From NCBI GenBank assembly GCA_014871385.1, contig CM026433.1, forward strand, positions 13,962,023 to 14,026,022: DNA of 64,000 nt. The letters run 5' to 3'. The DNA comes from Ceratodon purpureus (Eukaryota; Streptophyta; Bryopsida; Pseudoditrichales; Ditrichaceae). Positions 1 to 64,000 of the stretch are shown piece after piece. The position numbers and the translations under genes are program-made. Under the pieces are notes generated by a model. That model saw only the letters and a list, made by a program, of their open reading frames with translations. It searched no databases and was not told where the DNA came from. Numbering within the stretch: the first letter of the stretch is position 1; each line of letters opens with the position of its first letter.

Positions 1-160
1 GGGGGGCGCGAGCGTGTCTGAGGGGGCGCGAACGGGTTGGGGGGGGGGGCGCGGACGGGTATGGGCGCGAGCGGGTACAGGGGCGCGAGCGGGTGGGGGG
101 GCGCGAGCGGGTACGGGGGGGGGCGCGAACGGGTATAGGGGGGGCGCGAGCGGGTCCGTG
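1..160 (+). repeat. GC-rich tandem array, G-rich on + strand
   Basis: Imperfect tandem units of about 18-25 bp built on GGGGGGCGCGAGCGGGT. The array runs off the left edge of the window and ends a few bases before a TATA box at 166. Its core is the reverse complement of the GCTCGCGCCCCCC core of the arrays at 2110-2550 and 6335-6625, so the three belong to one repeat family. Possible roles are promoter-proximal sites, transposase-binding subterminal repeats or a simple minisatellite; the sequence alone does not decide. Confidence 0.85.
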
Positions 161-165
161 GGGAC

Positions 166-172
166 TATATAA
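166..172 (+). promoter_or_regulatory. TATA box of the kinase-like gene
   Basis: TATATAA lies 163 bp upstream of the ATG at 329 and directly after the GC-rich array. A polypyrimidine-CAG at 303-313 could be the acceptor of a small 5' UTR intron. The same order (array, TATA, possible UTR acceptor, ATG) recurs at the hAT gene. Confidence 0.6.
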
Positions 173-328
173 GGTGGGGAGAAGCTCTCGCCCCCCTCAC
201 TCCTTCCCACTGCGGCTCCTTGTCCTGACGTGTGAAAACACGCCTTGCTTGGAACTGCTTATGTGGGAAGTCTTCATTGGGGCGGGGGGGGAAGTTGTTG
301 AATTTTTTTTTCAGGGATTTACTTTGCG

Positions 329-1909
329 ATGTCTTCTAGACAAGGCTCCGGCAAGCGGCCTATGTATGTGGACTTGGATGCTCCAGATGCGGTGGACCCT
401 ATGAGTTGCGTAACACCTCATGGTTCTAGTGGTTCTACTCCTTCATCTAGCTCGAAGGGTAAAAAGAAGAAGAGTATACCAGCGCACGAGAAGGATGACG
501 GTTATCCACCATTGGAGTATACGCATTTCATCAGGAAGGTGGCCGTCGAGTACTACAAGGCCCGTACCATACGAATGTTGAAGGCAATGTACCTTGATCA
601 CGGAGAGGATGGTATCTACAACCTCCAACGTGATTTGGAAAGGGAATTTTGGAGCGCATTGGAAGGATCAGAGATGTACATGGATTGCATGACGAAGTAT
701 TTTCACAGCCCGAAGTGGTTGACACAACAAGTGAGTAGTGCTACGACAAATGTCATTCATGTGTTTGAATCACATGTGAAGAAACCACAAGGCGAAGAAT
801 GGAGCAACCAAGACAAAGTGTTTATTCAAAAACTGACAACGGTTCAGGAGGCATGTCAGAGATGTTCTAAGGGGAAAACAAAGATTATGCCTTGGAATGA
901 GCAAGCATTGAACTCAGCATTGGAAGCACACATGTATGGTGCATTGATATGGATTCCGGTTACGGCCAAGGTTGTGCCATTATCTGGCTTCAATGCCGAG
1001 GGGGGGTATGGCAAAGTGCGAAAAGTGCGAATAGCCAATATGAAGAAAATTCCAATTCACATAGAATTTGCGGGAAAACTTTCCAAGGCTAAAACCGAAG
1101 TGAAGAAGCGAGAGGAACGGGCGATTGAGGCCACGGTTAACCCCGTAGAGCATCCGGGTGTGATAAAATTTTGGGCCATTCACGCTAAGACCATGGAAGC
1201 TTATACCCTGTGGTGGAATGGAGATTGTCTCCGCAACTTCCTCAAGATAAATGAGAAGGCATCCGAGGCAATAGATTACAAAGAAATTTTGAAGTCGAGG
1301 GATATGCCCATGGAAGAGTGCCAAAGAATTGTTGCCTACCGAAAGAACCGGGGAATGTTGGCGTGGAGTCTCATCTACGTTATGGACATAGTCCATAAGG
1401 CTGAAATCCTCCACAACGACTTAACGCCATCCAACATTCTACTCCACTTTCCACCTCATGACAAGAATAAAGTATATATTGGTGTGTGCGATTGGGGTGT
1501 GGCAAGCAGAGTCATTGAGAACAAGGCCTCCCCTTATGGTGTGATGGACCCCGATGAACTTGTACAAGTAAAGAAGAGGAGGGTAGGAGTTGCACCGGAG
1601 TTGTTCTTTTTATATGGCAAAAAAGATGATGAGGAACGGAATTTGGAGCGCATGAAGAGGATGCATCCATGTACGACGCTATCTGATGCATTTTCGGTAG
1701 GCCATTTGGCAAAGACAATATGGAGAGAAGAAGATTGCCCGGAACTCTTCAAGGATTCAATCTCAAAGATTGTATTCTCATCAAAGTTGGATGGCTTGCT
1801 TAACGAAGATCCTACAAAGAGGCTTTCACTTGCAAAAGTTGTGAATGATTTGATGAGCCCCCCTTACAACTTCCAAGCTCCCAATGGTTGTTTTAGATAC
1901 ACATTGTAG
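329..1909 (+). CDS. Protein kinase-like protein, divergent motifs, intronless
   Basis: A single open frame of 526 aa starts at an ATG. The N-terminal 220 residues begin with a Ser/Lys-rich stretch and resemble no domain I recognise. A kinase-like fold follows: glycine-rich loop GGYGKV near residue 225, candidate ATP lysine in AGKL near 249, HND at about 362-364 in place of HRD, DWG at about 388 in place of DFG, and APE at about 422-424. The catalytic and metal-binding aspartates remain, so activity is possible but unproven. The protein ends soon after the C-lobe. It lacks introns, unlike the host Pol III gene, and shares its GC-array/TATA promoter layout with the neighbouring hAT transposase. 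It may therefore be a transposon-associated or retro-derived gene. Fold confidence is high; substrate and role are unknown. Confidence 0.75.
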   Translation: MSSRQGSGKRPMYVDLDAPDAVDPMSCVTPHGSSGSTPSSSSKGKKKKSIPAHEKDDGYPPLEYTHFIRKVAVEYYKARTIRMLKAMYLDHGEDGIYNLQRDLEREFWSALEGSEMYMDCMTKYFHSPKWLTQQVSSATTNVIHVFESHVKKPQGEEWSNQDKVFIQKLTTVQEACQRCSKGKTKIMPWNEQALNSALEAHMYGALIWIPVTAKVVPLSGFNAEGGYGKVRKVRIANMKKIPIHIEFAGKLSKAKTEVKKREERAIEATVNPVEHPGVIKFWAIHAKTMEAYTLWWNGDCLRNFLKINEKASEAIDYKEILKSRDMPMEECQRIVAYRKNRGMLAWSLIYVMDIVHKAEILHNDLTPSNILLHFPPHDKNKVYIGVCDWGVASRVIENKASPYGVMDPDELVQVKKRRVGVAPELFFLYGKKDDEERNLERMKRMHPCTTLSDAFSVGHLAKTIWREEDCPELFKDSISKIVFSSKLDGLLNEDPTKRLSLAKVVNDLMSPPYNFQAPNGCFRYTL

Positions 1910-2109
1910 TTCCATAGTGAATTACGTTTGAAACATTTTGATTGCCTATGTGGCCTTGTTTGCACATTTCGAATATTTTAATAAATCGTTTTTTCGGCGT
2001 ATACATGCCTTGGTGGAACATGAAATGGTATTGTTGGTTTTGTAATGGAATGAAAAATTGTTTTTTAAAAAAAAATGAAAAAACTGTATGGCCCATTCAC
2101 CGGGACTGC

Positions 2110-2550
2110 CCCTCGTGCAAGGGTGCCTCCCCCCTGAACCCGCTCGCGCCCCCCCCTCTGGAAGCTCGCGCCCCCCCCTTCCAGAAGCTCGCGCCCCCCC
2201 TCTGAGAAGCTCGCGCCCCCTTTGCAGTAGGTTGCGCCCCCCCCCTTGAAAAAGCTCGCGCCCCCCCTTGGAGAAGCTCGCGCCCCCCCCCCTTGGAGAA
2301 GCTCGCGCCCCCCCTCTTGGAGAAGCTCGCGCCCCCCCCCCCCTCGGAGAAGCTCGCGCCCCCCCTGTTGGAGAAGCTCGCGCCCCCCTGGAGAAGCTCG
2401 CGCCCCCCCTGGAAAAGCTGGCGCCCCCCCTGGAAAAGCTCGCGCCCCCCCCCCTGGAAAGAGAAGCTCGCGCCCCCCCAGCTGGAGAAACTCGCGCCCC
2501 CTGCACACGCTCGCGCCCCCCCCCCTGGAGAAACTCGCGCCCCCCCTCAC
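2110..2550 (+). repeat. GC-rich tandem array, C-rich on + strand
   Basis: About twenty imperfect units of the type GCTCGCGCCCCCCTTGGAGAA, 18-25 bp each, with C-tracts of variable length. It separates the kinase-like gene from the hAT gene and ends immediately before TATAAAT at 2554. It is inverted relative to the array at 1-160 and matches the array at 6335-6625 in orientation. Open frames across it (Ala/Pro- or Arg/Gly-rich) reflect composition and are not called as genes. Confidence 0.9.
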
Positions 2551-2553
2551 AAG

Positions 2554-2560
2554 TATAAAT
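2554..2560 (+). promoter_or_regulatory. TATA box of the hAT transposase gene
   Basis: TATAAAT lies directly after the GC-rich array and 204 bp before the ATG at 2758. A CTTGCAG near 2714-2720 could be a 5' UTR intron acceptor. The layout parallels the kinase-like gene. Confidence 0.5.
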
Positions 2561-2757
2561 GCCACCAACTTAGCCCAAGCCCAATATCATTTGAAATCAT
2601 GGCCTCTAGTCCCGGAACTCCTTGTAGGCTCCTTGCTTGAGACTATGTGCATCACATTGGCCTGTGGTTGATGTCTACACATACCATTTTTTTCTCACAT
2701 GTGTCATACTAACACTTGCAGACAGGAGATCATTGTACTTTTTCAGAGACACGGAGA

Positions 2758-5700
2758 ATGGCAGGTCAACAGCGTCAGTCGACGGCTGAGTGGGCTCCGT
2801 GGTGGACGTTCATTGATAAGGACCATGTGAAATGTGTGTGGTGCAATTTCACCTTTCGTTATAAACGACAAAGAGCTTTCAAGCACTATGGATGGGGTGA
2901 AGGTTCAAGCAAGAGTCATTGTACCAAGGCCCCCGCCGCCGTATTTAGGCGCTTTGCCAATTGTGGTAATGTAATACCAAAAAGAATGACACATGCGGAG
3001 ATATACGGCACTGATGGTGGTGATGGCGAGGCACACTTGGCACACTTGGCACCATGTTCTAGCCAGTCTATGCCTGCTGAGCAATCTACGGAAGTGCCTC
3101 AGAGAACGGAGGAGGTCCAAGAGGAGAGGATTCCCCAAGTTCAACCGTCTCAGTCAACTCCGCCTATAAGCAGAGGCGATTCATGTACACCAAGATCTAT
3201 GCGGCAACAAAGTTTTACCGAGGCCTATCAGATTGGGATGCGCAATGAATTGGATGAGAAATGGGCGTCCTATTTTTATGAAGCGAATGTGCCTTTCAAT
3301 GTGGTTAGGCATCCATCTTTTATCGCTGCTGTGGAGGCAACATCGAAAGCGGGTTTTGTGTACCGTCCACCAGCATACAACGCAATGCGAACCAAGCACA
3401 TCCAGCCAACAAAGCAGCTTCTCAAGTTGAGAATAGAGGAGAAAACGAAGCAGTGTATTAGCTTGTACGGGGCAACTATTTGCTCGGATGGATGGGACAA
3501 CGTTGTTCATCGGCCGTTGATGAATGTCATGCTTGTGTGTCCAGCAGGAGATATATTCCTGGGTTCCATTGATACAACGGGGTACAAGAAATCAAAGGCA
3601 TACATAGCTGGGAAATTGAAAGAGTACATCAAAGAAGTTGGACCGCAGAATGTGGTACAGATTTGCTCCGACAATGCTAGTGCGATGTTGGGAGCCATGG
3701 ACCAGGTGGTTGAAGCTTATCCTCACATTTACAAGCAAGGTTGTGCAGCTCACATCATGGACCTCTTACTAGAAGATTGGGGGAAGGAAGCAACCTTCAA
3801 AGAGCTGATTGCCTTGGCAAAACGCATACCAAATTTTATACGTCGCCGTCATGTCACCATGGCTTTGTTTCGCCAATTCAGCCCGAAGTTGTCTCTGTTG
3901 TTACCAGCGGAGACAAGATTTGGATGCTCGTACTTGATGATTGTTCGATTGCTTGAACTGAGGGAGGCACTAATCCAGGTGGTAGCCAGTCCGAAATGGG
4001 ACGAATATGTGGGTACTTTATTCAATCGGTCAAACGGGTATCGAGCTCACACCTTAGCATGTCAAGTACGGAGTACCATTCTCGATGAGACATTTTGGTT
4101 ACGTTGTGAGAATCTTGTGCATGTTATGAAGCCGGCTGTTGTGACCTTGAAGACATTTGATGGACAAACACCGGCAATGGGGAGGGCATGGTTGGCCATG
4201 AATAATTTGAAGAAGCATGTGTTCCGTCTACGGGGTGATCCTTTTTTCCTAGACCCCGCTATAGCAGATCGCTTTGAGAAACATTTTACGAAGAGATGGA
4301 AGATGATGTTGACAGATCTCCATTACGCAGGCGCCATTTTGAATCCCTACATTTTCCCGGAGAGCCACGAGCTATTGACTAACAGTGCTGCGAAGCGTGC
4401 ACTCCTGCAAGTGCTAATTCATTTGAGTGAGTGCCTTAAACTGGACCACGATACTGTGTTGTTTGAGCTAACACAGTTTGAGGAACGCACCGGTCCATTC
4501 AGCCCTTTGGAGGCCCCAAACATTCGACAGACTAAGATGCTACCTCATCAATGGTGGCAGCGGGTTGGGGGCGATGCGTTACCGTTGATAGCAAAGCGCA
4601 TCCTTTCGTTAACATGCTCGGCATCATCATGTGAGCGAAATTGGAGCATGTATTCCTTTGTTCACAGTAAGGTTCGCAACCGATTGGCCGTGAAGAAGGC
4701 AGAGGACTTGGTGTACATTTACACGAACAGTAAGCTCCTTCGAGAACGACGTGGAGCGGATCCTGTTCTTTGGTACGAGAACCAACCGTTCTCCGAAGAC
4801 TCGGATGAAGAAGTGCCAGCCATGTACGATGAAGACGTATGTGATGATGATGGAGATGAAGGATTCCACGACGGACTTGAAGTTAATGAAGGCGATGGTG
4901 ATGACGGTGGAGTTCATTACACTCCTGCTACTATGGATGATGAGTATCCAGAGTTACCCGTGGACAATGGTGATGGTGACATGCCACGCACTGAACCCGT
5001 TAACCAGCCGAATGGAGTTTTTGACTGGGCAGGATTTGATGAAGAGGCAGCTACTTCGCCTCACCACGTTGTCAATGAAATACAAGCTAGAGGCGAGGTC
5101 GCATACGATCGAGCAGACGATGATATTGACGATGAATTTGAAGTCGAAATGACTCAGCATCAAAGCGACGATGGTGGCAATAATGATGACATTTACCCCG
5201 TTCGTAGCGTTTCGAACAATGACAATGAAGAAGGGGGTAACAACATAGGAGAGCAAATTCCAATTCCAGAAGACGTTGAGGGAGGAGAAGAAGTTGAACA
5301 ACTCCAGGCCACTCTGCCAGTAAATGTTGAGGAAACAATCAGGTCTGGAGGTTTGGATGAAAGCCCTCCAATAAATGAACAATCAGAGACAGTCAGAAAT
5401 GGACAAGAAGATGAAATTCCTATTGGCCGATTGTTTCAAACACCCCTGCCCCAGAGTACACCTTCAATCGGAGCAGTACTTGCAGGGTTGGGTCGACCCC
5501 CCCCACCTCGTTCAAACACTTCTACTGGGCATGGTTCATTAACTCCAACACCGAATACAAGCATTCCACTCACTTCTTCTGGACGAAGTCTACCAGCTGG
5601 ACCTTCTACGACGCGTCATGGAGTGATACGGTCACGGAAAGGTCCAACAAACGTTCGCCCTTTTTTTTCAGGATATACTGTTGGAACTACCCCGTCTGTA

Positions 5701-6042
5701 CCTGTGGCTTTGGGTAAACGTAGATTACCCGTAATGAATGTGGACGGAATCACCGATAAGACCAAAAGACGGAAGATCAAAAGAATTGTGACCACGGTGG
5801 TGGATGGTACAGTTGACCACGAAATTCGCAACATTCATTCCACGGTGGAGGAGTATGTGCCTAATCAGGGGGGAGATGGAGATGACGAGGGGTCGAAATC
5901 CTCAGAAGGATATTACTCATCAGAAGATAGCCGTGAAGAAGCACCTGATGATGAAGACATTGTTGTAAGAGTACCATTGGGTAAGCCCGGTACTCGAAGG
6001 AATCCGGAGCGGCGCACCGCCAAAAAAAACAAAAAAAAGTGA
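2758..6042 (+). CDS. hAT-superfamily transposase with long acidic C-terminal extension
   Basis: A continuous 1094-aa frame from the first ATG. Residues about 10-60 form a BED-type zinc-finger region (WWTFIDKDHVKCVWC, then His/Cys). Residues about 225-360 match the DUF659 region of plant hAT transposases, including ICSDGWDN and the CSDNASAM and GCAAHIMDLL stretches. The hAT dimerisation motif follows at about 590-660 (SASSCERNWSMYSFVHSKVRNRL). Known role: cut-and-paste transposition in the nucleus. About 420 residues after the dimerisation domain are unusual: acidic and Asp/Glu/Gly/Asn-rich, then Pro/Ser-rich, ending in a Lys/Arg-rich tail. No stops or frameshifts interrupt it, so it may be recent and functional. 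I could not identify terminal inverted repeats. The GC-rich arrays on both sides could be subterminal binding sites (inference). Confidence 0.88.
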   Translation: MAGQQRQSTAEWAPWWTFIDKDHVKCVWCNFTFRYKRQRAFKHYGWGEGSSKSHCTKAPAAVFRRFANCGNVIPKRMTHAEIYGTDGGDGEAHLAHLAPCSSQSMPAEQSTEVPQRTEEVQEERIPQVQPSQSTPPISRGDSCTPRSMRQQSFTEAYQIGMRNELDEKWASYFYEANVPFNVVRHPSFIAAVEATSKAGFVYRPPAYNAMRTKHIQPTKQLLKLRIEEKTKQCISLYGATICSDGWDNVVHRPLMNVMLVCPAGDIFLGSIDTTGYKKSKAYIAGKLKEYIKEVGPQNVVQICSDNASAMLGAMDQVVEAYPHIYKQGCAAHIMDLLLEDWGKEATFKELIALAKRIPNFIRRRHVTMALFRQFSPKLSLLLPAETRFGCSYLMIVRLLELREALIQVVASPKWDEYVGTLFNRSNGYRAHTLACQVRSTILDETFWLRCENLVHVMKPAVVTLKTFDGQTPAMGRAWLAMNNLKKHVFRLRGDPFFLDPAIADRFEKHFTKRWKMMLTDLHYAGAILNPYIFPESHELLTNSAAKRALLQVLIHLSECLKLDHDTVLFELTQFEERTGPFSPLEAPNIRQTKMLPHQWWQRVGGDALPLIAKRILSLTCSASSCERNWSMYSFVHSKVRNRLAVKKAEDLVYIYTNSKLLRERRGADPVLWYENQPFSEDSDEEVPAMYDEDVCDDDGDEGFHDGLEVNEGDGDDGGVHYTPATMDDEYPELPVDNGDGDMPRTEPVNQPNGVFDWAGFDEEAATSPHHVVNEIQARGEVAYDRADDDIDDEFEVEMTQHQSDDGGNNDDIYPVRSVSNNDNEEGGNNIGEQIPIPEDVEGGEEVEQLQATLPVNVEETIRSGGLDESPPINEQSETVRNGQEDEIPIGRLFQTPLPQSTPSIGAVLAGLGRPPPPRSNTSTGHGSLTPTPNTSIPLTSSGRSLPAGPSTTRHGVIRSRKGPTNVRPFFSGYTVGTTPSVPVALGKRRLPVMNVDGITDKTKRRKIKRIVTTVVDGTVDHEIRNIHSTVEEYVPNQGGDGDDEGSKSSEGYYSSEDSREEAPDDEDIVVRVPLGKPGTRRNPERRTAKKNKKK

Positions 6043-6130
6043 TACATCTATTAGCATATTACATATAGAAGTTATATAGAGAAAGTATAATATATATGTC
6101 TCCAAAATAAATTTAAAAAAACACAAAAAA

Positions 6131-6167
<37 letters not shown>

Positions 6168-6334
6168 AAATTTTATACGTAGATACTTATATGTTAACCT
6201 TAGTCAATGTCCATAAAACATTAGCTAAGGCTATTGAATGTAATTTTGTTTCGACATGAATTGAAACTTCTCTCATTTATGTCACTGTGAAAAATTCAGT
6301 AGTGTCTTAATTTCCTTCAGTGGTTGATTCTTGT
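6043..6334. other. AT-rich 3' flank with (TA)n microsatellite
   Basis: No gene is visible. A run of alternating TA occupies about 6134-6166. The rest is AT-rich sequence, probably the 3' UTR and end of the hAT transcription unit. Confidence 0.7.
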
Positions 6335-6625
6335 TCCCAGCTCGCGCCCCCCCTTCGCAGGCGCTCGCGCCCCCCTTTCGCAGGCGCTCGCGCCCCCCCT
6401 TCGCAGGCGCTCGCGCCCCCCCTTTGCAGGCGCTCGCGCCCCCCCTTCGCAGGCGCTCGCGCCCCCACCCCAAACCCCTTGCTCGCGCCCCCCTGCAATC
6501 GCAGGCGCTCGCGCCCCCCCCCCTCGCAGGCGCCCGCGCCCCTCCCAGTCGCTCGCGCCCCCTCGCTCGCGCCCCCCTTCCCAAGACGCTCGCGCCCCCC
6601 CTCTCACGTGCTCGCGCCACCCTCA
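6335..6625 (+). repeat. GC-rich tandem array, third copy
   Basis: Units of about 20-22 bp, mostly GCTCGCGCCCCCCTTCGCAG, decay towards 6600-6650. The core matches the array at 2110-2550 and is inverted relative to the one at 1-160, so the two-gene block is bounded by inverted arrays. No TATA box with a gene follows it. Confidence 0.88.
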
Positions 6626-6847
6626 CTCAAGGCGTTGGCGCCCTTCCTCTTAGCCACGTCATCCGCCAAGTCAACAATATTTGGTGACATGTCAGACGCG
6701 TGGCATCCTAGGTGGCCAAGGTAACTCCCATTTCACCATTTGGGTGGTCAACCGTAAGTCCTGGTCAAACGGACCTCCCCTGACCCCTAACGGACGGACG
6801 AGCGGACCGGACGGACGGACAGGTCCTTTTGTCCCATGAACAACCCT

Positions 6848-7110
6848 GCTTCCGGAAGCTTATGGGAGCTTCCGGAATCTAAGAAGGTCAAGCGGAACCT
6901 TCCGGAAGCTTATGGAAGCTTCCAGAAACAATTGGATCCGTATGGAACCTTCCGAAAGCTTGTAAGAACTTCCGAAAACTACTAGAACTATAAGAAAGCT
7001 TGTAGATGCTTCTAGAAACTACTAGAACTACAAGGAAGCTTGTAGAAGCTTCCGGAAACTAGTGGAAGGTTCTAGAAAGTAGTAGAAGCATGTAGAACCT
7101 TCTAAGAACT
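6848..7110. promoter_or_regulatory. Dense cluster of heat-shock-element-like nGAAn/nTTCn units
   Basis: About 260 bp is made almost entirely of alternating GAA and TTC pentamers, such as GGAACCTTCCGGAAGCTT at about 6894-6911, followed by many TTCTAGAA and CTTCCGGAA variants. This is the binding pattern of heat-shock factor trimers (established for HSEs). A short GGAC/GGACG repeat precedes it at about 6780-6822. No adjacent downstream gene is evident, so it may be a leftover promoter, part of a transposon end, or a simple inverted-repeat satellite. Confidence 0.5.
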
Positions 7111-7284
7111 AATAGCATCTAAGCACGCTTAGCCACCGCTCTTTGCGAAAGCTCTTGAGAAGCTTCCGTGTTGCGGAATCGGTATAGGTCCCACGGTAAA
7201 CTCGTGGGGCGTGGATGAAGTCCGGTATGGCACGTCCGTGACACCGTCCCAAAATGATCTTCCTGTTTGATAAAATGATCTGGA

Positions 7285-8221
7285 TTAACCCCTAAAGGAC
7301 AATCTTCCACATTTGAGCTTTTTTAGAATTCGGGCACGTACCTGTGACTTCAATTTAAGTCGTGATTTTTTGAATTTTTTTTGTGAATGTAGACCGTAAG
7401 AAGGTCTTTGAGGGAATCTACTTTTTTTTTCAATAAGACATTGACATTTAAAAAAATAGTTATGGTACCAATGTGGAAATAGCTACTTGGCGGGCAGTTC
7501 GGGTAGCCATACTAAGTATATCTATTACCTCTGAGTTTTTTTCTATAAATACTTCATGATGTCATCTTTGAGATTTTCAAAAAAAATAATTCTTTCAGTA
7601 TAAATTGTTCACTCCACAAAATATCAAAGTTTTATCACCGATTCGGGCAGTGTACATAAAAAACTTCTTATTTCCTTCATCGAAGTTAGAAAAATAGTTT
7701 TTTTAGGTTTTTCCTTTTTTTCACTTAAAGTATGGACCTAAATCTTTACTTTGACCGTTTGGATTGGGACTTTATAACATAATGGAATTTCTAGGTTTTG
7801 AAATATGAGATAGCGTTCTTTTGTATTCAACTTAACAAAAATATTGTTTTCAACATGCTACACTTGTCTTTTGTGTGTAATTTTTTTATAAAATAAGCTG
7901 ACATGGTCTTCTTTGTCAAGCACCAAAACCACCAAAATCCATAATGCAAAAAACTAAAAGAAAAATTAGTTGAAGTATGTCGTCCTAGTCAAAAATTGTG
8001 TCAAAAAAGTTTGTTTTCAAATTTTAATCGTTATAATCTTCTAATCTCCACGGTCGATTTTGATGAAATTCATTGAGCTATCTACGACAATAATCTTTAT
8101 GAAGATCTTACGCTTGGAATTAAAAAATAATGATTTTGTAGTGGTTCATGCTTTTTACATTGGAAATGGTAGTTTTGGGGCGTTTTTTGGTGAAACATAG
8201 TCAAGGAACTTTAGGGGTTAA
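7285..8221. mobile_element. Non-autonomous piggyBac-type element, copy A
   Basis: TTAA at 7285-7288 is followed by CCCCTAAAG; the other end is CTTTAGGGG followed by TTAA at 8218-8221. TTAA targets and CCC-starting inverted repeats are diagnostic of the piggyBac superfamily. The 937-bp AT-rich interior has no credible gene. Most of it realigns with the two outer parts of the element at 50,590-56,084 (for example the shared AACATGCTACACTTG stretch), and the left end matches that element's right end in inverted orientation over about 75 bp. Confidence 0.8.
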
Positions 8222-8454
8222 GTTTAAAAATGACAATTTTGAAATCATTTTTGAGCTAGAAGTAGAGTTTAGTGCACTCTTTTATTCCTGAAAATTTGAG
8301 TTTAAAAATCATTTTAAAAGTGTAGATTTGGAGCATTGAAAAGTGGAATTTTTTGGCCATTTTTGAGGCCATTTTTAGCCACTCATTTCCTTAGCTCCCT
8401 TGATTCTTCTTGGAAAATTCATCCATGTTATCTAACTGTTCATCCAAAATATTC
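8222..8454. other. AT-rich spacer
   Basis: No feature seen. Sequence style resembles the adjacent element; there is no open frame of interest. Confidence 0.4.
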
Positions 8455-10465
8455 CACTCATTCCACCTCTCGTGAGGCAGGCACGGAGATTTTTCTGAAA
8501 GTTCCACAAGGGTCTTCCTCGAACTTGATGGGACAAGGCAGCTTCTTTGGTGGAGAAGTCTCGTTCCGGTGGATAGTCACAACCAGCGTCGTGGGGTCCA
8601 GACGCTCAAACACGAGCAACGTCGGTAGAGCCACGCTGTTGTCCACCAGGAACTTGCCATAGCCGCCGCCATGAGAGCTCCACTTGACACTGCCCGCGGA
8701 GGAAGAAGACTGCTGGAATGTGGCAATCCACGGATTCGCACACGTCTTCATTGAGGTAACGAAGTTGCAAGTTGCATCGCCCGGAGAGCCTGTCTTCTTC
8801 GTAAAGGCCGGTGGGATGTCCTGCGTCACCAAGGAGGGCGAAGGTTAATCTGACTGAGCGAATCACCCGGGTCACAATCATCAGAAACGTGTGCGAACTG
8901 TTTGGCATCCGATGCAAGAGAACATGAGGTCAACACGCATTACAGAAACAAACACCATCAGGACCCAAGATTCTGGAGTAAAAGCATACCAGCTGGGAGC
9001 AGTGGTGCTTCGCTGGAAGGAAAGATGTGAAGTAAACCACCTTGCACTCCTCCAATTCCTGGATAGCGTCATGGACGATCTGCTCCATCACGTCCTCGGT
9101 GGATGTGGATCGCTGAGAAAGCCGACTGCGGACTCTGCGAGACACGGTCAAGGCGAGGAGAAAACACTCAGGGCGTCAGGACATCCGTGGCAGCAAAAAT
9201 GAAGACTAATCGTGCGCATAGGGGAAACATATGGCATTGATATAAGCTAGGGCGGGCGAGGAGTAAATGCGTACCTCCCTAGAGCCGGCTAGTTTTAAAG
9301 ATCGGATCTCGCTCCATTACCCCCTGCGCTCTGCCAATCACTTCCACAATCAATCGGGAGGAAAGGGGGACGATGCTAGCCATCACACCGAGATTATGGT
9401 CTCCACCAACAAGAGTCGGCGGTTACTCATGACAGATATCGTCATCATTGCCGAGGACAGTCAAAGATCCGCTCATAACTCCACATAGTCACCATCGCCC
9501 AATTAATCTGCATAGCCACTAACAGGGGATTAGAAAGAAGTGACAGATGGGAGATCGGACTTCCATCACGAGACGGTGCCCCAGCCCTCCCAATGTCACA
9601 TCAGCCCTGCGAGAAACGGAATGGAAGAAATGTGGATGAAACCCTGGACATGGCCGATCAAAATTAATCACAATTTAGGACATGGCCGACCAGGATGAAA
9701 TTTTAGGTTCGAATGAAGTGGAATTGGAAGTGAGTCTTCTGTACCTGTCGAGGTTCGACGTTCTGGATGTCTGCTGTAAGCCTTGGTATTTGACAGTGAA
9801 CAAAAGGCAGTAGGGAGTGGACCTAGGGTCGAATTTAAATGCAAAGTTAACGTACCCGTAATAGCAGGGCATGAGGGCATATTGAATGCAATACAAGCCC
9901 AAGTTGCGCAGCTTCTGATCCCTGCTAGTGAGAGCCACGTTTGACATAGCCACGTTCGGTCAGTGATGACAACTGTGGGCGGGCTCATGTTTGCCAGATG
10001 GTCACGAGCACTTTACTTGCGGCAACAAATCATTTAGGACAATATCAGGGCTTTATCTCTGTGAAAGACTATAACATTTTTGACCTTCAGCATCCTACAG
10101 ATACTATAAGCAGTATACAAGAAAGACCAAGACAGCTCAGTTTCCTCGTAACATTGGCCTCAACCCTGCTCGTCAGTGGCAGGGGGCCGGCGCTACCAGC
10201 ACCAACACTCAAACCCAGGTTTAGTTCCTTCTAGCTTGGTGTAGCCACAAGCGCCTCCTGAATATTGCCAACATTCGCCACATGTGAGTCTTGTAAAAAA
10301 TCTGAGGCAACCAAATCTGAAGTGGATTGCAGACTCAGTATTACAGCTACACCTCTAAAAACCCATTCGGTGAAGAAAACAGACTCAGTATCAATGCAAC
10401 AAATGGTGACGAATACTGCAGGAAAGGTACATACCATTGGGGCCCTCTCCGTAGGGATCCCCATA
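8455..10465 (-). CDS. Unidentified multi-exon gene fragment
   Basis: I do not recognise the family. Several minus-strand stretches look like exons. One runs from the first acceptor near 8821 down to a TGA near 8455 and encodes a Cys-containing segment with VDNSVALPTLLVFERLD. Others are about 9000-9150 (TSTEDVMEQIVHDAIQELEE), about 9735-9920 (LGLYCIQYALMPCYYGYVNF, ending at a GTACAG donor) and about 10,435-10,465 (MGIPTERAPM, ending at GTATGT). The last continues on the far side of the CACTA-like element: removing 10,466-12,881 and one ATA joins it to RGRFSEPNMPHMPL, encoded near 12,885-12,935. That exon is thus interrupted and this copy is probably not functional. Exon joins are not proven. 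Confidence 0.35.
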
Positions 10466-12881
10466 CACTATGGCAGAGATGCGTCAAAGATAACGCCGTT
10501 TTGATTATGACGCGGCGCGTCATGTCATTTTAAAACGGTTTAACGTGCGCACGTCATCTCTGTTAAACCACGTTACTCGGAATAGCCAGAAGTTACCTGA
10601 GGTCAGTAAATCGAGGGAGTTACTTTTTGCCACATGAGCATTTCCCGCTGTTTTTCATTCCACGTTGGAGTTTACGTGGATATTTCCCTCCTTTGTCCAT
10701 TCCACGTCAGATATTGCGTGGCAGTTGACGTGGCACTTGATTTCAATGGTTGAGATGGTGACACGTGTCATGATCATGGATTGGAGAATATTCGCGGATG
10801 CGTTTATGGTGTCGGGTTTTGTATGTTTACAGAAACGGTTTATGTTGACGGTTTTTGTGTGTTTACATAAACGTAGTGTGACGTGTTTTGTATGTTTACG
10901 TAAACGTAGTGTGGACGTTCATTATAACGTGTTTGGACGCTGATAAACGCATGTGTCACGTATTTGAATGCGTTTTGAAAAACGCATTTAGACGGAAGTT
11001 GACGTTCGCAGCGTCAACTCTTTGTAACATTAAAGTGGATTTTGGGTGTTCACTGAAACGCAATTTAATGTTTATCCGGACGCATAGCTCATGATCATTA
11101 TGACACATACAAATAGTATTGAACGTAAGCAATAACGTTCAATAACACAAGAGAACGTCATTTAAAACGCAAATGAAGCGTCAATTAAAACACAATTAAA
11201 CACGCTGTAACTTTTTTGCTACAATGTTCTGTCATTCAAATACAAAATACATAAAGTCTACCTCTACATTGCGATAGCATACAGCTTTCTACCAAAATGA
11301 GCTCGTCCACTTCTTGGAGGTGCGATTGGCATGTAGAGGACGCAAACGGTGCGTACATCCCAAGAGGCTCACGCTAGATTCTTCTTAATCTACACAGGCC
11401 ACATGATCAAGCCAACGGTGAGGTCACAGCAACAAATCAGCCAAAAAATCCCATCTAAAGGTTTAGTATCAAGAAGCTCTTACCCGTTTAAAGGTCTTTA
11501 CCGGCACTATTGCATTCTGTCCCAACAATTTCTCCAAACCCCCAACTTCTTCCTATATACACAATTGCGTCATCATTAGGATAGAGGAAAGTAATGGCCT
11601 CATGAAAGTAATATTCAACTTCTACACTTTCACACACACACACACACACATTCCTAGCTCCACACTCACACACACACACACATTCCTAGCTCCACACTCA
11701 CACACACACACACATTCCTAGCTCCACACTCACACACACACACATACTCCTAGATTCATACTCACACACACTCCTTGCTCCATACTCATACACACACACA
11801 CTCCTAGCTCCAGCTGAAACACCCAGATAGAGAGAAAAAGAGTCAATCCTCAACCCAAAACCCCCTCAAAAACCTAGCCGCCAAACCCTAGCCATCAAAT
11901 TCTAGCCGCAAAACCCTAGCCGCCAACCCTAGCTGCCTTTATTTTTTGTAATACATTTGAACGCACTTTATGTTACAAGAAACGCACTTCCCGTTACAAG
12001 AAACGCACTTTCTGACCTAAGAAACGCGTGCGTCACTGTTGACAGCCCCCTAGACTCCCAAATAAAATATTGCAGGTCAAATCTTACATTCCACGTCACC
12101 AAATTCCTCCACGCACACGTTCCACGTCTGCGCAAGCATTCCACGTCAGATATGTTCATACGTTTTTTGCCACACATCTTAACGCACTTTTTGTCACAAG
12201 AAACGCGCACGTCAATATTGACAGCCCTCCCAGGCTCTCAAACATTGCTTGACCGGTCAAACCCTAAACCTTCCACGTCAGCCTATCACCCTACAACGCA
12301 TTCCACGTCAGCACAGTCATTCCACATCAGACTTCTCGGTACGTTTTTTTTACACACTTGAACGTGGCGCATGTTACCTATAACGCCTCAATGTTATAAG
12401 AAACGCGCTGCTCTGGATACTACTATGGTCAACCATAGTCAAAACTACCTTCCACGTCAGCCATTGACTCTTCAAGCATTCCACGTCAGCGCACTCATTC
12501 CACGTCAATCAATGTGTTACGTTTTTTTTAACACATTTTAACGTAGCACATGTTAAAATAAACGTCCTCCTTGTCATAAGAAACGTGCTGACGCGGAGAC
12601 TTACTATATTTAGTCATATCTAAAGTTCCTTGAGGTAAAAAAGTAGGTGAAAAAATTACTGTCCAACATGAACGTGTCCGTTTAATTTAACGTGATGCCG
12701 TTATTTTGAACGTATAAATTTTATTCGCGTTTCACCCATATCCTCTTTAACACAATGACGTTATTGGTGACTTTTTCACGTTAAAACGCTTGACGCGCGC
12801 CACGTTTAATTGGATATTTTTTCCACACTAATTCAGGATAGTGTGGATTTACGTCATTTTTGACGCATCTCTGCCATAGTG
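10466..12881. mobile_element. CACTA-like non-autonomous element, 2.4 kb
   Basis: Perfect inverted ends begin CACTATGGCAGAGATGCGTC (23 bp in all). A 3-bp target duplication ATA lies at 10,463-10,465 and 12,882-12,884. A CACTA start and a 3-bp TSD are hallmarks of the CACTA/EnSpm superfamily. The interior encodes no transposase but is packed with subterminal-style motifs: TTCCACGTCAG and variants (at least ten), AACGCACTT, ACGTTTT and TAACGT. These are ACGT cores that plant bZIP factors or a transposase could bind. Its ends differ from those of the 15.4-kb CACTA element at 17,952-33,369 (CACTACAAGG), so a different family would mobilise it. Confidence 0.8.
11626..11815 (+). repeat. CA-rich minisatellite followed by telo-box-like repeats
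   Basis: Tandem units of about 36 bp of the form (CA)n-TTCCTAGCTCCACACT. At about 11,860-11,935 there follow several AACCCTAGCCGCC units, similar to the telo-box found near plant transcription starts. All lie inside the CACTA-like element. Confidence 0.75.
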
Positions 12882-12884
12882 ATA

Positions 12885-13503
12885 TCAAGTGGCATGTGCG
12901 GCATGTTCGGCTCCGAGAACCTGCCACGGGAAAAGACTAAAGCAAGCACAGGGCACTAAACGTATACAAGAGAATTACGGACTCCAGGGGCAACAGCGAA
13001 TTGTGAAAACAGCGGAATCAAACCCGTAGATCCTAAACATGGGATCAGAATTACAATTGCCGCCAAACGTCTGGATAACAAAATTGGGCAGGGTCTTTTA
13101 AGAGCATCTCATAGTATCAGAGGTCCGCACATTTACAAGTCCTCAATGTCTTAGCCGAATTAAAAAAAAAAAACGTCTCCTTAAATGAACGCAGTCCTAA
13201 AGGAGCCTGGTAGATCCGGTACTAGAAGGTGGGACGTGCACCAGTCTGTAAATGCATCCAACGACCTCCCCGAACGCGGCCTCTGATTTACTCGGTAGCC
13301 CCCATATCCAGCGGAACAAGTCTTCACAGCGAAAAGGCATCCTCAAATGGAGTACCTCCGCTTCTGTTAGGGTGTGAAGTCGGCGTCCAGCACATCCCCT
13401 CCACGAGGGACTGCAGCTTTGCCCCACTTCACTGCAGCGCCCGTCTTCATCAGCCTGCCGTGTCTTTGCAATTCCCACGACAAGCAAGTAAGTTCTAGCA
13501 GGG
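12885..13503. other. Spacer between CACTA-like element and piggyBac remnant
   Basis: The first 50 bp hold the other half of the split exon of the unidentified gene. From about 13,190 the minus-strand sequence is the 3' flank of the piggyBac-type gene. No further gene is supported. Confidence 0.4.
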
Positions 13504-16297
13504 TCATGAATGAAGGGACTCGTGCTGCACCATGTAGCAGGTTTCCCTGCACATCCATTTCGGACCACACGCCAGGCAGTGCCACCTCTGAAGGTGCCCG
13601 CAGACAACACAGCGACGTCTGAGAGGTGAGCGGAAATGAGCGTGCGTAGCAGAGGGCCGCCTCCATCTTCGAACCGGACCAGTAAAGCCTTTTCCCCGAG
13701 CTGCTATGGCTGCTTCAACCAACTGTTTGCCCACAGCGATCTTGAACGCTAGATGCGGCTGCGCTCGAAGACCCAACGCTTCCATCTCGCGGACCCACGT
13801 GACGTACCCATTCACAAGGCTTTGGTCGACAATGAAGTGGAAAAGTTTCAACCACCACTTGTGGCACCTCAACTGACAGGAATAACTCCCCCTCAGCTGA
13901 TCAGTCACATCCACGCCACGCATGTATTCAACATACTGCGTGTGCATGGGGGAGGAGGGGAGGATGAGTCGACCACGAAGACCCTTCTTTCGGCGAAGGA
14001 CTTGGATCCCGGGTGCCCACGGTGGTGCCGCGGTGCTCAGGAGAGTTACAAGCTTAGTGTCCTGCCACGATACCACACCCATTTGGCGATGCACGTGTGT
14101 TCGAATCAGCATTGACCCCCGCTCCTCTAGATCCGGCTCCCTGAACAGTTATGGGGGCAAGTTCTTCGATATCCTCTTCACTGTGCCCGTCGCCCAGATA
14201 CCTTTCACCATCAAGTCATAGAATAGTTTACACTAGCGAAAAGATTATCCACCACGAGACAGTGCCCCAGGCCCTCTAAACCGTGGACCATGCGTTGAAC
14301 AACATGGTACCCGAGACCATGCTCACCTACATCTGTACCCTCCCCAAAATAAACCTCGATTCGCCAAACGAAGCGGCTCTTGGAGCTGGCAAGAATCGAT
14401 ACCTTGATACCAAACCGTATAGGTTTATCAGGCATGAATTGTCTGATTGTGCAGTACTTTCCCTTATAAGGAATCACACATTCATCCACCGTTATTCCTC
14501 GCTCCAGGCTGTAAATGGACTCCGAGACTTCTACAAAGTGGTCCACTAACCACCGGGTCTTGGCAATTCTGTCGAAGCGCCTGTCCATAGTGTCCCTCAC
14601 TATTTCCGCGTTGTCCACAAGATGTAAACAACTCAAAATGTGTTGCCACCTGTTCAAACTCATCACCTTCGAAATGAGCCCACAGTGGATAAATGGCTCC
14701 GACACCATCCAGTAGTGCCGCACCGAGGGCAGCCTCTTGTACCCCATCAATATGCAGATCCCAATCCAACCCCAAATTTCGACACCATCCACATCGATCC
14801 AGGTACTTCCCCCCTTCATCTTCGGTGGTGACCCGGCAGGGGAGATGTTGGTTCTCGCATACCTATTCGTCTCGGTGGCTATGCGGTTGATGGTGGTGTC
14901 GCACCAATATATGTTGAAGATTCGGTGCGGACTTGGCACACCTTCCGTTGTCTTATTCTTCAACCCCGGCTCTGGACCAGTAAAGTTGTCGCGGCTCCCT
15001 ATGAATCCCACGCTGGCCGAGCTCCACGACTCTGGCCGGTAATGCCTGGCCAGCTCATCCATCCCGAGGTACGCTGGAGCGAACGAAGCCTCCCCCATGC
15101 ACCATTCCTCCACGCCGGTGGTATCGTGGTGGAAGTCGTAGTCGTCACGGTCTACATCCAGTTTGTCATTACCAGGATCCACCGTGTCCTTGAAATCCGG
15201 AAACCACTATGCGTTACTAGAATCTGCCTCTCCTGCCGGGGGCTCCTCCCTCTCTGGCTCTGTGTCCTTTGAATCATACACAACGATCTGCTTTTTACCA
15301 AGGGTCATGTAGTCGGGAAGGCTACGGCTTACCTTGGGAAAAGTCATCCTGGCGGTCCAGTTCTGCGTTCCATCGATCCCCTCCTCATCCTCGAGCACGC
15401 TGTAATCCTTAATGGGCACCCCACTTGGCTGAGACCCCCACGGCGCTGCGTCCTCGTTGTCTGCAATGTTTACATTTCCCCTAGCAAGCCCTCTCCAGAT
15501 TGCGAACCCTAACATGCTGGTGTTCCCATTGTAGGCTCGAAGCTTCCTCTTTGCTGTCGCTTCTTCCACCCATAGCCGTTACCTCCCTCACTCCCCACCG
15601 CCCGGATGTCTGGTCTATGTGCGACCCCGACGTCGCTCTCCTCCATATGGCGTTCTCGATCATGACCCCCCAAGTCGACGACGACCATCTTCTTGCCCGT
15701 GCCAATGTCCACCCCCTCGCCTACGACATCTCCTTGTGTTTACGACGGGGTATCATCCGTGTGGAAGGAGTATTCCGAGTTGTATCGGTTTGGAACCAGC
15801 ATTGCCCAACCGTGCCGAGCGGAGCTCCACTCGCGGTATGTGTGTGCAAAGTGGGCGCGCACATCCTCCGTTGGTTGCAAACTGCCCTGCCTCTCCAGTG
15901 TTCCGCCAGGGTGAGTTGCCTCAAAGCCGTGCACCCTCCGAACTGGGGGACATGATTCCCTCCGGACGTCATCCTTGAAAACGTGCCGCCAGAGATCTAT
16001 ATTTAACGTCTCCGTGCTGTCGACTGTGTGCTGCAGCTGTGGCGCCAGGAAGTCTGATACATCGTCGTTGTCGCTCGAGACGTGAATCTCCGCGAGCACC
16101 TGCAAAATGGCGTCATCGTTGTCTTCTTGCCGCTGGTACTCCTCAATCCGCGCGCTCATCTGCCTGGTGATAACCCTACCCGTCTCATTAGGACTGATCG
16201 GCTCCGGTGCCCAACCAGAGGGCTTCCTGGGCTTCGTCTTCGACTTATCCTTCTGCACTGGCTTCAGACGGGGTTTTCTCTTCCGCCCTGCACATTG
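13504..16297 (-). pseudogene. PiggyBac-type (DDE_Tnp_1_7) transposase, decayed
   Basis: Minus-strand frames together spell a piggyBac transposase. The N-terminal part is basic then acidic (about 16,297-15,740), followed by a linker (15,569-15,207) and the DDE core. The catalytic-region motifs are TVDECVIPYKG (about 14,480), VVDNLFAS (about 14,245) and GVDVTDQLRG (about 13,900). The C-terminus is a Cys-rich CVVCGHLQRWHCLACGPKWMC-type finger near 13,540-13,600. Breaks: an in-frame TAG at 15,207-15,209, a 1-nt frameshift near 14,215-14,225 just after the second catalytic Asp, and an in-frame TAA at 14,149-14,151. The gene appears to start at an acceptor near 16,298, so earlier exons may lie beyond the MULE insertion, at 46.5-48.2 kb. 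Inactive as it stands; whether it ever mobilised the TTAA elements here is unknown. Confidence 0.85.
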
Positions 16298-16402
16298 CTC
16301 ACGGTTCGTTGAGAAATGAGCACCCCAACCCCCCCCCCCCTCTTTGTCCCCCTGATTGAGCAGCGAATCCTTTCATCCAGCGAAAGGCAGCACCCCCAGA
16401 AC

Positions 16403-16618
16403 GGACGTAGCTTGTACGTGAGCGGAGAGCGTAGAGCGGAGAGCGGTGAGCACAGATTTGGAGAGCGGAGAGCACAGAGTGGGGGACAGAACCTAAAAAT
16501 AGCACTTTTTTTACTAAAAATAAAATATAAAATTAGAAGATTCGAATATTCTCAGTATATTTTTGGAAAAATACTAATTTTAGTAATTTTATTGACCCTA
16601 TAACCGTGGAATAATTAC
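16403..16618 (+). repeat. Left inverted terminal arm of the MULE-like element
   Basis: After the direct repeat CCCCCAGAAC (16,393-16,402), the arm contains GTACGTGAGCGGAGAGCG (from 16,414) with a further GAGAGCGG-rich stretch, and GACCCTATAACCGTGGAA at 16,594. Both blocks recur inverted at 46,079-46,204. The AT-rich DNA between the blocks has diverged in length. Confidence 0.8.
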
Positions 16619-16917
16619 AGTGTTTTCATTGAATTTGTAGTTCGTTTTCTCTTTTTTTTGATGATTAATTTTTAAACGTGCACCAATTACTATGCTCCAG
16701 CTCCTTCTAACTAGTTTAGGCATACATTAATTCCCTTTATCTCCTCAAATTTATATGCAAATTACCGCATAAAATGTATTGGTATTAAAGCTCTTACGAG
16801 GGATAAAGTAACATTTAATATCGTAACAATTTCTTAACATTGTTAGAAATCATCCGCCATGGTCTACATGGTTTATTTCTTTTATTCTTCATATTAACTT
16901 CCATTACTCTATCTATC

Positions 16918-17165
16918 TTTCCTTTCCTTTAATTCTCTTTCATTTTCTTTTCTCTTTCATTTTATTCGCTCTTTCATTTTTTTTTCTCTTTCATTTTATT
17001 TTCTCTTTCATTTTATTCTCTCTTTCATTTTCTTGTCTCCTTCATTTTCTTGTCTCCTTCATTTTATTTTCCTTTTCATTTTATTTTCTCATTCATTTTA
17101 TTTTGTCATTCATTTTATTTTCTCTTTCATTTTATTTTCTCTTTCATTTTCTTAGTCGCCTTCAT
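16918..17165 (+). repeat. Pyrimidine-rich tandem repeat
   Basis: About 13 units of roughly 17 bp of the type CTCTTTCATTTTATTTT. The surrounding 16,620-17,450 is AT-rich and otherwise featureless up to the ORF at 17,454. Confidence 0.85.
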
Positions 17166-17453
17166 ATTATTTTCAACCTTAATATTTATTTTTGCTTTTT
17201 TTCCTTTTTGCTTTTATAATTTTTTTTAATTTTTTTTATTATTTTTAAATTTTAAAAGCTAAATGACTTCTGCTCAACCCTCATCCTTTTCCATTCAGTT
17301 GAGGAAGATGCAACTTTCAAATGAATGAATAGCCGATTTTCAAGGGCGCCAAGCATCTCCTTCACGGATATTTAAGTTAGGATTATGGAATGTCTCTTCC
17401 TCTTTTCTGTTGGTGTTTTGTGAAGCTCTTTTCCGTACTGCGGGACAGCAGTT

Positions 17454-17906
17454 ATGGAAGACGTCAGAGATATTGTTGTTTCACTTGCTGACGATGTTTG
17501 TCCATTTCAACCATATGTTGAGGTGGAGGACGAAGAAGAGGTGATGGCCAGCAGCCAAGGGCGTCCTTTAACAACGGATGTTGACGTGCAACCGGATGTT
17601 AGAGCTGACCCTCCACGTTCAGAAAATTCGGATGATATCAGAGTGCTGGAGGAGGACGCAGATGTGCCTTTGCAACCTCATGCATACTCCAAGGTTGGAA
17701 AGATCCCAAGGGGAACCTATTCCAGGGAATCAGTGAATCGGAGGCGGGGAGGTGGGCCATTGCTGAAACGATCATACCAAGGACACGCTCCAAGTGTGGG
17801 AACGAAAGTGAATGCGAATGTAGTTTGTCCTGTAGTACAGTCAGAGGTTCGCAATCCTGCTGATAGTGTAGTGGGCAACCCTAAACGTGTTAGGTTCGAA
17901 GATTAG
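17454..17906 (+). CDS. Hypothetical 150-aa acidic/basic protein of the MULE-like element
   Basis: ATG-initiated single frame. The first half is acidic (VEVEDEEEVM); the second half is basic and Arg/Gly-rich, with RRRGGGPLLKR and a terminal NPKRVRFED that could act as a nuclear signal. No family is recognised. It lies between the left MULE arm and the CACTA insertion point, only 45 bp before the inserted element, so it belongs to the MULE and not to the CACTA. The insertion may have removed its natural 3' UTR. It could instead be the first exon of a longer gene cut by the CACTA. Confidence 0.4.
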   Translation: MEDVRDIVVSLADDVCPFQPYVEVEDEEEVMASSQGRPLTTDVDVQPDVRADPPRSENSDDIRVLEEDADVPLQPHAYSKVGKIPRGTYSRESVNRRRGGGPLLKRSYQGHAPSVGTKVNANVVCPVVQSEVRNPADSVVGNPKRVRFED

Positions 17907-17951
17907 GACATCTAATAACAAGTATATGTTTGCTGTAATAAAGGGTACATG

Positions 17952-19593
17952 CACTACAAGGATATGGGGGTCCAGATGACAGAGAAATGACACGAAAATG
18001 TCCAAGATGACGAAACGATGATTTCTGGTTGTTGTTCTTGTCAACTACCGAGAGTCTAGTGTATCCGTCAATTTTTTGTCAATTCTGTGAGCACTTTACA
18101 GCGTGGACTGTAGAAAGTTCTGGAATCTCTGGAGGATCTTCGAACATTGGTTAGCAGTGGACTATATCTCATGATTTCGTCCATTCCCCGTTTAGTTTCG
18201 TCATGTGCTTCACCCGAATTACCTGGATTTGAAGGCAAACTTGATATTTACGGTAAAAGTGTCGCTGTGAATTCTATCTCTTGCCAAAGCTGCGAGTCTT
18301 TCCTAAGGGGGACCCACATTCTGGAAGGGAGTTGCTGTTCTCTTTACTAGGTGCTGGGTTCTGCTAAAAACGAGCGTGTAGCTCTGTTTTACTCTTACAC
18401 CATATTCCATAGACTAGGACCTGTAGTTACCGAGAAGTTTACATGTGTCAGTTGTATGACAAATAGTATGCCAACATTTAGTAAAGCTCTGGCGATGTTG
18501 TGTGACCTACATATCTTCGTATAATATCAACATTGGTTCACTGTGTAATGTTGTACGTATATTTTCCTGCAAGTTTAGGGTGATTTACTGAGTACATTCA
18601 AGCTTGTACATTTGAATTCTTAAAATGCATGATCTCAGTGCAGTGAAATTATATTAACTTCGGACTTGTGAAGAAAGAATTCGAATTTATACAGGTCGTT
18701 CTACATGACAGGTGTACTAGAATGAAAATTTAGGAGTCTAGATAAACTAAAACATACATGCTCCACGAGCTCTCCCTAATTGACATCCAAAAGAAGAGTT
18801 TGTTGAAGTTAAGAGTAACACCTACAAGGATTTCATGAATAGCCTGTCTACTGTATTCAGACTTTGAAATGGACTCTTGCAATGACCACAAAATCGGGCA
18901 GATTGCAGAGTTCTACTTCGCAGCTTCTGACTACACCCTTCATGTTCTACGTTTAGGGTAGCAACGTTGACTCTAATTTTCTTGTACAGATATGGGAACT
19001 TCAGAATCTTTGACGTCGTGAACAGTATACACAGATACCACAGGTGGATACGGACGAAGTGTGTATCATGCTGCCCTATCTCCCGGAAAAACCCCTGTGG
19101 CAGTACCAAGAGCAATGCTTAGATACGAAGAATCGTTAAAAATCATATTGCATGTGTGTTACACATGTACGTCTATGAAGAAGATTTCTGTACTAACCTC
19201 TGTCGTACTTAATCAATCAATCAAAACTGAGTCTCAGATTGACGATACGTCATTGTTCAGAGGTACAGACAGAGTGAGAAAGATTCACCTTCATTTCTCA
19301 CAAACACTTCCTGAAATTGCTATCTGCAGTACAGTATCGCTGTCCGTTGTGCTGTTCGACATCTAAACTCCTTTTCCCTGTAACCGTCAGTGCCACATAT
19401 TGTAACACATTTTCATAAGACCAGCAGTATCCTCTCTGATCCCGAGAAGCATTCCTCTGTTAATTCATTACTGCAGTGCTCTGATTACCAACGACTTCGG
19501 ATTAGATCCTCACCTGGGACGCTTTCTACGAACCCGTTCTTGGTCATCACCTTCTAATTCAGCGGTCCTTCCAAATTTAGTTCAGGAAGTAAC
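17952..19593. other. CACTA left subterminal region
   Basis: No gene is seen; only short, unsupported open frames occur. This probably holds the subterminal repeats and the 3' region facing the left end of the element. Confidence 0.4.
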
Positions 19594-20022
19594 ATGGCAT
19601 TCTCGATGTCTTGCCCGCGTCCTTCTTTTGCAATTGACAAGGCAGCCATTCTGGAATGGTTGGCTCACGTCCATAGGCGCCGAGAGTCTCTTCGTCTCAG
19701 CTATCCAGATGTACCGCTGTTGGGAGAATTTCTCCAGTGCTCTAACGACTTTCGGTGGACTGACTCTACCTATAATGAGGTTATCTCTCTCGGTGATGCG
19801 TCAGGGGTCCACCTCCTTGATTATGTCGCACAACAGCCTACTCCAGCAGCTTGTCCGGGATGCTGCTGGTTTCACCCCATTGTCATTGATGGTGACTCCG
19901 ACGAAGAACTCTCAAGCGGTGACAGCAACTCTCCCCCCTCCGAGTTCTTCAGCGCGTCGTCTGCAGAAGTGTGTAGCGGTCACGATTCCTGCGAAGGCAA
20001 TGGAAGCGAAGCGGTTCAGTAG
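19594..20022 (+). CDS. Hypothetical 142-aa protein within the CACTA element
   Basis: ATG-initiated frame. The N-terminal half is helical-looking (AILEWLAHVHRRRESLRLSY). A short Cys/His cluster CPGCCWFHP follows, then an acidic Ser-rich tail (DGDSDEELSSGDS). No family recognised. It lies downstream of, and convergent with, the tnp2 gene, in the same orientation as the Transposase_24-type gene. The acidic Ser-rich style resembles the first known exon of that gene. It may be an accessory ORF or part of a longer spliced gene. The stretch 20,025-20,860 shows nothing further. Confidence 0.35.
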   Translation: MAFSMSCPRPSFAIDKAAILEWLAHVHRRRESLRLSYPDVPLLGEFLQCSNDFRWTDSTYNEVISLGDASGVHLLDYVAQQPTPAACPGCCWFHPIVIDGDSDEELSSGDSNSPPSEFFSASSAEVCSGHDSCEGNGSEAVQ

Positions 20023-20861
20023 GTATTATTCACTGAGGGCCAAACTCTGTATCCGAATGTTGACAGTCTCCACTCCTACCACATATGTTCTTAGAATGAT
20101 GTGCGTCATTTCAATGCATGCAAGGGACATTTATCATATGATGTCGACTTGGTTTTCCCGAAGCGGCTAGTTTAGTATCCGGTCTCTATGTAATACTAAT
20201 TATTATTGTACTTAGGCACTGCGAGTGCTGGAAATTCATTCCTACATATAGAAACTGTTTACTGGCCTCAGTGGTTATCAAGAATGACCATTTTGATGTT
20301 GACGCTCATTTTCTGAGCTAATACGTTTTCTGCGTACTATAAGTAAAGCATGTACAGTTATTCGACTTTTACCCCGTTATCGTATTCTATGTTGCGACTA
20401 TATGTAAGAGCCACATTGCTCACCATTTCATACCTCTTCTGAGGCACACGTATCTAGGTAACGGGTTGTATGTCGAAGTAGACACCCTGCACGAAGAAGA
20501 TCAGCCGTTAGGATGTCAACTAATTCGTGTATTTTAGACACAGTGGTAAAGCATAAATATGTCAGCATTTTCCATTCATTATATAGGTTGAAAGCAATAC
20601 CTAATTGATGTGTTCTGTGATTCAGAAGGAAACATTGTCTGTCGTCATTTAGGTACGTAGCTGTCCACATTAATCAGAGGAGCACATGAGAGATTGGCAT
20701 CATTTTCAAAAGAAAGAGTATCTCGATGTCAATGCACATATTCTCTGTCTAACACACAGCGACAGTCGTTGCATCGACATTGAGGCAGCCATAAGCAATA
20801 CCAATCGACACAAAAACTGTTGCGTAACAGCACTCACCTGTAATAAGCTCATGAACTGTTT

Positions 20862-23800
20862 TTACTCCCACTCTGAATTTTCCGACATAGATGTCGAAGT
20901 CATGTCTTCAGAAGAACCACTACCGCCTGCCGAGCTTGAAGAGTTCGCATCGTCGGTGGAATCTTCAATTGATGTCCTCTGCCTCACCCTCCTCGTCCGT
21001 ACAGGTGCTGTAGCTGTTTCTCTGCGTATGTTAGGACGGGATTCACAGTCGAACTCATCGCCGTGCACTCTTTCCCGTATATGTGTAGAATTATTCTCAC
21101 CGGCTGAATTTACATCTTCCTCCGCGACTCTTTCTCCTTGAATACCATCGGCCATCCCCCTGCCACGCCTTCCCCTCGGACCACCTCTACCTGTACCTCG
21201 GCCACCGTCTCTTCCTCTTCTGCCGACGGGCCCTGTCCTAGGGGGTTCCAAAATAATGTTCTCTCCTGTTCTGGCTTCAGGCACGTCCTGCTCTCCGACT
21301 TCCAGATCTGGCCTCAAGCCCTCGAAGTCATCATCCCGTCCCATTTGGAATAGCTCTGTCTCTCCTTCAGAATAGGTATCTGGTATAACACGCTTCCCCC
21401 GAACCTCTTTTCGCAGGACGACTTTCCACCCTGGAAAGTCCTTAGCGTTCGAGTAAAATACTTGCTCACAATGCATGGGGAACGCAAAACAATCTTTACA
21501 GACTCTTCTATATCTACGTTCATAGTTTGCTAAAGTAAAGCCCCACTTGTCTTTCTTTATCGTTGCGTTTTCACCCCTGTAGTTTGCTTTCACGAAATCA
21601 CAAACTAACACAACTAGGCAATGTCGTCTGTAGTTCAGCTCCAGAATTTCCTCAATATGACCTACATATTCCACATCAGCAGTAACGTGATTTCCATCGC
21701 GAACGCTGTTTCGACACACCTGCTTGTACGTAGCTGCAACTCCACTGTCGCTTGTTTTTAAATGATTCTCCGAACTGAGAACCCGATAGTGGTTCCCAAA
21801 AGCGTACATGCTTTTGTATGCGGTTGCCGTTGGCAGTGGACCCCTAGCCGTGTCCACTACCTTCGGATCCACATGCACATTTGCACGCTGCTCGTGCCTA
21901 ACTTCTTCCTGTACCCACTTCGCAAAAACTGGTAGTGCATTCAATTCTGCCGGAAACGCGAATCTACTTCTTCTACCTCTCCGCCGCTGGATTCTTCGAT
22001 ATTCCTCTCTTTCCTGCTCCCTCCTCAAAAATGCCTCATCATACCTCCTGAAATTAAGTTGATTACAGATTAGATCACTGTTCACATACATTTAAAGCGC
22101 TATTACTCAATCTGGTTTACTTACTGACTATACTGAAAATGCCTGGACGCATATTACAGCCACTATTCGACACAGATCGCAGGGTCTAACATATCAATAA
22201 CAGCATGCCTAACCCATTGTGAAGAGTCCGATGTCACTGTTCTAGAACTTTGTTCTCTGGTTTCGATTAACTGAACGAGCAATGCAAATTTAATAACTAG
22301 TGTCACCGAGTTAATTTAAATTTCGATCCCAATTATCCTCTATCAAAAGCATACTAACTGAAATTTGGGAGGAACATACGTACTTCCGGTAATCTTCCAT
22401 GTGCTCTGTGTTTTCTAAAACAAACCCATGCACGAGTTCCAGAAATTCAGGTGACATTACTCGATCTCTTCTGGTCCCTTCCAAAATCTCATCGTACATG
22501 GCCGGCTCCTCCTTATCATCCCACGCACGCTTCGTTGTTGGTGTATACTGTGAGAGGTATTCATTGAGGAATCCTATTGACTCTTCCCGCAAATATCCAT
22601 TCGCCATACTCCCTTCAGGTCGAGCCTTATTCTTAACAAAACCTTTCAAGCCCTTCATGTATCTTTCAAATGGATACATCCATCGATTATGGACTGGTCC
22701 ACATATGAAAAGTTCTTCAACCAGGTGTATGGGAAGATGCATCATGATCACAAAGATTGAAGGAGGGAGTTCTTTCTCCAGAGAGCAGATTGTCTCCGCA
22801 ACATCTTCAATCATTGACAGCTTCTCATTCCTATCTACAACTTTGGAGCAAATTTTTCGAAATAATCTACTCACCCGCATCACAACTCCAACAACAGCTG
22901 AATTACCGACAGTTCGCAAGCAAAGAGGAATGACTTGTTGTAATAGGACATGAAAGTCGTGAGTTTTGAGCCCCCTCAGTTTACCTTGTAAAATCCTCTG
23001 TCTCAAGGGACCTACGTAATTCGTGGGGAACTTTAAATCACTCAACGTCTGCAAGAACTCTAGTTGTTCAGACTTGGTCAAAACGTACGCAGCATCAGGC
23101 TTGAAATAAGTCTGGCCATCCGGGTTGCGACGTAGATGTAGGTGGTTACGGATACCCCGCACCCGCATGTCTTCCCTCGATCTGGCGTCGTCCGTCTCTC
23201 CAAACAGAGTCCGTAACAAATTTTCACAAATGTTTTTTTCGCAGTGCATAGCGTCCAGGGTATGCCTTATAGGGAGCACCTAAATCAGAAACCAAAAAAT
23301 AAACTTAGTTTGGATAATTCAAGTACAACATCTGTTATTACGCAGTACATAATAACCAAGAAAAAAGCGTAGTACCAAAAGCATTACGATTGAACAGCAC
23401 TATGAATTCGCAGCGACGGAATATTACCGACATGTAAAGAGCGAGGCGATTGCTACTACAGAAGCTCAGACAAACTGGGATAATTCGACCACGGCACAAC
23501 ACTCATAAATCCCACAATCAAAGCCATTATACAAGATGGTAGTCATGCAAACAGCCGCATGATATACTAATATAATATACCCCTCAACCAACCGCCATGC
23601 TTGGGAAGAGTGCGCTGAGATTCAGGATACATAAATTAGAATAACACTCTGATCACCTGATCGAAAAGTAGAATCTTATCACCTTATCGAAAAGTATATT
23701 CCGATCACATGATCGAAATGTTTCCCAGAAATTAAATTGACATAGAGCACCTATAAATCTTCACTACCAGATTACCGAGCAGCAATAGAGTCACAGATTT

Positions 23801-26075
23801 CTCTCACAACTCTCACTTAACGCCTGTTACTATCTCCACTATTCAAAGAATAATACTAATAATCGAGCTTCTAGATTAAAAACATGCCTGACCAGTGTGT
23901 TAGAGAGAAACTTTTTGTAAGTAATTCTAAAGTCACTGTACCATGTGGAAATTCAGTCAGAGAAGGTACGGCATACAGTTTAAGGTGACGCGAAAACAAC
24001 AACGTACATGTGTTATCGTTCCAACTTCTTCATACTGACTGGTAGAGGGTAACGTTCACACACAGTATATTCCGTGACTACCTATATGGACCTAGACAAT
24101 GATATACAGAGTGTGTCAAGCCACTTACATAACTGACTTCACTCATCGAATTCCATGAAGCACATAAAACAATACGGGAACAGTTACTGCCATTCTCAAG
24201 TTGCTGAGAGCAAATAGGCATAAACCACTAAATGTAGTATCTAAATGAGGAGTGGCAAAAGTAATTACCTCCCAGTAAGGAAGCTGGTACAGAATGCTAA
24301 CCCTCTTCACACCTGTTTTCTTCACTGGATCGTGATTTGAATTCGGACGTCCTCCGAGGTGCAGAAATGATTCTCTCCACGCTCCACGTTGCCTAACTGA
24401 TAATCCGGATTGTCGAACAGGGGCGGCATCGTGGTTGGGTTCCCCATTAAATGCTGCTCGTGCGTACCTCCACCTATGATCATGCCTCAGCCACCTTCTA
24501 TGTCCCATGAACACCGTCTTCCTTGCCTGTTTCGAGTATTCAGCAAATGTCCCTTCCCCACAAATAGGGCAACCCGCATAACCTTTGCCAGATTGACCCG
24601 AGATTAATGTGTAGGCTGGGTAATCATGTATTGTCCAAATTAGCATTCCCCGTAATTTGAAAGAACGAGACGGACCCTCCGGCTCAGACATGTCAACTGC
24701 TGAAACTCCTTTCCAAAGTTTTTTTAATTCATGAACCAAAGGCTGTAAATATACGTCTATAGTGTCTTCTGACGGGGAGGATGGCCCGGGTATTATCATA
24801 CTAAGAGTTACAAAAAATCTTTTGGTCAGTAAATAGGGTGGAAGGTTGTATAAAACCATCATAACTGGCCAAACCGAGTGCCTGGAAGACTGCAGACTAT
24901 GCGGATTCACACCGTCAAGGGCAAGACCCAGTCTAATGTTCCGCTCCTTACCACTGAATGCGGGAAAATGTTCCTCTATAAACTCCCACTGTTCACTGTC
25001 TACAACTGAACGCATCTTATTATCTCTCGAATGATGAGTACTATGCCACCTTAAATGCTTCGCTATCTCTGGACAGCGGAACATTCGACGCACCCTTTTT
25101 ATAATGGAAAAATACCTCAGTACTCTAACTGGAACAGTTGTTGAACCTGAAATAAATCGTGACTTAAAGCACACTGGACATTCAGTCAACTCTGACTTCT
25201 CCTTCCAGTATAAGGTTTTACCGCACTCACAACAATGTATTGTTTCATGGGAAAGACCTAGTTTACTTATCATGGTCTTCATTTCATATGAGGATTTCGG
25301 GCATTTGTTTCCCACGGGTAGTACGTCTTGCTTTAGGAAAGTCAGGAATTCGTCAAGGCAATGATGACTCACCGAAAACAATGTACACAACGACATCAAG
25401 ACAACACTGAATTGTAACCTGGTAGTTCTGGATCCTGGGTATAGTGGCTCCACGGATTCTCGTAGAAGGTGCTCCATCAGCGGTGTCTGGTCATCTTCAT
25501 CTTCTTCTGAAGACAAATCGTCGAAATCTATCACTTCGTCGTCTGCCTCGGTGAATTGCCTATGGATTTCGTCCACTCTGGAGAAAAAATTCTCCGCCAT
25601 GTGGTTCAGATCTGTGTCCACGTTTGGTGGATCTTCTCCGAAATGATCCATATCCTCGGCGTCTACAAACTCCTCAGCTTCTCCATCAGCGGACACGTCC
25701 GTAGGAGGTGGTAAGTCCGCCTCTTGCGCCACTCCTCTTCTGTGAAAAGGATACATTGGATTCCTCTGCATTTGGAAAAATTCAAGAAAGTAAATGTACC
25801 ATAAAGAGATATACTATGGCATGCGTATGGTGACTCCACCGGATATTCATGCGTTGTTAAATACGATTTAATACAGAAGTGAGAAGACTTACGAGAAGCG
25901 GGTCTATTAACGTACGGTCTCGGCCATACTTTCGATGATGGATTTCAACTCTGTGCACAGAATGTGTTTTGAAACCATGGCACCTTTCGCAGCCGCAAGG
26001 GTACCGTGTGATTCCTTGACGAGCAGCCAAAGCCCTCTCAAAGTGGTAGGCCTCCCCCAATTCGGTTTCCGACAT
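20862..26075 (-). CDS. CACTA (EnSpm) transposase, tnp2 type
   Basis: Four minus-strand exons join in phase with GT-AG borders: 26,075-25,893, 25,765-24,269, 23,279-22,384 and 22,047-20,862. Together they give an uninterrupted protein of about 1253 aa from ATG to TAA. Exon 1 is the transposon-associated Cys/His segment (ITRYPCGCERCHGFKTHS). Exon 2 is the tnp2/Transposase_21 domain (DGVNPHSLQSSRHSVWPVM, AYTLISGQSGKGYAGCPIC). Exon 3 begins VLPIRHTLDAMHCEKNICEN and continues as DUF4218 (LPIHLVEELFICGPVHNRWM, YPFERYMKGLKGFVKNKARP). Exon 4 contains the DUF4216-like region (WGFTLANYERRY) and ends in an Arg/Gly-rich then acidic Ser-rich tail. Known role: excises and inserts CACTA elements by binding the subterminal repeats and ends. 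It is divergent from the Transposase_24-type gene and looks functional. Confidence 0.93.
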
Positions 26076-27913
26076 GTTTTTTTTTCAAATTATCACCCTG
26101 TTGGATCTGTGGACACAGTTTGCATCAATGATACACCTTCACGTGTAATTATTGACAGAGTGGACTGAAAACGACCAAATATTCACATGTACAGATACAC
26201 CTACAACCTAATCTCCCGTGGAAGTAAAATTAACCTTTCAGGAAGCAAGGAAACTATGGAATTTATAGCTACTTCGCTATAACGCAGAATACTATAAGTC
26301 ACTTCTTCCATATCTCCACGCTTGAAAAATTCCCTCTATCGTACCACAACTACGTATAAACAGAGTATACATCAAAAAATAAGTTGTTCCGAGTGTGCGG
26401 GGATGGGATACTCACGCTGTGTATCCGGAGAAAGTCAGACTCAGTGAACTCCAGTAACCGTAGTAAACGCCTGCTTCAGCTGAGTATGCCTACTCAATCC
26501 ACCTGATCAAAAAATTTCAAAAGCACGAACCACCGAGCGCAGAGATTGTGAGCAATGCGTTGTGACTACTGAAATGAATTCTAGATGCGTGATGACTCAT
26601 ACATTTAAAGTATGTTTCTTGAATACTACAATAAAAGAATTCTCAGAAAACAGGGCGTACAGCTCTGTCAATTAATTCTAATCGACACTCAGATGCAATC
26701 AGATTGTAACGGGAAAGTACGTGAAGCTTATGTAAACCCTACGGCAATGTGGTCTACGTCTCTAAGTTTGAGGTGACCCAGGGAAACCCACAAATGTGAC
26801 AATGATAAATTTTAATTAAAACACGCAATGAGTGATTTGGGTGACCAGTAACTTCTCCCTGGTTAGGGTTTGAAAAAGCAAAGGAATACCTTGGATACCT
26901 AGATGTTCTCTTCAATTCCATGCTCGTCACCAGACGTCCAATTGAAGCACACGATGACACGGAGTTCAAGTCCCGCAGGCAAGAGCAGCTCCACTCATCC
27001 TCCTTCACACAGTAGAACAGTTGAGGACTTCGGAGGTGTGAGAAGTTTATCCGAACACACAGAACAGTGTAGTACTTGCGCAAACCATGAGGAGACGTTG
27101 AAAACTAGAGTATGAAGGTTCCGAAGTACGCGCTGAGGAGGTATGAAACTATTGTGGAAAACGACAAACTCCTGCGGCAGCATACTGGAGTGACGAAGTG
27201 GCTGTAATTCTCCAACCCTCACTCCTCTTTGTTTTATGTGCCTTGAATGTAGTAATTCACAGTGGGGTGGTCCATCAAGGGTAGTCGTATTGCAAAATTC
27301 TAAATAAAGGAGTGTTCAGGAAGAGGAGGAGCTGGCCACAAAATGTAACCGCCTTTGAAATTTACAGCAGAACTTTCCCGTCTATGTAGCAAGTTCTCCG
27401 GCCATTCTAGCGTAAACTGCGATAGTGGAGGAGGTGGGTATTTGGCATTAGGACGTGGCTGAAATGTCTTTTATGAACGTGGCGCATGAGAAACTCCAAT
27501 GGAATGTTCTGGGTGGTTTTTAAATTGGATGAAACATTCGAGACTTAAATGGCGAGGCACAGAACCCGATGAATATACATCCCCTTAATAACGCTGTTGT
27601 CTCCACTATTCCGCTCTGCATGCCTCCTGTCAATTTAGGTAAGTAAGTATCACGTCTACGGCGGCGAGGGTTTGCTGGGGTTTCGGTGTAGCTCGTCTTT
27701 GTCAACCTCCTTCGCCCACAATTCATTTTCTTCGTTAACTATGTGTCAAATGCTTAGCTCTAACAGATTGACGGTGCTCTAGGCGCAGATACGTAGAACA
27801 TCGCAATGTGTACCATGGGGGATTAGAGTGTCGTGGTGAAGTTATGTTATCATGAACTTTTAGCTATCAGCATTGTATTAGCCACCTTACAATTATCTAG
27901 TTTTACAACACAG
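26076..27913. promoter_or_regulatory. Intergenic region between the two divergent CACTA genes
   Basis: Head-to-head spacer of about 1.8 kb, expected to carry both promoters and the unseen first exon or exons of the rightward gene. Short open frames at about 26,900-27,115 are not convincing exons. No clear TATA box was assigned. Confidence 0.4.
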
Positions 27914-30900
27914 GTATACGAAGCAGAATGAGAAGGTCCTGGAGGAGGCTAAGACAGCATTACTGACTGGGGAAATAAGGACTCCTTCGCCGGTTTCTTC
28001 GTGGTCTTCCGATGGTCTAGGTGGAGGCACGGGAGAGTTAAACACATGTAATGTAGTACACAGAAGATCAGATTGTAGCAGCGGTGAAGAGTACCAGCCT
28101 CGTCGAAGCGGCCGCGAGAGAGCTCACGGCCCTGTAGACAGCGAAGAGGACCTCCTGACCGAAAGTTCAGACAACGAGACTGACGAAGAATACGAAAGCA
28201 GCGTGGGGAAGGGGGGTTTCGAAGAAGACATCGAGGAGGAGGAGTTTGAGACAGCTGACGAGACCTCTGATACGGAAGGGAGCTGGGAGGTGGCAGACAC
28301 TAGCACCACATCGTCGTCCTCTTCGGAGGAGGACTTCTGTACAGTGAGTATCTCTTTGTGGTGCATGTGTCTTTCAGAAAATCAATTTTAACGAAATTCA
28401 GTGCTAAAGTTAGATGACAGAAAAAGAGTTTTTATTTTGGTTTATTCTGGACTTGGATATACAGTCCATACAGATCGAATAGCCTAATAAGATGTGACAG
28501 AATGTTGCTGAACTGTTTTACACTGTATATGCTTGTTCGAGGATGGGTACTTCGTGCCATTAGTGTTGCCTTCCTTACGTATAATGTATGTTCTGCTGAA
28601 CGTCTAAGTAGAGTTACAAATAGACTGATGTCGGACTGAAGTTACACTACTCGATTACCCGAACAACCGCGGAATTACATCCGAAGTTTTCTTAAAATGC
28701 GGTACTCAATATGAATATTCGAATACTTGTACTTCGTTATGTTTAGAGGATTGGCGATTTGCTCAACACTATTTGTCGACATTTCTGGCAATGGAATGGA
28801 ATTAAATTATTCAGTGGTAGAAGCATGTTATTGTGCTTGTTGTACTACTCAGAGCGCTATGGTTAATATTATTACAATGAACATTATACATGGATTTCGG
28901 GAAATTGATGGTCTGTGCAGAGAATGGGACCTCGTCCATCTTCAGAGAGGAGGAATGAGAAGTTTGTGCAGTGGAAGGAACCGCCTCCTGTACGTCGGGA
29001 GGAACAATCTTTCCATGTAGAGGCATCGTCTTCCAGGGGGAGACCGAGTAAGGCTAAATTAACCACTACTCATGCTGGAGGTGATGTTACTGGATCAAGC
29101 GCGAAGACCAACCCTGCAGTCCCCCCCGCTGCAGCAAGTGCAGTGGATTCAGGTGGCAGACGAGCACACGATTCTCTAGTCACAGAAGATGTACCCTCTG
29201 GACCTATTGCTCCAAAATTTCGGCCACCTCGACAGCACCCGAATACCAGGTCAACAGGACGTGGCACTGGTGTTAGTAATGAAGGCAACGAGCAAGGTGA
29301 GTTCAGAAGTATAACAGATGACCAAGTACTGCGTGTGACGCACAGCAAGCAAGCTGTTCGGGAGAATTATAAGTCTAAGTCAGGAAATGTAGACAGTGCA
29401 GCACCTCCGTCAACTGTGGCTCCATCACGAGGTAATGATAGGAAATTTTCTTTGAAATCGTGATGGCAATATATTTCAAATGTGGAATCGCATAAAATAT
29501 AATTTGGAAAATCAGCATGGACTGTAATAGTAAATTATTAATAATTTAAGAAGCAGTCGTGTCGTCCAGGACTCCTGTGTATGAAGTAGAATGTTTATAC
29601 GGAGTAGGGCACACGGCATAAGTACGGGCATCCGACGCCCTTTAACTGTTTTGCATGTTTTTAACATTTCGATGCATTTCATATTACAGGCCATAGTAAT
29701 CAAACAAAGGAGAAGGGGAGAACAGCACTAAAAAACCGCACTTCCGAAGAGGGAATCAACTCCATGACGCAAGAACTGCCAAGAACATCCCCGTATCCAA
29801 ATATCGCAGTAGTGCCCGTCGAGGTACCGCTTCCCTTCTGTGTCACCGTCTTACTATTGTGTCGCTGATCCGGCTATTATTGTGGACCGTTTGAATTAAG
29901 AATAATAGTTTTTTATACATTCAATGTAAATGTAGATCTCTGGGTAGGTAAGTTATAATATGATAAATAAATCTCTTGCTTTATTGTCATGCATATATAA
30001 TTATAACTGTCAGCATCCTGAATGATGGCCACGGTTTTAGTTAGAACATTTTAAACTAAATAAATTAATACTGTATAACACCCACGTGAATTACAGTTTC
30101 AAACGTTAAGTAACTAGACTCGCGGTGTCTCTGAGTATACATGTAAGTGTTAATACGTATTTTACGAAATCCATGTGGTTGTTAGTTCTACAGGAGTTTG
30201 CAATAATAATGTAACGTGAATCAGGAATCCTCAAGAGCCGTGGAGGACAATGTTAGTGAGAGACCAGCAGTTTCTCGCGGACATGTGTCTGAGGATCCCC
30301 CGACGTACACTTTCTATGATGAGGAAAGTGATCGTCTCAGTGGTGACAGCAGTGACTCCGAATATCAGGAAGAAGTTGAGGAAGGTAATAACTCCGGAGA
30401 TGATGCCCCCGATCATGTCGTTGACATGGTAGCGGAACGTTACGAGGACGAATCCGAAGCTCAGAAGAGAAAGGAGAGAAGACACGAAAAGCTGGTTCGA
30501 GACAGAGAAGGGGATAGGCGGCGACGAGAAGGATTACCAAGGAACTACTTGAAGGTCGACCAGTTCACAGGTAAACCTTACGGCGTTGGAGTGACTGATT
30601 GGCGGAAGGAGGTCATGCTACTGTCGCGGAAGTTGGACCCAGCCATCGGAGTTATCAACCAACAACCACGGGACGATATTTTGGAAATAGCGGAATGGAT
30701 ACAACACACGTGGGAGTACAGTCACCCCTTGAAATTCGAAATTGTGAAAGAGGTAATCGCGAGGGGTGTCTCACTTAGGCGGGCCAGCCTCTGGAAAAAA
30801 ATAAAAGCGAAGTCTCCAAAACCTGATGACATTTCGGACCGCACTTGGAGGTCGCTAAAGAGGGAGTTGGAAAATCCCGCGAACATCAAAAAATCTGTGG

Positions 30901-32490
30901 ATTGTAGCAAGGCCAATGCAAGCCGAGTGAATTTTGGGAGAACTGGACCCTCGGGAGAGATTGGTGTACGTGAAAGACTCAGGAAACGGTTCAGGAGATC
31001 ACCGGAACCACACGAAATTGATGCAGAGATGAGGCGGGACAAAGGTTATGGGGGCCGTCCATTGAAGAACAAAAAAGCAGAGAACCTCATGCATGGCCCT
31101 CATAGTGTACCACGACTGGAAGATGAAGTGGCACCTGTAATGGATGACCACGACAGACCGGATGGAGAGTCTACAGAAGGACGGGGTCAATGTCGCCCGC
31201 GAAGATTGGTGGAGTCGCAGACTTATGACGCAGGGAGACAGGAGAATTTGCCGGCGGATAACGTTCTGAATTCTGCTACTATCGGTCTAGAGCATATGAG
31301 TGAAGGACGGCTTCAGTCTGACCCCTTTGTGTTGAAGCTGTTAAAGCGGATTGCAGAACTAGAAAAACGGCAGGGCGTTGCCCAAGAAGAGGCTGCTTCG
31401 GTGACTGGACAGGGTCGTCCACCTGTAGCTGGCGGATGTGCACCAAGTAAAGGAGAAATGTCGAAGCAGGTCCAGGGGACAGAGGTACGACAAATAGCTT
31501 GGACATTGTCTTTCATCTCAAGTCTTGTTTATACGTACCTTGAGCAGTACATGGATTCCCAAATTGAAAAAACATGAAATATAATTATACACTTCAAGTT
31601 TGGAACTGCGGTCGTCGTTGTTCGAAAGCAAGAATTCTAAATGATATAAAGTATAGTGGAAGAAGTGAGCAACAGCTTTAATGTATCTCGTAAATTTTTT
31701 TATGCATGAAGACAGTTTGCCACCTTCACTTCTATTAATGACTAACAGTATCGACGTCGTTACACAGGATGAGTCCGAAGATGATAGGCCCGCCATTACA
31801 ATTACAAGGCTAAGACAAGTGAGATTATATTATACCCGTTTGCTACATTCATAAAATTTACCGATGCCATTTATGAGGGCATCGAACCAGCTAGGCATGT
31901 TTTTTTTAATATATTCAGAGAGTCTCAAAAAGAATTAATACAGTCTTAGCGTGGACTACACTTATTGATCATTACACAAAGTTATCCCATCTTTGTCCAC
32001 TGTCTCACTATTTCCTACTTGACTTGGTTGCGTCAGGGAAATGCCGGGGAGTCAAGCTCACATGCAGAAACGCCGCAAGACGAACAGGTGTGTGAGATTA
32101 GCAGTGCGTAAGAGAGATGGTTATGTAGCATTAGAGATCGAAGATGTGTTGATTGATACAACACTATACTGGAGAAGTAGACTTTAGAATTCATGTTGGA
32201 TCATTGTTACCAAGGAGGATAACGGAGACAACCAAATCTCTTTGTCGACAAAGGTTTGAGTCGAATGTCTGAAATGTGATGAGGGTATGCATTTGCGATC
32301 TAACTATTTGAATTCAGTTTCTGCAGTAGGGACTAATGTGCAATTAGATTTAACTAGACATTGAGGATTATGTTATTGTTAAGGATGCATGGAGTGTTTT
32401 TCGCAGCGTGTACAGTGTGAACCTTTACCTGGAAGCAGTCGACCAGTGATTAAACCAGCGCGTGCTAAGAAGAAGGCGAGAAGACACTGA
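27914..32490 (+). CDS. Second CACTA protein, Transposase_24 (Ptta/En/Spm) type, 5' end unresolved
   Basis: Seven exons join in phase: 27,914-28,343, 28,921-29,431, 29,690-29,823, 30,225-31,484, 31,768-31,818, 32,037-32,087 and 32,407-32,490 (TGA). The first seen is very acidic and Ser-rich; the second is Arg/Pro/Ser-rich. The large fourth exon carries the Transposase_24-like core: LPRNYLKVDQFTGKPYG, IAEWIQHTWEY, TWRSLKRELENPANIKKS, ASRVNFGRTGPSGEIGVRER. A short coiled-coil-like KLLKRIAELEKRQG follows. The last exon ends in a basic RAKKKARRH tail, a likely nuclear signal. In plant CACTA elements, this second protein is thought to help the transposase by binding subterminal repeats or countering methylation (family knowledge, as for En/Spm TnpA). 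Exon A starts mid-codon, so an upstream exon is missing from this model. Confidence 0.8.
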
Positions 32491-33369
32491 TAAGGGCCCA
32501 TTTCGAAGTAACTTAAATGTCCTATGCAGTCTGTAATGGATGCAGTTTTCAACTGTGAAAAACATTTAACAGAGGAGGTGCTATAAACCTTTCCATGCTG
32601 TGATTTTGAATGGGCAGGGGACATTCATTAGTTTTGTAGAACTCAGAGAGTCATTTACTGAACTGAACTAGGATGCGGCAGACATTAATCGGCTACTAAA
32701 TTAAAGACATATCAGGTGGATGGAACCGAATTTGGGCTACATATTTACAGCCCACAACCGTAATCCCGAAAACAGTGGAATATTATCAGCTTCGAATATT
32801 GTGATAGTGTGAACACAGCACACTAATAACGCTTTTTACAATATATATAATAGTTGGTAAATGCCGCATTATCCACGTATTGTCAATTTCATTGGTCATA
32901 TTCGGAACACGTCACTGAGATCAAAGAATTACTACTGGATGTGAAATTAGCCCGGAACATGAGATCAAAACACCTGTCAGAACCTCAGCGAGCGTTTATT
33001 AATTACCGGGAAACTGCGTAACTTAAAAATAACTCTAATTACTGTAAAGAAAGGAATGCGTTAAAAAAAATTCTTTTAAGGTGTAAGTTGTCTTTACGGG
33101 ATTAAAGAAGCTTCTGAGCACTTTACACTATCAACGTCGACGAGAAGTAAACTAAGACGGTAAACCAGAATGCTGACTTGGCTGCGAAAATCCAGAGTGG
33201 CAACCATCCAAGGGGACGAGGAATCCGACGTGTATTTCTGTCCGAGATGACAGTCTAATCTACAGAAACCTGTCAACTATGTGACCGAATCAAGGTACCC
33301 TAATTGACACCACAATTGACAAATTTCTATCAACATTCTGTCATTTAGGACACAGTATCCCTTGTAGTG
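32491..33369. other. CACTA right subterminal region
   Basis: AT-rich, without a supported gene. It ends in the right terminal inverted repeat CCTTGTAGTG. Confidence 0.5.
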
Positions 33370-33581
33370 ATGTCAGAGGATACGAGGTATATAGTGCACT
33401 TCTTCAAGATAGAATGTATTGAAATAGAATGCAATCAATGTGAACGACAAAGCCTTTAATATAATGAAAAAGTCAATACAGCTTCTGAATAGCTGACTTA
33501 GTACATGGTATATTACTAAAATCATTCACTACGTGACAAATGGCCATTGTGGAAATGGCAGTTCTAAAGTAGGAGGGCTAC

Positions 33582-36500
33582 CTACTTCTTCGCCAAGGGG
33601 TGACGCAAGATTCCACTCTCTAGGAGAAGCTTGACCTCGTTGAAGCTAAAGGTAGGCGCATGGATGAAAAGCTCGGCTTCGGGATCACGGTTGCAGACCT
33701 TCAAGAGTATGTAGTAAAGGTGCTTACAATACGTGAACTGAGTCCTGCCTTTGAACGTAGTCATCGTCTTCTTGAATGCTGGGCAAGTGCAACCAGGGTA
33801 AGAACTGATGGTAATCTGGTAACGTGTGATGTGAGGAGCGACGCCCGAATCCAGCCCAATGATGCAACCGTGGCCCGGCTCAGGTATCATGGTGACGGAA
33901 CGGAGGCGCGCTTTGAGAGACTCGGAGGAGCCCATGGATAGTCGCTGCGCCGGATTGGGACGAGTGGCAGTGCGCTTCACCATCTTGCCTTCTCTCTTGC
34001 CTGGGTAGCGGTCAGCGTCTGCAGGGACTGGCACCGAGTTGAGATTCGCAGGGGGCGGGGCAGAGGAGAAGAGGCGTCTTGGGGAGACCGGCTTTTTAGG
34101 CGGAAGTTGAAAGCCTGCTGCTTCGAGGGCAAGAATCTCAGTCAGTTTTAGATTAGTACCTAGTTTCACTGGCCAGACCTCTGGAATGGAGGGGAATTCC
34201 TGGTCCTTTGAGTAGTGCGCTACCCACTTGCGCTTAGAGCCTTTCACGCAACGCTCAATATCGTCGGAGCAGAAGAAGAACTCTGTCTTCTCAACAGTGT
34301 TCCTGCGATAGTTAGTCCACAACCCAGTGTAGGTCGGTGCAGCTGTGCAATGGGGCCCTCTGACGATTCTCTCAGTGCACTTCTTCTTCGTTTCAGCTCT
34401 TTGGGCCCAGCAGCACTTTGCAGAAAGTTTGTGAAGTCTCGAAATGTGCCACTCCTTCACGTCCACCTTGGTTTCTTCAACGGCGTTGACATGGCGAATT
34501 CCGCCCTTGTTCACAGGTGAAGGTAAAGGGGAATGAACTTCCCGGGCAGGAGGTTGCGTACATTGTACCTCGGTGTCGTGTTCGGAGTCGTCTTCCTCAA
34601 TGACGGGCATCTGCATAGGGCGAGCCCTGACGGCACGTCTTGGGCCTCTTGGGCGTGAGAAGTTTGTCTTGTCCGGGCGATGAGACTCCTCGTCAGCTCC
34701 GATAAGGACGTCGGCTTTTCGCTTCTGTGAACCGAAGACTTCCGCTCCAGGCATGATAGGCTGACGAGTGCAGAACTCATCCGCGCCTGGCATATCGAGC
34801 ATGGGCTTGTCGAGCACTGTAGGATTTCCCCATTTCTTCGCGTTGCGTTCAGCCATCCGGAGCCGGAGTTCCTTCTTGGATGGTCCTGTTCCGCCGACGT
34901 CACCTTTGAGGAACTGGTAGTAGTTGACAACCTGTAGAAAAGCCCGAACGAAATCGTCCACGGTAGCAACGTACAGGTCGTTCCCATTGTTTCCTGAAGC
35001 TTGGAGCCACTTGTTGTGAACTGTTTCGGCGAGGTTACAGGTGGGCATCTCTGTGAGTTCTTCTTTCGTGAATTTCTGCAGATTTGACAGTAGCTGCCGT
35101 TAGATTCACGGATTACAGGTTTCTAGGTTAGGGCTAGGAAACCAGCATCAAAAACATGAAAACAGAGTGCAGAGATAATACCTCGGTCATGAATCCCCCC
35201 CACTGGCGGAAGCGGTGGTGCCAGAATGACAGCCACTGATCGAGTTTGATGAGCCCGCTCTCGCCAACGACCCCGGTGGATGCCCACCATGCTCGCAACG
35301 CGTGGTACAGAGTTTCCGCCTCTGCCATGCTGGTCGCATTCTTGTACTGAGTGCACATCTTCTTGTGCTGTTCCCAGAGTTCTTCGGGGAAGTGCTTCTG
35401 CGTATACGCCACCATGTTCTGAGTCCAGTGGAACAAGCACGACCTCTCCCGGTCCTCCATTGGGTCCTCTTTATTGCCATTGCCGTAAAGGATTCGCACT
35501 GCATTCCAATTTGCCTGTGCGTTATCCGCCATGAACCCCTTGAAGTTCGGCGCTGCAACGCCATTGATCTCCATGACCAGGTTCAGGTTTTTCCAGAAGA
35601 CGAGCTGGGCGTCCGTGTCCTCGGACTGCATGTCGCAAGTGGCGATTGTCATCACGCGGCAGTAGGTGGCGTCGTACACATGGCACGCCATGGTCGACCA
35701 GTCTTTGACGCGTTTGACATGGTCGAACATGATCCATGCGTTCTCCAAGTCGCCACCAGCTTGCATACGGCTGACCAAGTCGACACCACTTCCCGGCCCG
35801 ACCTCCGACATCTTGAAGACGAAGACTTTGTCACGCATAGCTCCCTGACCAGGAAACCTATTCTCCTGGACATACGCCCAGAGACTGTTACCACGGAGCT
35901 TGGTGATACCGTCCATGATTCCGTACCTGTTGAATTTTTTGAAGGTGGCGACTTTGTTGCGGATGTTTGGTGACGCCATGTCTTTGCATCGATCCAAAAC
36001 AGGAACCAGCTCCTCCATCGTCAGCTTCCTCGGTGGTGCATCCTCGGGCTGTAGGAGGTAGCTCCCGATGAGGAGTTTGCTCGCCTCCAGGACAACGGCG
36101 CTCTTTGTTGCTTTGTTGTTCATCTCTACCTGCTCTTCTATTAAGCTACTAATCTCTGCTTTAGAGTCTCTGTAGTCTCCTACTTTCACTGGATGATGAT
36201 GTGTTCCTATGTGAATACACGCTCTAGTCTGATTCGGTTTGCCCACAACGTAATAAATCTTAGCCTCGCATGTAGCTACACATGATGGAGGTTCTTTACA
36301 TACCTTGCACACTAGCGTGGAGTCAGATGGAGGAGGCTGGTCCATGAGAAAAGCTTGCAGGGTACAGCCTTCAAACTCAGTCTCGTTAACCTCGAAGATC
36401 TTGGAAACACGCTTGAGGAAGTCACACTCCACGTTCGTGCAACGCAACCATCCGACGCATGTGGAACTTCGGAAAGAGAGTCCGAAGTCGTTTTTGATGT

Positions 36501-37260
36501 TTGTTGTGATGGTCTTGGTCCACAAGTGTCCGTCGTATCGTTTATCCATTCCCTGCATAGACTTGGCGGCGAGCTTAGAGCATCCTGCAGCAGCTGGGGG
36601 CAACTCAAATAGAACCGGACCATCAAACTTCGCAGGTAAGTACTCTACTCTCTCGTGTCTAATAGTGGAATAGTCTATCTTCTTCAAAATGTTTTTCGAC
36701 CCACGCGTCTTAGCAATCTCTTTAAGGAGCGGAACAATGCTAACTGTGACCTGGGACAATGGAGGTGAGACATTAGAAGGAGGAGCATCTGCATGGACCT
36801 TAGGCACCAACTTGACGGGACTGACTTCGTCATCAGAAGAGAGAGATATGACGGTCGGAGGAGGTTTCTCTACATCTGAAGTCTCGGTACCAGGCTCGAC
36901 TTTGACTTTGACATCACGAGGTAAGGGAGTCTGAATTGTGCAAGTAGAAGAGCGACAGGGGGTGAGGATCTCAGTGGATGCAGCCATAAGAGAATCAGTA
37001 AGACCATAGACTCTATAGGATCCAGGGAGGAGTCTCCACTGCAACATGTTGTTCTCATCTCTCACTGAAGGTTGCCCGAGGGTGTGGGTAACCTCGGCAG
37101 TAACGTCATCAAAGATCTCCTCCTCTATACTGATGGAATCCTCACGAAAATGGAATCTGAGACTGAGGCGAAGAGAGGACACCGTAGCTAGACCATCGTC
37201 ATCTACGCGAAACCTAAGAGGGATGCCCATGCCTTGGGCGTACAGACAGACCATCCCCAT
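33582..37260 (-). CDS. MULE-type transposase with WRKY/GCM1-like and SWIM zinc fingers
   Basis: Two minus-strand exons, 37,260-35,182 and 35,075-33,582, join in phase to 1190 aa without stops; the first ATG is at 37,260. The N-terminal 250 residues contain a Ser/Thr/Pro/acidic linker. At about residues 255-380, a Cys/His region (GWLRCTNVECDF, then CKVCKEPPSC, ending HIGTHHHPVKVGDYR) resembles the WRKY-GCM1/FLYWCH zinc fingers found ahead of MULE catalytic domains. The DDE region follows (VYDATYCRV, GFMADNAQANWNAVRIL, RSCLFHWTQNM). Exon 2 starts with NLAETVHNKWLQ, typical of MULEs. It ends with a SWIM zinc finger, CTCPAFKKTM...YCKHLYYILLKVC, near the C-terminus. Family role: cut-and-paste transposase acting on long terminal inverted repeats. 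It is divergent from the methyltransferase-like gene across a 0.8-kb spacer. A decayed relative of its C-terminus lies at 48,237-49,073. Confidence 0.85.
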
Positions 37261-38057
37261 ATTCGCAGGCAACACAAATATACTAGAGGAAGAAGGAAGA
37301 AGAGTGAGTGTAGTAGCAAAGCAGTATCGCGAGAGCGAAGTGAGAGGAATGATGCATCGCTGTTGATCATTTTATTCAAATTGGAATGTCCATGTGGACG
37401 ACTAGGTAAAGATTCATTCTGCTACGTAACGAATGTATGATTTTAGAGAGACGGCGCTAACTAATTATGATGTTGCTTTTTGCAGGCCCATAGATATGTA
37501 GTAAGATTTTTAGAATATTGCGTCGCGTATTTGAATGGTGGAGCAGATTCTATTTTTTATGGGGTGTGATTGGAATAAAAAGAGCCGTCTATTCCTTCTG
37601 CATTTAAAACAATAAATATATAGAATTTGAATTAATCAAATTCATGCATTAGTTATATATTTATAAGACTAATGCAAGCATATGATTTATTCAAATTCTA
37701 TATTTTATTCAGTGTTAGAGTTCCTCAATTTTCATAATAAATTACTGGACAGACAGACTGTGAGTGAGATTAGAGTGAGCCGTCACTTGCATCCATATTT
37801 GATACAAGTATTTCTGTGCTTAATTCAAATCTTTTAATATTATGTGGGCTTTGTTTATTCTCTTCCAATATAGATAGATCTCATCAGCTTTAATTCAAAT
37901 TTCAATTTATTTATAGTTTTCATTAATTCAAGTAGGTTTAGAATATGGGAAGTATTTAGGGCTGAGTCAGGGGGGTTGCAGGTTTGGGATACATAAGTTA
38001 GAGGGAAGTTAGGAGGAGAGCTATATTGTGAGGAGACTTCTCTCGTTAGTTAGACAT
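37261..38057. promoter_or_regulatory. Divergent promoter region of the MULE-like element
   Basis: The 0.8-kb AT-rich spacer lies between the two ATGs (37,260 minus, 38,058 plus). It includes inverted AATTTGAATTAATCAAATTC-type sequences near 37,625-37,705. Both MULE genes are presumably driven from here; no single TATA box is assigned. Confidence 0.45.
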
Positions 38058-41000
38058 ATGAAGGACAGTGGAGGGTCAGCTCCCTCCACTTATGTCACTC
38101 CTAGGCGTAGAAGAAAACCAGGTGGTACAGATTTTACTAACAGGAGATCGAGGAAGAGGAGAGAATTAAGTAGGAAGTCAAAGTCGAAAGGCAACCTCTT
38201 GAGTGCACCTCTGAAGGTTCGAGGAGCTGGGCTGCCTGTGGCAATTAAATTTTGTAGCATCCGTAAACTCATTCTAGAGTCCATAGTGGAGGCGGAAGAT
38301 GAGGTTTTAGAGGATACCGCAGTTGAGCATGAGGAGCATGAAGTAATAAGTAGCGGAGAGAAACATCTGGAGATGACGGAAGAGCTAGGATTGAATTGTA
38401 GTCCGACTTTGGAGACACCGCAACCTTCTTTCGGATTCAAGGAGTGTACGACAGGAGGGACGGATTCTCAATCGGGCGACCATGGTAATATAGATGTGGT
38501 AAGTTTCAGAATCCATCAATTAAAAGATATTAAATGTAAATTATAGGTGGTTTGAAGTAATGTCTTTGCTGCGGGTTCGTTGTTTTACTGTTTAGAGTAG
38601 TGAAGCTGCATGAATCTGAACGGTTGTTCAAAATAAAAGTGGAGTAGTAAGTTCTGTCGTAGTCCTAAACATTTGCGCAGATTGGCGACTCGTTTAGGAT
38701 TGAGCAAGACGTTGAAGAGGAGAAGACGCCAGAAGTGGGTACGGGCGAGGAGTCAGATCATGAGACGTTGAGAAAAGTCGCTAGGAGAGCAAGACGCCAA
38801 ATTATGGAGGCGGGCGAAGGTGGAGAACTACTTGCTGCTACACGAGCGGGGCGAGGGCACCCTGGAAGTCCTACTGAAACTAGTGGGGAGGATAGTGATT
38901 CGCTCGACATTGCGGTAGGCCCAGGAGAAGCGGACATTGATGAGGGGTCGGCCCGAGGGAGAGGTCGAAGGGGTGAGGTGAGGGGTCGAGGGAGGGGTAA
39001 GGGTCGAGGTGGGAGGGGGAAAGGCCCTTCGCAAGCCCCATTGCTTCACACACCCGCGGCCAGAGAGGAGATCGAGAAGGAGATGGAGGGGCGAGGAGAG
39101 GAGCGTGAAGAGCTCGAGATGGCGAGTGAGGGAGGTGGCACGGACCGCGGCCCTGCTACTGATCAGGTGAGCATACTTCAAGTGGAATTGGGGTTGTTTG
39201 GAACTTGGGAGGATAGATGTAATGGAATTGTGGGTGTCGATGCACTTGGAGAGAGGAGTCAGTTCTTGAGAGAAGAGGTCGCGGGGGGGATTGTGAGGGA
39301 GGAGGGGGAGAATGTGGGGGGGGACTTTTTTGTTGAGGTGCTGCTGGAGCCTGCAGCCATGGCCGCGGCCCTCGCAGCTTATGTGGGAGCAGTTGAGGCT
39401 GCAACTGTGGAAGCCGCCCCGGGGGAGCAGCCCCTCGCATGGGCGCATTCGGATCCGAAACTCCTTCACGAGGAGGGGGAGAATGTGGGGGGGGACTTTT
39501 TTGTTGAGGTGCTGCAGGAGCCTGCAGCCATGGCCGCGGCCCTCGCAGCTTATGTGGGAGCAGTTGAGGCTGCAACTGTGGAAGCCGCCCCGGGGGAGCA
39601 GCCCCTCGCATGGGCGCATTCGGATCCGAAACCCCCCCACGAGGAGGGGGAGAATGTGGGGGGGGACTTTTTTGTTGAGGTTCAGATGGAACCTGCAGCC
39701 ATGGCCGCGGCCCTCGAAGCTTATGTGGGAGCAGTTGAGGCTCCAACTGTGGAAGCCGCCCCGGGGGAGCAGCCCCTCGCATGGGCGCATTCGGATCCGA
39801 AACCCCCCCACGAGGAGGGGGAGAATGTGGGGGGGGACTTTTTTGTTGAGGTTCAGATGGAGCCTGCAGCCATGGCCGCGGCCCTCGAAGCTTATGTGGG
39901 AGCAGTTGAGGCTCCAACTGTGGAAGCCGCCCCGGGGGAGCAGCCCCTCGCATGGGCGCATTCGGATCCGAAACCTCCCCACGAGGAGGGGGAGAATGTG
40001 GGGGGGGACTTTTTTGTTGAGGTTCAGATGGAGCCTGCAGCCATGGCCGCGGCCCTCGAAGCTTATGTGGGAGCAGTTGAGGCTCCAACTGTGGAAGCCG
40101 CCCCGGGGGAGCAGCCCCTCGCATGGGCGCATTCGGATCCGAAACCCCCCCACGAGGAGGGGGAGAATGTGGGGGGGGACTTTTTTGTTGAGGTTCAGAT
40201 GGAGCCTGCAGCCATGGCCGCGGCCCTCGAAGCTTATGTGGGAGCAGTTGAGGCTCCAACTGTGGAAGCCGCCCCGGGGGAGCAGCCCCTCGCATGGGCG
40301 CATTCGGATCCGAAACCCCCCCACGAGGAGGGGGAGAATGTGGGGGGGGACTTTTTTGTTGAGGTTCAGATGGAGCCTGCAGCCATGGCCGCGGCCCTCG
40401 AAGCTTATGTGGGAGCAGTTGAGGCTCCAACTGTGGAAGCCGCCCCGGGGGAGCAGCCCCTCGCATGGGCGCATTCGGATCCGAAACCCCCCCACGAGGA
40501 GGGGGAGAATGTGGGGGGGGACTTTTTTGTTGAGGTTCAGATGGAGCCTGCAGCCATGGCCGCGGCCCTCGAAGCTTATGTGGGAGCAGTTGAGGCTCCA
40601 ACTGTGGAAGCCGCCCCGGGGGAGCAGCCCCTCGCATGGGCGCATTCGGATCCGAAACCCCCCCACGAGGAGGGGGAGAATGTGGGGGGGGACTTTTTTG
40701 TTGAGGTTCAGATGGAGCCTGCAGCCATGGCCGTGGCCCTCGAAGCTTATGTGGGAGCAGTTGAGGCTCCAACTGTGGAAGCCGCCCCGGGGGAAAATGA
40801 TTGGGAAAATGATTTCTGTAATCTGCAACTCCTTGTTTTATTCTAGTTCTTTTATGCTTTGTATATAAATCTCATAAAATGCATACCGTTTGTGTTGTAG
40901 GAGCTCACTGAGCAATTCACCGCAAGTGACTTTGATGGCCCAACTCCAGCAGAAACTGAGGTAACCTGTTTTCATTTGTTTTCGGATTTCAACGTAGCCT

Positions 41001-44000
41001 GATTTATCGAACTTCCATAGTAATTTCTAATTTTCTGCTGAATGCTTAGTTGAGAATATGACAATGTTTTTGTTCTTTTTCTCTAGGTATTCTCAGATGC
41101 ACCCTTGTCCATCAGTTCGCCGATCTCAGTGATCAATGTCTCCGACCTCTCGGATTCATTTGATCAGCCCCACTTATGTAGGTGTGATCTGAGCAACCCT
41201 GTAGGTTTAGGTAGTGGACCTCTCGAGGTCCACTCTCCTCAGTACATGCCTACGTCTCCTGTCTATGAGCCTACATCCCCGGGCTACATGCCTACCTCTC
41301 CAAGACTTGGGACCCCGCCTATGTCTCCACCTTCTCCATCCTCGCCTATTAGAGTCAGGAGGCCAGCTCATGTTGTCTTCGCCCTGCCAGCGATATTGCC
41401 ATGCCTTGTCCAGCAAACCAGGCGATTTTGGAAGAGGCGCCGTCACTGGAACTGTAGACAGGCTAGGGAGTATTATAGTCGTGCACGACGCACATAGTGG
41501 CCTAAGCTCTACTTATTTCTGCTGCAGCTGATTGTGTTCTTAAAAGAGATGTACCAGTCTGAGAATTAATTCTTTTATTCTACTTTATTGTTTTTGATTT
41601 GCTTAAGTTCATTGACTTCGAATCAACTCTAAGTACGTATGACCTTGGACAGGTAACTCAAACACAGGATCAGTTGCCAGCGCCATCTTGTCCAACTGAT
41701 TTGACAAATGCAGTGGACAGTGAATTGGAGCACAGGAAACATTTCAAATTGGACTCTACAACCGTCATCAACGATCTCCGAATACTCCCAAAGACGAAGT
41801 CCCGTATGCTTGTACCCCTCTGCAGGATGCAGTCAATGGCAAAAGTGCGACCGGTAGGCGAAATGGGAGTTCAACATTTGGAGCGCGAGTTTGTCAATGG
41901 ATATAGAGATGGGGACCGGGTCATGTACATTTCCATGTACAACCACGAAGAGAAGACAGCCGAAGTCACTCCGGAGATCAAGGCTGACTGGAGCCCTTGT
42001 TGGCAAAAAGTCAATGATGCTTTCGAAGATGAGCTCTTGGCCGACCCGGACTGGAAGGAGTTCTCTGGGAAGATGTTCTATGTCTGGGAAGGAAACCATC
42101 GCCTTGCCGCTTGGTACAGACATATCAACAACCATCACTATGAAGATCCAGCTTGGCACATCTCCGTGCATTGCATTGTTCTTGACCCCCGCGGTCATGT
42201 GGGAAACCTTCTTCATGTCATGCACGACATCAACTGGTAATAATTTTTTCCCTACTTTTTGTCCCCACTTCTTGAAAGCAGGTTGTACTTCAGGGCTTTA
42301 ACTAACTACCATATCTTCGAGCAGGTCTACAGAAAATGATCATGTGAAGAGTAATCTTCCTGCAAAACTCTTTCGTATTCGCTCTTTTGGTGTGATGAAA
42401 TTGGAGGAATTCAAGGATCTGCTCTCACCAGCAGAGTACCAATTATGTTTGAATCACAAACCATCGATTCCAGGATGGTTTACTTTGCCAACCAAAATCT
42501 TCATCGCATTTCTTTATCGTGTAAGCACTACTTCCCCACCCCCCCTTACGATTCTAAATGTCATCAATTGCCGTGCTCTGTACACTCAGAAGTTGATAAT
42601 GTTTATTTTCCAGAGAGAAATCGTGGCTGCTTCAGACGAAGCAGCCAGGACCTACAAGGAGAAGACACCCATTACAGAGCAAACTGCCGCAGGGGTTTGG
42701 GATGCTATGTCTGCTGCTTCGTCCGACATGATCAACTACATTAAGAAGAAGGACTTCACCAAGTACCTGACCATTGCCAATCCCAAAAACGGTGATGACT
42801 TCCTTGCGGAGGTGAGTTTCGACCCTTGACATTTCTACTTTACTTTCCTATAACTATTTTCAAATCTAATCTTCCCTATCATGTATTGTTCTCTTCCCAG
42901 ATCAATCGGCATTACAGTGATTTTTCCAAGCCCGAGATGACAGTGGATAAGCTTCAGAGGATTGTTCCCGCAAATGTTGATGCCAGATTTAAAGCCCGTT
43001 GGCTGAAGTGGTGGAACTCTTCACCAAGTGCACGACAATCTTACAGATTTCTGCCCCAAGACTTTAAGGAGACCGAGTTGGAGCCCTGGTTGAACAAGGC
43101 CACATTCTGGGCTGCGGTAGAACTCTTCAAACTTCTTAACAATCACTAAAACCTCTTCTTTTTTGTTTAATGTCCATGTTCACCTCAACGACATTACCTT
43201 TCTGTGGCAGTTGGAGGATGCTGTTACTCGGGAGTTTGATGACATCTGTAAGACCGAGAACCTTGTCATCAAGTGGAAGTCCTTCCCGGGACTGTTGCGG
43301 CCAGACGCATATGTGGAGAGCTGGCGTATTCTCCTTTGGGAAAAGGCCTTCCCCGCATTTATTAGTACCCGCGCAGAAAAGCCTTTTGATAAGAAGTCAG
43401 ACTTTTCCACTTTTCCGGGAGCAACAGATGTTGTCAAGCGTGTGACATACCGGTAGGACATTTATGAACTTCGACTTTGTATTGTTTTACCTTTTCGCAT
43501 TTCTTTATTGTCAATAATATGTTTCTGATACATGGCAGTTGAATTTTATTAGGTACTTCAAGAGAGAGCTGGTTCCAAAAGGTGCAATTGACCCTGAGAA
43601 GTTCCCTTCATACTTCGCGTCCTGGATTCAGAGAGGCTCTGATCAGTGTATTTATACTCCTCTGCAGCTGAAGAGGTACAGCTCGTCCCACCTAGCCGCT
43701 GGGTGTTGGTACCTCGATTGCATTCGAGGATTCGTTATTGAGTCTGAAGCGGAGCTCAAAGCTGAGCTTGACGCGGGATCAATAGCCATCGACGATTCTG
43801 GAGACGGTTCTGATGAGGCCGAAGGCCTCCAGGATCAATCATCTGCACCTCCACGGAAGAAAGGGCGGGGGCGGCGACTGCGAAAGCTGGGTGCTACGTC
43901 CCAGGGCTCTCAGGAGACTGGTGCAGAGTCCTCCGCCCCGGAGAAGGGCGCTGCCGTTCCATCTCCTGTGATTGTCGTTCCAAATCCGTCCCCTACTCCT

Positions 44001-45661
44001 GCGCCTTCATCGGTCAGTGCATCCGCTATCACCAGAGGTCTTCTGGAGCAAAGGAAGGCCAGACTTCTCCCGGCAAGCACCTCCTCCGCAGGAACTCCCC
44101 ATTCCACTGGTGTTTCTATCATCAACTCATCCGTGACCCCGTTACTCGTTCGTAACATGGAGCTCAAAGACAAGGGTGGCCATCCGGATTGGGTGAAAAC
44201 TCTAGAGTTCGTGCGCAAGGTATGATTCTCTTCTTCAATAATTAATATTACGTACACTTCAATTAATTTCATATAGTCTAACCCTATAGCGTTGTTTCTC
44301 CAGTTTGGACGTGGGCGGCATAACCAAGTTCCTGAGCGGTGCGAGGTTGAGAATCATCTTGGAGTCGACTAGATCATTGTAGACATCCCTGAGAATCTTC
44401 CTGTCCCTCTCATTTCCGACCCCCCTACAGTGATTCCTCCTTGGAACTCCCGTGAAAAGGATTATGTGTACGACATTTTCTATTTCGCAAGTCTTTACTT
44501 GCAGAATGATGGCGCTTTGTGCATCATCTACAACAATGATCAAGCGTTGGCTACGGAGATTCTCGAAGAAGCTAGCGCCACTAAGTTCGTCCTTTACAAA
44601 GACTGGTGGGGCTTCAATGAGCTCGGCCTCACTTCTCCTACGAACCCCGGAAACCTGGTAATTTCATCCTTTCCTTTCCTTCAGTTTACTTAGTACTATC
44701 CCTTCCGTTTATTCATTCTGACATAATTTGGTTGATTGCAGACTAATCGGTTCTGGATCCGTGTCTTCGTTCGTGGTGGCGTGCCGCCATCTAAGTTCTC
44801 CTTTCAAACGAAGAAATCCGATGTCATACATGGCGACCTCAACATTACCGAGAGTGATGCGATTTTCAACTTTATCGACGTTGACTCTCAGCAAATGAAT
44901 GGGGATGTTCCATGGAGAGGGCCAAGGGAAAAATCTCCTGGGATGATGCAGAACATAATTGGAGAGCTCTCGAAGCCCGGCGACATAGTCCTGGACTGGA
45001 AGGCAGGAACAGGTAACCGTTCTTACATGTTTCTACAAAATTATTTCTCTGATTCCTTTCTCAGTTCTCACGTCTTCACCTTGCTTTGAGTTGCAGGGGC
45101 CTCTGTCAAGGCTTGCCAGGCTATTGGTCGTCATATTATAGCTTTTGAGGATGACAAAGCCATATTCAACGCCCTTCTCAAACCGTATATGGCAGCAAAA
45201 TCTCCCATGGGCCCCCCTAAGCATCCTAGACCGGCAGCAGCAGAGGAAGCACCAGCAAAGAAACAAAGACCCACTAAGTATTGTAAGTCTTACTCTAGAA
45301 TTTGTAGGTTTCGTGCAATACATCTAGTATTATTTCTGTACGCAAATTTCCCTATTTGATCTAACCACTTCTGGCTTTCTATTGCAGAGTAGTTGTGACA
45401 ACACCGCCAAGTGGGCATAGAGCCGTGTTCACTCCATCGTGGCGTCTTCATTCCAGCCCGGTTCAGCCTTTTATTCTTCCGGACTATGCAGAGGGCTTAG
45501 CACAAGCGCTTCAATGTGGTGCACTTAGATATGTTCCAAGTCGGCCCACTAATTTTGATCCCAGGGCCCTTCTATTTGTCGATGAAGAGGCTGTAGAAGG
45601 AGAGTCTGCGTCATCGGGTTCTGAGAGTGGGAGTAGCGACTGTAGCATCTTCGAAGTTTGA
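38058..45661 (+). CDS. ParB-like plus beta-class DNA N4/N6-methyltransferase-like protein of the MULE-like element
   Basis: Exons with GT-AG borders: 38,058-38,498, 38,681-39,166 (or on through the 171-bp repeats to about 40,800), 40,901-40,960, 41,087 to about 41,400, about 41,608-42,236, 42,325-42,520, 42,614-42,811, 42,901-43,116, 43,211-43,452, 43,553-44,219, 44,304-44,657, 44,742-45,012, 45,097-45,282 and 45,390-45,661. Phases agree except at the unresolved join at 41.4-41.6 kb. The N-terminus is Arg/Lys-rich. Exon 4 has three heptads YMPTSPV, YEPTSPG, YMPTSPR. Exon 5 is ParB/sulfiredoxin-like (MFYVWEGNHRLAAWYRH). The C-terminal exons match N4/N6 DNA methylases in beta order: IIVDIPEN and PPW, then GALCIIY, and last a motif-I-like DIVLDWKAGTGASVKA with GRHIIAFEDD. 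An in-frame TAG (44,370-44,372) precedes the catalytic motif, so this copy may be broken. Methyltransferase activity is inferred, not shown. Confidence 0.7.
39302..40795 (+). repeat. Nine tandem 171-bp repeats
   Basis: Nine copies at an exact 171-bp spacing; AATG starts at 39,311, 39,482, 39,653 and so on to 40,679. Copies 3-9 are almost identical, copies 1-2 differ slightly, and the last is truncated. The unit is 57 codons and stays open on several frames of both strands. In the gene's frame it reads acidic/Ala-rich (ENVGGDFFVEV, EPAAMAAALEAYVGAVEA). A GTGAGC donor at 39,167 would make the array intronic; without it, the array is coding. Both fit the downstream phase. Confidence 0.95.
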
Positions 45662-46078
45662 AAGAGGCCTCGCTCTATCATTGTTTCCATTTAATTTGAT
45701 GTGATTTCAGTGGAGTTGATTATATACTGCATCGTCTACTCTATTGCAAAGCACTAAAATATTCATGATTCTCATTTCCTGTTTATACTCGTGTATACCT
45801 TGCCTTCTTTATGTTCTGTGAAAGTTGTTTCTTTCCTTGTGCATTTACATAATCCTATGAAAGAATTATTTGTTTGATCTAGAACTCAACGCCTGATCAT
45901 TGTATCTTGTCCAAACCCATGATAAATCTAAAGGAATGTATGCATGACGTCATCATGACATCAGCCCTAATTTGTATCTTTGTGAACAAACGTAATAAAT
46001 TCTTACCAGAGATAACCCTAAATTCCACGGTAATATACTCTTTTTCTAAAAAAAGAGTAAAAATTAAGCCTTCATTTA
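45662..46078. other. 3' flank of the methyltransferase-like gene inside the MULE right arm
   Basis: AT-rich sequence, likely 3' UTR and subterminal DNA. TTCCACGGTAATATACTC near 46,023 repeats the CCGTGGAA motif of the terminal arm. No gene is seen. Confidence 0.5.
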
Positions 46079-46204
46079 GTAATTTTCCACGGTTATAGGG
46101 TCTACTTTGGTTTTGAAAATTTTCCTAATGGTCAATTCTGTGCTCTCCATTCTGCGCTCACCGCTCTCCGCTCTACGCTCTCCGCTCACGTACGAACTTT
46201 CCCC
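46079..46204 (-). repeat. Right inverted terminal arm of the MULE-like element
   Basis: Carries the inverse of the left arm: the GACCCTATAACCGTGG block (46,079-46,102) and the GTACGTGAGCGGAGAGCG block (ending 46,193). It is followed by CCCCCAGAAC at 46,205-46,214, the probable target duplication. Confidence 0.8.
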
Positions 46205-46214
46205 CCCCCAGAAC

Positions 46215-46466
46215 CCCCCCCCCCCCTTCAACCAGCCCCGAGACCATTCGAAGCAATCCCACCCCCCCCCCCCCTTCCTCCCCCTCAGTCAATAGCAATT
46301 ATCCCCTAGCAATCCCATCCAAGCATCACACAACAACGACATACCCCCCTCCCCACCTTCCCAGCACATCCCCCTTCCCCCTCAATCAGCCCTGCATTAC
46401 CATTCATAGCAACATCTTCACAACATTCACAGCAAGAGCAATCTATAAATTATAATCGAGAAGGAC
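46215..46466. other. C-rich spacer
   Basis: Long C-tracts and TCCCC-rich sequence. No gene. It is probably intron or promoter sequence of the minus-strand gene into which the MULE inserted. Confidence 0.4.
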
Positions 46467-48190
46467 TCACTTTTGGCTGGCGTCGGCGAGGTCGAAGGTG
46501 GCGGACCAAATGCCCGTGGAAAGTCCCAAGGAGGCATCGGTTTCCTGTATTGACACCGCCCCTTTTCCAAGTGAAGGCTTCCGGCCTGGTCCCCTGCCTT
46601 TCCTCACAAGCGTCACCTCTCCGGCAAGGCCAGTCATGGGGTGAAGCGCGCTTCCAGCATCCGCTTCTCCCACCTGCGTCCCTATCACCGCCTGGAATGC
46701 AATCTGCAATGAGCAACAAACTCCATCAAAAGAGAGTTTGGCCATATCCGTGACTTGCAAGTGGTTTTAGTGTGGATAAGTACTTTGAGCCACATGGAGC
46801 AGTTGTTTATGTCCTTTACCTCCGCTTTCTTTGCTCTCGACTTTCTCGGACGAGTAGTCTTCTAAGGTGAGACGTCTAGCGGCATCCCCTGTCCGCAGCG
46901 TATTTCGAGAGTCCCCTCCGTCTCCGTCTCCAGAGTACCCTGCGCAGCAGAAACAAACCCCCCCCCCCCCTCAGAGTATGAGTGCAAGTTTCTCCATGTC
47001 AACAACCACTGCACCCGTGCCTCAGAAACCAAAGTTTAGACATACAGCTTTCTTCGTCCACGACTTCCGCTTCGCCGGGGGCTTCTTGACCAGCTCCTCA
47101 AGTGCTACAGGTTGCCCCTGACCGCAGTGCAGCTCCATACCGGTGACGACGTCCGCATCCACTGTTGCCTGCTCACACAGTTTTCCATGCACCCCACATT
47201 TGTGAGTCGTCGTATTCTGTATATCAAAGAACATGATCACGCATTACAGAAATTGTGAGTTAGCTTACAGGTTTCTTCGCCCTGGACTTTCGTTTCGCTG
47301 GCGGCTTCTTCATCGGCCCCTGCATCGGTGCCGCATCTTCCAGTCCCACGGCTGCCACCTCGTTTTCTTTCTCCAAAATTTGTGATGGTTGCAACACAGA
47401 AACCGAGAGTTGAAATTAATCACACATTTAGGATATCATCCGTGGCTGCAACAATGGTTCCTACACCGGGTGCTTTGTATGGAAATCATGCAGATGTTGA
47501 TGAACTTACCGGTGGCTTTGCCCTGGATTTCCTCACCCGGGTCCTTGGCGGTGGTGCCGGTAGGTTTATCTGAGCAATGTCCGCCAAGGGGGGCCTCTCC
47601 ATCTCCCGCATCTGGCGAACATCCAGGATCCCATGCTCTCATTACAGGGTCCTCAGCGAACACTTCCAATCCACTGAACCCCTCTATCTATAGTAATTGC
47701 TGTCTTTGCGCGCACAAATCCCTAAAACTTACTAAGCATTATTCAAACTCAGAAGAGGGCAGAATTCGCAAACCTGATCCCCGACGTTGGTTGCCGCCCT
47801 TGTCCCCTGATTCCTGGTGCTCTGGGTCGCGTCCGACCTCTCCGACATCGCAGCCCGTGCGAGTCTCTTCATTGCAATGTGTCACCAAAGATGGATAGTA
47901 TTGTCCACGCAGTAGTGCCCTAATGAACTCGGGAAATTGATGTCTCTCGCTCCAGCCGAGGATCTTCGCGGCGTGCTTGTACCAGAGGTGCCGGCACTGC
48001 TCAGGTAGCTTGAAATCCCCCCTGCGATTCCACCTGCGGGGTCTGGGTTGCGCAAACAAATACTCCGGACTGAGCAGGGCGACGGCCTTCCTACTCCCCT
48101 CGACGCTTACCCCTTCAACCCTAAACCAGCGGAACAATTCCGCTTCCACACCCTGGAACTCCTGCGCTCGTGATAGCACTTTCGGATCCA
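46467..48190 (-). CDS. Unidentified exons with a repeated basic motif, possible 5' part of the split piggyBac-type gene
   Basis: Family not recognised. The first segment (48,190 to about 47,775) encodes a folded-looking region (LPEQCRHLWYKHAAKILGWS, FPEFIRALLRGQYYPS) and ends at a GTTTGC donor. Shorter exons follow, at about 47,665-47,505, 47,375-47,271, 47,220-47,052, 46,870-46,815 and 46,740-46,463. At least four end just before their donor with a basic decapeptide of one type: RVRKSRAKPP, AKRKSRAKKP, AKRKSWTKKA and RPRKSRAKKA. The last exon ends at GTGAGT, 260 bp before the MULE insertion. On the other side of the MULE the piggyBac frame opens with a similarly basic KRKPRLKPVQ. I infer, without proof, that these were one gene. 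Confidence 0.4.
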
Positions 48191-48236
48191 ACGTGTGGTG
48201 TCCAGCACACCACGTTTGTACAAGAAACAGACTGTG

Positions 48237-49073
48237 ATCCTAACACGTGGCACATTGCTCGCCTTTCGAATCGGTCAGCACGAAAATGTCAAGCCCTTCA
48301 AGCCTAGACGAGGAAGAAATGCGATGCAAGGATTTCTAGGGGAGCAAAAGGCACACCTGCGCCTACGTATTCTGGGAGGAAGGAAGACTATCACACCAAA
48401 CGTATTGTTCCTGCAGAGTTCTGGTTCTGCCCCGATGATATCAGCCGTTGCGTGAAGGAGGGGCCCAAAACTTGGGTTATGGATTGGCCTATGGTGTGGC
48501 CTGTGAAAATTGGAACTAATCTCACTCGTCATGAAGTTCTAAGTCTTGAGGAGGTTGGATTTCAATTGCAGCAGTGATGTGAATTGTCACCAAGGCGTCA
48601 ATTCCAAGGAGCTTCGAAGTGGCCACTTCCCAAATCCGACTTCAAGGGACCAACAAACCCAGATGCCCACCCTACGCTCCACAATAATCATTCCATTCAA
48701 AGGAATCTTGACGTATCCACTGTAGATTAGAGAAACAAATGGGAAAGCGCCGCTCTATTGGAGTATTGCGGTGTTACAGGAGTAACCACTATTCCTTATC
48801 CTGGTTATGGATGCGTGGTAACTTCAAACACAGGAGGGAACAAGATGTACCGCATCACCATTGCGAGCTTCCCCGAATGCACTTGCCGAGATTTTGTGAA
48901 GATGCTTTCGGAGACTCTTGGGAAGGCAAAGCAATGGAAATATTGCAAACATGTATACTATGTTCTTTTGTTACATGTGCAAGATGGATCCTAAGGACGA
49001 CTCCTTCATGCATGCTCTTAGCTATAGCTACAATGAAGTTATGCGCGTCCTCGAACGTACAGGCGCAGTGTAG
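48237..49073 (+). pseudogene. Remnant of a MULE-type transposase C-terminus (SWIM)
   Basis: The plus-strand translation realigns with exon 2 of the transposase at 33,582-37,260: TWHIARLSNRSARKCQ, then TRKKCDARISRGAKGTPAPT, then FWFCPDDISRCVKEGPK and WPVKIGTNLTRHEVLSLEE. After a gap come PGYGCVVTS, a SWIM finger (CTCRDFVKML...YCKHVYYVLL) and a tail ending at TAG 49,071-49,073. Frameshifts occur near 48,305 and near 48,975, with a TGA after the EEVGFQLQQ segment; the Pro/Ser linker is missing. It is a decayed second family member, opposite in orientation to the intact copy. Confidence 0.8.
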
Positions 49074-50589
49074 CATACATTTAGCCTTCAGGAGTGAACA
49101 TCTATGTTAATGATATCCCAGCAATCCCTTGATTTTAAATGGATTTGTATTTGATTTGAACTGCGAAGAATAAAGTTTCTACTATTATCTTATACTTTAG
49201 TTATTTATTGTGCATAGATGATTTACTTGCATAGTTCTGAAGAGGCAATAATGATTCATACATATAATTTTTTTATTTTTTTTATTTTTTATTTTTTTTT
49301 TAATTTCAAAAAAAAAAATTGTAATTTTCAGCCTCGTCAAAGGGTATCTAGGATCCGAGACACACCTACCAAATGACAACGTAGAGTCCCTCGGATCCGA
49401 GATATCCCGTGACGGGGCTGGAAATCAGCATAAATAGAGAAACATAATCAAATTATTAGAAAACGGAATATTGCAGTATGTTTTAAGTATTCTCTTTCTA
49501 AATCCATATTTTCTTGTTTTTAAAGAATAACTCTAGTGTTTTCGTAATTTTTTCTATAATTTGTGGTTTTACATGAAATCCACAAAATAGGTACTTTACT
49601 AAATATAATCATTCTAAACAGCCCGTGAAAAAAAAAAAAAAAAAAAAAAAAAACGCAAATTTTGAAAAAAGTCGATATTTTTTCAAAATTTTAGTCCAAT
49701 TTTAGATTTCTTGCTCGCTGCTCACCAGATTGCTTTGCTGTATCTGAGTTACATGGGGTGTAGACCCTAAATAAAATTAGCATTAGTAGTTTGAGATAAC
49801 AAAAAGTTTATTATAGAATAAATTGAAAAGAAAATCAAGAAGCTTATCATGAAACATTGAGGGAACAATTTAATAAGGATACAACTACCAGAATTCAATT
49901 TAGATCTACAATGTACAAAGAGTATACAATTCTCTATCTTTTATTACATGTGTATGCGGATAAAATTTTCCTTGATTTTGGATGTGGCTATTTTTACAAC
50001 AAAAACATGGGCAAAAAAAGTAGAAAAATTTGCCCTAGAATCTTAAAAAAACTCTAGGATGAAAGTGCCTTGTAGTATATATTTTATAGATGAATGTATC
50101 CATTCTATCCATTATTTCTCTACATTCAAGGATGCATGTCACTTGACCAACAAAAACAGTTACTAATAGAAAAACAAAAAACTAGACTAAAATAAAAATA
50201 GTGTTTAGATGTATAGTATGGATGTACTCAAGTTGGGTACACGGTACATAAACCTAATGTATCCTAAAATATAGCACTAATATATGAGTGAGTAAACATT
50301 TTTTGAAGTGTAATTGGGATTTTAGAATTTTGAACTTTAATGTACTACAGAAAAAAACAGCTTTAACAATTTTGAAGAATGGTAAATTGGACTAGAAAAA
50401 AGAAGGTAGCCCTCACATTTTTTTAATTCAGACAATTTTCATTTGGAATTATAATCTAGATGAAAAGCAGTGCTTGATTAAAAAAAATTAAACATAGACC
50501 TTCAAGTATCCTTCCACACTTAAAGGATAAGCAACCAAAAATTCTTCAAAATTCACTACTCATGTGTCTCATGTTGAGCTTCATATGCC
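49074..50589. other. AT-rich region without genes
   Basis: Contains T- and A-rich tracts (about 49,266-49,318 and a poly-A run at about 49,628-49,654). A short pair of GGATCCGAGA-like sequences lies at about 49,350 and 49,393. No gene is supported. Confidence 0.6.
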
Positions 50590-51554
50590 TTAATTCCTAG
50601 AGGACAATAAACCAAGAATGGGCTTTTCTAAATTTTGGACAGGTCCTTGTGATCTCAATTTTAGATATTTGTTTTTGAGTTTTTTTATGAATGTAGGCCA
50701 TATCAAGAACTTGGAAGAAATCTTATTTTTTTTCAATCGGACATTTATAAAAACAGTTATAATACTCGAAGTGGAAAAAGCTGTTCGATAAGCAATTCGG
50801 GCAGCCATCCTAATAACATCAATTACCTCTGAGAATATTTCTATAAATACTTTATGATATCATCTTTGAGTTTTCCAAAAAAAAAAAATAACGACTTTGA
50901 GTGCATAGTGTTCAATCCACAAAATATCAAAGTTTTCTCACTATTTCGGGCAGTGTACTAAAAAAACCTTCTTCTTTCCTTCATAAAAGTTAGAAAAAAT
51001 ATTATTTTAGATTTTTTTCTTTTTTTCACATAAAATATGGACATTAATCTTTACTTTGACCGTATGCATTAGGATTTTATTATACAATGGAATTTCTATG
51101 AAAGAAAGAAAATTTAGCATTCTTTTGTATTCAACTTAATAACAAGGCAAGTGAGACCTCAAGCTTCACCTACAAATACAAAATTTATTCTAAAATTTAT
51201 AAAAAAATTCTTTGTTTTTGATCTCCTTTAGGAAAGTTAAGTAGTAAAATTGTACGTGAAATGCCATGCATCCATTATAAAATGATTACAAAAAGCTATG
51301 TTTTAATCATGCAAACAACAAAATAATTGTTTTTGCCTAAGTCTTGCACATTTATCTTTCAATAATATCAGTGATTTCCACACATTCAAATTTTAACATT
51401 TATGTTTACTCTTTATTATTAAGTATTTTACGCTTCACTGAATTGAAATCATCAATAGTAACATAACATATGTTTTCTAGGTAGCATAACATATTTGCTT
51501 TATGTTACTCTAGATAACAAAACATATATTAATCTCGGTGTAAATGCCTCGCAA

Positions 51555-52860
51555 ATGTCGATAATCACTTTTGCAGTAACTGTGGCTCCTTGAGCTTTAT
51601 GTCCAGTCATGGCATATGCCAAAGCCAACGAAAATGTAGACTTGAAATATTTTTAGTATAGATGTCGTTAAACTTGGTCTTTCCTTTCTACAACTTTGTT
51701 GATGAGTAGCTTCTACTTTACTCATTGCACCATTATTGATTCCTTTTTCAATGTTGATATTGTCCAAAACCATGACGAGCGCACCTACATCAACTCTTTT
51801 CAATTGGTTGAATTTGGAGTCCTCTATCCAATCACTAAGTTTTTCAATATCAAATGCATCAGAGTCAATGAACACTAAGAACACTTCACTAGGATCAAAG
51901 AGCTTGGTTATCATCATGTAGTTATATTTATCGATATCTATTCGATGAGTACATAGAGTTGTTGTTTGATTATCAAGGACTTCTATAATTTTGTCTTCAC
52001 CAATGACACATTCACCTAAATGAAAGTCAATTTCTTTTTGAGTTGGCTTCTTGTCAGGTATGATATTTAGAAACTCCAAATACAAAGGGTCTTTGCTATG
52101 TTGTACGGATGCCTTCAACATCTAGTGATTCCTAGACAACTAGTGTGGAGAATTCTCTAAGAAACACAATTCACCTATCGTGGCGGAATCCTCTGCACGG
52201 TGAAGACATATCAGAGGCAATTGAGCCATATCTCCCACCAACAACAATAACTTTCTTTCAAATGGATTATTAGAACGATTTAAGCTTTGTTTGACTCTGG
52301 AATGAATGGCATTTAAAAAACCACTTCTCATCATACTCAATTCGTCAATGATGTACATATCAACTTCAGTTTGCAAAGTAACATTCAGTTTACAAAGACC
52401 ATACAAGTAGCCACAAATCAGAATTTTGTAATGCGTATGAGTTGTTGTTCCTGTATTAGACAATCGTTTTGCTGTTGTTGGGGTTGTTCCTGAAAGAAGA
52501 ATTTTTTTCCCAAGCTCTGCAAGTAGTTTGTAAAGTACCAAATGTAGAAACTCTTCCCACTCTCTGATGTACCTTCAAGAAAATGCACATCCTTCAGAAA
52601 AGTGCTCATTCTATCAAAAACATGTTGTTGTTCATCTGTCAATAAAGCTAACTCCATCTTTTCTCTAAAATTGTGATTAAAACAATCTAGTTCAACACTT
52701 CCAATTCCTTTAGAAACCTCTGACCCAACAACCTCCTTTACTTCTCCAATATTAACCGGATCTAAATATGGATGCTCCTCGAGAACCTCATCTAACAAGT
52801 TCTCTTATTTTATCATAAACCCCTTTTGGAGTTACATCAGGATAGACCCTTTTGGAAAAG
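51555..52860 (-). pseudogene. Helitron-type Pif1-like helicase remnant
   Basis: The minus strand shows the ordered motifs of the Helitron helicase domain in several frames: RVYPDVTPKGVYDK near 52,840, EEHPYLDP, a Walker A in FLEGTSESGKSFYIW near 52,570, MYIIDELSMMRSGFL near 52,350, and LLLLVGDMAQLPLIC near 52,230. The final motif AYAMTGHKAQGATV lies near 51,575-51,620. Frameshifts and stops separate them. No Rep (HUH) domain and no reliable Helitron 5'-TC or 3'-CTRR end was found, so it is a partial, dead copy within the DNA inserted into copy B. Confidence 0.85.
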
Positions 52861-53556
52861 TGAGGAGAAATGTGGGACATAACATGAATGCAATCTTTCT
52901 TGCAGCTGAAATAGGTATATAGATCTTGATTTCAAGTTCTTCATACATTTTTCCGTTTAAGTCTTATTGTTATTGTAAATTATCAAAGGCTAAACTTCAC
53001 CTATGAACACTACAAAAAATTAGGTGAGAGGTGAGGACCATATGGAGCATTTGTCTGGTCACAAATCATATATGAATTCAGCAGGCCAATCTGTAAGTAG
53101 CTGTATGTGTTGCAAAACATCTTGTCACCCACCGACATGATGGAAGGATTCAAAGGTACACTATTAAACTTCTCAACAGTAAAAGACCAAAAGATAATTG
53201 TGTTACGTCTAAATTTAAAAGATCCATGTTACAAAACTCACAATTCTTCCTGCAGTAACACTCTCCACAACTAAAGTTGAATATACCAATTCTAAGTAAA
53301 TATAGCAATATAAACAATATCTTTGTCCAACACTGGGCATGCTGATGCCACAAAAGTACATCAAAATAATTGTGAGGAAAGAATTCACAAAAATCCCAAG
53401 CGCAAAATAAATGTGGCATTAGGACAAAATTGTGAAAAAGAAATGCAGTTCCTTCGAAGGTTAACGTTGAGCTGAGAATTAAGCCTACAATCACTCTGTT
53501 CGTCACTAAAAATAGATTCACAATAAAAAAAATTCCTTCAAGCTAGACTAAACATT

Positions 53557-54649
53557 TTAACCCCTAAAGTATCAACTCAACAGTTTTGGTATGATTTAGG
53601 GTCCGGTCAGGCTCCCTATGAGTCAAATTTTATCGGATGTGGCTGTAACTTTGGCACAACATGGGAAATTGTCATATCTTTCTAGCAAGATCAAATTTTA
53701 CTTCCATTGGGCCCGTAGTTAAGAAATAATTGGTGTTTAAAGATCGAAATTCAATTTAGGGCAGCTCGGGCAGGTTTGTGGCCGATGGGAGTGGTGTACC
53801 AAATCTGTGAAAGTCTACAGTGACTTCCAAATGATCCTTTCTGAAATTGTTTCATAATTTTTTTTAAATTTGATTTTGAAAAATCCAACCGTAGGATCTT
53901 GTTTAGAGTCATCCAATTAGTCTACGCACCAAGTTTTGTAAACTTTGACTGTACGGATCTTGAGATATATTCAATCAAAGTTTCAAGATTTATAAAAACT
54001 GTCAAGACAGATCAACAGTGATTGGGTCACCTTCATCACCCATTTTCCATTCACCATTTTCTCCTCCTAAACCACAATATATGCTGTAAAATTCATATCT
54101 ATTTTGGATTTATTTATTTTTTGGATTTTTTTCCTCTACAATTTCTTTTCCATACAAATGCATGTATACACCGTACGGATTCCCAAAAATTGATGATCTT
54201 TTAGGCATTTGTAGTGTGGAAAAAGACTTAGTGTATATGCATTTCATTTGACTTTCGTCACTAGAAATGTGGTTTTCCAATGCTTCTGTGTGTTGTTTTG
54301 TCTTCAATGTTTTAGGGCATACTTACAACTGACTTTAGAATCCAAAACTGAAGAGCCTCCACCCATGCGATCTTCAAAAATGGACTGTTTTACTCTCCAA
54401 AGTGTGGCTGTCCCTGCCGGGCAGGACCAAGAAAAACTTTTCACTCAATTTCAAACCTTTTAATCTTCCAAACGGTCAAGAGTTACAGATTAAAATTTTG
54501 TGTATATATACATGTACAAATTAGGTAGTAGATCCTACGGTTAGGTTCTCCTAAATACATTTAAATTTGCATAAGTCTACTTTGAGCTAAAACACTGCAG
54601 AATTGAGGCAGAATTTGGGATTTTATGGCCAAATACTTTAGGGGTTAAA
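53557..54649. mobile_element. Non-autonomous piggyBac-type element, copy C
   Basis: TTAA-CCCCTAAAGTAT at 53,557 and ATACTTTAGGGG-TTAA ending at 54,649: a perfect 12-bp inverted repeat with the TTAA target. The 1093-bp interior is unrelated to copies A and B at a glance and encodes nothing convincing. It lies inside the 4.5-kb insert of copy B, so it is a third nesting level there. Confidence 0.8.
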
Positions 54650-55696
54650 TACAGCATGTGCAACCAATGAAACTTGTTCTAATGCTAGGATTATCGTGCA
54701 ACAATCTCATCACATTTGACGCAATACTAGAATGACTAACAATCTATCCAATAGATCCCTTCATTTCACCATAACTCACCAGAGGCACAAACGTTAAATA
54801 TAGTTAAATTATAGAAATATCTATTTTACAAGATTTGATTGAACACTTCATAGATCATATTTTTATTACTTAATGGGGTGTTTTTTAATATGAAATACGT
54901 GCACATAGATGTTTCCTACATATCTATGCAATCAAATATTAAAAATTCAACACCAATGTTTTTCAATCAATTATCATGTAAAACCATGAATTTCAAATGA
55001 AATAATTCACCAAAAATGGAGTTTTGCTTTTCTAAGAGCCAAATTTGGTATGCATGATTGGAATTGCATGTGAATTGAATGTTCATTATGCAAGACTAAA
55101 AATTCCAATTTTGTTTGATCATATGCAAAATTCTTTTGAATGGCAGAAATGGATGATCGTATCATTGTTGAGGGGTATTGTACAATTGTCATCATCACTT
55201 AGGCTGCATTTTGTAGGCTCTCAAATTTTAGACTACCTTAATTATGCGATTTAATGGAAGGACTAGACATGTTGCAGCCACAGCAGTAATGCAGCTCGAC
55301 TTCACCAGATCCTCAGATAGCACTCGACGGGAGCGATCATCTCCAAATCCAGACCATGAAGGTAGCATTCATAAAAATAGTTTTAGTTCTGTTTATACTA
55401 GGCTAGTTGTTTATAAACTATTTCTAGGTAGTTTCCACACTAGTTAACACAACATACTCACCCGCGATTAGACCAGCGAGGATCATACATGTGGCGGTGA
55501 CTTTCCGGCCGGTTTTTCCGGCCTCCTCCGTATTACCGGGGCTTGTTCATCCTTTTTATGTTTTTAACCGCGGTGCGGATTTCAAGTATATGCAACACAT
55601 GTGGCCACTGAGTTTTGGGCCCTGGTCTCTACGGCCGCATCGTCGAACCCAAGACCTCTTCTTCGGAATCTCTGGAGATCCCATAAACATATTTTT
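54650..55696. other. Right part of the insert in copy B
   Basis: No identified gene. A GC-richer patch at about 55,255-55,680 stands out against the AT-rich surroundings and could be a captured gene fragment. Its best frame contains FRPVFPASSVLPGLVHPFY and is not recognised. Confidence 0.4.
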
Positions 55697-56137
55697 TTTT
55701 TAACATGCTACACTTGACTTTTGAGTGTAATTTTTTTAATACAATTAGCTAACTTAGTCTTCTTTGACATGCATCAAAACTCCAAAAATCCATAATGCAA
55801 AAAACCGGAGAGAATCAAAGTTAGAGTGTATCAACCTAATAAAAAATCTTGTCAAAAAAGATTTTTTTAAATTTCAATTGCTATAGTTTATTGAGCTGTC
55901 TATTACAATAATCTAATTAAAGATCTTATAGTTGGAATTAGAAAATAATAATTTTTTGACATTGGAAATGGTAGTTTTTGACAGCTTTTTGGTGAAACAT
56001 AGTCTAGTTATTAAATTGAAGTACGAGGTACATGCCCAAATTCTAAAAAAGCCCAAATGTGGATGATTGTCCTTTAGGGGTTAAAAATGGAAGACTTACA
56101 TGCTCAAGCGGTGTGGACCTTTGAGACAAGAAGCTTA

Positions 56138-56448
56138 AGGTAGTGGTACTGAAAACCAATCAAATTTCAGATTTGGCAAGTATAAGGTGGAGTGGTGAAG
56201 GGTATATTTTTCGAGGCATCTGCAAAGTTTGTGGGAAGCCGGTGATAATGGAATCATAAGTTTTGAACTCTTTCTGAATTAGTTATGAAATTTTGAATGT
56301 AAAATCGTAGGTGTTTCCAAAACCAATCACCCTAATATCTAGCTCCCTTGTACATTAAGTTTTGGAGTTGGAAGCTAGAATCTAAGTATCAGGTGATTTC
56401 CCCTACTGATTGGTTTTTGATACTGATTGGTTTTCGGAGCCACTACCT
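56138..56448. mobile_element. 311-bp MITE with TA target duplication
   Basis: The left end AGGTAGTGGTACTGAAAACC (56,138) and the right end match inversely over about 25 bp with three mismatches. TA flanks both sides (56,136-56,137 and 56,449-56,450), which fits Stowaway-like Tc1/mariner MITEs. No coding capacity. It lies just outside copy B and 0.8 kb from the 3' end of the Pol III gene. Confidence 0.7.
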
Positions 56449-57083
56449 TATATTGTGGGACAAATTGAAAGGAAATCAAGATACTTAATATGGGACACAG
56501 GGAGAAGTCTTCATCCTATCCCGACAAATTTCATCCACAAACTGTATCTCATCAAATTAAAAAAAAATAAAAAAACATTATAATTCAAATTTTATACAAA
56601 ACTATTGGTGATTAGAATCATAAATCTAAACATATGGATATCTACAGTTCAGAATCTCCAACTTTTATTCATACATCAAGTTCCAAATACCCCTCTTAAT
56701 TATATTTTATTACGGATCTTTGCAATCTTCCAAATCTGGAAGGGCTATTGGGATTAACCAAGACTAGCCAACTAACATGTTCCAAAATCAAAGACAAAAA
56801 TTATGTCTCAGATACACAAGGGTATCCTTGAGGATCAAGGAGATTATATTACATTCATCAGAAACTCAAGTGATTTTTAGAGCAATTCTAGAAGCCTTCA
56901 AACGAATGGTACACTCTTGGAAGTTAAAACCTCACTCTAAATTCCGTTACAAAGGCCAAGATGCACTAGCCCTGTAAATTTACTGTATAATGACCTTGTC
57001 ATTGACTGAAATTATCTATATAAAAAAAGGCCATTGTAATCAACTACTCAATGAAGTAGAACCAGCTTCAGATCTGGCTGTGC

Positions 57084-57134
57084 GAGAGAGAGGGAGAGAG
57101 GGAGAGAGGGGGAGAGAGAGGGAGAGAGAGGGGG
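57084..57134 (+). repeat. GA-rich microsatellite
   Basis: (GAGAGG)n-type purine run, about 100 bp beyond the stop codon of the Pol III gene and probably within its 3' UTR. The rest of 56,451-57,230 shows nothing else. Confidence 0.85.
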
Positions 57135-57230
57135 GCTTCAGCACAATCCATGCAGCAACTTATTCTGCCTTTCTCTGGTTTTCATCCAAATTGAAAACCA
57201 GGTTCAAATGTGGGGGCGAAATCGAACAAC

Positions 57231-60200
57231 TCATGCTTCTGCTAGTTGCAAGCGGGGCACTATATTCATAGATTGCAGCTCCTGTAAGCAATAACCCAAT
57301 CAAGACAGAATTAAGAAAGCCAACATTTTATTTTAGAGAAAACTACCTGCTTACAGCACCCAGCTTGATTCTGGATTTAGAATACGAGCTCAGGAAGAAA
57401 ATGCAGTCGTCAGGAGGCTAAAAAACAGAACCAAGAGAGCAGTATACCTACTATTTTGTTTAACTTGCTATAGTCAGAAAACTGAGGAAAGAACACAGTA
57501 TCCAAGATGCTCCTAGTATTTACTATTAGAGGAAGAAAATGCGTTTTCACATCATTGAATTTGTTGAAAGGTTGTGAGCTAAAATTTTTGGATAGTGACC
57601 TAAGCACCTCCAAAGTAGGTACAAGCAAGTGATCATGAGGAGGTCTCCCCAAGAATTTTATCATGTCTCCTCATGACCAATCTCTTGGAACAATCTAATT
57701 TTAGCTAAACTATGTTTAATGCTGGAAGATGAGTTTATATCGTTGAATCTAAAATAAGACCTTGGAATCAATCTTTATATAACAAAATCTAGCATTCAAA
57801 AGCAATACAAATACAAGTGGGCATGTGCAGGAAGAAACAAAAGCCCAAGAACAGGGAAGCAAATGAGCACAGATTTGGATAATCACCTGAAATAGAAGTT
57901 TACAAGCATATGGAAGTTTCATGGTTGCAATGTTATCACCACTCTTGCACGTAGAGCAGAGACAAATCTTGAGCTTGTGATGGTAATAGCCAATCATTCC
58001 GCACTTTGTGCACACCTGCCATAACATATTTACAAATTGGTGAATCACAACAGTGGGCAATGGATGGAAACAAGACACGATTTCAGATGCTGTTCAGTCC
58101 CACCAACAATATGTAGAACAAAAGCTGAACAGAAGCGTACCTGGATTTGGAACTGATCACTGGATATCATAAGACGTTCTAATATCATCATGCTGGCACC
58201 ATAAGCAATCAAACAATCGCGCTCCATTTCACCAAGCCTCAAACCTACAAGAGAGTGACACAGACAAGTTTTAGAGAATAATCAGGATGAGACTCGACGC
58301 AAATTAACACATGGCAAATAATACGAGTATACTCAATTACCTCCTTCTCGACTTCTTCCTTCTGTGGGTTGCCTTGTGAGTACCACGCGAGGACCTCGAG
58401 CACGTGCATGCATTTTGTCCAACACCTGATAAAGAAAACACACACCTCATGTCGTCAGAAAAAGTAAAGCTAAAACCAGAAAACCCATCTGATAGCCATC
58501 CAAAAAAGTTACTATAGGCCCTGCATGATACATTGACAAATTGTGTGCGTGCAAAGCACTTGAAAATACTGCAAATTAATAGCATGCTTCAACCGTGAAA
58601 AATTGGCACTCAATCTACTTCATGGAAGTTAGCAAGGCAGATTCGTACCATGTGCTTCAGCTTCTGATAATAAATGGGACCCATGAAAATATATGCTTGC
58701 AAAGGATTCCCAGTTATACCTGCAAGAATATTTTTATGTCAATATAGTGCCAAAACCAACTAGTAATGAACTCGATAATGAAACCAGGCCTGAATGATCG
58801 CATGTGTCGAATTGCAGACCTGAGTAGATTAAATCCTTGCCACTGTAATTGAAGCCGTGTCTCACCAACGTTTCACTGTCGAACAAAGACCACAAAAGTA
58901 TCAACTTCCACTCGGGGGTCAAGGCTACATAAGTTCCAAAGTTATAAACTTCGCATCACAGAAGCCTCAAATCGAAGCAATAAGGACACGTACCTGATGG
59001 TTGAAACCTTATCAGCATGCCCGCTGGGCTCACCAAAGGCACTTCCATAGTGAAACTTTCCACTATGCAAACCTGCCTTTCCTCCAAGCAGCTCTATCAT
59101 TTTCCCAACAGTCATTCGACTGCCAAAAACAAAAACGGGCCATTGATATCAGCATAGACAACATGTCAATATATTCTCAATTGCTAGAAATGATGAGTCC
59201 CTGTCTTAAGTTCACATAAGAAAGAGATTGTAGCAGTGCAGGGATGTAAAGACATATCCAGTGAATGTAGGGGTAGATATATACAAAAACGAATCATGAG
59301 AAATGAACAAATTCCAATACCACAGTTGGTGACGTGCCTCTAGAAGTAAGTGCTCTGCAATAACCACTTGTAACGACTCTCCTATAATCACTCGAGGTTT
59401 AGGCATGTTCACCGCAACCTAGAGTCACCCTTAACTACACCAGGAAAATTTTGGAAGCAAACCTGGGAAATCCATGGGGATTCATAATCAAATCTGGGCA
59501 GATGCCTCGCTCAGAAAATGGAAAATCTTCTTGTTGGACTATAGTTCCACAGACTCCCTTTTGCCCATGTCTGCTACTGAACTTATCACCCACCTGCAAA
59601 CCACAAAGAAAAGCACTAAAATCAAGATACAAGCCAGCATCGATTGAATACATCTCGTATTACAAATTAAAGGTGTATGGAACATTATGTGCTGAAGGAT
59701 TGTGATGATAATCAGCGAAACATCTTCGCGAGTTTCAAAGCCCTCGGATCTGCTAATGCTCGTAAGAAAAAGTAGAATCAAGTACCTCTGGACGTCTAGT
59801 CTGACGAATGAGGCACTTGATGATAAAGTGGTTCTCATCGTTGCTTGTAAGTAAAACCTTATCCACAACTGCAGTTTCTCCAGCTGCTCCTTTATAGGTT
59901 TGAGGTGACCTCTTGTAAGCCCTGTTCATAAATATGTCAGTGTGCTGATTAAGAAACTTGAATAATTTGAAAGTCTGCCAAATGTATTGCATTTAAAGGT
60001 AAAGCTCAACCCTCAAGAAACCAAAATCAATTATCGTATTTACAACAACGGCAAATAGATTCTTACGAGTCAGGCATTGCCATAGGATTATTGACATTAT
60101 TTCTGGTATCAATTGGGCTTTGTTTATTCACGTAAATGTCTCCTTGACGAATCATCTCTCCGACGGCAGCAATCCCATCTTGATCTTGTAACTGAACAAC

Positions 60201-63200
60201 AGGATGCCAGTTTAGTACAGCATCCCATTTAAGTAATGCAGTAATTGTCTTGGCATGATGAACCTGCTACAGCATGAAAAATAACAAATAAGAGGTGGTA
60301 GCCTCTTTACCTGTTGTCTTGCAACGACTTGGATACCTCCCTTTGCCGAGCTTTGCATTTCAGGAGCCATAATTCGATCTGCAGTACGATTTGGATACTT
60401 CTTCATAGGAACTACACTCCTGCGACATGGTCATAGGAAACGTACCCAAAGTCAGTCAATCCATGCAGCCATACACCTCAACACATATGAGAGGAAAATA
60501 CAGACACTAGCAAAGGTGAAGAGCTTACTTCTTGATTACAATACAACGACCAAATCCTCGGTCTAAAGATGATTTATTCATCACTATAGCATCCTCAATA
60601 TCATAGCCACTGTAACTCATAACTGCTACAGTTGCATTTTGCCCGGCCCCTAGCTTGTCATAGCCCACCTGCAGTAAAAATAGCACTTCATTAGACACCT
60701 TGATTAAAGCACACTCATGCTACCCAGTGTTGTACCCATAGAAAGACAAGTCAATAGTAACTCATCTGCCACAGCTTCTCCGGCACAGTATTACCGATGT
60801 CAACGATCCATACTTTCTTAATAATTCAACCACCTAAACATTCCTAAAGTGTAGAAGCCAGCACACGGTATTATATGGAAATGGACATACCAGCTCAATG
60901 CTCTTGGTAGAAAGCATTGGTCGTTGTGGGTACACTAGGAGGTAAAGAAGCGTGTCCATCCTTTGCAACTGCATCATCAGGCACCCAAAACGTATTTAGA
61001 GTTGCAACATATACAGGTACGGGGTTTACGACATATAATTGCAAGCAAAAAGGAAAAGATTGAATAATTAATAAATTAAAGCAGAGGAGGGGATAGACTA
61101 GTTCACCTGATTATATGCAATATTTCCCATGGCTTGTTTACCCATAGCACACTGTCCATCACAGCATACAAAAGCAGTTAGCAATGATTTCAATCAACAG
61201 ACCCACACAGGACTTTGAAGAGAGCAACAGCAAATCCTACCAAGAGCCGAAAGTACCTGATATGTGTTACGGGGGGATTGATTATGATGAGGATATGGTA
61301 TGAGGCCAGCACAAACACCCAATATTGTAAAGGGCTCGATTTCAATATGAGTGGTTTGAGGTATGGCATCTCCTTCATAAAGTGCTATCTGTTTGAGCTC
61401 ACAAGAGCATAGTCAGTGTTGCCCCCTTCAACCTTCACTTCAAGACAATGAACAGAACAATAGCGACATTCAAAATTATTAGAACAATGCCTCTTTTCCA
61501 AGTCATGCTTTTTTTTATATCATAAAAGGGACAAGAAACATACCAGGCTGTTGTTTTCCTCATTCACATCCATATACTCCACAAGACCTTCGCGTAAGAA
61601 ATCGTCAAAAGTGCGGAAACCATCCTGAATTCAAAAAACCGCGTTTTTCGATTAAATTTTCCTCATAACATTTTATTTAAACAAACACTAGTAAATATCA
61701 AGGAACTAGCAAATATTCACACATTCCAGGCATCTAACATAGCTGCCCACGTTGATCTATTTCTCCAGGAGTTATCCTAAAAGTCTCCCCGCTATGAGAT
61801 AGAGTGCAAGTAAAAAGAATAAAGAGACATGAACGTCTACAACAGATAGCTTATAATAAAGCGATCTGGTTTAACTAACCTTCAGTTCCTTCATATGATG
61901 CTCCTTGATACGAGATACACCCCTATCAGCTATAACCAGTGGTCGACAGACCCGGCCTCCATCAGCAGCAATTTGGATGTTCCGCTGTTTGCACGAATAG
62001 CTCAAGTTCATCAGAAAATGGGGCATACAGTAATTTATATAACGAGATAATCGGAAATAGGGAAAGCAAATCCATCAATTGATAAATTGAAGCACATAAT
62101 GAGTCTTCTACATACATGTTTAGGATTAACGTGCACGCTGACAAATTCTCCAATCTTGCCAGCCCGGCGCAGTTTCCTCAAAACCTCCGCAAATCGCTGC
62201 AGTTTCAAAGACCAAGTCAGAAAAGAAAAAAAAACGCAAATATGTTGATTTACGTCATGGCAATAGTACAAATTTGGACACTGAAGCACACCACTGTCAT
62301 TCTTTATTAGACTTCACACTCAAAAAATGGTGAGTAAAGGTCAAGTGGATGATACATTTGGACGCCGGTGGACTCCCAGAATAGTTCCATTGAAAAACAC
62401 TAGGTATGTTTTGCGGGAATGGAGTTCCTCTCCTGACAATAAGGATAAATCTTCCACCCCCAATGTTGTGCACTATCAACACAATCAAAACAAGTTATAG
62501 AGACTCACTTCGTGGAAATGAGAGAGCCTCTCAACAAGTTGTAGAATATTAACATTGAAAGGAGACCATCAGAAGTAATAACGTATACAACAAAATCCAG
62601 TGCATATCAATTGATCCACACATCCACATAAGTGGTACCATACCAGCTCAATTAAGGGAGCTTCCTCTTCGTCAGTGGTTACATGAGTCATGAGACTCAA
62701 ATTCTTAACAAGTCCGCAAGCCTCCCCTTCTGGAGTATCACAAGGACACAACATTCCCCACTACACCCAACATGCAACAAACGATTTCGTATTAAAAAGA
62801 GGAGAGAAAGGGAGGAAACACACTAAGCAGTCCACAACATTTTCAGCATCAAACAAACGAGTTCATACCACCTCATAACAAGTTTAAACCAGTAATGTAC
62901 ATAGAGTGAAAGAACTCGGGCTGCTCTTCTAAAGGAAACTAACCCTTGTGGAATGAACTCGCATCAATCGATCGCATAATAATACCTGGCTTGGTTGAAG
63001 TGCTCGCGGTCCACTGACTTTGCGGGTTTTCTCAAACTGGGAGGAGATCCTTGTCATGTGGCCCAGTGCAGCAATGAAGGAGAGCCTTGAAACCACCTGC
63101 AAAGATCAAATTACAATTTGATTACCAAGGTACTAAACTAACATATGGGCGTCGAATTCATTCAGAAAAGCTGAATCAACACACTGCAAGCAAGTATCAG

Positions 63201-63958
63201 AAGTCTATACCTGTGTAACACCTTTCCGATCCATCTTGAATCGCTTGACTGCCCAATTCCCACTTGAGATTGCATGCTCCAATCCATTCGTCAGTGTATC
63301 TGGCCTTATGAGCTGGCAGAATTCAGAAAAAAATAGCAAACCAAGGTCATAAAGCAGACTCCATTCCTCCTCTGTATGCACGTGACGAGAGAGCAACGCT
63401 GCTCTTGCAAAAACTTCTTGAAGCAAAATCAAATGTAAATAGTCCATGATGATAATTGCGTCCTACGATCAAGAAAAGAAAGCATATTCACCATGTTAAC
63501 ATAATGCCATCTGAAAATGTACCTTGATGATATCAAACTGAGTAGATCTGTTCGCTTTACTCAGCGTGGCATCCATTGATTTCTTAAGTTCACCATTCAT
63601 TCGCTTGAACAAATCCTGCAAGATCCATAAGATAGACGTGATTGTGGCTCATTGAAGGTATATACCACACTAATTGTACGAATAGAGGTCAACCCCAAAT
63701 GTAACAATACATAAAAGGATATAGAACGCACATGGGGTCTCACAAGGTACATGTAAACTAAACTTCTCAAAAAAAAACACATGAAATAGTAAAAGGCATA
63801 GCCATAGCCTAACTCTTTGAAACCTCTACGCTTACGGATTCCTACATTATAAGCTATAGATGTTGAATCGTTGCTACGTGAAGGTACAAAAATCAGACCT
63901 CAAATAATAGCGAAAGCAGCTGCCCAGCGAGTTCTAACCGCTTATTTCCAACATAATC
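57231..63958 (-). CDS. NRPC2: RNA polymerase III second-largest subunit (RPC2/NRPC2), 5' end outside window
   Basis: Twenty-four minus-strand exons join in phase with GT-AG borders, from [12 protein letters not shown] (63,958-63,899) to EA-TGA (57,281-57,231), giving 794 aa. The family has about 1150 aa, so roughly 340 N-terminal residues lie beyond 64,000. Landmarks: [17 protein letters not shown] (63,312-63,211), [20 protein letters not shown] (62,760-62,644), [14 protein letters not shown] (61,388-61,257), [20 protein letters not shown] near the catalytic centre (60,668-60,529), [16 protein letters not shown] (59,593-59,463), RLGEMERDC (58,244-58,141), and the C-terminal zinc ribbon CTKCG...CLCSTC (58,015-57,887). 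Wording such as [15 protein letters not shown] with [15 protein letters not shown] marks Pol III instead of Pol II. Role: with the largest subunit it forms the active site for tRNA, 5S and other small RNA transcription in the nucleus. No stops or frameshifts; a working host gene. Confidence 0.96.
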
Positions 63959-64000
63959 CTGAACAGAGGCGGGAAGTTGAAGCGATGCCTTTTAAATGCC

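Follow-up and report, generated by a model that had tools for sequence, protein, structure and literature searches.

The 64,000-nucleotide stretch of the moss Ceratodon purpureus analysed here (the window) contains, at 16403-46204, a Mutator-like transposon that is complete, with a divergent gene pair between inverted ends and an exact 10-bp target-site duplication (TSD) around it. The element is multi-copy as well as complete, the gene pair is co-mobile, the protein encoded beside the transposase is under purifying selection, and all copies read show a degenerate catalytic motif in it. We propose, with confidence a little short of even and by analogy with known systems, that the window element represents a MULE-like DNA transposon family with recent activity, and that an accessory pseudo-methyltransferase would read the DNA of its own element, either for VANC-like anti-silencing or as a specificity partner in transposition. 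The C-terminal part of this protein, encoded divergently beside the transposase, would be a domain of the beta-class amino-methyltransferase type in which D-I/V-P-E is fixed in place of DPPY. The features, by position in the window, are:

16393-16402, unstranded: left TSD copy, CCCCCAGAAC, identical to 46205-46214
16403-16618, plus strand: left terminal inverted repeat, with 7-bp GAGCGGA-type repeats and a second block, GACCCTATAACCGTGGAA
16933-17174, unstranded: non-coding tandem repeat near the left end, 17 bp x 14.2
17454-17906, plus strand: small ORF of the element, 150 aa, no Pfam match at E<=0.01
17952-33369, minus strand: nested CACTA element with CACTACAAGG ends, TSD ATG at 17949-17951 and 33370-33372, and Transposase_21, DUF4218 and DUF4216
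33582-35075, minus strand: transposase exon 2
35182-37371, minus strand: transposase exon 1, first Met codon starting at 37260
38069-41497, plus strand: second accessory gene, between the transposase and the methylase-like gene, with a CTD-heptad-like tail; exon boundaries uncertain, drawn by eye
41608-42236, plus strand: methylase-like gene, exon 1, 'ParB-like', EGNHRLAAW at 42088-42114; gene start as predicted
42325-44219, plus strand: exons 2-6, middle region (42325-42520, 42614-42811, 42901-43116, 43211-43452, 43553-44219)
44304-45282, plus strand: exons 7-9, N6_N4_Mtase-like domain (44304-44657, 44742-45012, 45097-45282)
45390-45661, plus strand: exon 10, C-terminal tail and stop codon
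46078-46204, minus strand: right terminal inverted repeat
46205-46214, unstranded: right TSD copy

In the window copy the two ends align at 50 of 53 bases, with a second inner block at 24 of 25 (blastn), and a repeat search gives an inverted repeat of 48 nt at 94% identity. The TSD flanks the element exactly, so that its coordinates are correct to the single base; without the nested CACTA element, which is a younger insertion separate from the MULE-like element, it measures 14,381 bp. Both presumed ends were located in seven of ten further copies fetched, and all seven carry a perfect 10-bp TSD, each different from the others; the remaining three show the left end only, the right end only, and neither end within the stretch. 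Searched at up to two mismatches, 35 bases of the arm are found 972 times in the genome and a reversed-pattern control not once. The eukaryotic DNA transposon with long inverted arms and a 10-bp TSD proposed in the initial annotation is thus borne out, by further complete copies as well as by the window element itself, and its arms and TSD are not coincidental. Absent from that annotation were the nested CACTA element, a stop codon in the methylase exon and the extra, repeat-bearing accessory gene.

The transposase is read on the minus strand from exons 37371-35182 and 35075-33582, joined by a GT-AG intron. Exon 1 contains YDATY (35662-35676), MADNAQA (35512-35532) and CLFHW (35425-35439), and exon 2 contains CNLAETVHNKW (35007-35039) and a SWIM-like CxCx(n)CxH (33720-33791); the roles of these motifs are those we presume for them, and by eye they follow the order D...D...CxxH...E then CxCx(n)CxH. 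No MULE or SWIM match was found in Pfam (E<=10) or NCBIfam (E<=1), and hhalign against eight PF10551-positive ORFs of the same genome gives E 0.12 over 19 columns around the second Asp. Target-site duplications of the MULE superfamily are 8-11 bp long; the 10-bp TSD of the window and of the seven further copies fits this range, and terminal inverted repeats are likewise present. As no Pfam or NCBIfam model matches, 'MULE-like' is based here on TSD, ends and the order of motifs, and the SWIM-type MULE transposase of the initial annotation is to be read as putative.

The methylase-like gene lies on the plus strand, divergent from the transposase, with ten exons at 41608-45661 in a model drawn by eye from the sequence. 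Its C-terminal domain matches Pfam N6_N4_Mtase (PF01555) at 5.2e-8 (33.5 bits against a cut-off of 26.7) over profile positions 160-217 of 221, the motif X/I part, and also matches PHROG 3008 (7.5e-11) and the DpnA structure (1.7e-5). For comparison with phage methylases a sister locus was used in place of the window copy: hhalign gives E 2e-6 over 63 columns, and a low-stringency alignment sets DIPE on DPPY and DWKAGTG on DPFGGSG. In the window a degenerate motif IV, IIVDIPE, lies at 44373-44393, directly after the single in-frame stop of this copy's methylase exon (44370-44372), and motif I, VLDWKAGTG, begins at 44988 and spans the exon 8/9 junction. The resulting order IV, X, I, with motif IV placed by the low-stringency alignment and by context, is that of the beta class, in agreement with the N4/N6 methylase order first proposed for this domain. 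A few peptide patterns each for the methylase, the ParB-like exon and the transposase found no close relatives in IMG/VR. A candidate full-length methylase gene was seen elsewhere in the genome (G000:C8:9595672).

The catalytic tetrapeptide of this domain is consistently altered. Among the best 30 matches of the methylase search, DPPY is replaced by DIPE in all 30 loci, and two diverged relatives read DIPE (L089) and DVPE (L091), giving D-I/V-P-E; all of these lack one proline of [DNS]PP[YFW] as well as its aromatic residue. The same 30 loci retain much else: the motif I (SAM site) pattern VLDxxAGxG in 29, the splice sites and length of exons 7-10 in all 30, and exons 7-10 free of premature stops in 25. 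Within the class dN/dS is 0.20 (278 pairs with dS>0.03), and against one diverged copy it is 0.16, 0.26 and 0.22 for exons 1, 7 and 8. Such marks of selection in the compared copies suggest that the protein is the transposon's tool rather than baggage. Judged from the loss of DPPY, it appears to be a conserved pseudo-methyltransferase. It might instead be an active enzyme, marking element DNA with a non-canonical D-x-P-E motif, as the near-invariant motif I and the purifying selection on the domain would allow; we consider this quite improbable, since base stacking in METTL3 needs the aromatic residue that every locus here has lost, and METTL14 is without it (PMC5023411, in excerpt). The suggestion of the initial annotation that a methylase marks element DNA is accordingly weakened by the fixed DIPE, while the methylase-type domain itself stands.

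The host genome (362 Mb) holds hundreds of relatives of the MULE-like element. Pattern searches match one methylase class (class A) 171 times, and a second class (class B) gives at least 150 scored matches, of which 141 are open across the exon; genome counts other than whole pattern counts are lower bounds. Pairing was scored on C1-C3 up to C3:23958503, among the matches listed: a transposase lies divergently within 25 kb of 15 of 19 class-A methylase genes (random mean 0.29) and of 24 of 30 class-B genes (random mean 0.55), and 18 of 27 ParB-exon matches are paired with one (random mean 0.42), leaving 4 of 19 and 6 of 30 methylase genes without a listed transposase alongside. These are 19 of 85 exact methylase matches, 27 of 28 ParB-exon matches and 30 of the at least 150 class-B matches, with inverted-end matches taken on C1-C3 (two past C3:23958503 left out), and the random controls place genes uniformly, ignoring the clustering of transposons. 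The gene pair proposed initially is thus co-mobile. The question, also raised there, of arms occurring elsewhere without the gene has a partial answer: many transposase copies instead bear the diverged class of methylase-like gene, but beside 55 of the 100 transposases listed neither a methylase nor a ParB exon stands among the matches listed (for this count the class-A list, of 83 places, merges two methylase searches).

Two accounts of the copies that appeared unpaired were rejected. The L091-type family is not their accessory gene, as it occurs within 25 kb in one of 37 places (a 38th, on C3, left out), and there at 23.8 kb. Nor are copies with no class-A or ParB-pattern match deletions, as judged from the 49 of them with a right-hand inverted end: their accessory half has a median length of 12.4 kb against 12.0 kb in paired copies.

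The gene might also be a passenger, a piece of a host or bacterial gene that was captured and does nothing for the element. This would be in keeping with the tendency of MULEs to pick up host gene fragments (PMC6446971, in excerpt), but the abundance of matches in two classes, with 141 of the second open across the exon, the conserved splicing, the 25 of 30 loci open, the dN/dS of about 0.2 and the consistent pairing make this extremely unlikely.

The two halves of the element have diverged to different degrees. With gaps counted as mismatches, the transposase is 95-99% identical to that of the window in 28 of 29 other loci, whereas the bin at 38011-38500 falls to 71-90% identity in 14 of the 29 and to 56% in another (L040); accessory halves thus vary among copies beside a nearly uniform transposase. 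This bears on a further reading, in which the methylase-like protein is a helper comparable to maize mudrB, bridging transposase and element ends at integration with no role in silencing. The divergent transposase neighbour, present in copies with both ends read and beside most methylase genes checked, would be expected of such a helper, and integration apparently requires mudrB, a second ORF without an assigned function (PMC6446971, in excerpt). Yet the nearly uniform transposase is found beside two diverged classes, a pattern easier to reconcile with diversification driven by target or host than with a protein co-evolving tightly with its transposase, and we regard the helper as rather unlikely. 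MuDR resembles the moss element in being autonomous and holding an accessory gene as well as a transposase (PMC6446971, in excerpt), while the moss accessory protein appears to be of another kind and further genes are present.

The ParB-like segment of the initial annotation gained no support as a ParB homologue from closer comparison. The GxxR-type motif EGNHRL is present in both ParB-like exons read, and a GxxR P-motif has been named for the ParB/sulfiredoxin fold (PMC12704722, in excerpt). Exon 1 has no ParB match in Pfam, PHROG, NCBIfam or PDB sequence searches, or by tblastn to phages. Against phage ParB domains, hhalign gives E 0.47 for the full exons and 0.13 for a shortened form (residues 1-30 and an insertion of 36 residues removed), the latter with a score of 13.8 against a mean of 11.8 and a maximum of 20.75 in 50 shuffles; in six leave-one-out controls phage ParB domains detect one another at 98% probability or more. 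Homology to ParB is therefore unsupported past the EGNHR motif. The same results bear on a possible descent from phage-type fusions of ParB and N6_N4-methylase, in which the ParB part would work as a DNA clamp dependent on NTP. Phages often carry such fusions (PMC12704722, in excerpt), one of 425 aa (L101) and relatives were found here, and they share with the moss protein a homologous methylase domain and the order of a GxxR-type motif followed by methylase; against this stand the undetectable ParB homology, the loss of DPPY, the ten exons and the long middle region, and we think this descent improbable.

We return to the pseudo-methyltransferase as a proposed reader of element DNA. The protein would not methylate DNA; its methyltransferase fold, perhaps with SAM, would serve to recognize the terminal and tandem-repeat DNA of the element. 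Its most likely action, by analogy, would be VANC-like, keeping its own family from silencing; alternatively it may be a specificity partner for transposition. In the VANDAL elements, MULEs of Arabidopsis, VANA is conserved, VANC is variable with tandem peptide motifs, and the targets are tandem arrays (PMC5735166, PMC10398659, both in excerpt). The moss element similarly combines a conserved transposase, accessory genes, a diverging accessory part and tandem repeats in both peptide and DNA, including a coding repeat of 171 bp x 8.7 at 39299-40794 inside the second accessory gene. Unlike VANDAL, it showed no DUF1985 or other VANC domain in profile searches of its proteins, and its accessory domain is of methyltransferase type. 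For the degenerate motif a parallel exists in METTL14, which has EPPL where METTL3 has DPPW and is described as an inactive enzyme that serves the writer complex in a non-catalytic capacity (PMC5023411, in excerpt); an amino-methyltransferase fold is likewise retained around a degenerate tetrapeptide, in a partner for RNA methylation that is not transposon-borne. Chromatin-modifying cargo is also known, in DNA transposons with TET/JBP (fungi) or SET (HarbingerS; oomycete MuDR) genes (PMC12730594, in excerpt), although those encode dioxygenases or histone methyltransferases and the moss cargo is an apparently inactive N6/N4-type domain. Titles and abstract openings of the literature searched mention no MULE with a ParB or N6/N4-methylase protein. 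METTL14 belongs to the MT-A70 family.

More tentatively, and with distinctly less confidence than a coin toss would carry, at least two plant transposon families may have converted an N6/N4 DNA-methyltransferase of bacterial type into a DNA reader (D-I/V-P-E) that has no catalytic role and protects or targets their own family. Hundreds of MULE-like copies would carry it as an exchangeable cassette, and so would another family, with long ORFs and at least 150 matches, that is presumed to be mobile. A Pfam 'DNA methylase' match in plant gene sets may represent transposon cargo without the catalytic motif. The diverged alleles beside a near-identical transposase form a natural set for finding the recognition target of the protein. 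Non-transposase genes of plant MULEs are already known to affect host silencing (VANC) or integration (mudrB), and the literature consulted describes none of DNA-methyltransferase type; if our reading is correct, a conserved pseudo-methyltransferase would be a new way for selfish DNA to read or counter epigenetic control.

The window lies at G000:C13:13962023-14026022 of the host assembly (G000), which was also the genome searched (362.5 Mb in 151 contigs, contig C6 being 110.5 Mb), and its mobile DNA and neighbouring genes are as follows.

302-1909: protein-kinase-like ORF, 535 aa (Pkinase 1.5e-10), flanked by GC-rich minisatellites
2142-2546 and 6340-6622: GC-rich minisatellites, either side of the hAT-type ORF
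2713-6042: hAT-type transposase ORF (DUF659 7.6e-33, Dimer_Tnp_hAT 1.4e-6)
14211-15206, minus: transposase ORF of piggyBac type (DDE_Tnp_1_7 3.9e-45), immediately left of the MULE-like element
16403-46204: MULE-like element
near its left end, plus: small ORF
17952-33369: nested CACTA element, 15.4 kb, with CACTACAAGG ends and an ATG duplication
33582-37371, minus: transposase gene, two exons, 1,191 aa counted from the first Met
38669-40846, plus: 171-bp tandem repeat in the coding sequence of the second accessory gene (8.7 copies, matches 98%)
41087-41494: tail of an ORF, its heptads resembling the C-terminal repeat of RNA polymerase II (RNA_pol_Rpb1_R at 20.0 bits, slightly below the 20.3 cut-off)
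ending 0.5 kb from the element's right end, plus: methylase-like gene, 10-exon model with a provisional 5' end

The inverted arms and 10-bp target duplication proposed in the initial annotation are borne out: the ends match at 50/53 bases in an outer block and at 24/25 in a block further inside, and the element is flanked by exact copies of CCCCCAGAAC. Short repeats occur in the ends, with a 17-bp array on the left side, and the element measures 14,381 bp once the CACTA insertion (Transposase_21 4e-66, DUF4218, and DUF4216 slightly below cut-off) is subtracted. Among ten paired copies whose ends were examined, seven have both ends, each with a perfect but different 10-bp duplication, while one has the left end only, one the right end only and one neither within the stretch; the left ends start GG or GA. 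The transposase motifs D, D, CxxH, E and SWIM-like occur in MULE order. Pfam and NCBIfam matched the protein to no transposase model, whether MULE, SWIM or another, and hhalign against eight ORFs from this genome that are PF10551-positive gave only E 0.12.

Short pieces of the element recur throughout the genome, with zero matches to reversed-pattern controls in each case: 972 occurrences of a 35-base inverted-end piece, 598 of a 35-base transposase piece and 269 of a piece, 32 bases long, from the ParB-like exon (exon 1 of the methylase-like gene), all at up to 2 mismatches, and 171 of a 35-base methylase piece at up to 3. The transposase exon-1 frame (745 aa) is stop-free in 50/60 of the near-full-length matches listed. 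That the gene pair travels together is upheld on contigs C1-C3, where a divergent transposase lies within 25 kb of 15/19 exact matches to class-A methylase genes, the window type (mean 0.29 and maximum 3 in 1000 sets of randomly placed genes), 18/27 ParB-exon matches (0.42 and 4 in 1000) and 24/30 matches to class B, a diverged class typified by locus L089 (0.55 and 4 in 500). Viewed from the transposase, the association holds in part: at least 45 of 100 exact matches have a methylase or ParB-exon partner, and 55 have none among the matches listed. A right-hand inverted end occurs within 26 kb in 62 of these 100, at a median of 12.0 kb for the 13 with a class-A or ParB-pattern match versus 12.4 kb for the 49 without. 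Class-B partners, from a class of at least 150 scored matches (86-100% to L089, 141/150 open across the exon), explain part of the copies lacking such a match.

The methylase-type C-terminal domain claimed from sequence alone is supported by profile and structure matches to exons 7-9 (Pfam N6_N4_Mtase 5.2e-8, 33.5 bits against a cut-off of 26.7; PHROG 3008 7.5e-11; DpnA structure 1.7e-5), and by an hhalign comparison with eight phage ParB-methylase fusions, confined to their methylase domains (E 2e-6, probability 89.5, 63 columns surrounding motifs X and I). All nine introns are GT-AG with exon 9 at 45097-45282; exon 7 of the window copy is broken by one stop, and intact copies exist elsewhere in the genome. 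A low-stringency end-to-end alignment with phage methylases sets DIPE over DPPY and DWKAGTG over DPFGGSG, and motif IV is placed from this alignment together with the context VDLIIxD. Among the best 30 of 341 genome matches, window copy included, motif IV reads DIPE in 30/30, exons 7-10 keep their splice sites and their length in 30/30, and VLDxxAGxG is kept in 29/30, with a premature stop within exons 7-10 in five, the window copy among them. Motif IV reads ADIPE in L089 and FDVPE in a far relative, L091. Within the class, dN/dS is 0.20 (278 pairs, dS>0.03); against one diverged copy it is 0.16 for exon 1, 0.26 for exon 7 and 0.22 for exon 8. With DIPE in all 30 loci, such low values indicate retention of a protein that lacks the canonical catalytic motif.

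The proposed ParB-like segment fared less well. Exon 1 bears EGNHRLAAW, of which EGNHRL is retained in another exon 68% identical to it, and its strands and helix, judged by eye, follow a plausible order, yet no ParB profile support came from Pfam, PHROGs, NCBIfam or PDB sequences. Against phage ParB domains, hhalign gave E 0.47 with a query profile of two sequences only, and a shortened exon gave E 0.13 with a score of 13.8, within what 50 shuffles yield (mean 11.8, maximum 20.75); in six leave-one-out tests, phage ParB domains detect one another with a probability of at least 98%. Because the query profile is thin, we regard the ParB assignment as unsupported, not disproved.

Other methylase-like genes occur in this genome. 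L091 (G000:C1:5957954-5959154) typifies a separate family with intact ORFs of about 550-590 aa and a D-V-P-E domain (motif from L091 alone). The family has at least 150 matches (41-100% identity, several identity groups) and probably belongs to another mobile element, since only 1/37 places on C1-C3 is divergent within 25 kb of a MULE-like transposase. At least 29 further exon-sized PF01555 matches exist besides C8:9595672, C1:5958254 and C5:15306119; one, L092 (G000:C12:14529990-14531240), whose motif X/I has D-L-N-A-S-T-G, is apparently a third lineage. A 320-aa frame with one TGA at G000:C8:9595672-9596436 spans almost all of the N6_N4_Mtase model (35.5 bits) and is perhaps a canonical relative, perhaps a contaminant.

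The two halves of the element differ in conservation. With gaps counted as mismatches, the transposase (33637-37371) is 95-99% identical to the window in 28 of the 29 other loci among the best 30 of 341 (part of exon 2 is missing in L058), and the adjoining bin 37372-37710 is 90-99% identical. Within the second accessory gene, identity over bin 38011-38500 drops to 71-90% in 14/29 loci and to 56% in L040, where just 2 kb separate methylase and transposase. The pairing of a nearly uniform transposase with diverged accessory classes suggests that accessory halves may have been exchanged between copies.

Phage ParB-N6N4 fusions are already described, in a source that calls sulfiredoxin the commonest eukaryotic ParB-fold protein (PMC12704722), and DNA transposons that carry TET/JBP are reported from fungi, as are HarbingerS and oomycete MuDR families that carry SET (PMC12730594). 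Our literature search, to which subscription journals and Repbase were out of reach, found no MULE with an N6/N4-methylase-type protein. Among published systems, VANDAL elements come nearest in behaviour: the transposase VANA is described as conserved and the VANC proteins, with tandem peptide motifs, as variable; VANC binds short motifs set out in tandem repeats and causes loss of silent marks (PMC5735166; PMC10398659). Shared with VANDAL are the end repeats, the left 17-bp array, a coding tandem repeat (here encoding 57-aa protein repeats) and the diverging accessory half. METTL14 is described as a case in which an amino-methyltransferase fold persists in a non-catalytic role although its tetrapeptide is degenerate (PMC5023411). 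The main rival explanation would give the methylase-like protein a role in integration, like that described for mudrB (PMC6446971). Because of the VANDAL/VANC likeness and the METTL14 precedent, we favour a non-catalytic accessory factor directed against silencing: the methylase-like protein would bind DNA without catalysis and thereby may counter silencing of the element.
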